From NCBI GenBank assembly GCA_028280505.1, contig JANQLO010000046.1, positions 1 to 56,564 on the forward strand: a stretch of 56,564 bases of DNA, in the 5' to 3' direction. Origin of the DNA: Chromatiales bacterium. GTDB lineage: Bacteria; Pseudomonadota; Gammaproteobacteria; Chromatiales; Chromatiaceae. Each line of letters opens with the position of its first letter. The first letter of the stretch is position 1. Below the pieces are notes generated by a model. The model was not told the DNA's origin and searched no databases. It saw only the letters and a list, made by a program, of their open reading frames with translations. Both the position numbers and the translations under genes were made by a program. Below, piece after piece: positions 1-56,564 of this stretch.

Positions 1-899
1 CCAAGGCCCAGGCCCGCACACCGGACACTTGTGGAAAATGTCACGTCGGTCCCGACCATCCTCAGATCGAGGTCTACAACGAATCCAAGCACGGCATCAT
101 CTACCGTGCCAAGGTGGAGGAAATGAACCTCGAATCCGACAAGTGGGTCGCCGGAGTCGACTACTCGGTGGCACCAACCTGCGCCACCTGCCACATGAGC
201 CGTGGCGGTGATCAACCGAAAACGCACAACGTCGGTGAACGCATATCGTGGACTTTGCGTCCGCCGATCTCGACCAAAATCAATCTGGTCAAGCTGGAGA
301 ACGGCGACGAATTCGACGTCAAGGAGGGCAGCGAAATCCCCAAAGTCGGCGATACGGCCAAGGGGTCGACGGTTGTCGAGGTGCTGACCTGGAAGGATCG
401 TCGAGAAAAAATGATGGAGATCTGCGCAGCCTGCCACAGCGAGGGCGTGATCGAAGGCCACTACAAACAGTTCGATGACGTTGTCGAACTGTACAATGAA
501 AAATTCGCCAAACCGATCGCCGCGGTCATGGGCGAACTCAAGCAGGCCGGCTACATCACTCCGGCGCCATTCGACGACAAGATCGAATGGACCTGGTGGG
601 AGATTTGGCATCACGAGGGCCGTCGTGCACGTCATGGCGCCTCGATGAGCGGCCCCGACTATACCTGGTGGCATGGTATCTATGACGTTGCCAAGCACAC
701 CTACATCAAGTGGATCCCCGAACTCAAGGAAGTCTCACGCAGGAAAGACGGCAACGAGAAATTCGCCGACGCCATGCTCGACAAATACTTCAAACCGATC
801 GAGGGCCATGCCTGGTACTTCGAAGGCATGAGCAAGGACCAGATTGACAAAGTCCGCAAAGGTTTTGAAGCGCGTTACGGCAAGGGCTCGTTGAAATAG
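1..899 (+). CDS. Octaheme hydroxylamine-oxidoreductase-like cytochrome c, C-terminal part
   Basis: The gene enters from the left edge; the frame is open from base 3 and ends with TAG at 897-899, giving about 298 C-terminal residues. Three CxxCH haem sites are visible: CGKCH at 30-44, CATCH at 180-194 and CAACH at 423-437. The context GPDHPQ..YNESKHG, the stretch RISWTLRPP and the WHHEGRRARHGA..GPDY region match the octaheme HAO family, whose members oxidise hydroxylamine or, in many non-nitrifiers, reduce nitrite or hydroxylamine in the periplasm. The remaining haems and any signal peptide lie upstream of the window. I cannot tell whether the P460-forming tyrosine is present, so the direction of the reaction is open. 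A periplasmic TPR protein follows 64 bases downstream. Family assignment is firm; the substrate is not. Confidence 0.8.
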   Translation, partial: KAQARTPDTCGKCHVGPDHPQIEVYNESKHGIIYRAKVEEMNLESDKWVAGVDYSVAPTCATCHMSRGGDQPKTHNVGERISWTLRPPISTKINLVKLENGDEFDVKEGSEIPKVGDTAKGSTVVEVLTWKDRREKMMEICAACHSEGVIEGHYKQFDDVVELYNEKFAKPIAAVMGELKQAGYITPAPFDDKIEWTWWEIWHHEGRRARHGASMSGPDYTWWHGIYDVAKHTYIKWIPELKEVSRRKDGNEKFADAMLDKYFKPIEGHAWYFEGMSKDQIDKVRKGFEARYGKGSLK

Positions 900-963
900 G
901 CCTTGGCGCCGAAAACGGCGCGTCGGTTTGCTCAGGCACGCCATTTTCGCAGGAGTGAAAATC

Positions 964-1410
964 ATGCGTATATCGATCTTGTTGATCGGTTGCTTGCTGA
1001 CCTTCTCGACCGCCTGGGGCAACCCTGCCTCAACTCGGATCGACGCGGCATTCGCCGAAGGCCGAGAGAAAGCTGCAGCCGGCGACATCGACGGAGCGCT
1101 CACGGTATACGAAGCCTTGACCAAGGCACACCCGAAATCACGCCGGGCGTTTGCGCACCTCGGCAGTATGCAGCTATTGAATCAACACTACCCAGACGCG
1201 GTGAAAAGCTTCCAACAGGCGATCATGCTCGGTGACGACGGCGCGCGTTCGTTCATCGGTATAGGCATGGCCTATCTGCATATGGGACAACTCGGCCCGG
1301 CACGTGCTGCGTTTGTCGAAGCCAAATCACGCGGACTGGACAATCCGAAAGACATAGACGACATCATAGGTTGGATCGATGCCCAACCGAATGCAACGAC
1401 ACACCGATGA
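964..1410 (+). CDS. Periplasmic TPR-repeat protein
   Basis: A 148-residue protein with an N-terminal signal peptide (hydrophobic ISILLIGCLLTFS, likely cleavage after AWG or close by) and two to three TPR-like helical hairpins (AFAEGREKAAAGDIDGALTVY, then AFAHLGSMQLLNQHYPDAVKSF, then the SFIGIGMAYLHMGQLGPARA region). ATG 964 is chosen over an upstream start at 928 because AGGAG lies eight bases before it. It directly follows the HAO-like cytochrome gene in the same direction, so an assembly or interaction role for that cytochrome is plausible but is inference only; TPR repeats just indicate protein-protein contacts. Confidence 0.75.
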   Translation: MRISILLIGCLLTFSTAWGNPASTRIDAAFAEGREKAAAGDIDGALTVYEALTKAHPKSRRAFAHLGSMQLLNQHYPDAVKSFQQAIMLGDDGARSFIGIGMAYLHMGQLGPARAAFVEAKSRGLDNPKDIDDIIGWIDAQPNATTHR

Positions 1411-1449
1411 ACGGCCGAACCGTCTGACGAGCAAGCGACCAATCCCAAC

Positions 1450-1947
1450 TCATGTTGCCGGCTTCGGCTTCTGATAATTATTGAAACTGATATTGATACG
1501 GTTACCGGCATCACCCTCTTCATCAGCCAAATTGGGCTCGACCTCATGCAGCAACCACGATGGAAACAGGATCAGGCGCTCTGCGATGGGCTCATGGAAC
1601 ACTTCAGCCCAGTTAAAGGCCTCATTCCGCCCCGCGTCAGTCAGGCGAGGTCGCAAGATTTGTACTTGAACACGCGGGTCGGAAAAAAAGATCCGCCCAC
1701 TCTTTTCTGGCGTCTGCACATAGTAAACGCCACTCCACATCACGCCGGGATGGGTATGCATACGATTGAAAGCGTGTCTCGGGCTGACATCGGCCCACAT
1801 GTTGTCAATGTGGGGCATAAAAGCCGGATCGTAGAGTAGATCGTCGAAGACCCGCTGAATGGCAGTGCGAATTTCATCGGCAAGCGGTCGACATGCTTCC
1901 CGTTGGTTGAGGTCGTCTTGACTGTGCCAGGCACCGGCCTGCTTCAC
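1450..1947 (-). CDS. TIGR02466-type 2OG-Fe(II) oxygenase, 5'-shortened
   Basis: The product resembles the TIGR02466 group of putative 2-oxoglutarate/Fe(II) oxygenases: GAWHSQDDLNQRE near the N-terminus, an HTHPGVMWSGVYYV segment carrying the first metal ligand, LFPSWLLHEVEPN with the distal histidine, and RINISFN with the likely 2OG-binding arginine. The family normally has about 30-40 more N-terminal residues. Here the frame is open upstream only to base 2004, with the family-like SAGIHRSNV residues before the first usable start (GTG 1947) and no ATG, GTG or TTG further up. No Shine-Dalgarno sequence precedes the GTG. The tail of the TIR gene occupies the place of the missing 5' end. It may be a decaying gene; catalytic residues remain. 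Confidence 0.6.
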   Translation of the reverse strand: MKQAGAWHSQDDLNQREACRPLADEIRTAIQRVFDDLLYDPAFMPHIDNMWADVSPRHAFNRMHTHPGVMWSGVYYVQTPEKSGRIFFSDPRVQVQILRPRLTDAGRNEAFNWAEVFHEPIAERLILFPSWLLHEVEPNLADEEGDAGNRINISFNNYQKPKPAT

Positions 1948-1987
1948 ATTGGAACGATGGATACCAGCACTGGCTGAGGTTTCGATG

Positions 1988-2869
1988 TCAGCTTTTGCCC
2001 CGTTTCAATACCACCGACGCCACGTAGTCTGCATTTGACCGCCCGGCAGCCCCTATCAGGCTCTGCCGATCATCGGAGAGTCTCAGCTTGCGCCAATAAT
2101 GGTAATCCGCCCGATCGAACACCAGATCGAGCTTGACCGATAGCCCTTCATCACTGAGCTGCGCCGGCCCACGCTTCCAGACCTGCTGCGAATCGTGGTG
2201 GGTCTCTTCCACCCACAAAGAACCGTCGTCCTTGGTTCTAATTGTCCAGTAACTGCCATTGGGCATGAACCACAAACCGGTGTAGTCATCGACACCGGGT
2301 GCCGATGACCACCAACACCAAGCCGCCAGAACCAATACCGCAACCGACAAGGCGGCGATCGACGTTTTGGCCCACACGGGTAAAGCCCCAACCGTACCGC
2401 GCACGACGCCGGCGCCTTCCAGCACCTTGATCAAACGCATGACATCATAGTCCCAGCGATCTTCGGACAAGGCAATCGCCTGCAGACGGGCCAAGGAGCG
2501 CAGCGATTCCGGTAGTGCATCGGCTTCCGGCATGGCGGCGCCGTCAACCAATACCGGCACGACGGCCAGGTCACTGTTGCGCAAAGCCATCTCGACCTCG
2601 CGCCGAACGTGATCCTCGGGATCGTCCAGGCGATGCGCTCCGTTGGCAGTCGTTGCGTCGAGCCAATCGTCACCGATGAGTATGATCGCGACCTTTGCGG
2701 TCGCAATCGCCTGCTCCAGTGCGGTAACGAAATCTGCACCGGCCGTGATCGAATCGATATCGCGGAAAGCGACCGGCCGGCCATAGTAGCGTTCCAAATC
2801 GTCGCAGATCCGCCCCGCGTGCCCGGCGCTATCGGCCCGTCGGTAACTGAGAAAAACACTGTAGTCCAT
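1988..2869 (-). CDS. TIR-domain protein with one membrane helix and a C-terminal beta-rich domain
   Basis: A 293-residue protein starting MDYSVFLSYRRADS, the typical first strand and BB-loop region of bacterial TIR_2 domains; residues about 1-150 form the TIR domain (FRDIDSITAG, AIILIGDDWL, VRREVEMALRNSDLAVVPVLV). The glutamates in the VRREVEMAL helix are candidates for the NAD-cleaving residue of this fold. A single membrane helix follows (IAALSVAVLVLAAWCWW), then an extended C-terminal domain rich in Trp, Tyr and alternating hydrophobics (about residues 195-293). ATG 2869 is chosen over a start at 2905 because GGGGAG lies five bases upstream. It is last but one in the leftward orn / EamA / TIR group. 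A defence or cell-death role is suggested by the TIR fold only; signalling through the membrane is equally possible. Confidence 0.75.
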   Translation of the reverse strand: MDYSVFLSYRRADSAGHAGRICDDLERYYGRPVAFRDIDSITAGADFVTALEQAIATAKVAIILIGDDWLDATTANGAHRLDDPEDHVRREVEMALRNSDLAVVPVLVDGAAMPEADALPESLRSLARLQAIALSEDRWDYDVMRLIKVLEGAGVVRGTVGALPVWAKTSIAALSVAVLVLAAWCWWSSAPGVDDYTGLWFMPNGSYWTIRTKDDGSLWVEETHHDSQQVWKRGPAQLSDEGLSVKLDLVFDRADYHYWRKLRLSDDRQSLIGAAGRSNADYVASVVLKRGKS

Positions 2870-2909
2870 AACCTCTCCCCGGAAGTCGCGTACCGGCAAG
2901 GCCATGTGT

Positions 2910-3782
2910 TCAGCTATTCGAGTCGGCCTTGCGTTGTATCGTCAGCCAGATACCCGTGGCAACCAGGACCGCCCCGACCGCATGGAACCATGCGAAACGC
3001 TCGCCGAGAAAGGTCACGGCCATGATGCTGCCGAACACCGGCATCAAATGGATGAAATGCCCGGCCGCATTGGCGCCGATTGCCGCGACACCGCGATTCC
3101 AGAAAAGATAGGCCAAAGCAGAAGGAAACACCGCGACATAGGCGACCGTCAGCACAACCGACGGGTTCCAGTGCACAGGCATGCCAGCCAAGGTCTCGGC
3201 AATATAGAACGGCAACAGAATCAAACAACCGGCGGCCAAAGTGAAGCCCAGAAAAGCCCGAGGGTCGAGTTCCGGCGGTCGCCACCGTAGCAACACGGAA
3301 TACAACGCCCAGATCAAGGCGGCACCGAACACCCAGAAATCTCCCCGATTCCAATCGACTTCAGCCAGACGCCAGGGCTCACCCGCGGTCATGATGAAAA
3401 ACACCCCGGCCAGCGAGAGTGCGATCGATATCATGTCGCGCCCGCCCACCGTCGCGCGAAACAGCAGCCAATTCAGCGGCAAGATCAGTAACGGCAAGGT
3501 CGACTGGATCAGCACGCTGTTGGTTGCAGTCGTGGTCTGCAGACCGAGATAGACAAAGGTGTTGAAACCGGATACGCCGAGCAAGGCGAGCACCAACATC
3601 TTGGCAAAATGTTCGCGTAACACCGACCAACCGGCCAGCAGCGGCCGCCAGACAAAGGGCAACACCAGCGCAGATGCCAAGGCCCAACGCCAAAACGCCA
3701 GCCCGATCGGGGGGATCGCCTCGTGCATCGCCCGTCCGAGCACGAAATTGCCCGCCCAGAACAGGGCACACAAAGACAACAA
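2910..3782 (-). CDS. EamA/DMT-family transporter
   Basis: About 290 residues with ten predicted membrane helices and two EamA repeats; the opening ALFWAGNFVLGRA, the central LQTTTATNSVLIQS and GVFFIM, and the late FLGERFAW..GAVLVATGIWL are typical of the drug/metabolite transporter family of the inner membrane, which mostly exports amino acids or metabolites. The substrate is unknown. The start is uncertain: the listed codon is TTG 3782, CTG codons lie just upstream, and no ATG is available before the stop at about 3828. The reading frame begins right behind the end of orn, which suggests translational coupling and a shared transcript. Confidence 0.8.
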   Translation of the reverse strand: MLSLCALFWAGNFVLGRAMHEAIPPIGLAFWRWALASALVLPFVWRPLLAGWSVLREHFAKMLVLALLGVSGFNTFVYLGLQTTTATNSVLIQSTLPLLILPLNWLLFRATVGGRDMISIALSLAGVFFIMTAGEPWRLAEVDWNRGDFWVFGAALIWALYSVLLRWRPPELDPRAFLGFTLAAGCLILLPFYIAETLAGMPVHWNPSVVLTVAYVAVFPSALAYLFWNRGVAAIGANAAGHFIHLMPVFGSIMAVTFLGERFAWFHAVGAVLVATGIWLTIQRKADSNS

Positions 3783-3808
3783 CAGGCGTGGGCGATCCAG
3801 CAGTGTCG

Positions 3809-4354
3809 TCAGGCCTTTAGAAAGTTGTCACGGTAATAGCGAAGCTCGGCGATGGAATCACGGATATCGTCCAGCGCGAGATGCGAGGAGTCCTTATTGA
3901 ATCCTTTGTAGATATCCGGCGCCCAACGTCGCGCCAATTCTTTCAAACTGGAGACATCGAGATTACGATAATGAAAGTAATCTTCGAGACCCGGCATCAA
4001 ACGGGCCATGAAGCGCCTGTCCTGGCAGATGGAATTACCGCACATCGGCGACACCCCTTTGGCGACCCATTGCTCCACAAATGCCAGGGTTTCGCGTTCC
4101 GCCATCGCGGCATCAATCGTACTTTTGCGCACCCGTTCGGTCAGCCCCGAGCCGCCATGCTGCTTCGTATTCCATTCATCCATGCCACCCAGCACCTCGT
4201 CGGGCTGGTGAATCGCCAATACCGGGCCCTCGGCCAGTTCGTTAAGCGCGGAATCGGTGATTACGGTCGCAATCTCGATGATCTGATCACTTTGAGGATC
4301 CAAACCGGTCATTTCGAGGTCTATCCAGATGAGGTTGCCTTCGGATACCGCCAT
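3809..4354 (-). CDS. orn: Oligoribonuclease
   Basis: A 181-residue DEDDh 3'-5' exonuclease that degrades 2-5 nt RNA and linear pGpG, finishing RNA turnover and c-di-GMP breakdown. The motifs are complete: [12 protein letters not shown] (Exo I), [11 protein letters not shown] (Exo II) and [14 protein letters not shown] (Exo III). The length equals that of E. coli Orn. It is the first gene of a leftward group followed by an EamA transporter and the TIR protein. The divergently placed Ste24-like protease gene starts about 100 bases away, so the 4355-4458 gap must hold both promoters. Confidence 0.97.
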
Positions 4355-4458
4355 CGAGCCCGTCCTATTGATGTTGCAAAAGACGCGATTCTACACGCCA
4401 ACGGAATTATCAGGGCTATTCACACGAAACAGGTAACCACTGACATAGAATAGGCGCC

Positions 4459-5706
4459 ATGCATAGTTTTACCCTGATATTCATCGTCACCGCCATCGGC
4501 GGACTGATCCTGCAACTCTGGCTGGCCCGACGGCAAGCGGCCTACATCGGCGCACACGCGGACCAAGTGCCTTCGGCTTTCGCCCAGAGCGTGCCGCTCG
4601 AAGACCACCGCAAGGCCGCCGACTACAGCCTCGCCCATCTAAAGGTCGAACGGTGGGATCTCATCCTCAGCATTTTGCTTTTGTTCGCCTGGACGCTCGG
4701 TGGCGGACTCAACCTTCTCGACGGAGCGCTCGTAAAGATCGGGCTTGATGGGTTGTGGCAAGGCGTCGCATTGATTATCGCAACCGTGTTGATCGGCGCC
4801 CTGATCGAACTGCCGTTATCGATCTGGCGCACCTTCGGCATCGAGACCCGATTCGGTTTCAACCGCAACACGCCCGCCGGCTTTGCCAAAGACAAGCTGC
4901 TGGCAATGTTGCTGACCCTGGCTCTCGGCATCCCGCTGATCGCCGTGATACTTTGGCTGATGGAAAGTGCAGGCAGCCTTTGGTGGCTGTGGGCCTGGGC
5001 GGTGTGGATGGGTTTCTCCCTGTTCATCACCTGGGCCTATCCGATCTGGATCGCACCGCTGTTCAATACCTTCAAGCCACTCGAAAACGCCACATTACGC
5101 GATCGCCTCGAGGCCCTGCTGAAACGCTGTGGTTTCCGCAGTAACGGCATGTTCGTCATGGACGGTTCACGCCGCTCGTCACATGGCAATGCCTATTTCA
5201 CCGGCTTCGGTACCAACAAACGCATCGTATTCTTCGACACACTGCTCAAAGGTCTGGACGATGATGAAGTCGAGGCGGTGTTGGCGCACGAACTCGGTCA
5301 TTTCAAACGTCGACACATTCTCAAAGGACTTTTACTGTCGGCGTTGATGGCACTGCTCGGACTCGCGCTGCTCGGCTGGTTGTCGCAACAGGGGTGGTTC
5401 TATGCCGCACTCGGTGTCGATCGCGCAACACCCGCGCTCGCGCTGGCATTGTTCATGTTCGTTTTGCCGGTGTTCACCCTGTTCGTCAGCCCACTGATGT
5501 CGCGGCTTTCACGCCGGCACGAGTTCGAAGCCGACGACTTCGCCGCGCAGCAGACCGATGCCCGCCATCTCATTACCGGGCTGGTGAAAATGTACCGGGA
5601 CAACGCCAGCACACTGACACCCGATCCGGTCTATTCGGCCTTCTACCACAGTCACCCTCCGGCCGCGGTGCGTATCGCGCACCTCTCGACTAAAATTCCT
5701 GCTTGA
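4459..5706 (+). CDS. M48-family (Ste24/CAAX-type) membrane metalloprotease
   Basis: A 415-residue integral membrane zinc protease. The zinc-binding HELGH motif is at residues 277-281, preceded by FDTLLKGLDDDEVEAVLAH, and a downstream glutamate ligand lies in RRHEFEADDFAA. Several membrane helices surround it, as in Ste24. The N-terminal part with W..FGIETRFGFNRNTP is the signature stretch of the long Ste24 form rather than of HtpX. Bacteria lack prenylated CAAX substrates, so the likely role is membrane protein quality control. A small cytochrome gene follows after 21 bases, probably on the same transcript. Confidence 0.92.
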   Translation: MHSFTLIFIVTAIGGLILQLWLARRQAAYIGAHADQVPSAFAQSVPLEDHRKAADYSLAHLKVERWDLILSILLLFAWTLGGGLNLLDGALVKIGLDGLWQGVALIIATVLIGALIELPLSIWRTFGIETRFGFNRNTPAGFAKDKLLAMLLTLALGIPLIAVILWLMESAGSLWWLWAWAVWMGFSLFITWAYPIWIAPLFNTFKPLENATLRDRLEALLKRCGFRSNGMFVMDGSRRSSHGNAYFTGFGTNKRIVFFDTLLKGLDDDEVEAVLAHELGHFKRRHILKGLLLSALMALLGLALLGWLSQQGWFYAALGVDRATPALALALFMFVLPVFTLFVSPLMSRLSRRHEFEADDFAAQQTDARHLITGLVKMYRDNASTLTPDPVYSAFYHSHPPAAVRIAHLSTKIPA

Positions 5707-5727
5707 ATGAATTAAGGGAATTCCGCC

Positions 5728-6009
5728 ATGCTGCCGATCATACGATTGTTTTCGATCCCGATGCTGGTCTTGGTCGCAACCGTGGCCGGCGCGACCGAAT
5801 TCGAACCGGAAAGCTATCATGCAAACAACTGCACCCGCTGCCACGACAGCCACGTATACGTCCGCGACGACCGCCGGGTGACCTCCTACCCTGCACTCCA
5901 GGCTCAGGTAGCACGCTGCGACGCCAATCTCGGTACCAAGCTGTTCCCGGACGACTTGACGTTGTTGGTCGACCATCTGAACGGCACCTATTACAAGTTC
6001 GCCAAATAA
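5728..6009 (+). CDS. Small periplasmic monoheme cytochrome c
   Basis: A 93-residue protein with a signal peptide (residues about 1-22, ending VAGA-TEF) and one CxxCH haem site, CTRCH at residues 35-39. The start at 5728 is supported by AAGGGA nine bases upstream. A methionine ligand is absent from the mature part, so the sixth ligand would be a histidine such as H31, H43 or H82; this is inference. Similar short cytochromes in Chromatiales occur near the Ste24-like gene and rsgA. The electron partner is unknown. Confidence 0.8.
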   Translation: MLPIIRLFSIPMLVLVATVAGATEFEPESYHANNCTRCHDSHVYVRDDRRVTSYPALQAQVARCDANLGTKLFPDDLTLLVDHLNGTYYKFAK

Positions 6010-6098
6010 GTGACCAGGGACACCGGGCATCACGCTTGCGACAACCGTCCCGGTAGACACGATTTTCACGGTCCGATTGACCGCTGTACGGCGTTCTG

Positions 6099-7097
6099 AT
6101 GACACAACGCCGACTCACCGATCGTCAAAAAGCGCGTATCGCCAAGATCCAGGATCAACGCCGTCAACGCGCTACAAGGCGCGCCGAGCAATCCCTGTCT
6201 CAGGCCCAGGGCGCCGGCCAATACATCGGTCGGGTAATCGTACGCCACGGGCGCAACCTGGTGGTGCGTGCCGAGGACGGGCACGCGATCCATGCGATGT
6301 TCCGCGCCAATCTGGGCGAAGCGGCATGCGGCGATCATGTGATCTGGCAGGCGGTGGATGACGACAAGGGTGTAGTCGTCGCGGTGCAGCCGCGCAGCAG
6401 TGCGCTGACTCGTCCTGTTCCGGGCGGCCAGGAAAAGGCCATCGCCGCCAACATCACCCAACTCGTCGTCGTGTTGGCCCCGAACCCGGAACCGACCGGC
6501 TACCTGCTCGACCAATATCTGGTCGCGGCCGAACGCATCGGCGTGCACGGCCTGATCTGCCTCAACAAGGCCGACCTGCTCGAACCGGCACAACGACAAA
6601 ACTTTCTCGAACGTTTCGCGCATTACGAAAAGATCGGCTACCCGCTGGTGCAGGTCAGCGCCAAAACCGAGCACGGACTCGACCCGCTTCTCGAACGCCT
6701 GCGTGACGAAACCAACATCCTGGTCGGCCAGTCGGGTGTCGGCAAATCCTCGCTGATCAATGCCCTGCTACCGCGCGAACAGGTTCTTGAAGGCAAGTTG
6801 TCCGACGCCACCGGCCTCGGCCGTCACACCACTTCGGCGGCCACGCTGTATCGACTCGACAGCGGCGGCGAACTGATCGATTCGCCCGGCGTGCGTAGCT
6901 TTCGTCTCGGCGACATCAGCCGCACCGAGTTGGAACGGGGCTTTCGGGAGTTCGTGCCCTATCTGCACCGATGCCGTTTCCACAATTGCGCCCATCTGGC
7001 CGAGCCCGGCTGCGCCATCCGCAACGCCGTCGAAGAAGGCGCCATCGCACCCGAGCGGCTGGAAAGCTATCAACACATGGCCAGAAAACAGGTTTAA
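6099..7097 (+). CDS. rsgA: Small ribosomal subunit biogenesis GTPase RsgA
   Basis: A 332-residue circularly permuted GTPase acting late in 30S maturation. The order of motifs is G4 (NKAD, from residue 156), then G1 (GQSGVGKS, residues 210-217), then G3 (DSPGVRSF), which is the RsgA-type permutation. An N-terminal OB-fold (YIGRVIVRHGRNLVVRAEDG) and a C-terminal zinc site (CRFHNCAHLAEPGC) complete the family layout. The very basic N-terminus (RQKARIAKIQDQRRQR) fits rRNA contact. It is the third rightward gene after the protease and cytochrome, but 90 bases separate it from the latter. Confidence 0.97.
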   Translation: MTQRRLTDRQKARIAKIQDQRRQRATRRAEQSLSQAQGAGQYIGRVIVRHGRNLVVRAEDGHAIHAMFRANLGEAACGDHVIWQAVDDDKGVVVAVQPRSSALTRPVPGGQEKAIAANITQLVVVLAPNPEPTGYLLDQYLVAAERIGVHGLICLNKADLLEPAQRQNFLERFAHYEKIGYPLVQVSAKTEHGLDPLLERLRDETNILVGQSGVGKSSLINALLPREQVLEGKLSDATGLGRHTTSAATLYRLDSGGELIDSPGVRSFRLGDISRTELERGFREFVPYLHRCRFHNCAHLAEPGCAIRNAVEEGAIAPERLESYQHMARKQV

Positions 7098-7171
7098 ACA
7101 TCACCAAACGAACCGGCAAACCACATCGCGAACGGTCGCGCATAGGGTTTCGCAACTGACAAACAGGGTGA

Positions 7172-7288
7172 TCAGACTGATCCGGTGTTTGAGCTCTTTC
7201 TACCTGTCCAATTTGTAAACGGCCGATCTCCCGGTTCCGGGCGGAACGTGGCGTTCTGGTTCGGAAAATAGATGATCTGCGCGGTCAT
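7172..7288 (-). CDS. Possible 38-residue small protein, coupled to the upstream tiny ORF
   Basis: ATG 7288 overlaps the stop of the preceding tiny ORF in a TCATGA arrangement, and GAGGTG lies seven bases upstream as a good ribosome site. The peptide begins MTAQIIYFPNQNATFRP and has no recognised domain. Support is only the overlap and the ribosome site; it may be a residue of a mobile element cargo or not a gene at all. Confidence 0.3.
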   Translation of the reverse strand: MTAQIIYFPNQNATFRPEPGDRPFTNWTGRKSSNTGSV

Positions 7289-7392
7289 GACCGCACCTCA
7301 CGCTTAACGTCGATCCGACTGATGATCCCTTGGGCCTCTTGCAAGAGGTCAAGCTGCATCAAAACGCGATACGCGGTCTGTTTTTCATTCAT
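7285..7392 (-). CDS. Possible 35-residue small protein
   Basis: Begins MNEKQTAYRVLMQLDLLQE and would form one or two amphipathic helices; it ends overlapping the start of the next tiny ORF. The ribosome site is weak. It lies in the scar near a broken integrase, so a small accessory gene of a lost element is possible. Unrecognised. Confidence 0.25.
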   Translation of the reverse strand: MNEKQTAYRVLMQLDLLQEAQGIISRIDVKREVRS

Positions 7393-7565
7393 AGGTACTG
7401 CAGCGTCCGTACTTGCCTGGATGGCTGCATTGATTGTCTCAGCGCGCGAGTGCGTTGGTTAAGGTGTCGTGGTCCGTGAGATCCATTCCCGAAAAATAGG
7501 CTAATGAACACCTACACTCCGAAGCGATGCGGACGATAATGGAAAACAGATCACATGGCGCCCAC

Positions 7566-7847
7566 ATGAACGAACTGACACGTGAAGAACGCATAGCGCA
7601 GCACATTGAGGCCGAACGTAAAAGCGTCGCGGCTGCGCTCATTCTTGCTTTCCTCTTCGGCCCCATTGGGTTCCTCTACACGAGTCTCGTTGGGGGCGTG
7701 ATCATGACCTCGGCCGCCCTTGGCCTGACCGTCATCAGCCCGACCATACCCGGTGTTATCTGGCTGGTGTGTATATTCGCTGCGCCCTTCGGTGTCGCTG
7801 ACCACAACAAGTTGCTACGCGCGAAAGCTGAAGAGATGGCCGGCTAG
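7566..7847 (+). CDS. Small two-helix membrane protein
   Basis: About 93 residues starting MNELTREERIAQHIEAERKS, a charged amphipathic helix, followed by two membrane helices (AAALILAFLFGPIGFLYTSL and a second from about GVIMTSAALGL to VCIFAAPFGV) and a short charged tail. Starts at 7527 and 7539 are also in frame; none has a strong ribosome site, and 7566 gives the cleanest N-terminus. The FGPIGFLY turn resembles TM2-like and superinfection-immunity-type small membrane proteins, a weak resemblance only. It lies alone in the scar after rsgA. Confidence 0.5.
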   Translation: MNELTREERIAQHIEAERKSVAAALILAFLFGPIGFLYTSLVGGVIMTSAALGLTVISPTIPGVIWLVCIFAAPFGVADHNKLLRAKAEEMAG

Positions 7848-7986
7848 GCCTGCCGTCATCACTTCGGTACGCACTCAGGGCTTCAGTGCTGCTTGCCCGC
7901 CTGGTGTCGATCGATTTGCCGTTGTGCCGCAGCAACCAACAGATCGTCCTACACCGCTGGCTGTTTAAAGGTCATAGATCCGCGGA

Positions 7987-8298
7987 CTACCTGCTTCGCG
8001 TAGGGCGCGGACCGACATGTGCAACGGGTGGCCATCGATCCGACCACAGCGCACCAAACCGATATCGCGCGACAAAGGCCTTCTTTCCGCTGGGGTAAAC
8101 CCGGGCCCGAAAATCCCGGCCGTTGACCTCTGCCACTTCGTACGGTTCTGGTTTAGGCTTCAACGCCTTGATGCGGGTTTCTGTGAACTTCGTGGCCGTG
8201 AAATCCAAGTGCGGGTAAACGTTTGGCCGAAATGGTATGCAAAAACCTGAACGATTATGAAAACCGATAATCCGCGTAACTAGCCGCGGAGTAAGCAA
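7987..8298 (-). pseudogene. Fragment of a tyrosine integrase (Arm-DNA-binding domain, DUF4102)
   Basis: Residues FTETRIKALKPKPEPYEVAE, then NGRDFRARVYPSGKKAFVARYRF, are the canonical start of the DUF4102 arm-binding domain of phage/island integrases. Homology stops after YRFGAL; the rest of the frame (about 20 residues) is unrelated and the core-binding and catalytic domains are absent. The stretch before FTETRIK also looks non-native. It is therefore a truncated remnant left by loss of an integrative element. Confidence 0.65.
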
Positions 8299-8314
8299 AA
8301 AATGGGTTGGAACG

Positions 8315-8794
8315 ATGGGAAAGCAGACTGTTAATTACTGGCTGATGAAATCCGAACCGGACGTATTCGGCATCGATCATCTCAAAGCAATGCCGAAAAA
8401 GACCGACCATTGGGATGGTGTGCGCAATTACCAAGCGCGCAATATGATGCGCGACGACATGAAAAAGGGTGATCAGGTATTCTTCTATCACTCCAATTGC
8501 GACGAACCCGGTATCGTCGGCATCATGGAGGTGGTCAAGGAGGGTTATGTCGATCACACGGCCTTCGATCCGAACGAAAAATACTACGACCCCAAGAGCG
8601 ATCCGGACAATCCACGCTGGTACATGGTCAACGTCAAATACAAACGTCACCTCAAACGCAATATCTCATTACGCGAACTCAAGGAACTGAACGCGCCGCA
8701 ACTCGACGAATTGCCGCTGTTGCGCAAGGGCAACCGCCTGTCGATCATGCCGTTGAGCAAGACGCATTGGGATTTCATTCTCGGCCTGGAATGA
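8315..8794 (+). CDS. EVE-domain protein
   Basis: A 159-residue single EVE (PUA-like) domain: NYWLMKSEPDVFGID at the start, HWDGVRNYQARNMMRDDMKK, the DQVFFYHSNCDEPGIVGI core, and a PRWYMVNVKY strand. EVE proteins (the Thyn1 group) bind modified bases in DNA or RNA in the family members studied. Length matches the family. It is followed 16 bases later by a sulfurtransferase gene in the same direction, so the two may share a transcript; a functional link is not implied. Confidence 0.9.
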   Translation: MGKQTVNYWLMKSEPDVFGIDHLKAMPKKTDHWDGVRNYQARNMMRDDMKKGDQVFFYHSNCDEPGIVGIMEVVKEGYVDHTAFDPNEKYYDPKSDPDNPRWYMVNVKYKRHLKRNISLRELKELNAPQLDELPLLRKGNRLSIMPLSKTHWDFILGLE

Positions 8795-8810
8795 TGCATC
8801 CCTGTCACCG

Positions 8811-9668
8811 ATGATCCTGGACACGCTCATCGATGCCGAAGACCTGGCGACACATCTCGGTGATGGCGATTGGTGCGTGTTCGACTGTCGCTTCGACCTG
8901 GCCGACACCGAACGCGGTGCCAAGGCCTATGCCACGGCGCATGTCCCGGGCGCACACTACGCTCACCTGGATCACGATTTGTCCGGAACCGTCACGCCGG
9001 CCAACGGACGCCATCCACTTCCCCGTCCCGAGAGACTGCGCACCTGGTTCGGTGTGCACGGCATAGGCCCGGACACCCAGGTCATCGCCTATGACGACAG
9101 CGGCGGGAGTATGGCGGTAAGGCTGTGGTGGCTGCTTCGCTGGTTCGGGCATCGCAAAGTTGCATTGCTCGATGGCGGCTGGCCGGCCTGGGAAACCGCA
9201 GGTCTACCCCAAGAGACGGTCGTACCGCCGAAGCCACACCCGATCGAGTTCGCAGGCACCCCGGACTGGCACGAAGTCGTCGAGACCGAACGGATCGAAC
9301 AACAGCTGCGCGACCGGCGACACGACGCAACATTGCTCGACGTGCGCACCGGTGAGCGCTTTCGGGGCGAGGCCGAACCGATCGATCCGGTCGCCGGTCA
9401 TATACCCGGCGCCATCAACCTGCCGTTACAGATGAACCTCGACGAACACGGGTTCTTCAAAGATGCCGCAACGCTGAAACAGATGTACCTGACGGCATTG
9501 GGTGATACCGACCCTCGAAAAGTCGTCCTGATGTGTGGTTCCGGCGTGACCGCCTGTCATAGCCTGTTGGCGATGGAAATCGCCGGTCTGCGCGGTGCGA
9601 AGCTTTACGCCGGTTCATGGAGCGAATGGATTCGCGATGCAGAACGGCCTGTCGCGACCGGCACCTGA
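8811..9668 (+). CDS. sseA: Two-domain rhodanese / 3-mercaptopyruvate sulfurtransferase
   Basis: A 285-residue protein with tandem rhodanese domains. The N-terminal one (DWCVFDCRFDL..G..Y...HVPGA) lacks a catalytic cysteine loop as usual; the C-terminal one carries the active cysteine C242 in CGSGVTAC (242-249). CGSGVTA is the loop typical of 3-mercaptopyruvate sulfurtransferases, while thiosulfate sulfurtransferases usually have a basic loop such as CRKGVTA. It is cytoplasmic (no signal peptide). It would move sulfane sulfur to acceptors such as thioredoxin, cyanide or TusA-like carriers. Confidence 0.9.
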   Translation: MILDTLIDAEDLATHLGDGDWCVFDCRFDLADTERGAKAYATAHVPGAHYAHLDHDLSGTVTPANGRHPLPRPERLRTWFGVHGIGPDTQVIAYDDSGGSMAVRLWWLLRWFGHRKVALLDGGWPAWETAGLPQETVVPPKPHPIEFAGTPDWHEVVETERIEQQLRDRRHDATLLDVRTGERFRGEAEPIDPVAGHIPGAINLPLQMNLDEHGFFKDAATLKQMYLTALGDTDPRKVVLMCGSGVTACHSLLAMEIAGLRGAKLYAGSWSEWIRDAERPVATGT

Positions 9669-9685
9669 ATGTATGCAACGACTTA

Positions 9686-10654
9686 TCAATCGGGCAATTC
9701 GAGCCGCATACGCACCGCTTGGGCCGAATTGCTGGTGTCGTAGACCACCATGACCTCGGCCGACCGGCCGTTTTGCGCCAGCACCGCAAGACCTTCGGCC
9801 TTGGCACCGCCCGCGGTGCTGACCTCCCCCAGCGCGATGGCCGGCGCCACCTTACGGTCCTTGCCGGGAATCTGATCCTTGCCATCCCACCACCAGAGAC
9901 GAAAAGGACCGGGTGCATCGTTCACGGGTCCCGACAGGATCAGCAACCCCCTATCGAGAGGGGCAAGATCACGAATGCCATGTCCGTTGAGCCGAACAAA
10001 ACGAAGCGTATAGCGTTTGGGGTGATCGAAGTCGAGATCCATCACCGGCACATAGCAACCACGCAGCACCGGGCCGCGAAAACCGACGAGCAAGCGGCCA
10101 TCATGGTAGGCCAGACCCTCGATATCGATTCCATTTTCCTTGCTCGGAATGCCACAGAAAGGGTACAACAGTGCATCCTTGCCAAATCGCTTGCTCAAAT
10201 CGATCGATTCCGGCTTCCCAAGATGACCGTCTTTGGCCCGAAAGGGAATGCGATACAGGCGATTGCGTGACGTCTCGTGACGGATCCCCAACAAGCGTTC
10301 ACGGTTCTTGCGAACCGACAATTCGGGCTTCAGCGTCCGCCTTCGGGACGAATGTGAACCGGTGACGTAGAGATGGCCGTCGCCGTAGGTAATTGCCTCG
10401 ATATCGGTCTCTTGATCTTCCTTGGCAAGCGCCAACTTGCGCTCCAGACACCAACAATCGCATTTTTCGCAGTCGGTCAGTATCTGGAGCTGATGGCCCT
10501 CGTCCGCCCCCATCACCAGGTAGTTACCGACCACGACGATACCGCTGAGATCCATACTGGCATCGATATCGCCGAGCAATTCCAGCGGACGCACCTCGCT
10601 GATACGGCCCGGCCTCGACTCGTTTGATGGATCGGGTGGCAGCGACTCAAGCAA
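9686..10654 (-). CDS. DUF3616-type beta-propeller-like protein
   Basis: A 322-residue protein matching the DUF3616 group: DLSGIVVVGNYLVMGADEG, DIEAITYGDGHLYVTGSHS, GIDIEGLAYHDGRLLVGFRG and KAEGLAVLA are repeated blade-like units with the (D/E)xEGLA pattern. No signal peptide is visible, and a cysteine cluster (CEKCDCWC) lies near residue 65. The start is TTG 10654; no ATG is available before the conserved part. Its first codons overlap the end of the preceding small gene by eight bases, so it belongs to the cysS transcript. Function unknown. Confidence 0.75.
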   Translation of the reverse strand: MLESLPPDPSNESRPGRISEVRPLELLGDIDASMDLSGIVVVGNYLVMGADEGHQLQILTDCEKCDCWCLERKLALAKEDQETDIEAITYGDGHLYVTGSHSSRRRTLKPELSVRKNRERLLGIRHETSRNRLYRIPFRAKDGHLGKPESIDLSKRFGKDALLYPFCGIPSKENGIDIEGLAYHDGRLLVGFRGPVLRGCYVPVMDLDFDHPKRYTLRFVRLNGHGIRDLAPLDRGLLILSGPVNDAPGPFRLWWWDGKDQIPGKDRKVAPAIALGEVSTAGGAKAEGLAVLAQNGRSAEVMVVYDTSNSAQAVRMRLELPD

Positions 10655-11000
10655 TGTATTGCGCTCCGGGTAACAGGGCTTCGTCGAACAACTCCGGCAA
10701 AGCGTCTAGCCTATCGAGGGCCTGGTCGCGCGGTAGCGTCAAACGCAGACAACCGGCCGCCTCGGGATACACCAGCTCTAGCGTAATCCGTGCGGGATCA
10801 TCGGCAAGATAACACTGAAGAATGGTATCGTTGCGATCCACTACGCCGATGAAGTTGTCCGCCGAACCCAGCACATGCTCGGCAAGCGAGCCGATACGGT
10901 CGGCCGGCATGGACTCCGGCGCAGTCGACGGGATCACCACATCCCTGCCGTAATCCCGGTAGAACACCCGCAACACACGTTGTATCGGCAGATCATTCAT
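10647..11000 (-). CDS. Unrecognised 117-residue protein downstream of cysS
   Basis: The start is set at ATG 11000, which overlaps the cysS stop in an ATGA arrangement; the longer frame into cysS is a shadow. The protein begins [20 protein letters not shown], is acidic, has alternating strands and a C-terminal helix ([18 protein letters not shown]), and has no membrane segment. I do not recognise a family. It is sandwiched by overlaps between cysS and the DUF3616 gene, so all three are translated from one message. Confidence 0.6.
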
Positions 11001-12382
11001 CCTCGTCGCCAGGTGGTACCGGTCGGCGAATCTTCGAGCACGATACCAGCTTCTTTCAATTGCTCGCGTATGGCATCGGCCTGCGCCCAATCCTTTTCTC
11101 GCTTGGCCTGCGCACGACGCTCGATCAACTGCTCGATACCGGTGTCGCTCAGATCGCCGTCATCGTTCGCACCACCGCGCAGATAGGCCTCCGGATCGTC
11201 CTGCAGTAAACCCAACAAACCACCGAGTTGTCGCAACAACGCACCCAATGCTGCGGCGCGCGCAAGATCCCCGGCACGTACGCGGTTGATTTCACGTACC
11301 AACTCGAACATCGCGGCCAGGGCCTCGGGGGTATTGAAATCGTCCTCCATTGCCGCGTGAAACTTGGCCGCCGCCGGTTCATCTGCGGCGGGCTCGACAT
11401 CGGATAACGCGCGTAGCGCCGTGTAGAAGCGCGTCAGTGCCGCACGGGCATTGTCCAGGTGCTCGTCGTCGTAGTTCAGTGGGCTGCGATATTGACTGGT
11501 AAGGATGAAATACCTCACCTCTTCCGGCCGATAGCGGGTCAGGATTTCGCGCACGGTGAAAAAATTACCCAGCGACTTCGACATTTTCTCGTCGTTAATG
11601 CGCACAAAGCCGTTGTGCATCCAGTAACGCACGAAAGGATGCCCCGTAGCCCCTTCGGACTGGGCGATTTCGTTTTCGTGATGCGGGAAGGTCAAGTCGG
11701 CTCCACCACCATGGATATCGAACGTATCGCCCAGCGCCCGCGTCGACATCGCCGAGCACTCGATATGCCAACCGGGGCGACCGTCTCCCCAGGGCGACGG
11801 CCACGAGGGCTCGTCCGGCTTGGCGGTCTTCCAAAGGGCGAAATCCAAGGGGTTACGTTTGACCTCGCCCGGTTCAACCCGCGCTCCGGCCTGCAGGTCC
11901 TCGAGCGACTTCCCGGACAGTTTTCCATAACCTTCGAAACTGTTTACGTCATAATAAACGTCGCCATTTTCGGCGACATAGGCATGCCCCCGATCGATCA
12001 GGCGACCGATCATATCGATGATTTCCGGCAGGTGCTCGGTTGCCCTGGGTTCTTGATCGGGTGGAAGCACACCCAAGGCCTCGGCATCTTCATGCATCGC
12101 CGTGATAAAGCGTTCGGTGAGTGCCTGAAAGGATTCGCCGCGCTCGTTGGCCCTATTGATGATTTTGTCGTCTATATCGGTGATGTTCCGCACATAGGTC
12201 AGATCGTATCCGGCCCAGCGCAGATAGCGTGCAACGACGTCGAACACCACCATGACGCGGGCATGTCCGAGATGGCAAAGGTCGTACACCGTCATGCCGC
12301 AGACATACATATTGACTCGGCCGGGCTCCAGAGGGGCAAATGGTTCTTTTTTTCGATTGAGATCGTTGTAGATATTCAGCAT
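10997..12382 (-). CDS. cysS: Cysteinyl-tRNA synthetase
   Basis: A 461-residue class I aminoacyl-tRNA synthetase. The HIGH-type motif is CHLGHAR (residues 36-42), the first zinc cysteine is in YVCGMTVYD (C28), GWHIECSAM supplies further zinc ligands, and [11 protein letters not shown] is the KMSKS loop. The DALR and anticodon-binding helices end with [16 protein letters not shown], typical of the family. Length equals that of the E. coli enzyme. It leads a leftward three-gene group; its 5' neighbour on the other strand is ppiA. Confidence 0.97.
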
Positions 12383-12599
12383 GAGACGTCGACAACCGGT
12401 TTCTTGTTCGATTGTTGGGCAAGTCCCACAGTCTACCGGAACCCCGGGGTTATCGGCAGTTGCGGCTTACAGGCGGTGTTCATGACCATCCACGAACGCG
12501 ATTTGTCTGCCCGCTGAACCGGCCCGACCGGAAACAGGGTTTTGTCCTGACTTCACCGAGGCTAAACTGGCCGGCCTTTTTGTATCCTCGGATCTTGCC

Positions 12600-13163
12600 A
12601 TGAAGTTGATAAACGGGCTGCTCGTTGGTCTGGCCGCAATCGCTTTCGCCGGTCTGGCGAATGCCGAACAGCAACAGATACTGATGAAAACAAGCAAGGG
12701 CGACATCACCCTGGCGTTGGACAGCGCCAAGGCGCCTAAAACCGTCGAAAACTTCCTGGCCTATATGGATCGGGGCTTTTATGACGGCACGATTTTCCAC
12801 CGCGTCATCCCGAATTTCATGATCCAGGGCGGTGGCCTGACACCGGATTTGCGGAGGAAATCGACCAATCCGCCGGTCGAAAACGAAGCCGACAACGGGC
12901 TTAAGAACGTACGCGGCAGCATCGCCATGGCGCGAACCAACGAGCCTCACTCAGCCACTGCCCAGTTCTTTATCAATCATAAGGACAATACGAACCTGGA
13001 CTACACCAGCCCCGACAGCTGGGGTTATGCGGTATTCGGCAAGGTTATCGAAGGTATGGACGTCGTGGACGCGATTGTCGCCGTGCCAACCGGTTTTCAG
13101 CGCGGACGACAAAATGTACCGCGCGAGCCTGTACTGATCGAATCGATCAGTCGCCTGCCCTGA
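12600..13163 (+). CDS. ppiA: Periplasmic peptidyl-prolyl cis-trans isomerase (cyclophilin)
   Basis: A 187-residue cyclophilin with a signal peptide ([19 protein letters not shown], cleaved after ANA). The catalytic core [19 protein letters not shown], the [16 protein letters not shown] stretch and the [14 protein letters not shown] end are intact. It assists folding of exported proteins. A cytoplasmic paralogue, ppiB, follows 50 bases downstream, so the pair looks like a tandem duplication in which one copy carries an export signal. Confidence 0.92.
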
Positions 13164-13215
13164 AACACCCCAACCAAACAATCCAACCCCATCTGCGACA
13201 ACCGGGAGCATGTGT

Positions 13216-13704
13216 ATGATCACGCTGAAGACCAACCACGGCGATATCGTCATCGAACTCGATCACGAAAAGGCGCCAAAGACCTGTGAAAACTTCGAAC
13301 AGTACGTCCGTGACGGCCATTACGACGGCACTATCTTCCATCGCGTGATCAATAACTTCATGATCCAAGGCGGCGGTTTTCTGCCCGACATGATGCAGAA
13401 AGCGACCCGCGACCCAATTGAAAACGAAGCCAACAACGGCCTGAGCAATGTCACCGGCAGCATCGCCATGGCACGCACCATGGCGCCGCATTCGGCAAGC
13501 GCCCAATTCTTCATCAACGTGAAGGACAACGACTTCCTCGATCATCCGGGACAAGACGGCTGGGGCTATTGCGTCTTCGGCAAGGTCACCGAAGGCATGG
13601 ACGTGGTCGACAAAATCAAGACCACCGATACCACCAACAGGGCAGGTCATTCCGACGTACCGGTCGAACCCATCGTTATCGAAAAGGCCGAAATCAGCGA
13701 GTGA
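13216..13704 (+). CDS. ppiB: Cytoplasmic peptidyl-prolyl cis-trans isomerase (cyclophilin)
   Basis: A 162-residue cyclophilin without a signal peptide, beginning [16 protein letters not shown] as in E. coli PpiB. ATG 13216 is preferred to ATG 13210 because GGGAG at 13204-13208 is then seven bases away instead of one. Active-site segments [19 protein letters not shown] and ASAQFFIN are present. It is in tandem with the periplasmic cyclophilin. Confidence 0.95.
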
Positions 13705-13818
13705 AGGCGATACATAGGCGCCGGGATATCGACTCGGCGTCTAAAGGGAACCTCTGATTATTCTGCGCACATCAGATTTGGACGCCCAAATACGTGCTCA
13801 TGATTTGCTTGAGGCGCC

Positions 13819-14688
13819 CTAGAGCACGAAATACAACACGGCGGGAATCACCGCCAAACTGGCGAAGTTACCCAGCAAGACCACGGCCGCCACCTTGCGC
13901 GGCTCGATGCCGTAACGCTCCGCCAACATGAAATTCAACACCGCAGGCGGCAAAGCGGCGAACACGATCAGCTGCGCCTGTTGAATCGCGGGTAGCTCGA
14001 CGAATAGGACCACGGCGACGGCGACCACCAGGCCGCTCAAAGGACACAGAATCGCGCCCGCCATACCGATGCGCCAATCGGACAAATCGACCCCGGTCAT
14101 ACGCACACCCAGTGCGAACAGCATCAAGGGGATCGCGATCTGTCCGAGCAGATCGATCGCCTCGTGCAACGGCCCCGGCACACCCAGATCGAATACGGCC
14201 ACGACCAGTCCAGCCAGCGTCGCCGCGAGCATGGGCATCCGTATCAACTTAAGCGGATTGACATGCCCGGTGAGCATCGCATTGCCCACGGTGAAATGCA
14301 GCGTGTTCTCGACCAGGAACAAAATCATCGCCGCCGGCAAGGCCGCTTCGCCGAAGGCGAACAGGGCCAGCGGCAACCCCATGTTACCCGAGTTGTTGAA
14401 CATCATCGGCGGCAGGAACACCTGGTTCTTGTAACCGAGCATGCGGCTAATCGGCCAGACCAATAAACCCGAACCCAGGACAACGATTCCCGCTGCTAAC
14501 GCCAACTCGCCATAACGCTCGAGTTCGAAGCCCTCGCTGGACAACACCGAAAAAATCAGCGCCGGGGTGAAGAGTTCGAGATTGAGCCGGTTCGCCGAGG
14601 CCATGTCGGGACCGAACTTACGCGCATAGAAATAGCCGAGGGCAACGATCGCGAAGATCGGGAAAACAATTTCAAAAACCTGAAACAT
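13819..14688 (-). CDS. AEC-family (auxin efflux carrier-like) transporter
   Basis: A 289-residue membrane protein with about ten helices in two five-helix halves. PIFAIVALGYFYARKFG at the start, the central NNSGNMGLPLALFAFGE motif with the family's asparagine and proline, and the late PPAVLNFMLAERYG are diagnostic of AEC permeases, which carry malate, malonate or other organic anions in bacteria. No neighbour hints at the substrate. It is convergent with ppiB and divergent from lpxH. Confidence 0.88.
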   Translation of the reverse strand: MFQVFEIVFPIFAIVALGYFYARKFGPDMASANRLNLELFTPALIFSVLSSEGFELERYGELALAAGIVVLGSGLLVWPISRMLGYKNQVFLPPMMFNNSGNMGLPLALFAFGEAALPAAMILFLVENTLHFTVGNAMLTGHVNPLKLIRMPMLAATLAGLVVAVFDLGVPGPLHEAIDLLGQIAIPLMLFALGVRMTGVDLSDWRIGMAGAILCPLSGLVVAVAVVLFVELPAIQQAQLIVFAALPPAVLNFMLAERYGIEPRKVAAVVLLGNFASLAVIPAVLYFVL

Positions 14689-14838
14689 CGAAGGGCCTGC
14701 AACACAGCGGTCGCCGCAGCTTAAAAGGCGTCAACGCCTCAGACAAATGAAAATACGCACTTCCCGCCTTTGGCACGACCGCTGGGATCGGGCACCGAGA
14801 CGCACACAGGACGCCCAGGCTGGGTACAATCCGCGACG

Positions 14839-15636
14839 ATGAAATCTTCCACCCCTCTCTCGCCGACAAGTTGCCCGGCGCAGTCCGGATCACTGATCAT
14901 ACCCGGACGACAATGGTTTGTTTCCGATCTGCACCTGTCTATCGAGCGCCCCGCGACGCTCGAGCTGTTCGAGCATTTCGTCGCCGAACACCCACAGACC
15001 GACGATCGTCTGTTCATTCTCGGCGATCTGTTCGATGCCTGGATCGGTGACGACGACGATGCCGAGCTCGCCATGCGGGTCCGCAAGGCATTGCGCACGG
15101 CCAGCGAGCGCGGGGTACGCATTTTCATTCAACGTGGCAACCGCGACTTCATGATGGGCAAGCGCCTGATGCGTGCCTGCGGCGCCATGTTGCTACCGGA
15201 TCATTTCGTCACACCGGTCGCCGGCCGCCCTACGTTGTTGATGCACGGCGATCTGCTATGTACCGATGACGTCGATTACCAAAAGGCACGGCGACGCTTC
15301 CGAAATCCCTTGTTCCAATGGCTGATGTTGCTCAAATCGCTTGAGGAGCGCCGTCGCATCGCCGCGGATTACCGCAAACGCAGCGGCGAGATCACGGCAA
15401 AGAAATCCGCCGAGATCATGGACGTCAATGCCGATACCGTAATCCGGACCTTGCGCCACCACCGGGTCGACCAATTGATCCATGGGCACACCCACCGACC
15501 GGCCGAACATCAGCACGCCCTGCCCGACGGGCGCACCGCATTGCGCCTGGTATTGCCGGAATGGCATGAGAACGCGGTCGTGGCATGGCAGGATGACGGT
15601 AAAAAACTGAACGCGATTAACGTGACTTTGTCGTGA
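14839..15636 (+). CDS. lpxH: UDP-2,3-diacylglucosamine diphosphatase
   Basis: A calcineurin-like phosphoesterase of lipid A synthesis, hydrolysing UDP-2,3-diacylglucosamine to lipid X and UMP at the inner membrane. All metal motifs are present: SDLHL, GDLFDAWIGDD, RGNRDFMMG, LLMHGD and HGHTHRP. ATG 14839 gives 265 residues; the conserved part starts near residue 26, so the N-terminus is about 20-25 residues longer than in E. coli LpxH and the true start could be further in. An earlier in-frame ATG at 14770 would add a Gly/Thr-rich stretch with no family support. Confidence 0.92.
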   Translation: MKSSTPLSPTSCPAQSGSLIIPGRQWFVSDLHLSIERPATLELFEHFVAEHPQTDDRLFILGDLFDAWIGDDDDAELAMRVRKALRTASERGVRIFIQRGNRDFMMGKRLMRACGAMLLPDHFVTPVAGRPTLLMHGDLLCTDDVDYQKARRRFRNPLFQWLMLLKSLEERRRIAADYRKRSGEITAKKSAEIMDVNADTVIRTLRHHRVDQLIHGHTHRPAEHQHALPDGRTALRLVLPEWHENAVVAWQDDGKKLNAINVTLS

Positions 15637-15660
15637 CGGGATCCAGACGCGGCGACAGCA

Positions 15661-16473
15661 TCAGGTTTTTCCGCACAATTGCTCCAGACGCGCCAGCTCG
15701 GCATCGCTGAAACCGGCCTGCTTGCGCGCCGGCTTGTGCAGCGGGCAACGGATACCGCCGGTGAAATGTTCCTGCAGCAATGAGAAATAGGTCGATTCCG
15801 GATCGAGCCCACGCTGCCGGCAAAGATATTCGAACCAGTGCGAACCGGCCGCCACATGCCCGACTTCGTCACGCAGGATAATCGTCAGGATGTCGACCGT
15901 GGCCTGATCACCGATTGCCGCGAAACGATTCATTATGCCGGGCGTGACGTCCAAACCCCGTGCCTCCATCACCCGGGGGACCAAGGCCATGCGTAGCAAG
16001 GGGTCCGACGCGGTCTTGACCGCCAGTTCCCACAGGCCGTTATGGGCCGGAAAATCGCCGTAGCCATGGCCCAGCTCGGCCAACCGGTCGCGCAACAACG
16101 AGAAATGATAAGCCTCCTCGGCCGCGACCTTCACCCAGTCGGCATAATAGGCATCGGGCAAATCACGAAACCGGTAGACCGCATCGCAGGCCAGATTGAT
16201 CGCATTGAACTCGATGTGCGCGACGGCATGAATCATGGCCGCCTGGCCCTCAGGCGTGCTCAGGCGGCGTTGCGCCAATGCCTTCGGCGCCACCAGGCGC
16301 GGAGCGGCCGGACGCCCGGCGTCGGGCAAGACGGGCGGCATGTCCGACCAAGGCTCGCGCTGCAGTTCACCAGCAGCGAATCGTTCATGAAGCCGACTGG
16401 CCAAGGCCAGCTTCGACGCCACCTCGGTGCAGCGCAGACATTCCTCGGCGGCGGCATACAGATCACTAGACAT
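15661..16473 (-). CDS. DUF455 ferritin-like protein
   Basis: A 270-residue all-helical protein of the DUF455 group. Ferritin-like metal motifs are visible: HIEFNAINLACD (E..H-type helix), EEAYHFSLLRDRL, and later RVMEARGLDVTPG and LRDEVGHVAAGSHWF, giving the ExxH pattern for a di-iron site. ATG 16473 is chosen because the sequence before it overlaps the glycerate kinase end without conservation. In this family biochemical function is unproven; some relatives are tied to tRNA or base modification. It follows the glycerate kinase gene in the same direction. Confidence 0.85.
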   Translation of the reverse strand: MSSDLYAAAEECLRCTEVASKLALASRLHERFAAGELQREPWSDMPPVLPDAGRPAAPRLVAPKALAQRRLSTPEGQAAMIHAVAHIEFNAINLACDAVYRFRDLPDAYYADWVKVAAEEAYHFSLLRDRLAELGHGYGDFPAHNGLWELAVKTASDPLLRMALVPRVMEARGLDVTPGIMNRFAAIGDQATVDILTIILRDEVGHVAAGSHWFEYLCRQRGLDPESTYFSLLQEHFTGGIRCPLHKPARKQAGFSDAELARLEQLCGKT

Positions 16474-16508
16474 CGAACGATGGTAACACCGGCGACTCGC
16501 GAACCTGT

Positions 16509-17735
16509 TCAAACACGCCAGGCAATCACCAGATCGGTGACGTTGGTACCGGTCGGGCCGGTGGTGACCAGATCGCCGGTTTGTTCGAGAAAGGTCCCGG
16601 CATCCGCCCGGGTAAGATGGTCATCGGCATCCAGCCCTTCGATTTCGCCGCGACGGACAGTCGACTCGTCGACCAAGGCGCCGGCGTCGTCGGTCGGACC
16701 GTCGCTACCATCGGTCCCGGCACATAACGCCACCGCCGGATGCTCACCGGCAATGTTCGTCGCGAGCGCCAGCGCGAGTTGCTGATTGCGCCCGCCGCGC
16801 CCCGGGTCCGGCGGCAACACGACTGTCGTCTCTCCACCCCATACATGGATCGTGCCGGGGCGCTCTCGCAAAACCTCGGCGATATGTGCCGCAACCGCAC
16901 CCAGATTACCGTCGAGATGACTCAAATGCCGCTGCACCTGCAGGCCTTCGGCCAGTACAGCCTGTTCGGCGGCGTGCAACGCATCGTCCAGGGTCGCCAC
17001 GACACGGATTTGCGGATCGGCCTTGACCGGTAGTGCGCTCTCCGGCGGCAACAGGTTCAACAGCCAGTCAGGCAAATCCGCAGGTAGATTGCGCTGCAAC
17101 GGTGAACTCAGCGGCCCGGAACCGATCACCGCCGGGTCGTCACCCGCCACATCCGAGATCAGCAGACCGGTCACCGGGCGCGGCATCAGCAATGCGGCCA
17201 GGCCACCGCCTTTCAATCGCGACAGACGCCGACGCACCGCATTGATCTCGTCGATCGGCCGCCCGTTGGCCAGTAACCAATCCGTGACTCGCTTCAAGTC
17301 GCTCAATTCGACCCCGGGCTGCAGCACCTCGACCAAGGCCGAGGCCCCACCGGAGATCAGCACCAGCACCGGCATATCGGCGGACAAATCGGCGACAAAA
17401 TCCAATACCGCCTGACCGGCCGCGAGGCTGCGATCGTCGGGAATCGGATGCGAACCTTCGCAAATGCGGATTCGATCCGTGTCCAATCCCTGTGTATCGG
17501 CAAGCCCGGCCTTGGTCACCACCAGCCCGCACAGGAGGTGCTTGCCGAGCACCTCCTGTGCACCCCGCGCCATGGCGCTCGCCGCCTTGCCCAGCGCAAT
17601 CAACGCGAATGGGCCCTCTGCATCCGTGCGGCGCAGCCAGTCGGCCGTCACCCGTTCGCCGTCCACCGCGGCAACGCCGGCGGCGTAGGCGCGCAGTATG
17701 GCCGCGCGCATCAAGCTGGAATTGGGCGAGGTCAT
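16509..17735 (-). CDS. Glycerate 2-kinase (MOFRL/TtuD family)
   Basis: A 408-residue protein of the GckA/TtuD family, which phosphorylates glycerate to 2-phosphoglycerate; older databases call it hydroxypyruvate reductase. Visible markers are FALIALGKAASAMARGA, CEGSHPIPDDRSLAAGQA, VLISGGASALVE, the NAVRRRLSRLKGGGLA block and the C-terminal MOFRL region with GRGGRNQQLALALA and CAGTDGSDGPTDDAGA. It would feed glyoxylate- or serine-derived glycerate into glycolysis. The product ends shortly before the DUF455 gene. Confidence 0.92.
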   Translation of the reverse strand: MTSPNSSLMRAAILRAYAAGVAAVDGERVTADWLRRTDAEGPFALIALGKAASAMARGAQEVLGKHLLCGLVVTKAGLADTQGLDTDRIRICEGSHPIPDDRSLAAGQAVLDFVADLSADMPVLVLISGGASALVEVLQPGVELSDLKRVTDWLLANGRPIDEINAVRRRLSRLKGGGLAALLMPRPVTGLLISDVAGDDPAVIGSGPLSSPLQRNLPADLPDWLLNLLPPESALPVKADPQIRVVATLDDALHAAEQAVLAEGLQVQRHLSHLDGNLGAVAAHIAEVLRERPGTIHVWGGETTVVLPPDPGRGGRNQQLALALATNIAGEHPAVALCAGTDGSDGPTDDAGALVDESTVRRGEIEGLDADDHLTRADAGTFLEQTGDLVTTGPTGTNVTDLVIAWRV

Positions 17736-17939
17736 GGCATCTCCGGATACATCATAAGCAGGGCCTCATGTTAGTATTTTCTGAATTTAGGGCATTTCCA
17801 AGTCATTCCGCACAAATCCAGGCAGCGGCATTCGAAATCGAAACAATCATGCACGAATCACGAAAAGCCCTTTTAAAACCATGCATCGACAGAGCCCGCC
17901 CCGGCGACGGTTCATACGCCCGCTATCGAGGTTAACCCG

Positions 17940-18872
17940 TTGGAAAGCATCAATCTGCGGCGGCACTACAGCCGCAACACCCTGTTTCGAATGATCCTTA
18001 TCGCGGTGGTATTCGCCGCGCTGATGGTCTGGAAATTCGACTTGGTCTATACCGTCTACTTCAAAGACCAGCTTACCCAGATCGGCCTGCTCATCAACGG
18101 CGCCATCATTTTGCTGTTCGTGATCGGTTTGCTGCGCACCATCGGCATCCTGCTGAGCTACATGCAAGAGGAAGGAGCGCTGGAACGTTTCGTGCGCAAT
18201 GTCGAAAGGCGCCCGAACAGCGATCCGCTCAAAGGGGTCAGCACGGCAACCATCATCGCCCGCCGCTACGCAACACTGCGCCGCCTGCACGAGGCACGCA
18301 CCCCGATCAACCAAAACGCCCTCGCCTCCGCCCTGGTCGCCAGCCAGAGCACCCGTAACGGCCTGCCGCGCTACATTAACAACATCCTGATTCTGACCGG
18401 CGTGTTCGGCACCATCGTGTCTTTGTCCATGGCCTTGATCGGCGCATCCGACGTCCTCGAGAATGCGATTAGCGCAACCGGCATGGGCCTGGTCATCCAT
18501 GGCATGTCGACCGCACTGTCGACGACCATCACAGCCATCGTGTGTTATGTCTTCTTCGGCTATATCTACCAGCGCCTGACCGATGCCCAGACCAATCTGA
18601 TCAGCGGCGTCGAACAAGTGACGACGACCTATCTGATGCCGAAGTTCCAGGTCCAGACCGACAATGTACTGTACGAATTCACCGGTCTGATCCGCTCCTT
18701 GCAGGGCCTGGTCGATCAACTGCAAAAATCGCAGTTGGGCTTCGAGGCCACACAGGATCAGCTGGCCGATACGCTGTCCCTCTATCGAGACAAGGTCGAC
18801 GGCCTGGACGATCGCCTCGAAACCATTGTCGATCATCTGCGTGCAGGCTTCCGCCTGCGTGACGACGAATGA
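17940..18872 (+). CDS. ExbB/TolQ/MotA-like proton-channel subunit
   Basis: A 310-residue inner-membrane protein with four predicted helices: about 14-41, 45-75, 142-170 and 180-212, with a cytoplasmic loop between the second and third, as in MotA/TolQ/ExbB. The third and fourth helices carry the family-like ILILTGVFGTIVSLSMAL and MGLVIHGMSTALSTTITAIV. A C-terminal coiled coil follows (about 220-300: LVDQLQKSQLGFEATQDQLA). The start is TTG 17940. The gene overlaps the next one by four bases (ATGA), and that gene encodes the matching single-helix subunit, so the two almost certainly form one ion-driven complex. The output of the complex is unknown; TonB, Tol and flagellar genes are absent here. 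Confidence 0.8.
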   Translation: MESINLRRHYSRNTLFRMILIAVVFAALMVWKFDLVYTVYFKDQLTQIGLLINGAIILLFVIGLLRTIGILLSYMQEEGALERFVRNVERRPNSDPLKGVSTATIIARRYATLRRLHEARTPINQNALASALVASQSTRNGLPRYINNILILTGVFGTIVSLSMALIGASDVLENAISATGMGLVIHGMSTALSTTITAIVCYVFFGYIYQRLTDAQTNLISGVEQVTTTYLMPKFQVQTDNVLYEFTGLIRSLQGLVDQLQKSQLGFEATQDQLADTLSLYRDKVDGLDDRLETIVDHLRAGFRLRDDE

Positions 18873-19906
18873 GCGACGAAGGTTTCACCGATCTGCGGCT
18901 GAACGGCCGCGGTACGGAAATCCAGGAGGGCTTCTGGCCGTCGTTCACCGACATCATGACCGTCGTCGTGATGATTTTCCTGATCGCCATGGTGGTGCTG
19001 CTGGTGCGCAATATCGAGCTGGTCAGCCAGCTACGCGCCACCATGGAAGCCGAGCGCATCGCGGCCGAATTGGCACGCGCTACCGGTGAGGAAAAGGACA
19101 CCCTGTCGAGCGCATTGCACCGTGCCGAAGAACGCGCGCAGCAAATGCAGCTGGAAATCATGCGTCTACAAGACAAGACCCTGCGCAACGAAACCCTGAT
19201 TGCCGAACAGTTGCGCGCGATCACCGGCCTGACCAACGAGCGTGACGACCTGACCCAACAGGCGGCGCAGCTGATGCTGTTACGTGAACGTTTGGAAGCC
19301 GACGTCGAACGGCGCCAAGCGCAACTCGAACAGGCACAGCAAGAGATCGACGCCAAACAGTTACGGCTGAACGCCAGCGAGCGCACCATCGCAACTTTGG
19401 AAGAAAACCTGACACAAGTCAGAGAACGCTACGACGAAAGCCAGGATCACGCCGAACGACTCCAGCGCACCGTCAGCGAACAACGCGAGACCATCGACGA
19501 ATCACGCCGCCTGGAACAAGAGATCGAACGGCGCTATCTGGTGCTGGTCGACGATTTCGACGATCTCAAGGTCAAATACGACAAGCTGGTGCGCCCCGCA
19601 CGCACCTCGGCCGGTCGTCACTTGGTCGAGGTACGTTATCGGAAGGAAGGTGGCGCGTACCTGATTAGCTGGCGTGAAGGCGGCGAAGGCTCGTTCCAAT
19701 CGATCAAGCGCTCACAACTCGACAAGGTTCTTACCCGGCTCGCCGGACAAAAGGAAAACGGTCTTTACGTGAAAGTGATCATCCCGGAGAACAGCGGCCT
19801 GTCGTACAACGAGGCCTGGGAGTTCACCAGTCACATGCACAGCAATTACGACTATTACTTCAAGGCCGATACGGCAGCAGAGCAACAGGCGCAAGGCTCG
19901 CCTTGA
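18869..19906 (+). CDS. ExbD/MotB-like subunit with very long coiled coil
   Basis: A 345-residue protein. The N-terminus EGFWPSFTDIMTVVVMIFL ends in one membrane helix (about 29-48) with an aspartate at position 28, the place of the proton-carrying aspartate in MotB and ExbD. Residues about 50-255 are an almost unbroken heptad-rich coiled coil. The C-terminal domain (about 260-345: GRHLVEVRYRKEGGAYLISW..VKVIIPENSGLSYNEAWEF) is not an OmpA peptidoglycan-binding domain and recalls the small periplasmic fold of ExbD/TolR by pattern only. The start opening, FWPSFTDIM, is also reminiscent of ZorB. It overlaps both neighbours. Confidence 0.72.
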   Translation: MSDEGFTDLRLNGRGTEIQEGFWPSFTDIMTVVVMIFLIAMVVLLVRNIELVSQLRATMEAERIAAELARATGEEKDTLSSALHRAEERAQQMQLEIMRLQDKTLRNETLIAEQLRAITGLTNERDDLTQQAAQLMLLRERLEADVERRQAQLEQAQQEIDAKQLRLNASERTIATLEENLTQVRERYDESQDHAERLQRTVSEQRETIDESRRLEQEIERRYLVLVDDFDDLKVKYDKLVRPARTSAGRHLVEVRYRKEGGAYLISWREGGEGSFQSIKRSQLDKVLTRLAGQKENGLYVKVIIPENSGLSYNEAWEFTSHMHSNYDYYFKADTAAEQQAQGSP

Positions 19907-20934
19907 ACGCGGCAGTCGCAATCAAGGTCAACCTGATCACCGGCTTCCTCGGCGTCGGTAAGACCACGGCGGTACGTCACCTGCTGACCCAACATCCCAG
20001 CGACGAGCGCTGGGCCGTGATCGTCAATGAATTTGGCGAGATCGGCGTCGACGGCGCCTTGCTGGCGGACGATGATATCACTGTGCAAGAAGTCGCCGGC
20101 GGCTGTCTTTGCTGCGTCAGCGCTCCGGCATTCACCACCGGCCTTAATCGGGTCATCCGCCAACACCGCCCCGATCGCATCCTGATCGAGCCCAGCGGCC
20201 TTGGCCATCCGGCACGAGTGCTGAATACCCTGAACGGCCCGCTGTATCGCGACATACTCGCGGTACATGCGACCCTTTGTCTCATGGATGCCCGCCACCT
20301 GGGCTCACCGCGACATCGCAAGCACCCCAACTTTCAAGATCAAATCCATCTCGCCGACCTGCTGATCGCGAACAAACGCGATCTGTATACCGACACGGAC
20401 CTAGAGGCATTCGAACAATTCGCAGCCGAGCTGCAACCGGCAAAACGCAAGATCGCGATCGTCGAGCATGGCATGCTCGATTCCCGATGGTTGGATCTTG
20501 CATCCAGCGAAGAGCGACGCGCCGTCTTTCCCGAAGCCCACGCCTTTCTGGTCGAACAGGCCGGCGAACAAGCACATGACTCTGCGAAAAGCGCTCACGA
20601 CTGGTTGCTGATCGAAGGCCAGGGGGACGGTTACCGACGTGCGGGCTGGATGATTCACCAGGCCTCTCCTTGGCCCAAATCGATCTTGACGGATTGTATC
20701 GCCGATATCCCGGTGGAACGTAAAAAGGGGCTCTTTCTTACCGACCGGGGCTGGTACGCCGTCAATCAGAACGATTGGTTGGAAATCGCACCGCCGAAAG
20801 ATCGGCGCAGCCGGCTGGAACTGATCGATGTCGCGGCCTTCGATATAAACGACATCGACCACCAGCTCAAAGCGCTGGCGGCCGTTGCCGAAGACCGACA
20901 CTCACCAATGATCCCAAAGGCCAAACACGACTGA
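19903..20934 (+). CDS. CobW/COG0523-type G3E GTPase
   Basis: A 343-residue metal-handling GTPase: Walker A GFLGVGKTTA, the metal-binding GGCLCC motif, Walker B-like ILIEPSGLGHP and the base-specificity NKRD (ANKRDLYT). The C-terminal CobW_C domain is present but lacks a clear histidine-rich stretch. Members insert or deliver zinc, cobalt or other metals. The start is TTG 19903, overlapping the preceding stop by four bases, so translation is coupled to the ExbD-like gene. The last 33 bases overlap the 3' end of the convergent basic periplasmic protein. No Zur site is apparent. Confidence 0.88.
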   Translation: MNAAVAIKVNLITGFLGVGKTTAVRHLLTQHPSDERWAVIVNEFGEIGVDGALLADDDITVQEVAGGCLCCVSAPAFTTGLNRVIRQHRPDRILIEPSGLGHPARVLNTLNGPLYRDILAVHATLCLMDARHLGSPRHRKHPNFQDQIHLADLLIANKRDLYTDTDLEAFEQFAAELQPAKRKIAIVEHGMLDSRWLDLASSEERRAVFPEAHAFLVEQAGEQAHDSAKSAHDWLLIEGQGDGYRRAGWMIHQASPWPKSILTDCIADIPVERKKGLFLTDRGWYAVNQNDWLEIAPPKDRRSRLELIDVAAFDINDIDHQLKALAAVAEDRHSPMIPKAKHD

Positions 20935-21372
20935 CCAGCCTTTGTCATCATAGTGTTTGTGACGATGGTGCTTATCGTCGTAGCGCGGGTAGTAATGGTA
21001 GTTGTGATACTGCCTCACGTAGCCGCGGTCACGGTAGCGGTCATTGTGCTTCAGCTTGCGGATTTTTCGACTGGCCTGATTGAGCTCCCGCCGCAAGGTA
21101 CGGCGCTCATAACGGTCGAGATGGCCGTCACGGCTGAATTTACGTTCCAGTTTAGCGATATGGCGATTTTGTCGACGCAGCTTTTTCGCCTCTTTACGTG
21201 TCAGGTCGCCGTTTTTAACACCGTGCCGAATACGATCGTGTTGACGATCGATGCGCTGTTCGAAACGGTGTTCGCGATAATCGTCATCGGCGATGGCCGG
21301 CATCGACAGCAGACCGATCAACGGCAGCAGACCGATCAACGGCAGCACACCGATTAGCTTGGACAGTTTCAT
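20902..21372 (-). CDS. Basic, histidine/tyrosine-rich exported protein
   Basis: A 156-residue protein starting at ATG 21372 behind a strong AGAGGAGA ribosome site. The signal peptide contains three copies of LIG(V/L)LP/S and ends PAIA-DDD. The mature part is highly charged with helical pairs (RIDRQHDRIRHGVKNGDLTR, KKLRRQNRHIAKLERKFSRD) and a DGHLDRYERRTLRR stretch seen in a widespread family of small uncharacterised exported proteins with a faint Spy/CpxP look. The tail is rich in Tyr and His (HNYHYYPRYDDKHHRHKHYD), which could bind metal. Its gene ends inside the 3' end of the CobW GTPase gene, a metal-handling protein. Confidence 0.75.
   Translation of the reverse strand: MKLSKLIGVLPLIGLLPLIGLLSMPAIADDDYREHRFEQRIDRQHDRIRHGVKNGDLTRKEAKKLRRQNRHIAKLERKFSRDGHLDRYERRTLRRELNQASRKIRKLKHNDRYRDRGYVRQYHNYHYYPRYDDKHHRHKHYDDKGWSVVFGLWDHW
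21304..21357 (-). repeat. Three tandem 18-bp repeats inside a signal-peptide coding region
   Basis: Units at 21304-21321, 21322-21339 and 21340-21357 share the core cagcagaccgatcaa with one to three differences. Each encodes a six-residue LIGxLP unit, so gain or loss of a unit keeps the frame and changes only the length of the hydrophobic core of the signal peptide. Confidence 0.85.
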
Positions 21373-21716
21373 GGTCGTGTCTCCTCTGTTGAACCCATGT
21401 CCCTTTGCCTGATAGACAATGTACGAGGGTCTAACTGAACCCGGCCTGAATGCCTGGCAACGATCTGTGACGCGGTCTACAGCCCGTTCATACGACTCAC
21501 CCGCAAGCCTCATACCGGGGTGATTCACGCCCAAGGGACGGGTAAATTCGGGCAATCGATATCGCGCATGGTGACTACAGAACCCTGATTCGCTGCCGAT
21601 CCATTTGATGGCTGCCGATATACCGGCGGAGATGATGTTTTGCGGCTCGATGGCGACAGCCAGATAACTATCCGCAAGGCACCGGGAGAACCGATCAGGC
21701 GCATGATGGAGGAACA
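21373..21716. other. Divergent intergenic region
   Basis: 344 bases between the leftward basic exported protein and the rightward FHA gene. It must hold both promoters. I see the two ribosome sites at its ends (AGAGGAGA on the minus strand, GGAGG at 21708-21712 on the plus strand) but no convincing repeat, hairpin or sigma-54-type element. Confidence 0.5.
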
Positions 21717-22430
21717 ATGCCCTACCTTCGGATTTTCATGGGGGACGAGCTTCTCGAACAAAGGGAGCTGGCGTCGAACGTGACGACCATCGGGCGTGCC
21801 GACGATAACGATATCGTGCTGCATGGCTCCCATGTTTCCAAACACCACGCCAGCATCAAGAAACAGAATGACCGGTTCGTCCTGGTGGACAACGACAGCG
21901 CCAACGGCGTTTTCGTCGGCGGTCGACGCATCGATCAACACAGTCTCCGCTATTGGGACGAGATACAGATCTACAACTACGTACTCACCTTCATGGCGAC
22001 GGCCCGTCTCCGGACCGAAGAGGCCGGCATGCCGGAAGACAACGCCGAAACGCCCGTCCAAGACAATACGATGGAGGTCGATATCTCCGGCATTGGCGAT
22101 CTTGCGCGTCTGAAGAAGCGGGTCAACATCCCAACTTTGAGCTTCCGGGATAACAAGGACCAAGACCTTTGCTATACCCTAGACAAGGTGAACTTTCGGA
22201 TCGGCAAAGCGGCCAATTGCGACATTTCACTCGGTGGTTTTCTGGAACCCCGTCTGACAGCACAGATTCAACGCCGCAGCGACGGTTGCTATGTCATCCC
22301 TACCTGGCGCGGACGGGTATCATTGAACGGACAACGTATTCATGAGGCATCCAAGCTGACCGATGGCGATCAACTCACGGTACGCGGTAAAACCATGACC
22401 TTCTACCTACGCCCGCTGGACGAAGGCTGA
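21717..22430 (+). CDS. Double FHA-domain protein
   Basis: A 237-residue cytoplasmic protein. The first FHA domain (about 1-95) has the full phosphothreonine-binding signature: TTIGRADDNDIVLHG, then SKHHASI and DNDSANGVFVGG. The second (about 145-235) is degenerate: FRIGKAANCDISLGG keeps the glycine-arginine-like turn as G-K, and the later VSLNGQRI keeps the asparagine. A start at ATG 21717 has GGAGG six bases upstream. It is the first of three genes with a Ser/Thr kinase and a PP2C phosphatase, so it is the likely reader of the phosphorylation the kinase makes. Confidence 0.88.
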   Translation: MPYLRIFMGDELLEQRELASNVTTIGRADDNDIVLHGSHVSKHHASIKKQNDRFVLVDNDSANGVFVGGRRIDQHSLRYWDEIQIYNYVLTFMATARLRTEEAGMPEDNAETPVQDNTMEVDISGIGDLARLKKRVNIPTLSFRDNKDQDLCYTLDKVNFRIGKAANCDISLGGFLEPRLTAQIQRRSDGCYVIPTWRGRVSLNGQRIHEASKLTDGDQLTVRGKTMTFYLRPLDEG

Positions 22431-22435
22431 GTGCC

Positions 22436-24106
22436 GTGATCGAAATACCCGGCTTCAGGATTGAGCGCCTGATCGCCGAAGGCGGCATGTCGTCGGTTTA
22501 TCTGGCGCTACAGGAATCGCTGGGACGCCGGGTCGCCTGCAAGGTGCTCAAGAAATTCGACAGCCCATCGCAGGCCGAACGTTTTCTACACGAAGGACGA
22601 ATCATCGCGTCGCTCAACCATCGGAACATCATCACGATTCATGACATCGGCGCGATCGGAGACCGTCATTACATCGCGATGGAATACCTGGAAGGCGGCT
22701 CGCTGGGCGACCGAATCGCCGACGGCATGGCACCTGGCGCGGCGCTGGCCCTGATCAACGACATGGCGCTGTGCCTGGATTTCATACATCAGCAAAATAT
22801 CGTGCATCGGGATATCAAGCCCGGCAACATCCTGTTCCATGCCGACGGCACACCCAAGCTCACCGATTTCGGTATCGCCAAACAGCTGCACATCGACCAA
22901 GAACTCACACTCGGCGGCAGCGCGTTGGGCAGCCCGTATTACCTAAGCCCTGAGCAGGCCGAGGGCAAAACACCGGACGGCCGATCCGACATCTACGGTC
23001 TCGGCATCATTTTCTACGAGATGCTCACCGGCCAGAAGCCCTACGCGGCCCAGTCCCATATCGAGACCATCGTCGCCCATCTCGGCGACCCCATTCCGCT
23101 GCTACCCGAAGAATTCTCGCTTTACCAACCCTTGTTCGAACGCATGGTGGCGAAAAATCCCGAGCAGCGCATGAGCTCGGCGCAGGAGTTGCTGGAGACC
23201 ATTCGCGCGCTGCCACGACCGGCACATGCGGAGCGACGGCGGACCCCGGCATCCTCTGCCTCAACCGCTTCGGCCGGAAATCCGGAAACGCTCAAACGCT
23301 TTGCGCCCGCGCTCGCGGCCGGATTACTGATCGCCGTCGCCGGCTTCATGTTCTGGCCCGGCTCGACACCTGAGGACATCCCGACGGCCGACATACGCCA
23401 GGAGACACCCGGCCCGACAGTATCCGCGTTGAGCGGACTGGGAGACCTGGAACAAGCCGCTGCGGAACTGGAACCGCCGTCCTCTGCGGTCGACCCAACG
23501 ACGGTACAAACGCCGGATAACCGCTCCATGGCAACGCCACCAATCGACACGGCATCATCACCGACCGAAACCATCTTTACCGCCACCGATAGCGCGGACA
23601 GTCTCGAACCGGTACTGGTCGCCGTAGAACCACCTCAGGGTTCCGGCACAACCGCCCGGGACGCCGCCGAACCGACACCCGCGGACCGCATCGCATCGCT
23701 AATGCAATCCGCGCAAGACGCGTTCACACGCCTGCGTTTGACTACCCCAGCCAACGACAACGCACTCGACTACTACCGGCAGGTTATCGCGATCGAACCC
23801 GACCACTCCGGCGCCCGGACCGGTATCGACGCCATCGCCGATCGTTACACCGCACTGGCGCAGGCGGCGTACAAGGACGGCAACACCAAACTTGCAAAAG
23901 TCTACCTACAACGCGGATTCGAAGTGCGCCCGGGACATGCCGGCTTGCGCTCACTGCGCGAGGACATGACTCGACGACCGGCCCAACAGACCGTCGCATC
24001 CCACGACGACAACGACCCGATACACGACACCGAGTCGATCCGCGGCGAAGGCAGCGGCAACATCATCAAGGATTTCCGAAAGGTATGGCAATCGATCTTC
24101 AATTGA
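22436..24106 (+). CDS. Membrane-anchored Hanks-type Ser/Thr protein kinase
   Basis: 556 residues starting at GTG 22436, six bases after the FHA gene. The kinase domain (about 7-265) has a glycine loop (AEGGMSSVYLA), K36 in ACKVL, HRDIKPGN (124-131) for catalysis, DFGIA for Mg2+, and an activation segment GSALGSPYYLSPEQ. A single membrane helix follows at about 288-306 (APALAAGLLIAVAGFMFW). The outer part starts with a Pro/Thr/Ser-rich linker and ends with a TPR-like region (YYRQVIAIEPDHSGA.., then KLAKVYLQRGFEVRPGHAG), which may sense or bind something in the periplasm. Its partners are the FHA protein and the PP2C phosphatase. Confidence 0.92.
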   Translation: MIEIPGFRIERLIAEGGMSSVYLALQESLGRRVACKVLKKFDSPSQAERFLHEGRIIASLNHRNIITIHDIGAIGDRHYIAMEYLEGGSLGDRIADGMAPGAALALINDMALCLDFIHQQNIVHRDIKPGNILFHADGTPKLTDFGIAKQLHIDQELTLGGSALGSPYYLSPEQAEGKTPDGRSDIYGLGIIFYEMLTGQKPYAAQSHIETIVAHLGDPIPLLPEEFSLYQPLFERMVAKNPEQRMSSAQELLETIRALPRPAHAERRRTPASSASTASAGNPETLKRFAPALAAGLLIAVAGFMFWPGSTPEDIPTADIRQETPGPTVSALSGLGDLEQAAAELEPPSSAVDPTTVQTPDNRSMATPPIDTASSPTETIFTATDSADSLEPVLVAVEPPQGSGTTARDAAEPTPADRIASLMQSAQDAFTRLRLTTPANDNALDYYRQVIAIEPDHSGARTGIDAIADRYTALAQAAYKDGNTKLAKVYLQRGFEVRPGHAGLRSLREDMTRRPAQQTVASHDDNDPIHDTESIRGEGSGNIIKDFRKVWQSIFN

Positions 24107-24110
24107 ACCG

Positions 24111-24923
24111 GTGCGCATCGCGCATGACGAACGCATGAGCGGCACCTGGCATGCCGACTTGGCCAGCCTGACCGGCGACCGGGCGGAACAACAGGACCGC
24201 AGTCTGATCCTGACGCTGCCGGACAGACCGCAAGACTGTTTGGCGATACTCGCCGACGGCATGGGCGGCCGGGCAGGCGGTGCCCTGGCCGCGCAGGCCG
24301 TGATCGATACCGCAAAGGCCATGTTTTCCGCAAATGCCGCGGACAATCCCCAGGCGTTTCTGAGCGCCTTGTGCGACAAGGCCGACGACGCAATCCGAGC
24401 ACTGGGCCATAGCAACGGCAACAACCCCGCGAGCACCTGCGTCATGCTCTACCTCTGTGGCGACGAGGCCTATTGGGTACATGTCGGCGACAGCCGCCTG
24501 TACCACTTCGGTGGCGAAACCTTGCTTTCACACACCCGCGATCACACCGTCGCCGAACTGCGACGTCAACACGACGAGCACCTGCCCATCGTCGATGCGG
24601 AACAGGACCACCGCTTATACATGTGTCTCGGCGGTGAAAACGGCGTGCATCCGGAGTTCGCCGCCTGCGCCATCGGAGCCGACGACTGGTTTGCGCTGAG
24701 CAGCGATGGTTTCTGGCAGCACGTCGGTGCCGACGAGACCGCACATGAGGTCATGAGTTCGGACAAACCCGGAGATTGCGCCGAACGCCTAGCGAAAATC
24801 GCAACGGAACGCGCAGGCACCGGCAGTGACAATACCAGTCTGATCATATTGACGCGAGCAGGTAAAACGCGGTCAGCCGGTTGGCGCCGCTTTTTACCGC
24901 AGCGTTTACGCCAAGGAAAATAA
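24111..24923 (+). CDS. PP2C-family Ser/Thr phosphatase
   Basis: About 262-270 residues with the PP2C metal motifs: EQQDRSLIL (motif I-like), ILADGMGGRAGGALAA (motif II), VHVGDSRLYHF, LSSDGFWQHV and GSDNTSLIIL with the last Mg/Mn aspartate. Start is either GTG 24111 or ATG 24135; neither has a clear ribosome site. It lies four bases behind the kinase gene and would reverse its action. FHA/STPK/PP2C sets also regulate type VI secretion, but no secretion gene is in the window. Confidence 0.9.
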   Translation: MRIAHDERMSGTWHADLASLTGDRAEQQDRSLILTLPDRPQDCLAILADGMGGRAGGALAAQAVIDTAKAMFSANAADNPQAFLSALCDKADDAIRALGHSNGNNPASTCVMLYLCGDEAYWVHVGDSRLYHFGGETLLSHTRDHTVAELRRQHDEHLPIVDAEQDHRLYMCLGGENGVHPEFAACAIGADDWFALSSDGFWQHVGADETAHEVMSSDKPGDCAERLAKIATERAGTGSDNTSLIILTRAGKTRSAGWRRFLPQRLRQGK

Positions 24924-25133
24924 AACGTCTCGACACGCCACGCCGCTATAGCGCTGACGCAATACGCCAAAGCGATGCGTCGACCGGTTGAGATATCCTT
25001 CACAGCGATTGCATAAACCGCTAGTCTGTGGCGCCTCACCGTGATCACATGGTTGTAAACGGGTTGTGCGAGCATATCGCTGGCACCCGTATAGCAGGGC
25101 CTACAAGGAAACAAACAATACGCCGGAGGAAAC

Positions 25134-25919
25134 ATGAAAAAACTCTTACTCGGTCTCGTCGCGGCCGTACTCATACTCGTCGTGGGCGGTATCGGCTATC
25201 TCTATGTCAATCTCAACAGCCTGATCGAAGCGGGTATTGAAGAGTATGCGCCGCAATACACCAAAACCGACGTCACCCTAGGTGGTGCAAACGTCTCCAT
25301 CTTCTCCGGCGAAGGCGGTCTTTCCGATCTGGTGATTGGCAACCCCGAAGGCTACAAAAGTGCCGAGGCGTTTCGCTTGGGCGCGATCGATGTCGCCGTG
25401 AACACCGACAGCGTTACCTCGGACGTCATAGAGATCAAGTCGCTGGCGATCCAAGGCCCCGCGATCACTTACGAGCCCGGCGGCAAGGCCGGCTCCAATC
25501 TGCAACAATTGGTGAAAAACCTGGAACAGACCACGGCGGGCACATCGGGCGGCCAATCCGGCGGACCGAGCGACGGTAACAAATCCGGTGGCAGCGAGAA
25601 AAAGGTCATCATCGACCGCCTGACCATCACCGACGGCCGTGTTGCGGTCGTTACCCCGCTGTCCGACAAGCCACTCGAGGCAACACTACCGACCATCGAA
25701 ATCACCGGCATCGGCCGCGACAAAGGCGGCTCGACCGGTGCCCAAGTGATGAAGCAGGTTATCGATCGGATCAATCAGGCAGCGAGCAAGGTTGCGGGCG
25801 TGTCGCTGGACGACCTCAAAAAGCAGGCCGAAGCCAAGGCCAAGGAAAAGGTTCAGGAAAAGGTCGACGAACTCACCGGTGGCGCCGGTGAAAAGCTCAA
25901 AGGCTTGTTCGGCAACTGA
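25134..25919 (+). CDS. Membrane-anchored AsmA/DUF748-like protein
   Basis: A 261-residue protein with an N-terminal anchor (KKLLLGLVAAVLILVVGGIGYLY) and a periplasmic part with AsmA-like strand patterns: YTKTDVTLGGANVSIFSGEG, LSDLVIGNPEGYKSAEAFRL, VIEIKSLAIQGPAITYE. A Gly/Ser/Lys linker follows, then KKVIIDRLTITDGRVAV and an amphipathic, lysine-rich C-terminal helix. CGGAGGAAAC lies right before ATG 25134. The family is linked to outer-membrane or lipid homeostasis in general terms; no specific role can be given. Confidence 0.7.
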   Translation: MKKLLLGLVAAVLILVVGGIGYLYVNLNSLIEAGIEEYAPQYTKTDVTLGGANVSIFSGEGGLSDLVIGNPEGYKSAEAFRLGAIDVAVNTDSVTSDVIEIKSLAIQGPAITYEPGGKAGSNLQQLVKNLEQTTAGTSGGQSGGPSDGNKSGGSEKKVIIDRLTITDGRVAVVTPLSDKPLEATLPTIEITGIGRDKGGSTGAQVMKQVIDRINQAASKVAGVSLDDLKKQAEAKAKEKVQEKVDELTGGAGEKLKGLFGN

Positions 25920-25933
25920 ACGGGCACCGGAAT

Positions 25934-25965
25934 AATCGCTTTACCGCCACATCGGTAAAGCGATT
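25934..25965. terminator. Strong hairpin between convergent genes
   Basis: Perfect 13-bp arms (aatcgctttaccg / cggtaaagcgatt) around a six-base loop. It lies between the ends of two convergent genes, so it can serve both. The following T-rich tracts are short on both strands, so termination may be partial. Confidence 0.7.
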
Positions 25966-25976
25966 TCATCGGCCGA

Positions 25977-27443
25977 TCAGACCAACCCGCCAATACACAG
26001 GTATTTGATCTCCATGAACTCATCAATGCCGTAGCGCGACCCCTCGCGTCCGAGCCCGGACTCCTTGATGCCTCCGAATGGCGCAAGTTCGGTCGATACA
26101 ACCCCCTCGTTGATCCCGACGATACCGAACTCCAAGGCCTCGGCCACGCGCCATACACGGCCGACATCGCGACTGTAAAAATACGCCGCCAAACCCGACT
26201 CGGTATCGTTCGCCAGACGAATGACTTCATCCTCGTCACGAAAGCGCAGCAATGGCGCGAGCGGGCCGAAGGTCTCTTCACGGGTCACCCGCATCCGAGC
26301 GGTCACATCGGCAAGGATGGTCGGCTCGAAAAAGGTACCGCCTTTGATGTGACGCCTGCCGCCACACACGACGCGAGCACCCTGCGCGACGGCATCGGCG
26401 ATATGCGCCTCCACCTTGGCCACCGCCGCCTCGTTGATCAAAGGCCCTTGTCGGGTGCCTTCATCCATACCGTCACCGACCTTTAAGCGACCCACGACAT
26501 CGGCCAGTTTTGCGGCAAACGCATCGTGGATGCCGTCCTGCACCAACAGACGATTTGCACACACGCAAGTCTGGCCGGCGTTGCGGTATTTGGAGGCCAT
26601 GGCACCGGCCACGGCCGCATCCAGGTCCGCATCGTCGAAGACGATAAAGGGCGCATTACCGCCCAGTTCCAGCGAAACCTTTTTCACCGTATCCGCACAA
26701 TCCCGCAGTAACCGCTTTCCGACCGGCGTGGAACCGGTGAACGACAACTTGCGCACGAGCGGGCTGGCGGTCAGCACCCGACCGACGACCTCGGCATTCG
26801 TCGTCGTAACGATACTGAATACGCCTTTCGGGAAACCCGCGCGCTGCGCCAACTCGGCCAGTGTCAATGCGCACAACGGCGTCAGTTCGGACGGCTTGAC
26901 AATCACGGGGCAACCGGCGGCCAGTGCCGGTGCACACTTGCGGGTGATCATCGCAAGCGGAAAATTCCACGGCGTAATCGCCGCCACGACACCGATCGGC
27001 TGCTTGATGACGACATAGCGTCTATCGGCCATCGCCGATGGAATGACATCGCCATAGGTACGCTTGGCTTCCTCCGCATACCATTCGACGAAAGACGCGC
27101 CATACGCGACCTCGTTGCGCGCCTCGGCCAAGGGCTTGCCTTGCTCGGCCGTCATCAACCTTGCCAAGTCTTCCTGATGTCGGATGATCAGGTCGAACCA
27201 TCGGCGCAGCGTGTCTGCGCGTTCCTTCGCCGTCAGCATACGCCAGGACGGCCAGGCCGCATTGGCGGCGGCGATGGCGCGTTCGGTCTCGTGCTCGCCG
27301 AGGTCCGCTACGTCGGCTAACACGGCGTGACTCGCCGGATTCGTTACCGCGAAGCGAAGATCGCTGTCGGCGGCAATCCATTCACCGTCGACGAACGCAT
27401 CAACCTTCAATAGCGCCTTGTCTTGCAGAAAATCGGACGGCAT
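25977..27443 (-). CDS. NAD(P)-dependent aldehyde dehydrogenase, succinate-semialdehyde dehydrogenase type
   Basis: A 488-residue ALDH. Catalytic C is in GQTCVCANRL, the general-base glutamate in VSLELGGNAPFIVF, the NAD-binding loop in FTGSTPVGKRLL, and the oxyanion asparagine in ITPWNFPLAM. AEQGKPLAEARNEVAYGASF marks the GabD-like subgroup. Expected reaction: succinate semialdehyde to succinate. Given the sulfonate genes nearby, oxidation of sulfoacetaldehyde to sulfoacetate (the SafD type) is an alternative; both enzymes belong to the same superfamily and the sequence alone does not decide. It lies 11 bases behind a TusA-like gene and so is probably co-transcribed with it. Confidence 0.85.
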   Translation of the reverse strand: MPSDFLQDKALLKVDAFVDGEWIAADSDLRFAVTNPASHAVLADVADLGEHETERAIAAANAAWPSWRMLTAKERADTLRRWFDLIIRHQEDLARLMTAEQGKPLAEARNEVAYGASFVEWYAEEAKRTYGDVIPSAMADRRYVVIKQPIGVVAAITPWNFPLAMITRKCAPALAAGCPVIVKPSELTPLCALTLAELAQRAGFPKGVFSIVTTTNAEVVGRVLTASPLVRKLSFTGSTPVGKRLLRDCADTVKKVSLELGGNAPFIVFDDADLDAAVAGAMASKYRNAGQTCVCANRLLVQDGIHDAFAAKLADVVGRLKVGDGMDEGTRQGPLINEAAVAKVEAHIADAVAQGARVVCGGRRHIKGGTFFEPTILADVTARMRVTREETFGPLAPLLRFRDEDEVIRLANDTESGLAAYFYSRDVGRVWRVAEALEFGIVGINEGVVSTELAPFGGIKESGLGREGSRYGIDEFMEIKYLCIGGLV

Positions 27444-27454
27444 CTACTACGAGC

Positions 27455-27733
27455 CTATGCTGTACTCGACCCTTTCTGTATCCAGGTCGAACAATACTCA
27501 CTACCCACCGCGGTGTGCACGATTCGATTGCCGGTCTGTTGCGAAAACATCTCCAGCTCCCGCACATACTCCTGACGTACGTACTTTACACACAACACCT
27601 CTCCGATATTCATTCGCGCGATTTCCGCTTTGGTTCTTAGGATAGGTAGCGGACAGTTCATACGAGTGACATCCAATTCACGATCGGCAACGGGACAACC
27701 GTCAACCGGCGCTTGCGCAACTCTGGCATTCAC
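27455..27733 (-). CDS. TusA-like sulfur carrier protein
   Basis: A 92-residue protein with the TusA/SirA fold signature MNCPLPILRTK, whose cysteine carries the persulfide, after an N-terminal extension of about 24 residues (RVAQAPVDGCPVADRELDV). The second half (MNIGEVLCVKYVRQEYVREL) is typical. TusA proteins relay sulfur for tRNA thiolation or, in sulfur oxidisers, in the rDsr/sHdr routes. Neither dsrEFH nor hdr genes are here; instead the gene precedes an aldehyde dehydrogenase. A MITE-like element starts only about 16 bases upstream of its start codon, so its promoter may have been replaced. Confidence 0.85.
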   Translation of the reverse strand: MNARVAQAPVDGCPVADRELDVTRMNCPLPILRTKAEIARMNIGEVLCVKYVRQEYVRELEMFSQQTGNRIVHTAVGSEYCSTWIQKGSSTA

Positions 27734-27748
27734 AAACCGTTCCCTCCT

Positions 27749-28017
27749 TAGGGCCTGTTAACACAAACTGAAGCGTTGCTGTTGTGCCTGAAAAAGCGCC
27801 AATCAAGGCGCGAGGCGCGAGGTTTGGTTGTGCCAAATGAGCAACGAGCAACACCGAGTGGCGCTTTTTCAGGCGCAACCCGTAGGGCCGGGCCCTTTTT
27901 CCGCCTGACGGCGTTATCAGTCGTTCGTTTAGCGACACGCAACGTCTCTCCTTCTGCCTTGTCAGCCGAAAAAAGGACCGCCGGCAGCAATGTGTCAGTT
28001 TGTGTTGACAGGCCCTA
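27749..28017. mobile_element. MITE-like non-autonomous element with nested inverted repeats
   Basis: Terminal inverted repeats of 20 bp at 27751-27770 (gggcctgttaacacaaactg) and 27996-28015 match with one difference. TA flanks both ends (27749-27750 and 28016-28017), consistent with a TA target duplication as made by IS630/Tc1-type transposases. Inside, a second inverted pair of 21 bp (27781-27801 and 27859-27879, one difference) encloses a short GC-rich loop. The about 265-bp element has no transposase and no convincing gene. It sits between tusA and alaC, splitting what might have been one leftward transcript. Confidence 0.75.
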
Positions 28018-28038
28018 GTACATCGACGCTGTTTCGAC

Positions 28039-29259
28039 TTATGCCGAGGCCGCCGAGACCTCGTTAACACCATCCTTGCGCAACATGTCGCGGATACCCC
28101 TTACGGCCTGACGCGTCCGATGTTCGTTTTCGATCAGACCGAAACGCACATAGTCGTCACCGTATTCGCCAAATCCGATACCCGGAGCAACGGCGACCTT
28201 CGCGTCGCGTATCAGCTTTTTCGAGAATTCCAGCGAGCCCATCTCGCGATAGGCCTCGGGAATCTTCGCCCATGCGAACATCGTCGCTTTGGGCCTTTCG
28301 ACCGCCCAACCGGCGTTGTTCAAACCGTCGCACAATACATCGCGCCGGCGCTGATACATGTTTCGAATCTCGGCCACACAGTCCTGCGGCCCCTCCAGCG
28401 CGGCAATCGCCGCAACCTGGATCGGCGTAAACATGCCGTAATCGAGGTAAGACTTCATCCGCGCCAACGCCCCTACCAGTGTTTCATTGCCGCACATGAA
28501 CCCGACCCGCCAACCCGGCATGTTGTAGCTCTTCGACAAGGAAAAGCACTCCACGGCGATTTCCTTCGCACCGGGCACCTGCAGAATCGACGGCACCGTT
28601 CGGCCATCGAACACGATGTCCGCATAAGCCAGATCGTGAACGACCCAAATATTGTTCTCCCGAGCGATCGCGATAACCTTTTCGAAAAATTCCAGCTCGA
28701 CACAATGCGCGGTCGGGTTCGACGGAAAGCTCAGCACCAGCATCTTGGGGCGTGGCCAGGACGCATGGATCGCATTTTCCAGCTCGGCAAAGAATCCCTG
28801 CTCGGTCTGTATCGGCACATGACGCACATCGGCGCCGGCAATGATGAAACCGTAGGGATGAATCGGATAGGTCGGATTAGGCACCAGCACGGTATCGCCG
28901 GGACCGACACAGGCCAGAGCCAGGTGCGCAAGTCCTTCCTTCGAACCGATGGTGACGATAGCCTGGGTCTCGGGATCCAGATCCACATCGTAACGACGGC
29001 CATACCAATCGCTGATCGCCTTGCGCAGACGCGGGATACCCTTGGACAGAGAATAGCGGTGCGTATCGCCTCGCTGGGCCGCCTCGGTCAACTTATCGAC
29101 GATATGTTGCGGTGTCGGCTGGTCAGGATTCCCCATGCCGAAATCGATAATGTCCTCACCACGCGCTCGGGCCGCGGCCTTCAGTTCGTTGACGATACCG
29201 AACACATAAGGCGGCAGGCGTTTGATACGGTGAAACTCGTTCATTTCGGGCGTGGACAC
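28039..29259 (-). CDS. alaC: AlaC-type alanine/glutamate aminotransferase
   Basis: A 406-residue class I PLP aminotransferase. [19 protein letters not shown] and [13 protein letters not shown] start the protein as in AlaC (YfdZ); NPTAHCVE is the NPT box, [16 protein letters not shown] holds the PLP lysine, and [15 protein letters not shown] holds the carboxylate-binding arginine. Reaction: pyruvate plus glutamate to alanine plus 2-oxoglutarate. In some taurine pathways alanine made by taurine:pyruvate aminotransferase must be recycled, but that enzyme is not in this window, so the link to xsc is position only. The ackA gene is 50 bases upstream on the same strand. Confidence 0.9.
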
Positions 29260-29309
29260 TGGGGCCTCCGTTTTGTCTGCTTCTGGATGTCATGCCAACG
29301 TTACACCCT

Positions 29310-30512
29310 TTACTGCGGCAATGCCTGGACCAAACGTCGCGTATGCCGAGTGATCACCAATTCCTCGTCGGTAGGAATCGCCCAAACCTTGACGGCACTG
29401 CCCGGCAAGGTAATCGATGTCGCATTGGCCGCATTGGCGTTCGCATCGAAATCGATACCGAGCCAGGACAGTTGCTTACAGACCTTTTCACGCACCGGTG
29501 TCGCATGCTCGCCAATACCGCCGGTGAACACCAATCCGTCGACCCCGTCGAGAGCCGCGGCCATGGAACCGATCGCGCGCACCAGCGTGTAACAAAACAA
29601 CGCGACAGCCTCGGCCGCCGCCGGATCATCGCTGTTGAGCAATACCTGCATGTCCGCACTGACCCCGGATACGCCGAGCAGGCCGCTTTCGTTGTACAAC
29701 AGCCTGGACAAAGCCGCCTCGTCCATATGCTGCTCACGCATCAGATGCAACAGCACGCCCGGATCGATACTGCCGCAGCGTGTTCCCATCAATAAGCCGT
29801 CCAGAGTCGAAAAGCCCATAGAACTCGCCACGCTTTTACCGTCCCGGATAGCGCACAGGCTTGCCCCATTGCCGAGATGTGCGACGATCAAACGTTGCGG
29901 CAAACGACCTTGGTTGTAGTCGGGCACGGCCCCGGTGATGAACTCGTAAGACAAGCCATGAAAGCCGTAGCGTTGCAGCCCCTGCTCCCGCAGCGCGCGC
30001 GGCAACGGTAAACAACGCGCGATCGAATCTTGTGTGGCGTGGAAGGCGGTATCGAAGCAGGCAACCTGCGGCAAATCCGACGCAGTCTCCGCAACGGCAC
30101 GAATCGCGGCCAGATTGTGTGGCTGGTGGTGTGGTGCCAATACCGATAACGCATCGAGTTCTTTGAGCAGCTCAGACGTGACCAAGGCGGGGCTTCGTCG
30201 GTCCGGCCCACCGTGGACCACGCGATGACCGACACCGATCAAACGCAAATCGTCGGCATATTGCTCGATCCAGCTCAGCGCATAGACAATCGCTTGCTGG
30301 TGATTGCCGATCTCCTCGGCAGTACTCGATACCGATTCACCCTTGGACGCTTCGGTTCCGATCCAGGCACGGAAAACCGGCGCCGAACCGATACCGGAGA
30401 TCTGTCCTCTCAGGGCCACGACGAAGTCGCCCGCGTTTTCCATGACTTGGAAAACCGCGAACTTCACGCTCGACGATCCGGCGTTCAGAACCAATACCCC
30501 GGTGTCCGACAT
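29310..30512 (-). CDS. ackA: Acetate kinase
   Basis: A 400-residue ASKHA-fold kinase that makes ATP and acetate from acetyl phosphate. Signatures: VLVLNAGSSSVKFAVF, GHRVVHGG, PHNLAAIRA, FDTAFHAT, RYGFHGLSYEF, IVAHLGNGASLCAI, LLMGTRCGSIDPGVL and VFTGGIGEHA. ATG 30512 follows a strong GGAGG ribosome site. It lies next to xsc, whose product is acetyl phosphate. Many described xsc clusters have pta there, which makes acetyl-CoA; here the neighbour would conserve the phosphate bond as ATP and release acetate. A terminator separates the two genes, so it may have its own promoter or depend on read-through. Confidence 0.96.
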   Translation of the reverse strand: MSDTGVLVLNAGSSSVKFAVFQVMENAGDFVVALRGQISGIGSAPVFRAWIGTEASKGESVSSTAEEIGNHQQAIVYALSWIEQYADDLRLIGVGHRVVHGGPDRRSPALVTSELLKELDALSVLAPHHQPHNLAAIRAVAETASDLPQVACFDTAFHATQDSIARCLPLPRALREQGLQRYGFHGLSYEFITGAVPDYNQGRLPQRLIVAHLGNGASLCAIRDGKSVASSMGFSTLDGLLMGTRCGSIDPGVLLHLMREQHMDEAALSRLLYNESGLLGVSGVSADMQVLLNSDDPAAAEAVALFCYTLVRAIGSMAAALDGVDGLVFTGGIGEHATPVREKVCKQLSWLGIDFDANANAANATSITLPGSAVKVWAIPTDEELVITRHTRRLVQALPQ

Positions 30513-30565
30513 AGATCCTCCGTCAGTCCGTATCCGTTATGTTAGCCACTTCGGCTCCCTGCCTC

Positions 30566-30598
30566 CGAAAAAGATGGGAACCCGGAGAACGGGTTCCC
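30566..30598 (-). terminator. Rho-independent terminator after xsc
   Basis: On the minus strand a nine-bp perfect stem (cgggaaccc-type arms, 30576-30584 with 30590-30598) with a five-base loop is followed by a TCTTTTT tract. It stands between the end of xsc and the ackA start, so it should lower but perhaps not abolish read-through into ackA. Confidence 0.8.
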
Positions 30599-30643
30599 AA
30601 ACACCTTCCTACGGAGGATTAAGAGGAAGCAAAGCGTATTCGC

Positions 30644-32407
30644 TCAGACATAGTCCTTGTACTTGTCCAGGTAGCGCACCGGCTTACTCAGCGCATCGCG
30701 GCGGAAGGGGTCGCCCAACTCGCGGGTACACATGATCTCGAGGATGCAGGTCTTGCCTTCGTTCATCTGCATATCGACCGCCTTCTTCAACGCCGGACCG
30801 ACATCTTCGAGCTTGTCGACGCGAATACCTTCGGCCCCCATCGACTTGGCGATCTCCGCCCAGCTCTCGTTTTCGAGTTCGGCGGCGACGAAGCGACGAT
30901 TGTAGAAATCCACCTGATTCTTCTTTTCCGCACCCCATTGGCGGTTATGGAACACCACCGCGGTCACGGGTATGTTGTGGCGTACGCAGGTCAGCGTCTC
31001 CATCATGCTCATGCCCCAGGCACCGTCACCGGCATAGGAGACGGCCGGACGGTCCGGCGCCGCGACCTTGGCACCGATAATGGTCGGAAACGCATAACCA
31101 CAGTTGCCCCAGCTCATCGCGGCGAAGAAGCTGCGCGGCCGATCGAATCGCAGGTAACTGTTCGCGACGGAGTTGATGTTACCGATGTCGGTCGAGACCA
31201 TGACATCTGCCGGCATCGCCTTTTCGAGTTCACGCAATACCTGACGCGGGTGTAGGTAGCTGCCGTCCTCGGCGTCCTGCTCGGCGATCATGTCGAGACT
31301 GAACGGGTCCTTTTCATGGGTCCATTCATCCAACTCTTTCTCCCAGGCCGCTTTCTCCGACGCAATCTCATCGGCACGCGCGTCGCGTGTCGCATCGCAG
31401 GCCAAGGTACGATCGGCCAAGCGAGCGGTCAGCGCCCTGGCAGCTGCGCCGGCGTCACCGCAGATCCCCACCGAAATCTTTTTCACCAAACCGAGCATCT
31501 TGTGATCGGCATCGACCTGGATGATCTTGGCATTCTTCGGCCAGTAATCCATGCCGTGCTGCGGCAAGGTACCGAATGGACCGAGACGTGATCCCAAAGC
31601 CAATACCACATCGGCCTTGGCCATCAGTTTCATCGCTGCCTTCGAGCCCTGGTAGCCCAAGGGGCCACACCACTGCGGGTGACTGGCCGGGAATGAGTCA
31701 TTGTGCAGATAGCTGTTCACGACCGGACAACCAAGACGTTCCGCCAGTTCCTTACACTCGTCGACCGCATCGGCCATGACCACGCCACCGCCGGAAATGA
31801 TGATCGGGAACTCGGCCTCGGCCAATAGATCGGCTGCCTCATTGAGACTGGTCTCGCCACCGGGGCCGCGATCCAAACGCTGCGGCTCTGGAATGTCGAC
31901 ATCGATGTCGCCATAGAAATAATCACGCGGGATGTTGAGCTGGGTCGGCCCCATCTCCGCCATCGCGCGGTCAAAACAACGCCCGGTGAACTCGGCCATA
32001 CGTGCCGGGTTGCAGACATGTCCCTGGTACTTGGTGTGCTCCTGGAACATCGGCAACTGATTGGCCTCTTGGAAACCGCCCAGGCCGATGCCCATGGTGC
32101 CGGCCTCGGGCGTGATGATCACGACCGGGCTATGCGCCCAATAAGCGGCGGCGATGCCGGTCACACAGTTGCTGATGCCGGGACCATTCTGACCGATGGT
32201 GACACCATGACGGCCACTGACACGTGAATAGCCGTCCGCCATATGCGCCGCGCCCTGCTCGTGCACCACCGGGATCAAGCGAATTCCGGCCGGCGCGAAG
32301 ATGTCCATCGCGTCCATAAAGGCCGAACCCATGATTCCGAACATGTCGGTCACTTCATTGGCGGCCATGGTTTCGACAAATGCTTCACTCGGGGTCATTC
32401 GGGCCAT
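30644..32407 (-). CDS. xsc: Sulfoacetaldehyde acetyltransferase
   Basis: A 587-residue ThDP enzyme that converts sulfoacetaldehyde plus phosphate to acetyl phosphate plus sulfite. ThDP glutamate lies in PVVHEQGAAHMADGY, and the Mg-ThDP motif runs from GDGAWGMSMM to VVFHNRQWGAEKKNQ; the NRQWGAEKKNQ and FYNRRFVAAELE stretches are characteristic of Xsc and not of acetolactate synthases. ATG 32407 is preferred to GTG 32416 because AGGAG is eight bases upstream. It is divergent from an IclR regulator gene across an AT-rich 374-base promoter region. It is the committed desulfonating step for taurine, isethionate and other C2 sulfonates. Confidence 0.97.
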   Translation of the reverse strand: MARMTPSEAFVETMAANEVTDMFGIMGSAFMDAMDIFAPAGIRLIPVVHEQGAAHMADGYSRVSGRHGVTIGQNGPGISNCVTGIAAAYWAHSPVVIITPEAGTMGIGLGGFQEANQLPMFQEHTKYQGHVCNPARMAEFTGRCFDRAMAEMGPTQLNIPRDYFYGDIDVDIPEPQRLDRGPGGETSLNEAADLLAEAEFPIIISGGGVVMADAVDECKELAERLGCPVVNSYLHNDSFPASHPQWCGPLGYQGSKAAMKLMAKADVVLALGSRLGPFGTLPQHGMDYWPKNAKIIQVDADHKMLGLVKKISVGICGDAGAAARALTARLADRTLACDATRDARADEIASEKAAWEKELDEWTHEKDPFSLDMIAEQDAEDGSYLHPRQVLRELEKAMPADVMVSTDIGNINSVANSYLRFDRPRSFFAAMSWGNCGYAFPTIIGAKVAAPDRPAVSYAGDGAWGMSMMETLTCVRHNIPVTAVVFHNRQWGAEKKNQVDFYNRRFVAAELENESWAEIAKSMGAEGIRVDKLEDVGPALKKAVDMQMNEGKTCILEIMCTRELGDPFRRDALSKPVRYLDKYKDYV

Positions 32408-32781
32408 AGGTCTCACTCCTCATCAGAAAAAATACGGCCCTTTGCCAGGACCGCTTTCATTGTTTAAATGAGATTAGCTGTCTCATTTTTATTGTCAAGT
32501 TTATTATCCGTTCTATTATTAAACGATTTTCAAGACCAATCATTCCTAAATTCAGCGAATGCCATATCGTTCGTGACAGAAAACCGTCATTGCGCCGATT
32601 CCAACCTATCTGCACCCGATAAAATCTCGTTTTTTCACTATGAAACGAAAAAAACCGCCAATAAATCAAAAAATCAGGACTTTTCGTATCTTTTATGCTT
32701 TGATCAATAGAGTTATTGGGTCGAAACCCACACAGGCCCATGCGCATGCCCCCCATCACGACCAAAGGGATCGAAGCGACA
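32408..32781. promoter_or_regulatory. AT-rich divergent promoter region of xsc and iclR
   Basis: 374 bases without a gene, far richer in A and T than the flanks. At 32466-32488 an inverted repeat has arms AAATGAGA and TCTCATTT around seven bases, a likely operator about 60 bases upstream of xsc. A second, shorter palindrome TTTCA-cta-TGAAA is at about 32636-32648. The CTCATTTTT half-site at 32482-32490 recurs at 40532-40540 in the other sulfonate promoter region. Exact -10/-35 boxes could not be fixed. Confidence 0.55.
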
Positions 32782-33564
32782 ATGAAAGACGGCGGTACCC
32801 AGTCCACGCTGATCCGTGGTTTCACGATCGTGGAAAAAATCGTCCAGGCCGATCGACCACTATCCAGCGCCTATCTGGCCGAAGAACTCGATTTGCCCAA
32901 GGCCACGGTCCATCGCATTTGCCAACAACTCGAAGAGGAGGGCCTGCTCCAGCGCGAGCCCGGCGGCAAACGTTTCACCGGCGGCAAACGCCTGCGCAAT
33001 CTCGCGGTGTCCACACTATCCAACTCGGTACTGAGCGCACATCGCCGGTCAATCCTGCAGGCGCTGTCGCACGAGGTCGGCGAGACCTGCAACCTGACCG
33101 TGCTCGACGGCAACGAAATCCTCTACCTCGACCGAATCGAAACAAACTGGCCGTACCGCATCCACCTGCCCGTCGGTTCGCGCCTGCCGCTGCATTGCAC
33201 CGCGACCGGCAAATTGTTTCTGGCCAATATGAAACCGGCCGCACGTCGACGCATGCTCGACAGCCTCACACTGAACCGACACACCGATCTCACCATCACC
33301 GATACCGAAGTGTTGGAAGAACAGCTACGCAAGATCGCGGAGGAAGGCGTCGGCTACGACACGGGCGAATATCTCGAAGGCCTGGTGGCCTTGGCGGTGC
33401 CGGTCATCGGAGAAGACAATCAGATGTGTTTTTCGATCGCCATCCATGCCCCGTCGGTACGCAAGACACTCGACGAGCTGCGCCAGTATCTACCCACGCT
33501 GCGCCACGCCGCCGCCCGCATGGCAGCAACCGAATGTCGGCCGGACAGCGAAGACGCCGCCTGA
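32782..33564 (+). CDS. IclR-family transcriptional regulator (xsc side)
   Basis: About 260 residues: an N-terminal winged helix-turn-helix (STLIRGFTIVEKIVQADRPL, LPKATVHRICQQLEEEGLLQ) and an IclR effector-binding domain (GETCNLTVLDGNEILYLDRI, LPLHCTATGKLFLA, YLEGLVALAVPVI). ATG 32782 fits the domain start; in-frame ATGs at 32740 and 32746 would add a tail without family support. It is divergent from xsc and is closely related to the second IclR at 44028, with nearly the same recognition helix, so both may bind the same operators. Likely ligand: a C2 sulfonate or intermediate (inference). Confidence 0.9.
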   Translation: MKDGGTQSTLIRGFTIVEKIVQADRPLSSAYLAEELDLPKATVHRICQQLEEEGLLQREPGGKRFTGGKRLRNLAVSTLSNSVLSAHRRSILQALSHEVGETCNLTVLDGNEILYLDRIETNWPYRIHLPVGSRLPLHCTATGKLFLANMKPAARRRMLDSLTLNRHTDLTITDTEVLEEQLRKIAEEGVGYDTGEYLEGLVALAVPVIGEDNQMCFSIAIHAPSVRKTLDELRQYLPTLRHAAARMAATECRPDSEDAA

Positions 33565-33573
33565 GGCCTTTAC

Positions 33574-34269
33574 ATGAACGACACCGGCGAACAACTCATC
33601 CCCGTGCTCGACATCGTCGCGCTGACCGTGTTCGTCGTCACCTGGATCGCGTACGTCGCCTATACCAAACGTTGCAATCTGCACGGGCAACGCGGCCTGC
33701 TCGCCGCCATGAATCGTGTACGCGAACAATGGGCAGACACCATCCTCGAACGCGACAACCGCATCGTCGACAGCCAGGTGATCAACGGTTTGGTACGCAA
33801 GGAAACCTTCTTCGCCTCGACCACCCTCCTGATACTCGCCGGCACGGTCGCATTGCTCGGTATGGACGATCAGGTCAATCAATTGTTCAACGAAATCCCC
33901 TTTGCGCAAGCCATGCCGCTGGCGCTCTGGGAACTCAAGGTCGGTGTACTGGCGGTGATCTTCGTGTATGCCTTCTTCAAGTTCACCTGGGCGATTCGGC
34001 AACACTCCTATTGCGCCATCCTGCTGGCATCCATCCCATTACCCAACAAGGCGGAAGAACAAGACGGTGCGACGCAGACACAACGCCTGGCCAAGCTGAG
34101 CAATCTGGCCGCACGCCACTTCAACGACGGCATGCGCGCCTATTATTTTGCACTTGCCGAACTGAGTTGGTTCCTCAACACATGGGTGTTCCTACTTGCG
34201 ACAGCCTGGGTGATCCTGGTGTTGTACCGACGCGAGTTCCACTCCAAGGCGCTGCGCATTCTCAGTTAG
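33574..34269 (+). CDS. DUF599 integral membrane protein
   Basis: A 231-residue protein with about four membrane helices: LDIVALTVFVVTWIAYVAY, the TTLLILAGTVALLGM region, LKVGVLAVIFVYAFFKFTW and LNTWVFLLATAWVILVLY. The block MNRVREQWADTILERDNRIV and the SNLAARHFNDGMRAYYFALAE region mark the DUF599 family. It starts nine bases behind the iclR gene, so it is co-regulated with xsc control. In some alphaproteobacterial xsc clusters a small membrane protein called TauZ is proposed to export sulfite or sulfate; whether this protein is homologous to it I cannot test here. Confidence 0.85.
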   Translation: MNDTGEQLIPVLDIVALTVFVVTWIAYVAYTKRCNLHGQRGLLAAMNRVREQWADTILERDNRIVDSQVINGLVRKETFFASTTLLILAGTVALLGMDDQVNQLFNEIPFAQAMPLALWELKVGVLAVIFVYAFFKFTWAIRQHSYCAILLASIPLPNKAEEQDGATQTQRLAKLSNLAARHFNDGMRAYYFALAELSWFLNTWVFLLATAWVILVLYRREFHSKALRILS

Positions 34270-34270
34270 G

Positions 34271-35155
34271 CTAGCCTGCTGTTGTACAACTGGTGCAACA
34301 CGCGGGCTGACACTGCGCGCGAACGGTTTCGAACAGCGTATCCATCGCCTTCAGCGGCAGGGTGTCGCGATGACGCACCAACACCGTGGGTACGCTTGCC
34401 AGGTCCGCATCGATTGCCTGCATATGAAGATCTTCGCGATATCGGCTTTGGTCGACCACCCAACTCGGGACCAAGGTGGAGCCCAGACCGACCGCGACAC
34501 AGCCGAGAATGCCGTCTAGCGTCCCGAACTCCATGACTTCGTCGATATGATGGCCTCTCGCACGTCGCCAGGCCAAGGCACGGGCACGATAGGCGCAACC
34601 CTCGCGGAAAAGGATCAACGGCAACCGTCCGCTGTCTTCATCGGGTGCACAAACCAGTACCAACTCCTCGGTCGTCACCTCGTCGACCCGCAGCTCAGGA
34701 TGGTCGACCGGACCACAGACCACAGCGCAATCCAGCTTGTGATCCAGTACCTGATCGATCAACACCGCCGAGGTATCGGTCTGTACCCGCAACGACAGTT
34801 TCGGATGAATGCGCCGCAGACTTTTCAACGCGAGCGGCAAGCGCAACGCGGCAAAGATCTCCATTGCACCGATACGCAACTCGCCGGTCTGCTCACCGAC
34901 CTGACGCACCGCCAGCTCCGCCTGCGATTCGAGTCGCAGCATCTGCCGTGCATAGTCGAGAAGCACCTTGCCACTGGGGGCCAGTTCGAGGCCACGCCCC
35001 TTGCGATAGAACAATTCGGTACCGACCTCGGTCTCCAGACGCTTGATCCGCGCGGTGACGTTGGATTGCACCGTATTCAGTTTGCGCGATGCGGAAAGAA
35101 TGCCGCCCTCTTCGACAACGGCCTGAAAGGTACGCAGCGACTGCAAATCCATCAC
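34271..35155 (-). CDS. LysR-family transcriptional regulator
   Basis: A 294-residue LTTR. Helix-turn-helix: LQSLRTFQAVVEEGGILSAS, LNTVQSNVTARIKRLE; the effector domain follows (ELRIGAMEIFAALRLPLALK.. to VPSWVVD). The TVQSNVTARIK form of the recognition helix matches the LTTR group often paired with permeases. It is divergent from a YbfB/YjiJ-type MFS gene over about 90 bases and probably controls it. The last codons end two bases from the convergent DUF599 gene. The C-terminal tail CQPACCTSCTTAG is cysteine-rich and unusual. Confidence 0.92.
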   Translation of the reverse strand: MMDLQSLRTFQAVVEEGGILSASRKLNTVQSNVTARIKRLETEVGTELFYRKGRGLELAPSGKVLLDYARQMLRLESQAELAVRQVGEQTGELRIGAMEIFAALRLPLALKSLRRIHPKLSLRVQTDTSAVLIDQVLDHKLDCAVVCGPVDHPELRVDEVTTEELVLVCAPDEDSGRLPLILFREGCAYRARALAWRRARGHHIDEVMEFGTLDGILGCVAVGLGSTLVPSWVVDQSRYREDLHMQAIDADLASVPTVLVRHRDTLPLKAMDTLFETVRAQCQPACCTSCTTAG

Positions 35156-35248
35156 TATTCTCCATTCAAGAACAGATATATCTTCTTTTTTCTCTTTTTT
35201 TGATACGAAGAAGCCTATACCTTCCCCTATCAGTAATGCAAAGGAACC

Positions 35249-36451
35249 GTGATGGGCAGCCGATCGTTAGAACGACTCAAGGTACTCAGTGCCGGCATTA
35301 TCAGCCTGGTACTGATGCTCGGTATCGCCCGTTTCGCCTACACGCCGCTGTTACCGCTGATGCAACAGCAGGCCGGGCTCGGCGTGGCCGAAGGCGGCTG
35401 GCTGGCGGCGATCAACTACATGGGTTACCTGAGCGGCGCCATCATCGCGTCCCTGATCAGCGACATCATGCTCAAGGACCGCCTGTATCGCGTAGGGCTG
35501 ATACTGGCGCTCGTCACCACCATCGGCATGGGCGTGACCGATAACCTCTGGCTATGGGCGGGCATGCGCTTCATCGCCGGTCTGAGCAGCGCTGCGGGGT
35601 TGTTGCTGGGTTCGGGCCTGATCCTGCATTGGCTGATCCGCCACGACCACCGCAGCGAGCTGGGTATCCATTTCGGCGGCCTCGGCCTGGGTATCGCCTT
35701 TTGCGCCATCGCGGTCGAGCTGATGCATCCCTATTTCGACTGGCGAGAACAATGGGCGCTGTTGACCGCAATGGGCGTACTCATGGCCATACCGGCCTGG
35801 GCATGGCTGCCGCGTCCCGAGGCCCAAGCGGTCACGAAAAAGGGCACGGCGATGGTCGATCGGCCGCCCAGCGCGACCTTTCTGCGCCTGTTCATGGCAG
35901 CCTATTTCTGCGCCGGCGTGGGCTACGTGGTGAGCGCGACCTTCATCGTCGCCATCGTCGACCAACTGCCCGGTCTGGAAGGCAAGGGTTCGTGGACCTT
36001 CATGGTACTCGGTCTCGCGGCCGCACCGGCCTGCATCATCTGGGACCTCATCGCGCGACGCGTCGGCGACGTCAATGCCCTGATCATGGCCTTCGTCCTG
36101 CAGATCATCGGCATCCTGCTGCCGGTACTCGCGCCGAACCTGGGCATGACACTGCTCGGCGCCGCGCTGTTCGGGGGCACCTTCATCGGTATCGTCAGCC
36201 TGGTACTGACCATGGCCGGACGCTTCTACCCCACCCGACCGGCCAAGATGATGGGCAAGATGACCATCTCCTATGGCGTCGCACAGATCGTGGCACCGGC
36301 CATCACGGGGGTGTTGGCGGAGGGCGACGGCGGCTACGGCAATGGCTTGTATCTTGCCGCCGTCATGATGATCATCGGTAGCGTGCTGATGCTGATCATC
36401 AAGGCTCGCCATCGAGACGAACTGCAGTTGGCGTCGGCCACTGCAAGATAA
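35249..36451 (+). CDS. YbfB/YjiJ-family MFS transporter
   Basis: A 400-residue permease with twelve predicted helices. VLMLGIARFAYTPLLPLMQQ and GWLAAINYMGYLSGAIIASL at the start are diagnostic of the YbfB/YjiJ group; WMAGMRF-like GMRFIAGLSSAAGLLL and the late GRFYPTRPAKMMGKMTISYG support it. The substrate is unknown. It sits between the xsc genes and the TRAP genes and is divergent from its LysR partner; export of an acid or sulfonate product is a guess from location. Confidence 0.9.
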   Translation: MMGSRSLERLKVLSAGIISLVLMLGIARFAYTPLLPLMQQQAGLGVAEGGWLAAINYMGYLSGAIIASLISDIMLKDRLYRVGLILALVTTIGMGVTDNLWLWAGMRFIAGLSSAAGLLLGSGLILHWLIRHDHRSELGIHFGGLGLGIAFCAIAVELMHPYFDWREQWALLTAMGVLMAIPAWAWLPRPEAQAVTKKGTAMVDRPPSATFLRLFMAAYFCAGVGYVVSATFIVAIVDQLPGLEGKGSWTFMVLGLAAAPACIIWDLIARRVGDVNALIMAFVLQIIGILLPVLAPNLGMTLLGAALFGGTFIGIVSLVLTMAGRFYPTRPAKMMGKMTISYGVAQIVAPAITGVLAEGDGGYGNGLYLAAVMMIIGSVLMLIIKARHRDELQLASATAR

Positions 36452-36913
36452 GTGCTGTACGGTATCTAGACGATTTAGGCGTGGCCTAACTGTTAAGAGT
36501 CAGTTTGCTGGTCCTGTTTTGCAGCCATTTTAGACTTCATGGCGGGGTTGGCGCACCAATGCCTCCTTCGCGAAAGCAGAAATACAAAGAAGGGCAAGTT
36601 ACAAGGTATGTCAAGTATTTTTACAATGCAGCTTGCATAAAGAGGATTGTCTGCTAGACTCGCCCGCCTATACCCCTGAGCGATCAATCAGTTGCAACAA
36701 CTGACGAACAGATAGGTGCCTTTTTTGCATGCAGTAACTTTAAGATGCGGAGCAAGTGCGGTAATCGATCGGATTTGAAACATCGAATCGAGTACTCATG
36801 TGTTAAAAAAGCGCCAACGGTAGAACAACCTGCGCACACTGGGTGAATCCTTTTCTCAATTGCTGGATGCTAATGGCTTGCATCATCGTTTTATCTGAAC
36901 AAGGGATTGCTGA
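36452..36913. other. AT-richer intergenic stretch opening a low-GC islet
   Basis: 462 bases with no gene I can support. Composition drops clearly below the flanks here and stays low to about 38.8 kb. A TTGTCT-N16-TATACC pair at about 36645-36672 could be a promoter for the small membrane protein, but this is weak. No inverted terminal repeats or attachment sites are evident. Confidence 0.45.
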
Positions 36914-37138
36914 ATGTCAATATTTGCGTCGTACAAGCGCGTAGAACTGGCGAAAGTTCTAGCGTCCATTGCCCTTGGCGCGGTTGCAGCGTTGGGCATG
37001 GTCGCTGCCGCGTTTTCGGAGACGGAGAATCCGCTGTTGTTAGGCATCGCAAGCGGGCTATTCTTTCTGGTTCTGGTGTGGGATTCACTCCACCCATTAC
37101 CTCCGAAGTGTGCGCCGACTCGCCGCCGGATATCCTGA
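36914..37138 (+). CDS. Small two-helix membrane protein
   Basis: 74 residues with two membrane helices (AKVLASIALGAVAALGMVAA and LLLGIASGLFFLVLVW) and a basic tail (CAPTRRRIS). ATG 36914 has AAGGGA seven bases upstream. I do not recognise a family. It lies 74 bases before the degenerate GGDEF-like membrane protein in the same direction; a GCCGC-N6-GCGGC hairpin at 37166-37181 between them has no T tract. Codon use is AT-richer than in the neighbours, as in the next gene. Confidence 0.6.
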   Translation: MSIFASYKRVELAKVLASIALGAVAALGMVAAAFSETENPLLLGIASGLFFLVLVWDSLHPLPPKCAPTRRRIS

Positions 37139-37212
37139 TTTAAGTCGGCAGCAAGCCATACAATGGCCGCATTTTTGCGGCACACCACAATAAGAACTCC
37201 CCCTCTTGAGAC

Positions 37213-38301
37213 ATGGATACAGTCTATATAGGCACTTATCTTCCTTTTTGGCTCGCGGTCGGTATCAGCTTTTTAGACTTCGTCTTCGGTTACTACGACA
37301 AGTATTTCGATTCAGCACTGGATACTGCACGAGCCAATTTCCGGCGTTACGGTGGCCAAGATATCTCGCCATGGCCGTTCCATTGTTTCCGCGAAGCCCT
37401 TGTTCGCAAGGGTCAGACGGCTTTCCTTGGGCTGCTAATTGTCCAATGCATTGTGTCAATTGCGGTCGGCGTCGCCGATATACCAGATCATGGCAATGTT
37501 TCCGTCGGTGAACTCGAAACGATGTTGAGCACGGTAATAGCTCTGGGCATCTTATTATTTGCGCTGATGGTCGTGCTGTTTGTGTCATTTTTTCAGCCGT
37601 ACGCATATGCGTGGTATTACCCTCGTACGTTAGAACGTTTCTCTCATACGTTACGCGCGGCTGCTGGTCGAGTCGTGTTGATCTTTATTTTTTGGGCCAT
37701 GTTAGTGTACACGCCTGATGTGATAGGAATACTTCAGCATTTGCGCAGCGTCCATATCGATGTGGCCTCGCTAACAATGTTCGGTTTTCTCACGATCACA
37801 TTACTACCAGCAATTTTGCGGGCCCACAGTTTGAGGAAAGGAATCAACAACGCGGCGACATGCTCCGAAAATCTACACAATACGCTGTCCGCGGCCATAT
37901 ACGATTGCGACGTAGCGGTGACACCGCTGGCCGTTATGGCTGTACACGCCACAAAAGAACTCGAGCCTTCACTGCGACGTCAATTGACGAATTTGTTTGA
38001 ACTACCGGGACAACATTGCGTTTACTCAACGGAGAAACACTCTGCATTGATCATTGTTCTACCCGGTCTGGGTGCCGCTGAGGCCGGCATGAAGGCCGAA
38101 ACACTAATTAACGACCATGTCGCTGAACATAACGGCAACCAATTGATATCGATCGGTATCAGCATCTATAAGTTTCACGGCCATTCGCCGGACTCCCTTG
38201 TCGAACGCGCCATCAAAGCGTGCGGGGTCGCAGCAAAAAGACAATCCAAGATTGCCATCGCTATGCGTAGCGATACAACTCCACGCGAAGCGTTATGCTA
38301 G
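37213..38301 (+). CDS. Five-helix membrane protein with GGDEF-like C-terminus lacking the signature
   Basis: A 362-residue protein. Membrane helices: about 7-27, 70-90, 104-135, 152-172 and 183-203. The cytoplasmic C-terminus (about 235-350) follows the pattern of the second half of a GGDEF domain: VYSTEKHSALIIVLPGL sits where RYGGDEF..VLLPG would be, and QLISIGISIYKFHGHSPDSL, then VERAIKACGVAAKRQSKIAI match the usual VTVSIGIA...A..ALYRAK..G.N.I ending. The G-G-[DE]-E-F loop itself is gone, so no diguanylate cyclase activity is expected. The resemblance is by pattern only. Low-GC codon use suggests transfer. Confidence 0.6.
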   Translation: MDTVYIGTYLPFWLAVGISFLDFVFGYYDKYFDSALDTARANFRRYGGQDISPWPFHCFREALVRKGQTAFLGLLIVQCIVSIAVGVADIPDHGNVSVGELETMLSTVIALGILLFALMVVLFVSFFQPYAYAWYYPRTLERFSHTLRAAAGRVVLIFIFWAMLVYTPDVIGILQHLRSVHIDVASLTMFGFLTITLLPAILRAHSLRKGINNAATCSENLHNTLSAAIYDCDVAVTPLAVMAVHATKELEPSLRRQLTNLFELPGQHCVYSTEKHSALIIVLPGLGAAEAGMKAETLINDHVAEHNGNQLISIGISIYKFHGHSPDSLVERAIKACGVAAKRQSKIAIAMRSDTTPREALC

Positions 38302-38801
38302 AAGCTTCGCCTTTCACCCAAGCTTATGATATTGGCTCGAGAAAAACTCCAAGCCATTACGCACCAGGAATTAGGGTGTTATGCGACCATTCGTTTCGAT
38401 TGGCGAATTTGTGACAGATATGCTGGAACTACCGAACACCCAGCGTCTATAGTCGCTTAAGACTAAAGCTCTTCGATTTCAGAAGCTAAAGAATATTTGC
38501 TGGCTCGATACTCATTAAGGATGTATGGAAAGCCGGGCTCTGGGACAATACCCCATTCTTTACTAAACCCACTACACTTCATAGTGTTCGCTTCGCGCTT
38601 CAGTAATGGAGACGATAGCGGAAAAATTTCCTTTCACCCCTTAACGAGCGCGAGCTAACTCCTTCGTCGTGGATGTTCGCTGTGAGTAGAAGACAACCGA
38701 AACTGGCCTCTAGAAAATCCATCACAATAGAGCGGAACACGTGGTCTCCTCATGCCAGATCGAATCTGGGCTTCTACACATCAAACATAACAACCACGGC
38801 G
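38302..38801. other. AT-rich non-coding end of the islet
   Basis: 500 bases without a supportable gene. Short frames exist but have no ribosome site or family match. The composition returns to the genome norm at the GMC dehydrogenase 3' end at about 38.8 kb. I see no transposase, no tRNA and no terminal repeats. Confidence 0.5.
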
Positions 38802-40418
38802 TCACGCACTTCGAGCATCTTCAAGAATCATATCCGAGGCCTTCTCCGCGATCATGATGGTCGGCGCGTTGGTATTGCCGGACACGATCTCGGGCATGAT
38901 CGACGCATCGACGACACGTAGATTCTTGACGCCACGCACCCGCAGGCGATCGTCGACCACGGCCATGTCGTCGTGGCCCATCTTGCAGGTACCCGCCGGA
39001 TGATAGATGGTCTGACTATGCTGTCGCGCCGCCTCCAGTAATTCTTCATCACTCTGATACTGCCGGCCTGGTACGTACTCGTCGATGATATGCGGCGCCA
39101 ACGCCGGCGCCTCGGCGATGCGTCGAGCGACTTTGATGCTGTCGATCGCAACCTGATGATCGCGTTCGTCGGACAGATAGTTCGGATGAATCGCGGGATG
39201 TTCCAACGGATCTTTCGATTTGATCTCCAGATAGCCGCGGCTATGTGGCCGAAGCTGGCAAACCGACGACGTGAAGGCGGAAAACTTATGCGCACCATCG
39301 CCGGGTTTGTCCGCACTCAGCGGCTGCATATGGAACTGAATATCCGGACGTTCGGCATCCGGGTTCGACCGGGTAAAGACGGCAACCTGACTGGCAGCCA
39401 AGGTCAGCGGTCCGGTACGGCTGAAGACGTACTGCAAACCGACCAAACCTTGCTTGAAGATATTGTTGACCTCATCGTTAAGGGTCCGTTGGCTGGTCTT
39501 GAACACCAGGCGAATTTGCAAATGATCCTGCAGATTTTGGCCGACACCGGGCAGATCCCTGACCAAGGATACGCCGACCTTGTCCAACAGCGTCTTCGGC
39601 CCGACACCGGATAACTGCAGAATCTGCGGCGAACCGATGGCGCCGGTCGATAGGATCACCTCGCCCCCGGCATGCACATGCACCTCATGCCGTTGGCCGC
39701 CCTTCAGGTACTCGATACCGACCGCCCGGTCGTCCTCGAACAACACCCGCGTGGTCTGCGCCTTGGTCAGTACGGTGAGATTGGCGCGCTTTCGCACAGG
39801 GCGTAGAAAGCCCTTCGCGGTGCTCCAACGAAAACCCTTGTGCGCGGTCTGCTGGAAGTAGCCGACCCCTTCCTGCTGCGCACCGTTGTAGTCGTTGTTA
39901 TAGGGTATGCCGACCTCGGTAGCGGCCTTGATGAAATACTCGGCAATCGGACGACGCAGGCGCAGATCGGAAACCTTCAGCGGCCCGCCGACACCGTGGT
40001 ACTCGTCCGCACCCCGCTCCTGGTCTTCCGATTTCTTGAAGTACGGCAGCACCTCATCGAAAGACCAGCCTCGATTACCGAGTTTCGCCCAGTGATCGTA
40101 ATCCTCGGGCTGGCCGCGCACATACAACAGCCCGTTCAAGGAACTGGAACCGCCCAGCACCTTGCCACGCGGCCATTGCAAACGCCGTCCGGCAATACCC
40201 TTGTCCGGTTCGGTCATGTAACACCAGTCCGTCGCGGGATGGTGCATGGTTTTGAAATACCCCACCGGAATATGAATCCAGGGATTGATATCTGATCCAC
40301 CTGCCTCGATCAGCAAAACCCGATTGGTCGGATCGGCGGACAGTCGGTTGGCCAGAACGCAGCCGGCCGACCCAGCACCGACGATGATGTAGTCATACTG
40401 CTGATCAGTCTTGGTCAT
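38802..40418 (-). CDS. GMC-family FAD dehydrogenase, candidate isethionate dehydrogenase
   Basis: A 538-residue flavoprotein: [20 protein letters not shown] binds [23 protein letters not shown] is the GMC signature 1; [17 protein letters not shown] is signature 2; HPAGTCKMG holds the catalytic histidine. ATG 40418 has GGGGAG nine bases upstream. Automatic tools may call it choline dehydrogenase, but its signature region is unlike BetA. It is divergent from a TRAP transporter and regulator, the gene set described for isethionate use (IseJ with IseKLM in other bacteria), and xsc lies 6 kb away. Role as isethionate to sulfoacetaldehyde oxidoreductase, probably passing electrons to the respiratory chain, is inferred from context. 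Confidence 0.8.
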
Positions 40419-40807
40419 TCGGTTCATCTCCCCGCAATGCATGGCTCACATTCGGGGCACCGGCTTACCTCCTCCTTGCCTTTCCCCGGTGACGTACCGA
40501 TAAACACGAATCGGCATGTCAACCTAAAATGCTCATTTTTTGAGCCTATAAGAATCATTTTTTTAAGTCAAGGGTTGCTATAGATCAAAAATAAGCTATA
40601 AATGAGCTTCATGGATTCATTTTCTAGAGATTGCATCAGGCCTCGCTAATATGCCCGACATCGGGGGGATGGCGCGCAGCGCTCGGAACAGCAGCACGAT
40701 CCATAGACAGGTACCGGCCAAATCGACAGCCCGCATCGACGAGAAGCAGCAGAAGAACCGCGGCAAGGCACGGCATCCCAAAACAAAACGAGTGAGGAGT
40801 GAACGAT
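40419..40807. promoter_or_regulatory. AT-rich divergent promoter region of the GMC dehydrogenase and TRAP genes
   Basis: 389 bases without a gene. An inverted repeat GCTCA-ttttt-TGAGC is at 40531-40545 and a second, AAGCT-N7-AGCTT, at 40593-40609; between and after them are A/T tracts. The CTCATTTTT half-site (40532-40540) is the same as in the xsc promoter region. Both sites sit in the most AT-rich part, where the two promoters should lie. Boxes could not be assigned with confidence. Confidence 0.5.
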
Positions 40808-42034
40808 ATGACCGACGAATCTCAAAAGATTTCGCGACGCGATTTCATGAAAGTGTCCGCACGCTATGGCATGACCTCGACCCTGCTGGCGGCCGGTACC
40901 CTGGGTGCGGGCGCAACGGTAGCGAATCTCGCCCAGGCGGCCGAGGCAACGGCCAAGAAACGTAATACGGTGGAGCCCAAGTTCAAATTGAAATTCGGTG
41001 CATCGGGATTCAATCAAAAGAACCTGGACATCCAGAAATCCGGCCAACTGTTCTTTGCCAAAGATCTCGAAGACCGTACCGATGGTGCTATCCGGGTCGA
41101 GTTCATCGGCAGCAATCAGATCTGCGGCCAAACCAACTGTGTGAAAAAGACGCAGCAACGCATTGTCGACATCTATTCGGCATCGACCCAAAACTCGGCT
41201 GGCGGCGCACCCTATCTGAACGTGCTCGACTATGCGTACATGTTCCCGTCACGTGCCGCCCAGTATCACTTCTTCTATAGCCCGAAGAGCGAGGCATTGC
41301 TGCGCGAGCCACTGCGCAAGCGCCACAAGATTCAGTTCCTTTTCACCCATTGTGAACTCCGCGGCATCCAGTTGGGCCTGAAATGGGACGACAAGCCGAC
41401 CGTGACTTCGGTCGAGCAACTGGCCGGCACTAAAAACCGTGTCACCGGCACCCAGCTCGGACGTATCGCCATGGAACTGATGAACCTCAACCCGGTACCT
41501 ATCGCCTGGGAAGAGACGCTCGACGGACTCAAGCAGGGTCTGATCGACGGCGCCGAGACATGGATGGGCGCGGTCGCCTACGCGGGTATGGCCCCGGTGG
41601 TGTCCCAGTGCGTCGATCTGCAGTTCTTCTGTGGTACCGAACACACCGCCATGAGTCTGCCCGTATTCGACAAGCTCGGCTCGGACCTTCAGGACGACGT
41701 CATGGAATCGGCGTACCTGGCACAGATCTATACCCAGGGCATGAACGAGGCCGGCCTGTACGACATCGTCGGCGCGACCAATCCACAAAAACCGGGCACG
41801 ATTTTCGCCGAGAACAATGTCCGCGTCGCCACGCTGTCGGATGCCGAACTGCGCAAGGCCGAACAGATGTGCTCGCCCGAGTTCAATCCCAAGCCATGGG
41901 AACAATGGCGCGAACGCCTGAACAAGTGGTCCGGCGGACACGATACCTACAAGGAGATCTACGACATCGCGCGTGAAATTCCCAAGGACATGCCACCGGT
42001 CAATGTACCTCCCCGTCGTTGGTGGAAAGGCTGA
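40808..42034 (+). CDS. TRAP transporter substrate-binding protein (DctP type)
   Basis: A 408-residue exported protein. The N-terminus KISRRDFMKVSARYGMTSTL is a twin-arginine signal, so it is exported folded; the hydrophobic core ends AANLAQA-like before AEATAKK. The fold is a DctP/TAXI-like solute receptor (GSNQICGQTNCVKKTQQRIV; KNRVTGTQLGRIAMELMNLN with the conserved arginine region; LIDGAETWMGAV). ATG 40808 has AGGAG eight bases upstream; GTG 40799 is also in frame. With the following DctQ and DctM genes it forms one importer. A sulfonate such as isethionate is the likely ligand by gene context only. Confidence 0.9.
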   Translation: MTDESQKISRRDFMKVSARYGMTSTLLAAGTLGAGATVANLAQAAEATAKKRNTVEPKFKLKFGASGFNQKNLDIQKSGQLFFAKDLEDRTDGAIRVEFIGSNQICGQTNCVKKTQQRIVDIYSASTQNSAGGAPYLNVLDYAYMFPSRAAQYHFFYSPKSEALLREPLRKRHKIQFLFTHCELRGIQLGLKWDDKPTVTSVEQLAGTKNRVTGTQLGRIAMELMNLNPVPIAWEETLDGLKQGLIDGAETWMGAVAYAGMAPVVSQCVDLQFFCGTEHTAMSLPVFDKLGSDLQDDVMESAYLAQIYTQGMNEAGLYDIVGATNPQKPGTIFAENNVRVATLSDAELRKAEQMCSPEFNPKPWEQWRERLNKWSGGHDTYKEIYDIAREIPKDMPPVNVPPRRWWKG

Positions 42035-42053
42035 GTCACTGAGCGTGTGACAA

Positions 42054-42078
42054 GGCGCGGATGACGGACATCCGCGCC
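42054..42078 (+). terminator. Strong intercistronic hairpin between the TRAP receptor and DctQ genes
   Basis: Ten-bp perfect arms (ggcgcggatg / catccgcgcc) around a five-base loop, with no T tract after it. This is a likely mRNA 3'-stabilising or attenuating hairpin that lets the receptor be made in excess over the membrane subunits. Confidence 0.7.
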
Positions 42079-42179
42079 CTGACTATTCGCGTCAGGACCA
42101 TACTTACCATCTACCCGGTAATCAGGGTCGACCTTCGGTCGCTCCCCGTCTATCGGCGCAAACAATGAGAGGGATGGAC

Positions 42180-42707
42180 ATGAAGCTATTGAAAGGCTTG
42201 TTCAACTGGCTGGACCATAACACCGAGAAGGTCATCATCCTGATCACCTACTCGACCATGGCCGGTATCATTTTCGTCGAGGTGGTACGCCGCTTCCTGT
42301 TCAACGAGCAAGTCGCCTGGAGTACCACGGTGCCGGTACTGTTGTTTCTCTGGGTGACCTGGTTCGGCGCCTCGTACAACATTCGCAAACGCACCCATTT
42401 GTCTTTGACCGAAATCCGTTCGCGCATGCCCTATGGCGCGCAGTTCGCCTGCTTCATCATGGACGCGGTGTTGTGGATCGTGTTCGCCGTCATCGTCATC
42501 TATTACACCTACGAACAGACCTGGCTGGCCTACGACAACTACGCCATCGTCGGCGGTACCGATAACGTCATGGAATGGTGGTTCTACCTTGCCACACCCG
42601 TAGCCTGGGGAATGATCGTTGTTCGCGTGTTGCAAAACCTGGTGCAGGACATCAAGCGTTATCGCGCACGCGAGCCGTTCGTCCTGCAAGCCTCGTTGCT
42701 GGACTAG
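42180..42707 (+). CDS. TRAP transporter small membrane subunit (DctQ type)
   Basis: A 175-residue protein with four membrane helices, opening with LFNWLDHNTEKVIILITYST and with the family's VVRRFLFNEQVAWSTTVPVL and WFGASYNIRKRTHLSL segments. ATG 42180 has GAGGG six bases upstream; ATGs at 42165 and 42174 are also in frame. It sits between receptor and DctM genes, nine bases before the latter. Confidence 0.92.
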   Translation: MKLLKGLFNWLDHNTEKVIILITYSTMAGIIFVEVVRRFLFNEQVAWSTTVPVLLFLWVTWFGASYNIRKRTHLSLTEIRSRMPYGAQFACFIMDAVLWIVFAVIVIYYTYEQTWLAYDNYAIVGGTDNVMEWWFYLATPVAWGMIVVRVLQNLVQDIKRYRAREPFVLQASLLD

Positions 42708-42716
42708 GGAGCGCAA

Positions 42717-44006
42717 ATGGATAACGGAACACTCATCACACTGATTTCGATCGGCGTCACGATCCTGTTCATTCTCGGCGTCCCGATCTTTCTCGTTATC
42801 GGATTCTGGGTTGTAGGCTGCAGCCTGGTGATCGATTTCACGCTGGCCAATGTCGGCGTCACCCTGTTCGAGGGACTCAGTTTCTTCGGCCTGCTGGCAC
42901 TACCGCTATTCATCCTGACCGGCGACCTGATCAACGCCGCCGGCATCGCCAAGCGGATGTCCGATTTCGCCTACTCGGTCATGGGTTGGATACGCGGCGG
43001 CCTGGGCATGGCCACCATCGGCGCCTGCGGCATGTTCGCCGCGATATCCGGTTCGAACGCCGGCACGACGGCGACCATCGGCTCGATCATGCAACCGGAA
43101 ATGGCCAAGAACGGCTACGACGCGCGCTTCGCGGCGGCGACCGCGGCTGCCGGCGGTACCGTCGGCATCATCATCCCACCGAGTATCATCTTCATCGTTT
43201 ACGGTTTTCTGCTCGACCTGCCGATCAGCGACCTGTTCATCGGCGGCATGCTGCCGGGCATCCTGATGGTCATCGCCATGCAAGCCGCCTGCTTCTACAT
43301 GTGCCGAAAACACAAATGGGGCCATCTGATCAAGCTCGAGCCCAAGAAGATCGCCAAATCGGCGCTCAAAGCCTATCTCGGTTTCATCGCCATAGGAATC
43401 GTCATCTACGGTATTTATTCGGGCACCTTCTCACCGACCGAAGCGGCCGGCGTAACCGTCGGTTTCTGCTTGATCGCCGGCGTCCTGGTCACCCGTCAGA
43501 TCAAGATCAGCAAGCTGCCGGAAATCCTGCTGCGGTCCGGGCAGATCACCGGCATGCTGGCGCCGCTGATCGCGATATCGGTCGTCATGCAGCAACTTCT
43601 ATCGCTACTCGGTGCCGGTGAGGTCGTGAACGGCTGGATGGCCTTGCTGGGCGACCCGACATTCGTGTTGTTGGCCTGTATGTTCCTGGTGTTGATGGCC
43701 GGTACGGTACTCGAAAGCCTGCCAAACACCATAATCCTCGCGCCAATTCTGGCGCCGATCGCGTACAATGCAGGTGTCGACCCGATCCATTTTGCTGTGA
43801 TATTCCTGGTCGGTGATGCCATCGGATTCATCACTCCGCCGTATGGACTGAATCTGTACGTTGCGAGCGGCATGACAGGGATACCGTACTTCACGATCGT
43901 ACGTTTCGTCGTGCCTTATCTGCTCGCCCTGATGGCCGCCTGGATGATCATCGCGTTCTGGCCGCCGTTGTCGACTTATCTGTTGCAGTTCAGCGGTACC
44001 GGCTAA
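42717..44006 (+). CDS. TRAP transporter large membrane subunit (DctM type)
   Basis: A 429-residue permease with about twelve helices. FILTGDLINAAGIAKRMSDF, GACGMFAAISGSNAGTTATI, PPSIIFIVYGFL and the late PLAIT-like LAPIAYNAGVDPIHFAVIFL with ITPPYGLNLYVASG are standard DctM features. GGGAG lies six bases before ATG 42717. It moves substrate with Na+ using the receptor-bound ligand. An IclR regulator gene follows 21 bases downstream. Confidence 0.95.
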   Translation: MDNGTLITLISIGVTILFILGVPIFLVIGFWVVGCSLVIDFTLANVGVTLFEGLSFFGLLALPLFILTGDLINAAGIAKRMSDFAYSVMGWIRGGLGMATIGACGMFAAISGSNAGTTATIGSIMQPEMAKNGYDARFAAATAAAGGTVGIIIPPSIIFIVYGFLLDLPISDLFIGGMLPGILMVIAMQAACFYMCRKHKWGHLIKLEPKKIAKSALKAYLGFIAIGIVIYGIYSGTFSPTEAAGVTVGFCLIAGVLVTRQIKISKLPEILLRSGQITGMLAPLIAISVVMQQLLSLLGAGEVVNGWMALLGDPTFVLLACMFLVLMAGTVLESLPNTIILAPILAPIAYNAGVDPIHFAVIFLVGDAIGFITPPYGLNLYVASGMTGIPYFTIVRFVVPYLLALMAAWMIIAFWPPLSTYLLQFSGTG

Positions 44007-44027
44007 GCGAGAAAACCAACGGGTTTA

Positions 44028-44810
44028 ATGGCGACTGAGAAGAACAACCATCCGACCATCCTGCGCGGCCTGATCGTACTCGAGAAGGTCGTGCAGGCTC
44101 AGCGCCCGATATCCGCCACCGACCTGATCGAGGAACTCAATCTCCCCAAGGCGACGGTCAATCGCATCCTGCAGCAATTGGAGGATGAAGGTCTGTTGCA
44201 ACGCGAACCGGTCAGCCGTCGTTACATGCCGGGGCCGCGCACCCGTGAAATGGCGCTCGGCGTTATGTCCAACAAAGCACTGGGCGCACCACGGCATGCG
44301 ATTCTGCAGGCATTATCGGAAGAGATCGGAGAGACCTGCAACTGCACCATGCTGGACGGCGACCACACGGTGTATTTCGACCGAGTGGAAGCCAACTGGC
44401 CTTATCGCATTCAACTCCCGGTCGGCTCGAAACTGCCCTTACACTGCACCGCCAGCGGCAAGCTTTACCTGGCCCATATGAATGCCCGCATGCGGCAACG
44501 TCTGATCAATGCCGCGCCGTTGAAACGCTATACCGATCGCACCGTCACCGATCCCGTCCTGTTGTTCGACGAACTCAAGCGCATCGAGGAAGAAGGCATC
44601 GGTATCGACAACGAGGAATTCATGGCCGGTATGGTCGCAGTGGCGGTACCGGTATTCAACGACAGTAACGACATCTGCTTTACCGTCGCAGTGCACGCAC
44701 CGACGGTGCGCAAACCCCTGGAAGCACTGCGCCAATACGTCCCTTCACTGCGTCAGGCCGCAGCCGCGATGGCGGCCACCTATTGCAGCGCCGGAGTGGA
44801 CGACGCCTAA
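44028..44810 (+). CDS. IclR-family transcriptional regulator (TRAP side)
   Basis: 260 residues: winged HTH (PTILRGLIVLEKVVQAQRPI, LPKATVNRILQQLEDEGLLQ) and effector domain (ETCNCTMLDGDHTVYFDRVE, LPLHCTASGKLYLAHMNA, MAGMVAVAVPVFN). It aligns without gaps over most of its length with the IclR at 32782, and the recognition helix differs at two positions, so they are paralogues. It lies downstream of the TRAP genes, probably on the same transcript, which would give autoregulation. Described isethionate clusters also carry an IclR-type regulator. Confidence 0.92.
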   Translation: MATEKNNHPTILRGLIVLEKVVQAQRPISATDLIEELNLPKATVNRILQQLEDEGLLQREPVSRRYMPGPRTREMALGVMSNKALGAPRHAILQALSEEIGETCNCTMLDGDHTVYFDRVEANWPYRIQLPVGSKLPLHCTASGKLYLAHMNARMRQRLINAAPLKRYTDRTVTDPVLLFDELKRIEEEGIGIDNEEFMAGMVAVAVPVFNDSNDICFTVAVHAPTVRKPLEALRQYVPSLRQAAAAMAATYCSAGVDDA

Positions 44811-44837
44811 GCCGGCTCGTCTTGAACCCTCAGCAAA

Positions 44838-45584
44838 ATGGAGCCCCAAGCCATCCTCGCCTTTCTCGGGCTGGTGGCAATCGGCAGCTATCTGCAAACC
44901 ATATCCGGCTTTGCCATCTCGCTGGTGATCGTCGGCGGCGTCACCGCACTGGGGTTGGCGCCGATCGCGTTCACCGCCAACGTGGTCAGCTTCGTGGCAT
45001 TGACCAATGTGCTGGTCGCGATATACAGAAATCATGACCATATCGACGCCGACATCATGTGGCACAGCGCTGCCGGTGTGTTGCTGGTCACCGGCGTCGG
45101 TCTTTGGCTACTCGGCCATATGAGCGTCAATGCGGTAGATATGCTCGAACTTCTGCTCGGCTTCATGATCCTCATCAGTGGCACAATCCTAATGATTCAC
45201 CCACATCCCCTGAAGCAGGTATCGGGTAAAGGCATGCATCTGATAGCCGGGGGCTTCGGTGGCCTGCTGAGCGGCATGTTCGGTGCCGGTGGACCGCCGC
45301 TGGTGGTACATCTGTACCGCCAACCTTTGGCATTTTCGATCATTCGCACCACGATGTTGGCTATCCTGGGCATGATGCTGGTGATCCGTATCGGCATGGA
45401 AGGCGTCGCCGGCAATATCACGGACGACATACTGGAACTCAGTGCATTGGGCATTCCGGTATCGATTATCGGAACGCTGGCCGGCCGCCGTTTTCCACCA
45501 CCGGCATCCGACACCGCAATGCGACGCTTCGCGTTTGCGCTACTGTGCGCGATCGGTTTGTCGCTGATCGTCGGCAATCTCTAA
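44838..45584 (+). CDS. tauE: TauE/SafE-family (DUF81) anion exporter
   Basis: A 248-residue membrane protein with about eight helices in two repeats: LVAIGSYLQTISGFAISLVI at the start and GGFGGLLSGMFGAGGPPLVV in the second half are the family's hallmark glycine-rich segments. Members of this family export sulfite made by Xsc in other bacteria. It is 27 bases behind the IclR gene and thus in the TRAP operon. Sulfoacetate or another anion is the alternative cargo. Symbol given from family and context, not from a measured function. Confidence 0.85.
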   Translation: MEPQAILAFLGLVAIGSYLQTISGFAISLVIVGGVTALGLAPIAFTANVVSFVALTNVLVAIYRNHDHIDADIMWHSAAGVLLVTGVGLWLLGHMSVNAVDMLELLLGFMILISGTILMIHPHPLKQVSGKGMHLIAGGFGGLLSGMFGAGGPPLVVHLYRQPLAFSIIRTTMLAILGMMLVIRIGMEGVAGNITDDILELSALGIPVSIIGTLAGRRFPPPASDTAMRRFAFALLCAIGLSLIVGNL

Positions 45585-45724
45585 TCGGGGAAAAAACACC
45601 GTGTTAACCGGTATCATCCGCCTGATGTAAAAGCGTGTTGCTAACGACAGACCAAGTTCGCCTGCATGACACACAGGTTAATCGCCTGAGCCGTAAACCC
45701 ACTCACTCGGCAGTGAAAGTTAAG

Positions 45725-46519
45725 ATGAACATTCTCGAGCACAATCGCAACGCATGGAATCAAGAGTCCCGCGAGGGCAGCGAATGGTCTCGCCCCGTAG
45801 ACTCCACCGTCATTCAAAACGCAAAAGAAGGCCGGTGGGATGTCATACTTACGCCCAATCGCCCCGTCCCTCATCACTGGCTTGGTGAGCTTCGAGGCAA
45901 GCGTGTCCTCTGTTTAGCATCCGGCGGCGGACAACAAGCGCCTATCTTGGCAGCAGCCGGTGCACGGGTCGTGAGCTTCGACCTCTCGGACGAGCAATTG
46001 GCGAAGGATCGCCTTGTGGCGTCGCGTGACGATCTCGACATTCAATGCGTCCAGGGGGACATGGCCGATCTGTCCGAGTTTCCGGACAGCGTGTTTGACC
46101 TGGTTTTTCATCCGGTATCAAACGTATTCGTCCCCGACGTTAAACCGGTTTGGCGCGAATGTTATCGCGTGCTCAAGTCCGGTGGCCATTTGCTTGCCGG
46201 GATAATGAACCCGAGTTACTTCCTGTTTGACCACGAAACCGGGCATGACACCGAGAAACTGCTCGTAAAGTTCACGCTGCCGTACAGGGAACCGGAAAGC
46301 CTATCCGATGATGCGAAAGCGGACTTGGAAAAAAGCGGGCGCGCCCTGGAATTCAGCCACTCGCTTGAATCCCAAATCGGTGGGCAGATTTCCGCAGGTT
46401 TCATCCTTCAGGATCTGTACGAGGATTATTGGAACGACGAAGCCACGCCACTCAACAAATTCAGCCCCACCTATATCGCGACATGGGCGATACAGGCCGA
46501 TTTGTCGCTGTGTTTTTAG
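45725..46519 (+). CDS. Class I SAM-dependent methyltransferase
   Basis: A 264-residue protein. GKRVLCLASGGGQQAPILAA is motif I for SAM; VVSFDLSDEQLAKDRL has the acidic residue for the ribose; VQGDMADLSEFPDSVFDLVF is motif IV-like and ECYRVLKSGGHLLAGI is the post-motif region. The beginning MNILEHNRNAWNQES is common in this methyltransferase subgroup. ATG 45725 is chosen since upstream codons show no conservation. The substrate is unknown. It is rightward after tauE but 140 bases away, so it may be separate. Confidence 0.85.
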   Translation: MNILEHNRNAWNQESREGSEWSRPVDSTVIQNAKEGRWDVILTPNRPVPHHWLGELRGKRVLCLASGGGQQAPILAAAGARVVSFDLSDEQLAKDRLVASRDDLDIQCVQGDMADLSEFPDSVFDLVFHPVSNVFVPDVKPVWRECYRVLKSGGHLLAGIMNPSYFLFDHETGHDTEKLLVKFTLPYREPESLSDDAKADLEKSGRALEFSHSLESQIGGQISAGFILQDLYEDYWNDEATPLNKFSPTYIATWAIQADLSLCF

Positions 46520-46620
46520 GCTTGTCTACCCTGGCGTCTGTTTTGGTACCGCAATGCGTGGTGCCACGAGCGCAGCCGGTGTCGGTAGAACCATCGGTGA
46601 CATCAGGCGCATACTCCCAA

Positions 46621-47118
46621 TCAGGCCGATGTTCTTTTCGCAATCTCGTGTTCCACGATGAGATTGTTCACCTCGGTAATCGTACGTGCCATTTCTCGGG
46701 AAAGATTGAGCAGCAACAAACCGAAATCGGCCGGACGTTTCTCGTGCAGCTCATGAAACAGGCCGCATGAAACTTCCAAGAGATAACCATCTTCCGCGGC
46801 CACGGCCTTTCCGACACGGTCGTGTAACGCGATCATCGCGACGAACCCCATTTCCTCACCGAAGCCGTGATCACGAATGTAGGCGAACTCACCCAGGTGA
46901 TACTTGTAGAAAGACAGCGCTCCCTGCAGTACCACGTAGAATCTGTCTCCCTTGTCACCGGGTTCGTAGATGACGTCTCCTTTATCGAGTTGCAGCACTC
47001 GACCGCTGCGCAGCAAAAACTCGATTCCCTCCGGGGACAAGGCACCGAATACCGCAACGCTTTGCAAGTAATCCATACCGAGGCGTTCGATCAAGTGAGT
47101 TCCACTTACGGTTTTCAT
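46621..47118 (-). CDS. Single cyclic-nucleotide-binding domain protein
   Basis: A 165-residue protein that is a stand-alone cNMP-binding domain: VFGALSPEGIEFLLRSGRVL, LDKGDVIYEPGDKGDRFYVV, LQGALSFYK.. and the phosphate-cassette position GFGEEMGFVAMIA (family GE.A, here G-E-E-M-G). There is no helix-turn-helix as in CRP and no channel or kinase part. The C-terminal helix DFGLLLLNLSREMARTITEV could mediate dimer contacts. Function as a small regulatory subunit is inference. The gene precedes rplS on the same strand direction but is downstream of its terminator. Confidence 0.85.
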   Translation of the reverse strand: MKTVSGTHLIERLGMDYLQSVAVFGALSPEGIEFLLRSGRVLQLDKGDVIYEPGDKGDRFYVVLQGALSFYKYHLGEFAYIRDHGFGEEMGFVAMIALHDRVGKAVAAEDGYLLEVSCGLFHELHEKRPADFGLLLLNLSREMARTITEVNNLIVEHEIAKRTSA

Positions 47119-47263
47119 AACTGTCGTCCCGACGCATCATTTGCAAACGCAATATTTGTCCGACCAAGGACATCGGCCCTGCTTTCCCAAGATATAGGCC
47201 AGCTTGCTAGCGGGATCTACCTCGAAAACGACTATTCGGACGCCTGGTCTAACGGTCGAGCAT

Positions 47264-47294
47264 AAAAAAACCGCTGCAGATCGCAGCGGCTTTT
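47264..47294 (-). terminator. Rho-independent terminator of the rpsP-rimM-trmD-rplS operon
   Basis: On the minus strand a seven-bp stem (ccgctgc at 47271-47277 with gcagcgg at 47283-47289) with a five-base loop is followed by seven T residues (47264-47270 read in reverse). It lies just after rplS. Confidence 0.9.
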
Positions 47295-47327
47295 CAAACG
47301 CGCCGTCGAATGACGGCGGCGAAGCGG

Positions 47328-47684
47328 TCACGAAGAGGACTTGACCTTCTCCTTGATGCGCGCGGCCTTGCCGGTGAGGCCTCGCAGATAGTAAAGCTTG
47401 GCACGGCGCACATCGCCACGACGCATCACCTTGACCTCGGCGACACTCGGGCTATAGGCCTGGAAAACACGCTCGACACCCTCGCCATGCGAGATTTTAC
47501 GCACGGTAAACGAGGAATTGAGGCCACGGTTACGCTTGGCGATACAAACACCTTCAAACGCCTGCAGGCGCTCACGCTTGCCTTCGACCACCTTGACTTG
47601 GACCACCACGGTATCGCCAGGACCGAAATCCGGCAGGGTCTTGCCCATTTGTTCTGCTTCGAGTTCCTGGATGATGTTGCTCAT
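47328..47684 (-). CDS. rplS: 50S ribosomal protein L19
   Basis: A 118-residue protein with the L19 pattern: [59 protein letters not shown] and [26 protein letters not shown] lies seven bases before ATG 47684. Last gene of the conserved rpsP-rimM-trmD-rplS operon. Confidence 0.98.
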
Positions 47685-47702
47685 CGCCGCTGCTCCTGTG
47701 CC

Positions 47703-48440
47703 TCAAGTGCCCGAATGGGCACGAATGTATTCTTCAAGTAAAAACCGTTCTTCGTCGCTTAAATCGCGCTCATCCAACAGATCGGGGCGACGCGACCAGG
47801 TTCGCCCCAAGGCCTGCTGCAAACGCCAGCGTCGAATCAATTCATGGTTGCCCGAGGTCAATACCTCCGGCACCGCACGACCCTCGAAACGCTCGGGTCG
47901 CGTGTAATGCGGACAATCCAACAGACCGTCCACATAGGAATCCTGAACGGCCGAATCCGCATGGCCCAACACACCGGGCAACAGGCGGATCACCGCGTCC
48001 ATCAGTACCATCGCGGGCAACTCGCCGCCCGACAGTACATAATCGCCAATCGACCATTCCTGATCGACCTGGGTCTCGATGATGCGTTCATCGACCCCTT
48101 CGTAACGCCCGGCCAATAGGATCAGTCCCGACCGATCCGCCATCGCCTGCGCCGCCGCCTGATCGAAACGCCGACCCTGCGGGCTCAGGTAAATCACCTC
48201 GCTCGCCGGCGCAGCGGCCCTAGCGGCGCGAATCACCTGCCCCAGGGGCTCGGCCATCATCACCATGCCCGGACCACCGCCGTATGGCCGATCATCCACG
48301 GTGCGGTGGGCATCGTGCGCGTAATCGCGCGGGTTCCACAACACCAGTTCGGCCAATCCGCGTTCGATCGCTCGACCGGTGACGCCATGACGAATGGCAT
48401 CGAACATCGCCGGCATTACGCTGATTACGTCGAAGCGCAT
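47703..48440 (-). CDS. trmD: tRNA (guanine37-N1)-methyltransferase
   Basis: About 245 residues of the SPOUT class that methylates G37 of tRNAs. [20 protein letters not shown] starts the protein; [31 protein letters not shown] and [20 protein letters not shown] form the trefoil-knot SAM site, and [20 protein letters not shown] is the C-terminal tRNA part. ATG 48440 has AGGTGG five bases upstream; GTG 48449 is the alternative, right behind the rimM stop. Confidence 0.98.
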
Positions 48441-48449
48441 GCCCGCCAC

Positions 48450-49001
48450 CTAAAAATCCGGATCCCAGTCCACCAGCATGACACCGGCGTCCAAATCCAC
48501 CTCGTGCACGACCTGTTCCCAGATATAAGGGACCAGACGTTCGCGTTCACCCTGCACGACAATGACGTCGTTCGCGCCGGTCTCGAACAAATGATCGATA
48601 CGGCCCAACTCGACCCCGTCGATCGTGCGTACCTGCAAACCTTCGAGGTCGACCCAATAATACTCGCCCGGCGCCGTAGTCTCCGGTAAACGCGACCGGG
48701 GTATCACGATCTCCGCCCCGATCAATGCCTCGGCGGCGCTACGATCGTTGCACGCTTCCAGCTTGGCGATCACCACCTTGCCCTGGCGACGGCCCGCTTT
48801 GACCTTGCGTTGCTCGCACCGCCCGGGCCACCGCAACTCCCAAGGCGAGTATTCGATAATGTTCTCGCGTGGGCTGGTTTCCGAATGCACCTTCACCCAA
48901 CCCTGGATACCGTGCGCCCCGGAAATGCGACCGAGGGTGACGAAGCGTCGCTCGTCACCCTCGGCTAAATGCTTCGACCCAGTACCGGCAACATCGCTCA
49001 T
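48450..49001 (-). CDS. rimM: 16S rRNA processing protein RimM
   Basis: A 183-residue 30S maturation factor with the N-terminal RimM barrel (VTLGRISGAHGIQGWVKVHS, SPWELRWPG) and the C-terminal PRC-barrel (GEYYWVDLEGLQVRTIDGVE, LVPYIWEQVVHEVDLDAGVM). Start is ATG 49001; the longer in-frame stretch before it overlaps the rpsP gap without conservation and adds a poor N-terminus. Confidence 0.96.
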   Translation of the reverse strand: MSDVAGTGSKHLAEGDERRFVTLGRISGAHGIQGWVKVHSETSPRENIIEYSPWELRWPGRCEQRKVKAGRRQGKVVIAKLEACNDRSAAEALIGAEIVIPRSRLPETTAPGEYYWVDLEGLQVRTIDGVELGRIDHLFETGANDVIVVQGERERLVPYIWEQVVHEVDLDAGVMLVDWDPDF

Positions 49002-49045
49002 GGGACTGCTCCCCGGCGCGCCGGCAAGGCCGGATGATCCGGCGG

Positions 49046-49300
49046 TTAGGCCTGCGCGGTCTTGCGGTAGCTTTCGACCAGCTTGCGCGCACGGTCGCTG
49101 AGCTGACCGCCGACAGAAACCCAATGGTCGACCCGCGCCAGATCGATACGCAGGCTTTCCTCACCCTCGACCGCAATCGGATTGAAAAAGCCGAGGCGCT
49201 CAATGTAGCGACCTCCACGCGCACGGCGTGAATCGGCGGCGACCAAGTGATAGAAAGGACGCTTCTTCGCACCCGATCTTGCAAGACGAATCGATACCAT
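49046..49300 (-). CDS. rpsP: 30S ribosomal protein S16
   Basis: 84 residues: [39 protein letters not shown] and the [20 protein letters not shown] end are standard S16. Start at ATG 49300 is fixed by homology; the open frame continues upstream to about 49549 without meaning. It opens the operon behind a good sigma-70 promoter. Confidence 0.98.
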
Positions 49301-49363
49301 AATTTCTGCTAGCCTTGATTTTCCGGTAGATCCGGACCATACGCGGCCCGAATGAAACCGCGT

Positions 49364-49391
49364 ATTGTACGCATATTTGGATCTTTGTGAA
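49364..49391 (-). promoter_or_regulatory. Sigma-70-type promoter of the rpsP operon
   Basis: On the minus strand TTCACA (49386-49391) and TACAAT (49364-49369) are spaced by 16 bases, about 65 bases before the rpsP start. One mismatch to TTGACA and one to TATAAT. It lies directly next to the divergent DUF2452 gene start. Confidence 0.65.
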
Positions 49392-49399
49392 GTAGCAGA

Positions 49400-49840
49400 A
49401 TGACCACAGACGAAAGCGACCGACCACCACCCGTCTTGCACCAGGGTTCGGATCACAGTGCACCCTATCCGGTGAGTCGCCTTGCCCCCAGCTTCGGCCT
49501 GGTCGAACTGGCACGCGAGATCGAACAGGCCGATCAGATGGTGAACCACCGGGTCAATGCCCAGTTACGGGTGATCTCCGAGCAAGTGAAGGCCCTGCAG
49601 GCCCAGGCCCGCGAAATCCTCGATCAGGCACGTCAGGATCAACGCCTGAATCACGCCCGCTGCAGCTTTCGCCGCATTCCGGGGCACGTCTACCACCTCT
49701 ACCAGGAACTCGATGGCCGCGCCGTGTTTTCGATGCTGTCGCCAGCCGATTGGGGCAACAGACCGCCCAAATCCTTTCTGGGCTCTTATCGATTGGAAAA
49801 CGATATGCGCTGGACGCCGATCGACCCGGACGACGCCTGA
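49400..49840 (+). CDS. DUF2452 protein
   Basis: A 146-residue cytoplasmic protein of the DUF2452 family: [19 protein letters not shown] near the start, a helix-rich middle ([40 protein letters not shown]) and a [20 protein letters not shown] end with SMLSPADWG. Function is unknown. It is divergent from rpsP and convergent with the OmpA-like gene. Confidence 0.85.
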
Positions 49841-49843
49841 GCT

Positions 49844-50593
49844 TCAACCCGCCCTGTTGTCATCCGGATAGATCAAATGAATCTCGATCCTGCGATTGCG
49901 CCGGTGCGAGGCAGTACCGCTACCCGAATCACGCAGACGATTGTCGGCCAGACCCACCGCCGACAAACGGTCCTCCGGCAAGCCGCTCACGACAAGAAAT
50001 TCGAGCATGCTGACGGCACGCGCCGCCGACAATTCCCAATTGTTGTCGAAACGCGGATTGGTACGCAGCGGCCGGCTGTCGCTATGGCCCTCGATCCGCA
50101 GACGCCATGGATACTGGTCGGGAAGTTGGTCAATCAAGGCCTTTAGCGTCGCCGCCACCGCCTGCAACCGATCCTGGCCCTCGGCCCCCAATTCGCCCTT
50201 GCCGAAGATAAATACCGGATCGTTGGCAACGATCAATCGATCGGGCAATACCTCATACAGACCCGATACCGGGAGTTGACGACGTAAGGCACGGAAGAAC
50301 TCGCGCCGCTGACGATCATGCTCGCCGGGATCCCGCGCGCGTTGAGCACGCAATTCGGCTTCCAAACGTTCGATCTGACGCGTCTGTTCGACATTACGCT
50401 GCTCGGCACGTCGCAAGGCCTCGTTAAGCGCCCGCAAACTGCTTTCGATCGATTCGGTGTGCCGACGCATCGCGTCGACCTGGGCATTGCTTTGCTCGAT
50501 CAAGGCCTCACAGGAAGACGGAGGGGCGGCCGAAACGCTACCGATCGCCAAACAAACCGGCAGCGCAAACAGACAACAGACACGCAACGGCAT
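49844..50593 (-). CDS. OmpA-family protein with coiled coil
   Basis: A 249-residue exported protein: signal peptide (CCLFALPVCLAIGSVSA), a coiled coil (about 28-92: QVDAMRRHTESIESSLRALN, EALRRAEQRNVEQTRQIERL) and an OmpA C-terminal peptidoglycan-binding domain (LRIEGHSDSRPL, NWELSAARAVSMLEFLV, SHRRNRRIEIHLIY). The start ATG 50593 overlaps the ffh stop (TGATG). There is no membrane helix with a channel aspartate, so it is not a MotB-type stator but probably a wall-linked structural protein. Confidence 0.85.
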   Translation of the reverse strand: MPLRVCCLFALPVCLAIGSVSAAPPSSCEALIEQSNAQVDAMRRHTESIESSLRALNEALRRAEQRNVEQTRQIERLEAELRAQRARDPGEHDRQRREFFRALRRQLPVSGLYEVLPDRLIVANDPVFIFGKGELGAEGQDRLQAVAATLKALIDQLPDQYPWRLRIEGHSDSRPLRTNPRFDNNWELSAARAVSMLEFLVVSGLPEDRLSAVGLADNRLRDSGSGTASHRRNRRIEIHLIYPDDNRAG

Positions 50594-51990
50594 CAAAACG
50601 GGAAACCGCCACCGCCGCCGGGGGGCATGCCGCCGCCCGGGAATCCCCCGGGCATCTTGCCCTTCATGCCACGCATCATTTTGGCCATACCGCCGCCTTT
50701 CATCTTCTTCATCATTTTTTGCATCTGGGCGAACTGCTTGAGCAGTTTGTTCACGTCCTGCACCTGGGTGCCGGAACCGGCGGCGATACGCTTTTTGCGT
50801 GAACCCTTGATCACCGCAGGGAAGGAACGCTCCTGTGGCGTCATCGAGTTCACGATTGCAATCAGTTTCTTGACCTCCTTGTCACCCACCTGCGATTTGA
50901 CCGCGTCCGGCACCTGGTTCATGCCCGGCAGTTTGTCGAGCAAACCGGCCATGCCCCCCATGTTGGCCATCTGCTCCATTTGCTCCTTGAAATCGGCAAG
51001 GGTGAAACCTTCACCTTTGTGGATCTTTTTCGCCAGTTTGGCGGCCTTTTTCTGGTCGACCTTGGCGGTGACCTCTTCGACCAGCGACAACACATCGCCC
51101 ATACCGAGAATGCGCGATGCAACCCGGTCGGGATAAAAAGGTTCGAGCGCCGTGGTCTTCTCACCGACCCCGAGGAACTTGATCGGCTTACCGGTGATCT
51201 CGCGGATCGACAAAGCCGCACCGCCACGTGCGTCACCATCGGTCTTGGTTAGGATCACACCGGTCAGCGCCAGCGCATCGTTGAAGGCCTTGGCCGTGTT
51301 GGCAGCGTCCTGGCCGGTCATCGCATCGACGACGAACAGCGTTTCGACCGGGCTCAGCTCTCCATGCAGCGCCTGAATCTCGTCCATCATGTCGTGATCG
51401 ACATGCAAACGGCCGGCGGTATCGACGATCAGCACATCGAAATAACCCTTGCGCGCGGCAGCGATCGCCGAGCGCGCGATGGCCAACGGCTTTTGATCGG
51501 CGCTGGATGGAAAGCACTCCGCCTCGACCTCGGTCGCCAAGGTTTTGAGCTGTTCGATGGCAGCCGGCCGGTAGATGTCGGCACTGACCACCATGACCTT
51601 TTTCTTGTCACGCTCTTTCAACAAACGCGCCAACTTGGCGACGCTGGTGGTCTTACCCGAGCCCTGGAGGCCGGCCATCAAGATCACCGCCGGCGGCTGC
51701 GCGGCCAGATCGAGTGCCTCGTTGGCTTCGCCCATGACGTGGACCAACTCGTCGTTGACGATCTTGACCAGCACCTGCCCCGGCGTCAGGCTTTTGAGCA
51801 CCTCCTCACCGAGCGCCTTCTCGCGGACCCGATCGATGAAGGTCTTGACCACCGGCAAAGCGACATCGGCCTCGAGCAGGGCCATTCGGACCTCACGCAA
51901 GGTGTCCTTTACGTTGTCCTCGGTAATACGGCCCTGGCCGCGAACTTTCTGTAAAACGCCGCCTAGACGGTCTGAGAGACTGGCAAACAT
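50593..51990 (-). CDS. ffh: Signal recognition particle protein Ffh
   Basis: A 465-residue SRP54 GTPase: N-domain, then G1 MAGLQGSGKTTSVAKLARLL, G3 IVDTAGRLHVD, G4 TKTDGDARGGAALSI, and an M-domain with methionine-rich helices (EQMEQMANMGGMAGLL and FAQMQKMMKKMKGGGMAKMM) that bind signal sequences and 4.5S RNA. The end is glycine- and proline-rich. It is divergent from the CcsA-like gene. Confidence 0.98.
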   Translation of the reverse strand: MFASLSDRLGGVLQKVRGQGRITEDNVKDTLREVRMALLEADVALPVVKTFIDRVREKALGEEVLKSLTPGQVLVKIVNDELVHVMGEANEALDLAAQPPAVILMAGLQGSGKTTSVAKLARLLKERDKKKVMVVSADIYRPAAIEQLKTLATEVEAECFPSSADQKPLAIARSAIAAARKGYFDVLIVDTAGRLHVDHDMMDEIQALHGELSPVETLFVVDAMTGQDAANTAKAFNDALALTGVILTKTDGDARGGAALSIREITGKPIKFLGVGEKTTALEPFYPDRVASRILGMGDVLSLVEEVTAKVDQKKAAKLAKKIHKGEGFTLADFKEQMEQMANMGGMAGLLDKLPGMNQVPDAVKSQVGDKEVKKLIAIVNSMTPQERSFPAVIKGSRKKRIAAGSGTQVQDVNKLLKQFAQMQKMMKKMKGGGMAKMMRGMKGKMPGGFPGGGMPPGGGGGFPF

Positions 51991-52081
51991 AATTTCAAAC
52001 TATGGCAGGTTGGAACGACTTCAAAGACCACTCATTATACGGATGCAGCCCGGTTAACGTTATGCCATGATTTAGCTCCGC

Positions 52082-52891
52082 ATGAACATGACTCTGATCG
52101 CATTTCCGGCCGCGCTGCTTTATCTGTTCGGTGGTCTCAGTACCGGGCTTCGTCTGTTCGGTCAAGAGGGCAGCTGGCGACCGCCCCGTAGTCTCGGCAT
52201 CGGACTGGGATTCGGCGGTCTGCTGTTGCATGCGGTACTCCTGTATTACGACTTGTTTACCGCCAGTGGGCTCAATCTGAGCTTCTTCAACGCCTTTTCG
52301 CTCGCCGCCTGGACGGTGTCGGGTCTGCTGCTGGTCTCGGCGCTGAGCAAACCGGTGGAGAATCTGGCGATCCTGGCGTTGCCGGTCGCCGCCATCACCA
52401 TTTTGCTCGAACTGCGTTTTCCCGGCAGCCATCTGCTCGGCGACCAGGCCGGCTGGGCACTGCGCGTGCACGTGCTGACCTCCTTGCTGGCCTACAGCAT
52501 GCTGACCCTGGCCAGCGCACAGGCAATCCTGCTCGCGGTGCAAGACAATCACCTGCGACATCATCATCCCGGCGGATTCGTCCGCGCATTGCCACCATTG
52601 CAAACCATGGAATCGCTGCTGTTCGAGATGATCAGCCTCGGTTTCATTCTCCTGAGTGTCGGACTGGCAACCGGCTTTCTTTACCTCGAGGACATGTTCG
52701 CGCAGCACCTGGTTCACAAAACCGTGCTGTCGATCGTCGCCTGGATCGCGTTCGGGGTGCTGCTCTGGGGACGTTTTCGTTTCGGCTGGCGAGGACGCAC
52801 CGCAATCCGCTGGACCCTGGTCGGATTCGCCGTGCTGATGCTGGCCTATTTCGGTAGCAAGGCCGTCATCGAGTTGGTACTGCAACGATAA
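52082..52891 (+). CDS. CcsA/YpjD-like cytochrome c assembly membrane protein
   Basis: A 269-residue protein with eight helices of the CcsA/ResC/CcmC-like class, of the YpjD group usually located by ffh: LRVHVLTSLLAYSMLTLASA with the conserved histidine, the SLGFILLSVGLATGFLYLED segment, and HKTVLSIVAWIAFGVLLWG with a second histidine. The usual WWD loop is not clear. YpjD homologues are thought to help cytochrome assembly, but this is untested. Start is ATG 52082 or 52088. Confidence 0.88.
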   Translation: MNMTLIAFPAALLYLFGGLSTGLRLFGQEGSWRPPRSLGIGLGFGGLLLHAVLLYYDLFTASGLNLSFFNAFSLAAWTVSGLLLVSALSKPVENLAILALPVAAITILLELRFPGSHLLGDQAGWALRVHVLTSLLAYSMLTLASAQAILLAVQDNHLRHHHPGGFVRALPPLQTMESLLFEMISLGFILLSVGLATGFLYLEDMFAQHLVHKTVLSIVAWIAFGVLLWGRFRFGWRGRTAIRWTLVGFAVLMLAYFGSKAVIELVLQR

Positions 52892-52938
52892 GTTCGGCCC
52901 GGTCAATCACGCCCGCGTTATCGGAGATTCAAATCGGC

Positions 52939-53271
52939 TCAGCGACCGGCGGCTTTGTAGGCGCTGGTCGCCTTACGTCCCTTGCTGGCCCCACCGAGTT
53001 CTTCAGCGATCTTGTCACGCACCTCGACACTTCTGGCCATTAAACGCTTATCCAACGCGAGAATCGCCTTGACGCGATCCGCGACGATCTCATCGACCGG
53101 CGCATGTGTCGCGAATGCCCGCTCAAGCAAACTGCGACGTTCGGGCTCGAGTGCAATGACAGCATCCCACTCGCCTGCATCACCCAGTTCCGCCATGCGT
53201 TGGCTCATACCCAGGGCATCGTTCAGCAATTGGTGACGCGACGGGGTCACGCTAGACGGCCTCTTGTCCAC
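52939..53271 (-). CDS. fliT: FliT-like flagellar chaperone
   Basis: A 110-residue helical protein, GTG start at 53271 inside the end of fliS (20-base overlap). Helices SRHQLLNDALGMSQRMAELG, the EWDAVIALEPERRSLLERAF region and VKAILALDKRLMARSVEVRD fit the FliT type, which binds FliD and FlhDC in enteric bacteria. Sequence similarity in this family is low, so position after fliD-fliS is the main support. The C-terminal tail is basic. Confidence 0.7.
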   Translation of the reverse strand: MDKRPSSVTPSRHQLLNDALGMSQRMAELGDAGEWDAVIALEPERRSLLERAFATHAPVDEIVADRVKAILALDKRLMARSVEVRDKIAEELGGASKGRKATSAYKAAGR

Positions 53272-53692
53272 TGGCGTACTTGGTACCGCCGCTATGCTTC
53301 ACCTCGTCGGGCATGGCATCCCAGGCCCCTTTGATTTCGAGCAGGAGTTCAATGACTTCGCTGAGCGCTCCGGCATCGTTATGCGTCGAAGCATCGATCA
53401 AACGACGTGTCATGTAAGCATAGAGATCGTCCAAATTGACCGCGATGGCGCCACCCGTTTCCATATCGAGACTGGTACGCAAACCGTTGATGATCGACAT
53501 GGCCCAGGTGATTTGGTGGCTCTTACCGGCGAGATCGTCGCGTTCAATACAGCCTTTGGCAGTCGCCACCTTGTCCAACGCTCCTTCCATCAACATCTGA
53601 ACCAGACGATGTGGGCTGGCGTATGCCACCTCGGACTCGGCCGCGACCTTTCCGTACTTGGCTACGCCCGAACGTTTTTTGCCATAGGTCAT
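53252..53692 (-). CDS. fliS: Flagellin export chaperone FliS
   Basis: A 146-residue helical protein: VAYASPHRLVQMLMEGALDK is the family's opening (A..P..L..MLY..A), followed by LAGKSHQITWAMSIINGLRT, MTRRLIDASTHNDAGALSEV and LLEIKGAWDAM. It binds the C-terminus of flagellin to keep it from polymerising before export. Overlaps fliT at its 3' end. Confidence 0.95.
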   Translation of the reverse strand: MTYGKKRSGVAKYGKVAAESEVAYASPHRLVQMLMEGALDKVATAKGCIERDDLAGKSHQITWAMSIINGLRTSLDMETGGAIAVNLDDLYAYMTRRLIDASTHNDAGALSEVIELLLEIKGAWDAMPDEVKHSGGTKYASGQEAV

Positions 53693-53785
53693 TTATGTTT
53701 CCTGAGGAGATCCGTGATCACTCTTTCTAACGGCACGCCACCCCCGATATTGAGGGAATTCGAGTCGCTAATCCGTTAACGAGAC

Positions 53786-55129
53786 TTATCGTTGGATCGA
53801 GAAATTCTGTAACAGGAAACTGCTGGTCGACTGCAATGACCCAACTAATTGATCCAACGCGGCATATTCCCGACGCAACGCGATTTCGCGTTGTTCCAAT
53901 CGCCGCTCCAGGTCGGCCTGGCCGTCTTCCAAGGTCTTCACTCGAGTATTCAGGCCATCCTCACGCGCATCGATCAACCCATCGTTTTCGAGGATGGAAT
54001 CGGCGATCGCCTGGAAACGGAATGCATAGCCTTGATCGTCGTTGGCGAATACCTGGGCAACCCCGGAAAAATCGTTGTCCAACGCAGCCGTGAGATCGCT
54101 GCTGTCGAGCTGCAGCAGACCGGTATCGCGGTTCGTCGTAATACCGATCTCGGACAAGGCACTGTAGTTACCGGTCAACCCACTGGCCGACGTATTCAAC
54201 ACACCGCGCATCAAACGCTCGATACTGACCATGGTCGAATCGCCGCGGAGATCCCCCGCTTGCAAGGAATCGATCGTGGTAAACACATTGTTGTACGCCT
54301 CGACGAAGGCATCGACCGACTTTTTAATCGAATCCGAATCACGCGTCACGTTCAGCGTCGCCGCTCCCGAACCCTTGAGTTCGATCGACAAACCGTCGAT
54401 CGCCGAGCTGATGTTGTTGGATGCGGATGTCAGCGCAAAACCGTCGATGCTGTAGGCCGCATTGAGTTCGGTTAAATCGGTCAGGGTCGCGCCCCCGCCA
54501 TCCTGGTTCGTGGTAGCGAAATTGAACGTACCGGCACCGATCGCTCCGCCGTATGACAACTGCACCCGCTTGTCGTAACCGGATTCGTCGGCCGTCAGAA
54601 TCAATCTTTGATTGCTGCCGCCGGTGTTCAATATGGTCGCCGTAACACCCGGATTGTCCGACGCCGCATTGATGGCATCACGCACCTGGCCCAGAGTTTG
54701 TGCCGTCGAAAGATCGATGGTGGTCGAACCGGTACCGACCGTCAGCGTCAAAGCGTCGCCTGCGCCGCCACCGAAAGTGGCCGTATCGGCATGCGCATCC
54801 GAACCCATCTTATGATTCTGAGCCAATCGCGTGACGTTGAGACTGTAAAGGCCGGTGGCGGCACCCGAGTTCGCGCTGGCCGTCATGACCTTGTCGTCCG
54901 ACGACGATGTCTGGAAAACCCGGAACTTGTCCAGGCTGGAGAGATCTTTCATCGCATCCTGAAACGATGAAACGGCACTCTTGAGCGTGCCGTAAGCCGA
55001 AATCTGGGCACGGGTGTCGGATTCCCGCTGCTGCAGCGCGACCAAAGGCCGACGCTCGAGCGACATCAACTGGGAGACGATGCTCTCGATATCCAGCCCC
55101 GAACCAACACCGGCTGCGGTAATCGCCAT
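53786..55129 (-). CDS. fliD: Flagellar filament cap protein FliD
   Basis: A 447-residue HAP2 protein: GVGSGLDIESIVSQLMSLER is the hallmark start, followed by the SAYGTLKSAVSSFQDAMKDL coiled region, and the C-terminal FliD domain (RGVLNTSASG, EIGITTNRDTGLLQLD, DSILENDGLIDAREDGLNTR) and last coiled coil. It caps the filament and folds flagellin. GAGGAGA lies six bases before ATG 55129. Followed by fliS and fliT. Confidence 0.96.
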   Translation of the reverse strand: MAITAAGVGSGLDIESIVSQLMSLERRPLVALQQRESDTRAQISAYGTLKSAVSSFQDAMKDLSSLDKFRVFQTSSSDDKVMTASANSGAATGLYSLNVTRLAQNHKMGSDAHADTATFGGGAGDALTLTVGTGSTTIDLSTAQTLGQVRDAINAASDNPGVTATILNTGGSNQRLILTADESGYDKRVQLSYGGAIGAGTFNFATTNQDGGGATLTDLTELNAAYSIDGFALTSASNNISSAIDGLSIELKGSGAATLNVTRDSDSIKKSVDAFVEAYNNVFTTIDSLQAGDLRGDSTMVSIERLMRGVLNTSASGLTGNYSALSEIGITTNRDTGLLQLDSSDLTAALDNDFSGVAQVFANDDQGYAFRFQAIADSILENDGLIDAREDGLNTRVKTLEDGQADLERRLEQREIALRREYAALDQLVGSLQSTSSFLLQNFSIQR

Positions 55130-55174
55130 CGCGATGTCTCCTCTTTTCCCGTCTATGCGGGTCTAGTCGTAAGT

Positions 55175-55555
55175 TCAGGCGGAGTCTTGAAAAATCACAC
55201 CCGCCGCCTCTTCAAGTCGTCTACGCAGATGCATGAGTTCTTCACTCGGAATCTGGCGAACGACCTCATCCGTTTCCCGATCGATCACCTTGATCACGGT
55301 GTCGCCGCTATCTTGGTCGACCGAGAACTCAAGCTCTCTATGCAACTCACGTACCAAATCGTTGAGATGAGACACAACTTCCTTCAACGGCTCGGCGTCC
55401 TCTTCCGGCTTCTCAGCCTCTTCGACCTGATTCGCAAGCGGCGCCTGAGTCTTTTCCTGGACATCCGTCTGCGGACGTCCCGTCGGCGCAGTGGGACCGG
55501 TCTGCGTTGCCGGAGAAGCTAACGCCAGTTTTATCGTCCCGATTTCGTTTGTCAT
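55175..55555 (-). CDS. flaG: FlaG family protein
   Basis: A 126-residue protein with a Thr/Gln/Pro-rich N-terminus and the FlaG domain at the end: VSHLNDLVRELHRELEFSVD, VIKVIDRETDEVVRQIPSEE, LRRRLEEAAGVI. In other bacteria FlaG limits filament length by an unknown mechanism. It lies between fliC and fliD as in many gammaproteobacteria. Confidence 0.92.
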   Translation of the reverse strand: MTNEIGTIKLALASPATQTGPTAPTGRPQTDVQEKTQAPLANQVEEAEKPEEDAEPLKEVVSHLNDLVRELHRELEFSVDQDSGDTVIKVIDRETDEVVRQIPSEELMHLRRRLEEAAGVIFQDSA

Positions 55556-55615
55556 CTCTATGCCCCCTAGTCAGCCGAGCTTCCGTCATACCCCCCGAGG
55601 GAATGGCCGGTTGCC

Positions 55616-55646
55616 CGGACCCGCGGAACCGAAGTCCCGCGGTCCG
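55616..55646 (-). terminator. UUCG-tetraloop hairpin between fliC and flaG
   Basis: Read on the minus strand, the RNA would form a 13-pair stem, with one G bulged, closed by a C(UUCG)G tetraloop. There is no U tract after it, so it is more likely an mRNA 3' stabiliser for fliC or a partial terminator than a full Rho-independent terminator. Confidence 0.6.
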
Positions 55647-55762
55647 ACTGGTTCACGGTTGTAGTGCGATCAATTCGCAATACCACCTTTCCTTACCGTT
55701 ATCGTCCAACCGATAAACACCTCAAATCGCGAAATTCTCGAAATCCGTTTTACCGGACCCAC

Positions 55763-56564
55763 TTAACGGATCAGCGACAGGACGTTCTGTGGCAAGGCAT
55801 TGGCCTGCGCCAACATCGCCGTGCCTGCCTGCTGCAGAATCTGCGTCCGCGTGAGGTTCGCCGTTTCCGCCGCAAAATCGGTATCCATCACGCGGCTACG
55901 GGCTGCACTCTGGTTCTCGATGACGTTGGCGTTGTTACGCACCGCGGCCTCCAAACGGTTTTGCTTGGCACCGAAGTCGGCACGCTTTTCCGAGACCACG
56001 TTGATACTGGCATCGATGATCGCGATCAGCGAGCCCGCCTGGCCGCCTGAGCCGATCGACAGGTTACCGAGAACCGACGCCAGACCACCAGACGCGGTAC
56101 CTCCGGTCTTCAAATTCTCGGTCGATACGGTGATCTGGTAATTGGCGCCGGCTTTGAAACCGACCTGCATGGTCAAGGCACCATCGGTCGCCAGCAGATT
56201 GGTCCCGTTGAACTCGGTCGAGTCGAACACTCGAGCGACCTCTGCCTTGAGTTCAGAATACTCATCGTTCAACGAATTCCTGTCGGCATTGCTGACCGTG
56301 CCGTTGACCGACTGCACTGCGAGTTCCCGCATACGCTGCAGCATGTTTGCAACCTCGTCGAGCGCACCTTCTGCGGTCTGCAACAGCGAGATACCGTCGT
56401 TGGCGTTCCGGTTGGCCTGTTCCAGACCGCGGATTTGTGAAGTGAAACGCTGGGCAATCGCCAGGCCGGCGGCATCGTCTTTCGCGCGGTTGATCCGCAG
56501 GCCCGATGACAGCCGTTCCAGCGAGGTCGCCATGCTCGAGCTCGAGCTCATCAGCACACGCTGC
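55763..56564 (-). CDS. fliC: Flagellin, N-terminus cut by the window edge
   Basis: The first about 20 residues lie outside the window; what is seen starts QRVLMSSSSSMATSLERLSS. The N-terminal D0/D1 block (SGLRINRAKDDAAGLAIAQR, NDGISLLQTAEGALDEVANM) and the C-terminal one (NNANVIENQSAARSRVMDTD, QAGTAMLAQANALPQNVLSL) are typical. The central variable part (about 115-185) is very short, so this is a compact flagellin with few exposed domains. The frame runs to the edge at 56564. Confidence 0.95.
   Translation of the reverse strand, partial: QRVLMSSSSSMATSLERLSSGLRINRAKDDAAGLAIAQRFTSQIRGLEQANRNANDGISLLQTAEGALDEVANMLQRMRELAVQSVNGTVSNADRNSLNDEYSELKAEVARVFDSTEFNGTNLLATDGALTMQVGFKAGANYQITVSTENLKTGGTASGGLASVLGNLSIGSGGQAGSLIAIIDASINVVSEKRADFGAKQNRLEAAVRNNANVIENQSAARSRVMDTDFAAETANLTRTQILQQAGTAMLAQANALPQNVLSLIR

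Follow-up and report, generated by a model that had tools for sequence, protein, structure and literature searches.

Gene content of the region

The window analysed here is a stretch of 56,564 nucleotides from a Chromatiales bacterium of the family Chromatiaceae (GenBank assembly GCA_028280505.1, contig JANQLO010000046.1). Between positions 28039 and 45584 it carries the following genes, given with the families and scores on which each assignment is based.

28039..29259, minus strand: alanine-transaminase-type class I aminotransferase, the leftmost gene (PRK08175, 759 bits, cut-off 647)
29310..30512, minus strand: AckA, acetate kinase (TIGR00016, 347 bits, cut-off 293)
30644..32416, minus strand: Xsc, sulfoacetaldehyde acetyltransferase (TIGR03457, 1060 bits, equivalog cut-off 676)
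32716..33564, plus strand: second IclR-family regulator, divergent from xsc (PF01614/PF09339)
33574..34269, plus strand: DUF599 membrane protein, possible TauZ-type sulfate/sulfite exporter (PF04654, 205 bits, cut-off 27)
38802..40442, minus strand: GMC-type FAD dehydrogenase, candidate IseJ (isethionate dehydrogenase) (PF00732/PF05199; PRK02106)
40799..42034, plus strand: TRAP substrate-binding protein (DctP), candidate IseK (PF03480)
42165..42707, plus strand: TRAP small permease (DctQ), candidate IseL (PF04290)
42717..44006, plus strand: TRAP large permease (DctM), candidate IseM (PF06808, TIGR00786)
44028..44810, plus strand: IclR-family regulator, candidate IseR by position (PF01614/PF09339)
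44838..45584, plus strand: TauE/SafE-type exporter (PF01925, 65 bits, cut-off 33)

Each of the genes listed scores above a curated cut-off of some Pfam or NCBIfam family, and the GMC, Xsc, TRAP, IclR and TauE genes are recurrent neighbours in other organisms, which together argue that these are not chance open reading frames. The adjacency of ackA and xsc also recurs, but in fewer loci. An earlier, sequence-only reading of this DNA had placed Xsc, AckA, two IclR regulators, the GMC dehydrogenase, the TRAP system and TauE; the open reading frames and family matches agree with all of these, but the DUF599 gene had been overlooked. We take the DUF599 family to be TauZ, and a counterpart (75% identical) occupies the same position in a locus from a Chromatiaceae MAG (L008), as is also the case in loci L020 and L012. 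A 544-residue open reading frame on the plus strand (32640-34274) was rejected as a false frame overlying the second IclR gene and the DUF599 gene. The two regulators are 57% identical to each other.

We are unsure whether the aminotransferase downstream of ackA belongs to the cluster; it had no match in the loci of any of 80 close relatives of the GMC protein or in the other loci compared. The GMC gene could alternatively start at 40418, as chosen in the earlier reading, and the TRAP receptor has, as judged by eye, a twin-arginine-like leader.

The dehydrogenase and the TRAP receptor

The GMC protein scores above the cut-off of a broad "choline dehydrogenase" subfamily (PRK02106, 657 bits against 605) and below that of the betA equivalog (TIGR01810, 560 bits against 732). 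The phylogenetic comparison with BetA suggested by the sequence-only reading was made as a quick, midpoint-rooted tree. Its references were the BetA proteins of E. coli and Pseudoalteromonas, and neither AlkJ nor a characterised IseJ (C. necator, SPO2359) was among its rows. The protein grouped with xsc-linked GMC proteins in a clade of 82 rows (support 98), apart from BetA; 43 of these rows have Xsc nearby, 7 the receptor only and 32 neither. Five alphaproteobacterial IseJ-type rows form a separate clade, and between them and the beta/gammaproteobacterial clade lies a group of seven proteins without xsc or receptor neighbours (support 90).

For the 80 close GMC relatives, flanks of up to 10 kb were fetched; Xsc is encoded there in 44, the TRAP receptor in 15 and one or the other in 49, and a TauE-type gene occurs in the loci of 29. 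Neither Xsc nor the receptor was found in the fetched flanks of the remaining 31; these counts include 24 relatives with 9 kb or less on a side, and among the 56 with full flanks 19 had neither gene.

Twelve receptors that adjoin such GMC genes on plasmids of Ruegeria, Leisingera and Paracoccus share 67-72% identity with the receptor of our region, and these 12 records are the same as GMC matches H4, H7-H12 and H14-H18. Among the 25 of 63 records listed, the next receptor is 44% identical and the others 29% or less. By identity rather than by tree, and across these plasmid records rather than SPO2358 itself, the receptor groups with IseK-type receptors, the comparison proposed earlier. The nearest solved structures, both distant, are the DHPS receptor 24gc (E 6e-11) and then the isethionate receptor 8t9t (E 3e-8).

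Gene order and related loci

The GMC gene diverges from genes for the receptor, small permease and large permease, which are followed by an IclR gene. The same gene types in the same order make up iseJ-K-L-M-R of Ruegeria pomeroyi DSS-3 (SPO2359-2355), where iseKLM mutants are impaired on isethionate, which ties that importer to this substrate. This layout is also found on Ruegeria, Leisingera and Paracoccus plasmids (L093, L094, L096), with identities to our region of 57-59% for the GMC protein, again 67-72% for the receptor, 61-62% for the large permease, 42-49% for the small permease and 43-45% for the IclR protein, whose gene matches that at 44028-44810 in position. In Paracoccus seriniphilus xsc directly adjoins the GMC gene, whereas in R. 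pomeroyi it lies elsewhere, beside pta (SPO3560-3561), and in our region it is found a short distance away, accompanied by ackA and the other IclR gene.

In L008 the cluster from TauE to Xsc is contiguous and identical in order, with the stop codons of the GMC and DUF599 genes about 50 bases apart. In the window additional DNA lies between these two genes.

34271..38801, no strand: segment between the GMC and DUF599 genes, 4.5 kb, missing from L008
34271-35155, minus strand: LysR gene in this segment
35249-36451, plus strand: MFS_4 gene in this segment
37213-38301, plus strand: membrane ORF of unassigned family in this segment

This segment accounts for the split of the region described by the sequence-only reading, and compared with the contiguous L008 it looks like an insertion. 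Repeats around it were only weak pairs, short or of low identity, and no mobile element was found. The segment is probably outside the pathway, and its MFS_4 gene had no match in the loci of any of the 80 GMC relatives.

Acetyl phosphate and sulfite

Besides xsc itself, the next-best place for Xsc in the organism's own genome is only 30% identical, and the ackA beside xsc is the single AckA match. The two genes also adjoin each other in G083, G065, G064 and L024. The best Pta match (PF01515) in the genome scored 21 bits against a cut-off of 24, and no match above the cut-off was obtained in genomes G000, G042, G083 and G096; Pta was found in 11 of 12 selected genomes from other genera of the family, and a Pta match was also obtained in Cocleimonas flava DSM 24830 (L020), a cultured relative with the cluster. 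Open reading frames neighbouring xsc in L101 and L102 were considered as Pta, but the check gave CobS for one and no match for the other. AckA is the only outlet for acetyl phosphate that we found, no Pta having been found in the three genomes of this genus that were searched. Acs is present elsewhere in the genome.

An AckA beside xsc together with an acetate-CoA ligase in the genome matches the Xsc-AckA-Acs pathway in its Roseovarius form. Roseovarius is an alphaproteobacterium and is not known to be a Dsr/Apr sulfur oxidiser. Roseovarius sp. reportedly uses AckA and acetate-CoA ligase instead of Pta after Xsc, as here, but the substrate is taurine, whereas that proposed here is isethionate.

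The genome encodes dsrABEFHC and aprAB, in keeping with the earlier premise of a sulfur oxidiser. For 'Candidatus Taurinisymbion ianthellae' PMC10356861 describes oxidation of Xsc-derived sulfite via AprAB and Sat, resembling the AprAB route proposed here; unlike our region, it describes taurine degradation via Tpa, with a phosphate acetyltransferase present. Sulfite from isethionate may likewise be oxidised or exported, and we infer that it could feed lithotrophy.

Weighing the substrate

The iseJ-K-L-M-R order, the identity of the receptor, the linkage to xsc and the position of the GMC protein outside BetA all support the isethionate assignment made by the sequence-only reading, and we are confident that the region is an isethionate catabolic cluster. 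Counting against it are the 31 GMC relatives with neither gene in their flanks, the seven-protein group in the tree and the ranking of a DHPS receptor ahead of an isethionate receptor among solved structures; moreover, five further xsc loci from the family sample showed neither a GMC gene nor an IseK-like receptor gene in the stretches fetched. The two halves might instead be chance neighbours, with Xsc-AckA serving taurine or another source of sulfoacetaldehyde and GMC-TRAP an unrelated hydroxy acid or alcohol. Such a separation is suggested by the 4.5 kb between the halves and by relatives in which xsc-ackA keeps other company: in G083, of the same genus, the pair sits in a taurine-like layout together with an FAD oxidoreductase, a MocR-type regulator and another TRAP set, and in G065, of the same family, its neighbours are genes for alanine dehydrogenase, MocR and a class III aminotransferase. 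Against such a separation stand the contiguity of the halves in L008 and the frequent xsc-GMC linkage, and we consider it unlikely. A taurine reading also finds little in the genome, where a Tpa-like query matched at 35% identity at best and a TauY-like query not at all, both queries being such by context only and the latter lacking a positive control; we rejected it, in agreement with the earlier remark that no taurine-specific tauXY or tpa is seen.

It is scarcely credible that the GMC protein is a dehydrogenase of choline or of alcohols in general and that the TRAP genes encode an importer of a C4-dicarboxylate or sugar acid. The broad PRK02106 match would allow it, but we rejected choline dehydrogenase on the betA cut-off and the tree, the annotated neighbours include no betB, betI or betT, and the receptor shares 67-72% identity with those of IseJ layouts. 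It is also very improbable that the cluster mainly detoxifies sulfonate or scavenges its sulfur instead of using isethionate for carbon and energy. The TauE-type exporter, perhaps with a second one, would fit detoxification, but a dissimilatory Xsc with AckA, Acs and exporters suits carbon use. The oxygenases SsuD and TauD serve sulfur scavenging. According to PMC6453916, they cleave isethionate and taurine by a different route, which argues against scavenging here.

Candidate operators

Two palindromes in the promoter regions are proposed as operators of the isethionate cluster.

32469..32485, no strand: proposed IclR operator of the xsc promoter region, a palindrome of 17 bp (TGAGAT-N5-GTCTCA)
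40541..40557, minus strand: proposed operator of the GMC promoter region, a related but imperfect palindrome (TGATTC-N5-GGCTCA) that lies behind TTGACT

The palindrome was noticed by eye after a blind search of promoter pairs for shared 14-mers, which gave no clear excess over shuffles: the window yielded 2 (shuffled mean 1.0, maximum 7), L008 yielded 5 (0.9, maximum 7) and L020 yielded 12 (5.3, maximum 13). The site upstream of xsc is the only match in the window to the strict pattern YGAGAY-N5-RTCTCR. Like palindromes precede xsc by 70-79 bp in L008, L020 and L099, and the site of the GMC promoter recurs in L008 with the same surrounding sequence. In front of xsc and of GMC, palindromes are more frequent than shuffled sequence would predict. 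Exact strict matches precede xsc in 6 of 44 regions, but GMC in only 1 of 86 and the receptor gene in only 1 of 18. The organism's own genome has 20 such places, against 0 for a reversed control, and only the window's site among them has T at one end and A at the other.

A relaxed pattern, YGAKHY-N5-RDMTCR, derived from the window, L008, L020, L077, L093 and L094, matches 9 times in the window against 2.8 expected, mostly inside genes. Beyond these source loci it precedes xsc in 5 of 42 regions and GMC in 5 of 81, where 0.56 would be expected for all 45 xsc regions and 1.2 for all 87 GMC regions. Some relaxed matches (L065, L071) resemble GC-rich chance. A combined pattern of -35 element and palindrome fits the GMC promoter and, within 2 mismatches, not the xsc promoter. 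On these results the operator is a proposal, and we tentatively suggest the 17-bp palindromes in both promoters as IclR operators, which would be modestly new.

Proposed pathway and its meaning

Given no Pta match above the cut-off, a single AckA, Acs and the dsr and apr genes, isethionate probably yields sulfite and acetyl phosphate, the latter being used by AckA for ATP. Isethionate would be taken up by the TRAP system (IseKLM) and oxidised to sulfoacetaldehyde by the GMC flavoprotein (IseJ), probably membrane-associated, with electrons passing to the respiratory chain. Xsc would then convert sulfoacetaldehyde and phosphate to sulfite and acetyl phosphate, AckA rather than Pta would form acetate and ATP, and Acs, encoded elsewhere, would make acetyl-CoA. 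Sulfite would leave via TauE or be oxidised via AprAB, with sulfate perhaps exiting through the DUF599 protein. The paralogous IclR pair may control the two halves, perhaps via the related 17-bp palindromes.

A fuller model, which we judge possible but somewhat short of an even chance, is that in this lineage isethionate acts as a mixed organo- and lithotrophic fuel, giving electrons at IseJ, ATP at AckA and both electrons and ATP from sulfite via AprAB, the two halves being controlled by a duplicated IseR pair that reads a 17-bp palindrome conserved from alpha- to gammaproteobacteria. The pathway is already described and each element is known separately, so the value of the finding lies in distribution and wiring. 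It provides a testable candidate operator for isethionate regulation and locates the use of isethionate in Dsr/Apr sulfur oxidisers, for which sulfite from an organic sulfonate could serve as an electron donor.

Gene content of the cluster

The host genome comprises 4.65 Mb in 85 contigs and is 99.98% complete, and the window is the whole of its contig C46. The cluster lies in a left and a right part on either side of a middle segment:

28039-29259, minus strand: aminotransferase, alanine-transaminase type (left part)
29310-30512, minus: AckA (left part)
30644-32416, minus: Xsc (left part)
32716-33564, plus: IclR regulator (left part)
33574-34269, plus: DUF599 membrane protein (left part)
34271-35155, minus: LysR (middle segment)
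35249-36451, plus: MFS_4 transporter (middle segment)
37213-38301, plus: unnamed open reading frame of 362 aa with membrane segments (middle segment)
38802-40442, minus: GMC dehydrogenase (right part)
40799-44006, plus: TRAP receptor and two permeases, divergent from the GMC gene (right part)
44028-44810, plus: second IclR regulator (right part)
44838-45584, plus: TauE-type exporter (right part)

The positions that the sequence-only reading gave for xsc, ackA and the GMC, TRAP and TauE genes agree with the open reading frames and family matches, as does its placing of an IclR regulator in each half; the DUF599 gene was absent from it. Downstream of the aminotransferase lies a dehydrogenase of the succinate-semialdehyde-dehydrogenase type (25977-27443, minus; TIGR01780, 729 bits against a cut-off of 646), for which no tie to the sulfonate pathway was seen. 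Adjoining genes at 21717-24923 (plus) encode an FHA-domain protein, a PknB-like Ser/Thr kinase scoring under that model's cut-off and a PP2C-type phosphatase, a possible phosphosignalling set.

Probable assignment to isethionate

A published account places iseK-L-M-R and iseJ of Ruegeria pomeroyi at SPO2355-2359 (PMC4334477), and another describes poorer growth on, and drawdown of, isethionate by SPO2357 and SPO2358 mutants (PMC10130141). The window agrees with that system in the order receptor, small permease, large permease, IclR, with the GMC gene divergent. Three plasmids share the layout, those of Ruegeria sp. AD91A, Leisingera sp. M527 and Paracoccus seriniphilus; in P. seriniphilus the GMC gene is immediately followed by xsc. 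Identities favour placing the receptor with IseK-type receptors: among the best 25 of 63 records it is 67-72% identical to 12 plasmid receptors, then 44% to one from Desulfolutivibrio and at most 29% to the rest. The 44% receptor belongs to a TRAP system with an adjacent sigma-54-type regulator on the 58 kb plasmid p1 of Desulfolutivibrio sulfoxidireducens (L104, 9001-12084).

GMC relatives were taken as the best 80 of 448 confirmed stretches in named genomes. Xsc lies within the fetched flank of 44 of them (two of these matches being cut by the contig end to 32 and 49 residues), the receptor in 15 and either of these in 49. The other neighbours are IclR (70 loci), a TauE-like protein (29) and DUF599 (3); where more than 9 kb was available on both sides (n = 56), Xsc was found in 34 and Xsc or receptor in 37. 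In a quick, midpoint-rooted tree of 100 GMC proteins the window protein falls inside an 82-row clade (support 98) that takes in every one of the 80 genome loci as well as a single row from a Caballeronia plasmid, separate from BetA of E. coli and Pseudoalteromonas. Seven rows without Xsc or receptor neighbours join this clade (support 90) and five alphaproteobacterial IseJ-type rows form a clade of their own (support 99), so the group may not be exclusive to isethionate.

Origin of the split

The nearest named cluster, a Chromatiaceae MAG locus (L008), has the gene order and orientation of the window without the middle segment (63-94% identity), running TauE, IclR, large permease, small permease, receptor, GMC, DUF599, IclR, Xsc; the GMC and DUF599 stop codons are approximately 50 bases apart there versus 4.5 kb in the window. 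The L008 contig stops at xsc, and the stretch where ackA would be is outside it. Because L008 is contiguous, the MFS_4 protein has no match in any of the 80 related loci and the unnamed frame with its flanks has a GC of 0.46-0.50 against 0.58, the segment is most simply read as an insertion in the window's lineage, the rival being that it was lost in L008 instead. The 362-aa frame itself (GC 0.50) has no Pfam or NCBIfam match, and nothing similar in the plasmid collection.

Putative regulatory sites

The two window IclR proteins are 57% identical, and the palindrome TGAGAT-N5-GTCTCA lies at 32469-32485. Exact matches to the pattern YGAGAY-N5-RTCTCR precede xsc in 6 of 44 regions against 0.0 expected (mononucleotide shuffle), namely the window, L008, Cocleimonas flava (two copies), a Burkholderiaceae MAG (L024), L045 and L099, and upstream of GMC genes in 1 of 86. 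A looser palindrome, unspecific and fitted on six of the counted loci, occurs in 8 of 45 xsc upstream regions (0.56 expected by dinucleotide shuffle) and 10 of 87 GMC upstream regions (1.2 expected), the reversed pattern in none of either. The GMC-side site is preceded by an identical GACTTAAAAAAA stretch in the window and L008; a combined promoter pattern gave no match at the xsc promoter within 2 mismatches.

The acetyl phosphate step

The Pta family model gave nothing above cut-off (weak hits of 20-21 bits) in the host genome, the two same-genus sample genomes or the genome of L008. Pta was found in 11 of 12 family genomes of other genera, hand-picked from 93, in 10 of 14 control genomes and, among the 80 GMC relatives, within 37 loci (40 counting three plasmid loci). 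AckA occurs at one place in the host genome, adjoining xsc, and Acs is present (1053 bits). AckA and xsc also adjoin in same-genus G083, in G065 and G064 of the same family, which carry Pta elsewhere, and in L024; AckA was not seen in the xsc stretches of G046 and G086. AckA with acetate-CoA ligase is described as an alternative to Pta after Xsc (PMC5320631), and a title cited in PMC10356861 points to it in Roseovarius 217. The AckA-based chemistry is already known, but the predicted AckA is the only acetyl phosphate outlet found in the host genome.

Distribution in the family

Six of the 96 family-sample genomes encode Xsc (E <= 1e-150), and the stretches around the other five genes contain neither GMC nor an IseK-like receptor. 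In G083 xsc-ackA is accompanied by a MocR-type regulator, an FAD oxidoreductase and a different TRAP set, and in G065 by alanine dehydrogenase, a MocR-type regulator and a class III aminotransferase. These neighbourhoods suggest that xsc-ackA could be a core onto which isethionate or taurine modules attach. As queries in the host genome, the G065 aminotransferase reached a best identity of 35% and the G083 oxidoreductase found no match. In one MAG contig (L012, 3286-8495) xsc lies in two overlapping pieces next to GMC, IclR and DUF599, its frame apparently broken; the Pta places of this genome are identical to those of G046, so the two are probably one genome.

Fate of sulfite

The dsrEFH genes are markers of the oxidative Dsr type, and the host genome carries dsrA, dsrB, dsrE, dsrF, dsrH and dsrC consecutively. 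It has aprA and aprB together at one place and a second aprA elsewhere. The two AprA genes differ, scoring 1086 bits on contig C63 with aprB alongside and 905 bits on contig C14, where three other proteins scanned gave no match. In a sponge symbiont, Xsc-derived sulfite is described as oxidised by AprAB and Sat (PMC10356861). As an alternative to oxidation, sulfite or sulfate could leave the cell through the TauE-type exporter and perhaps through a second one, the DUF599 protein.

The earlier reading of a probable isethionate cluster was right in substance: a sulfur oxidiser carries a system of known type, whose predicted route from acetyl phosphate is likewise known, though less common.
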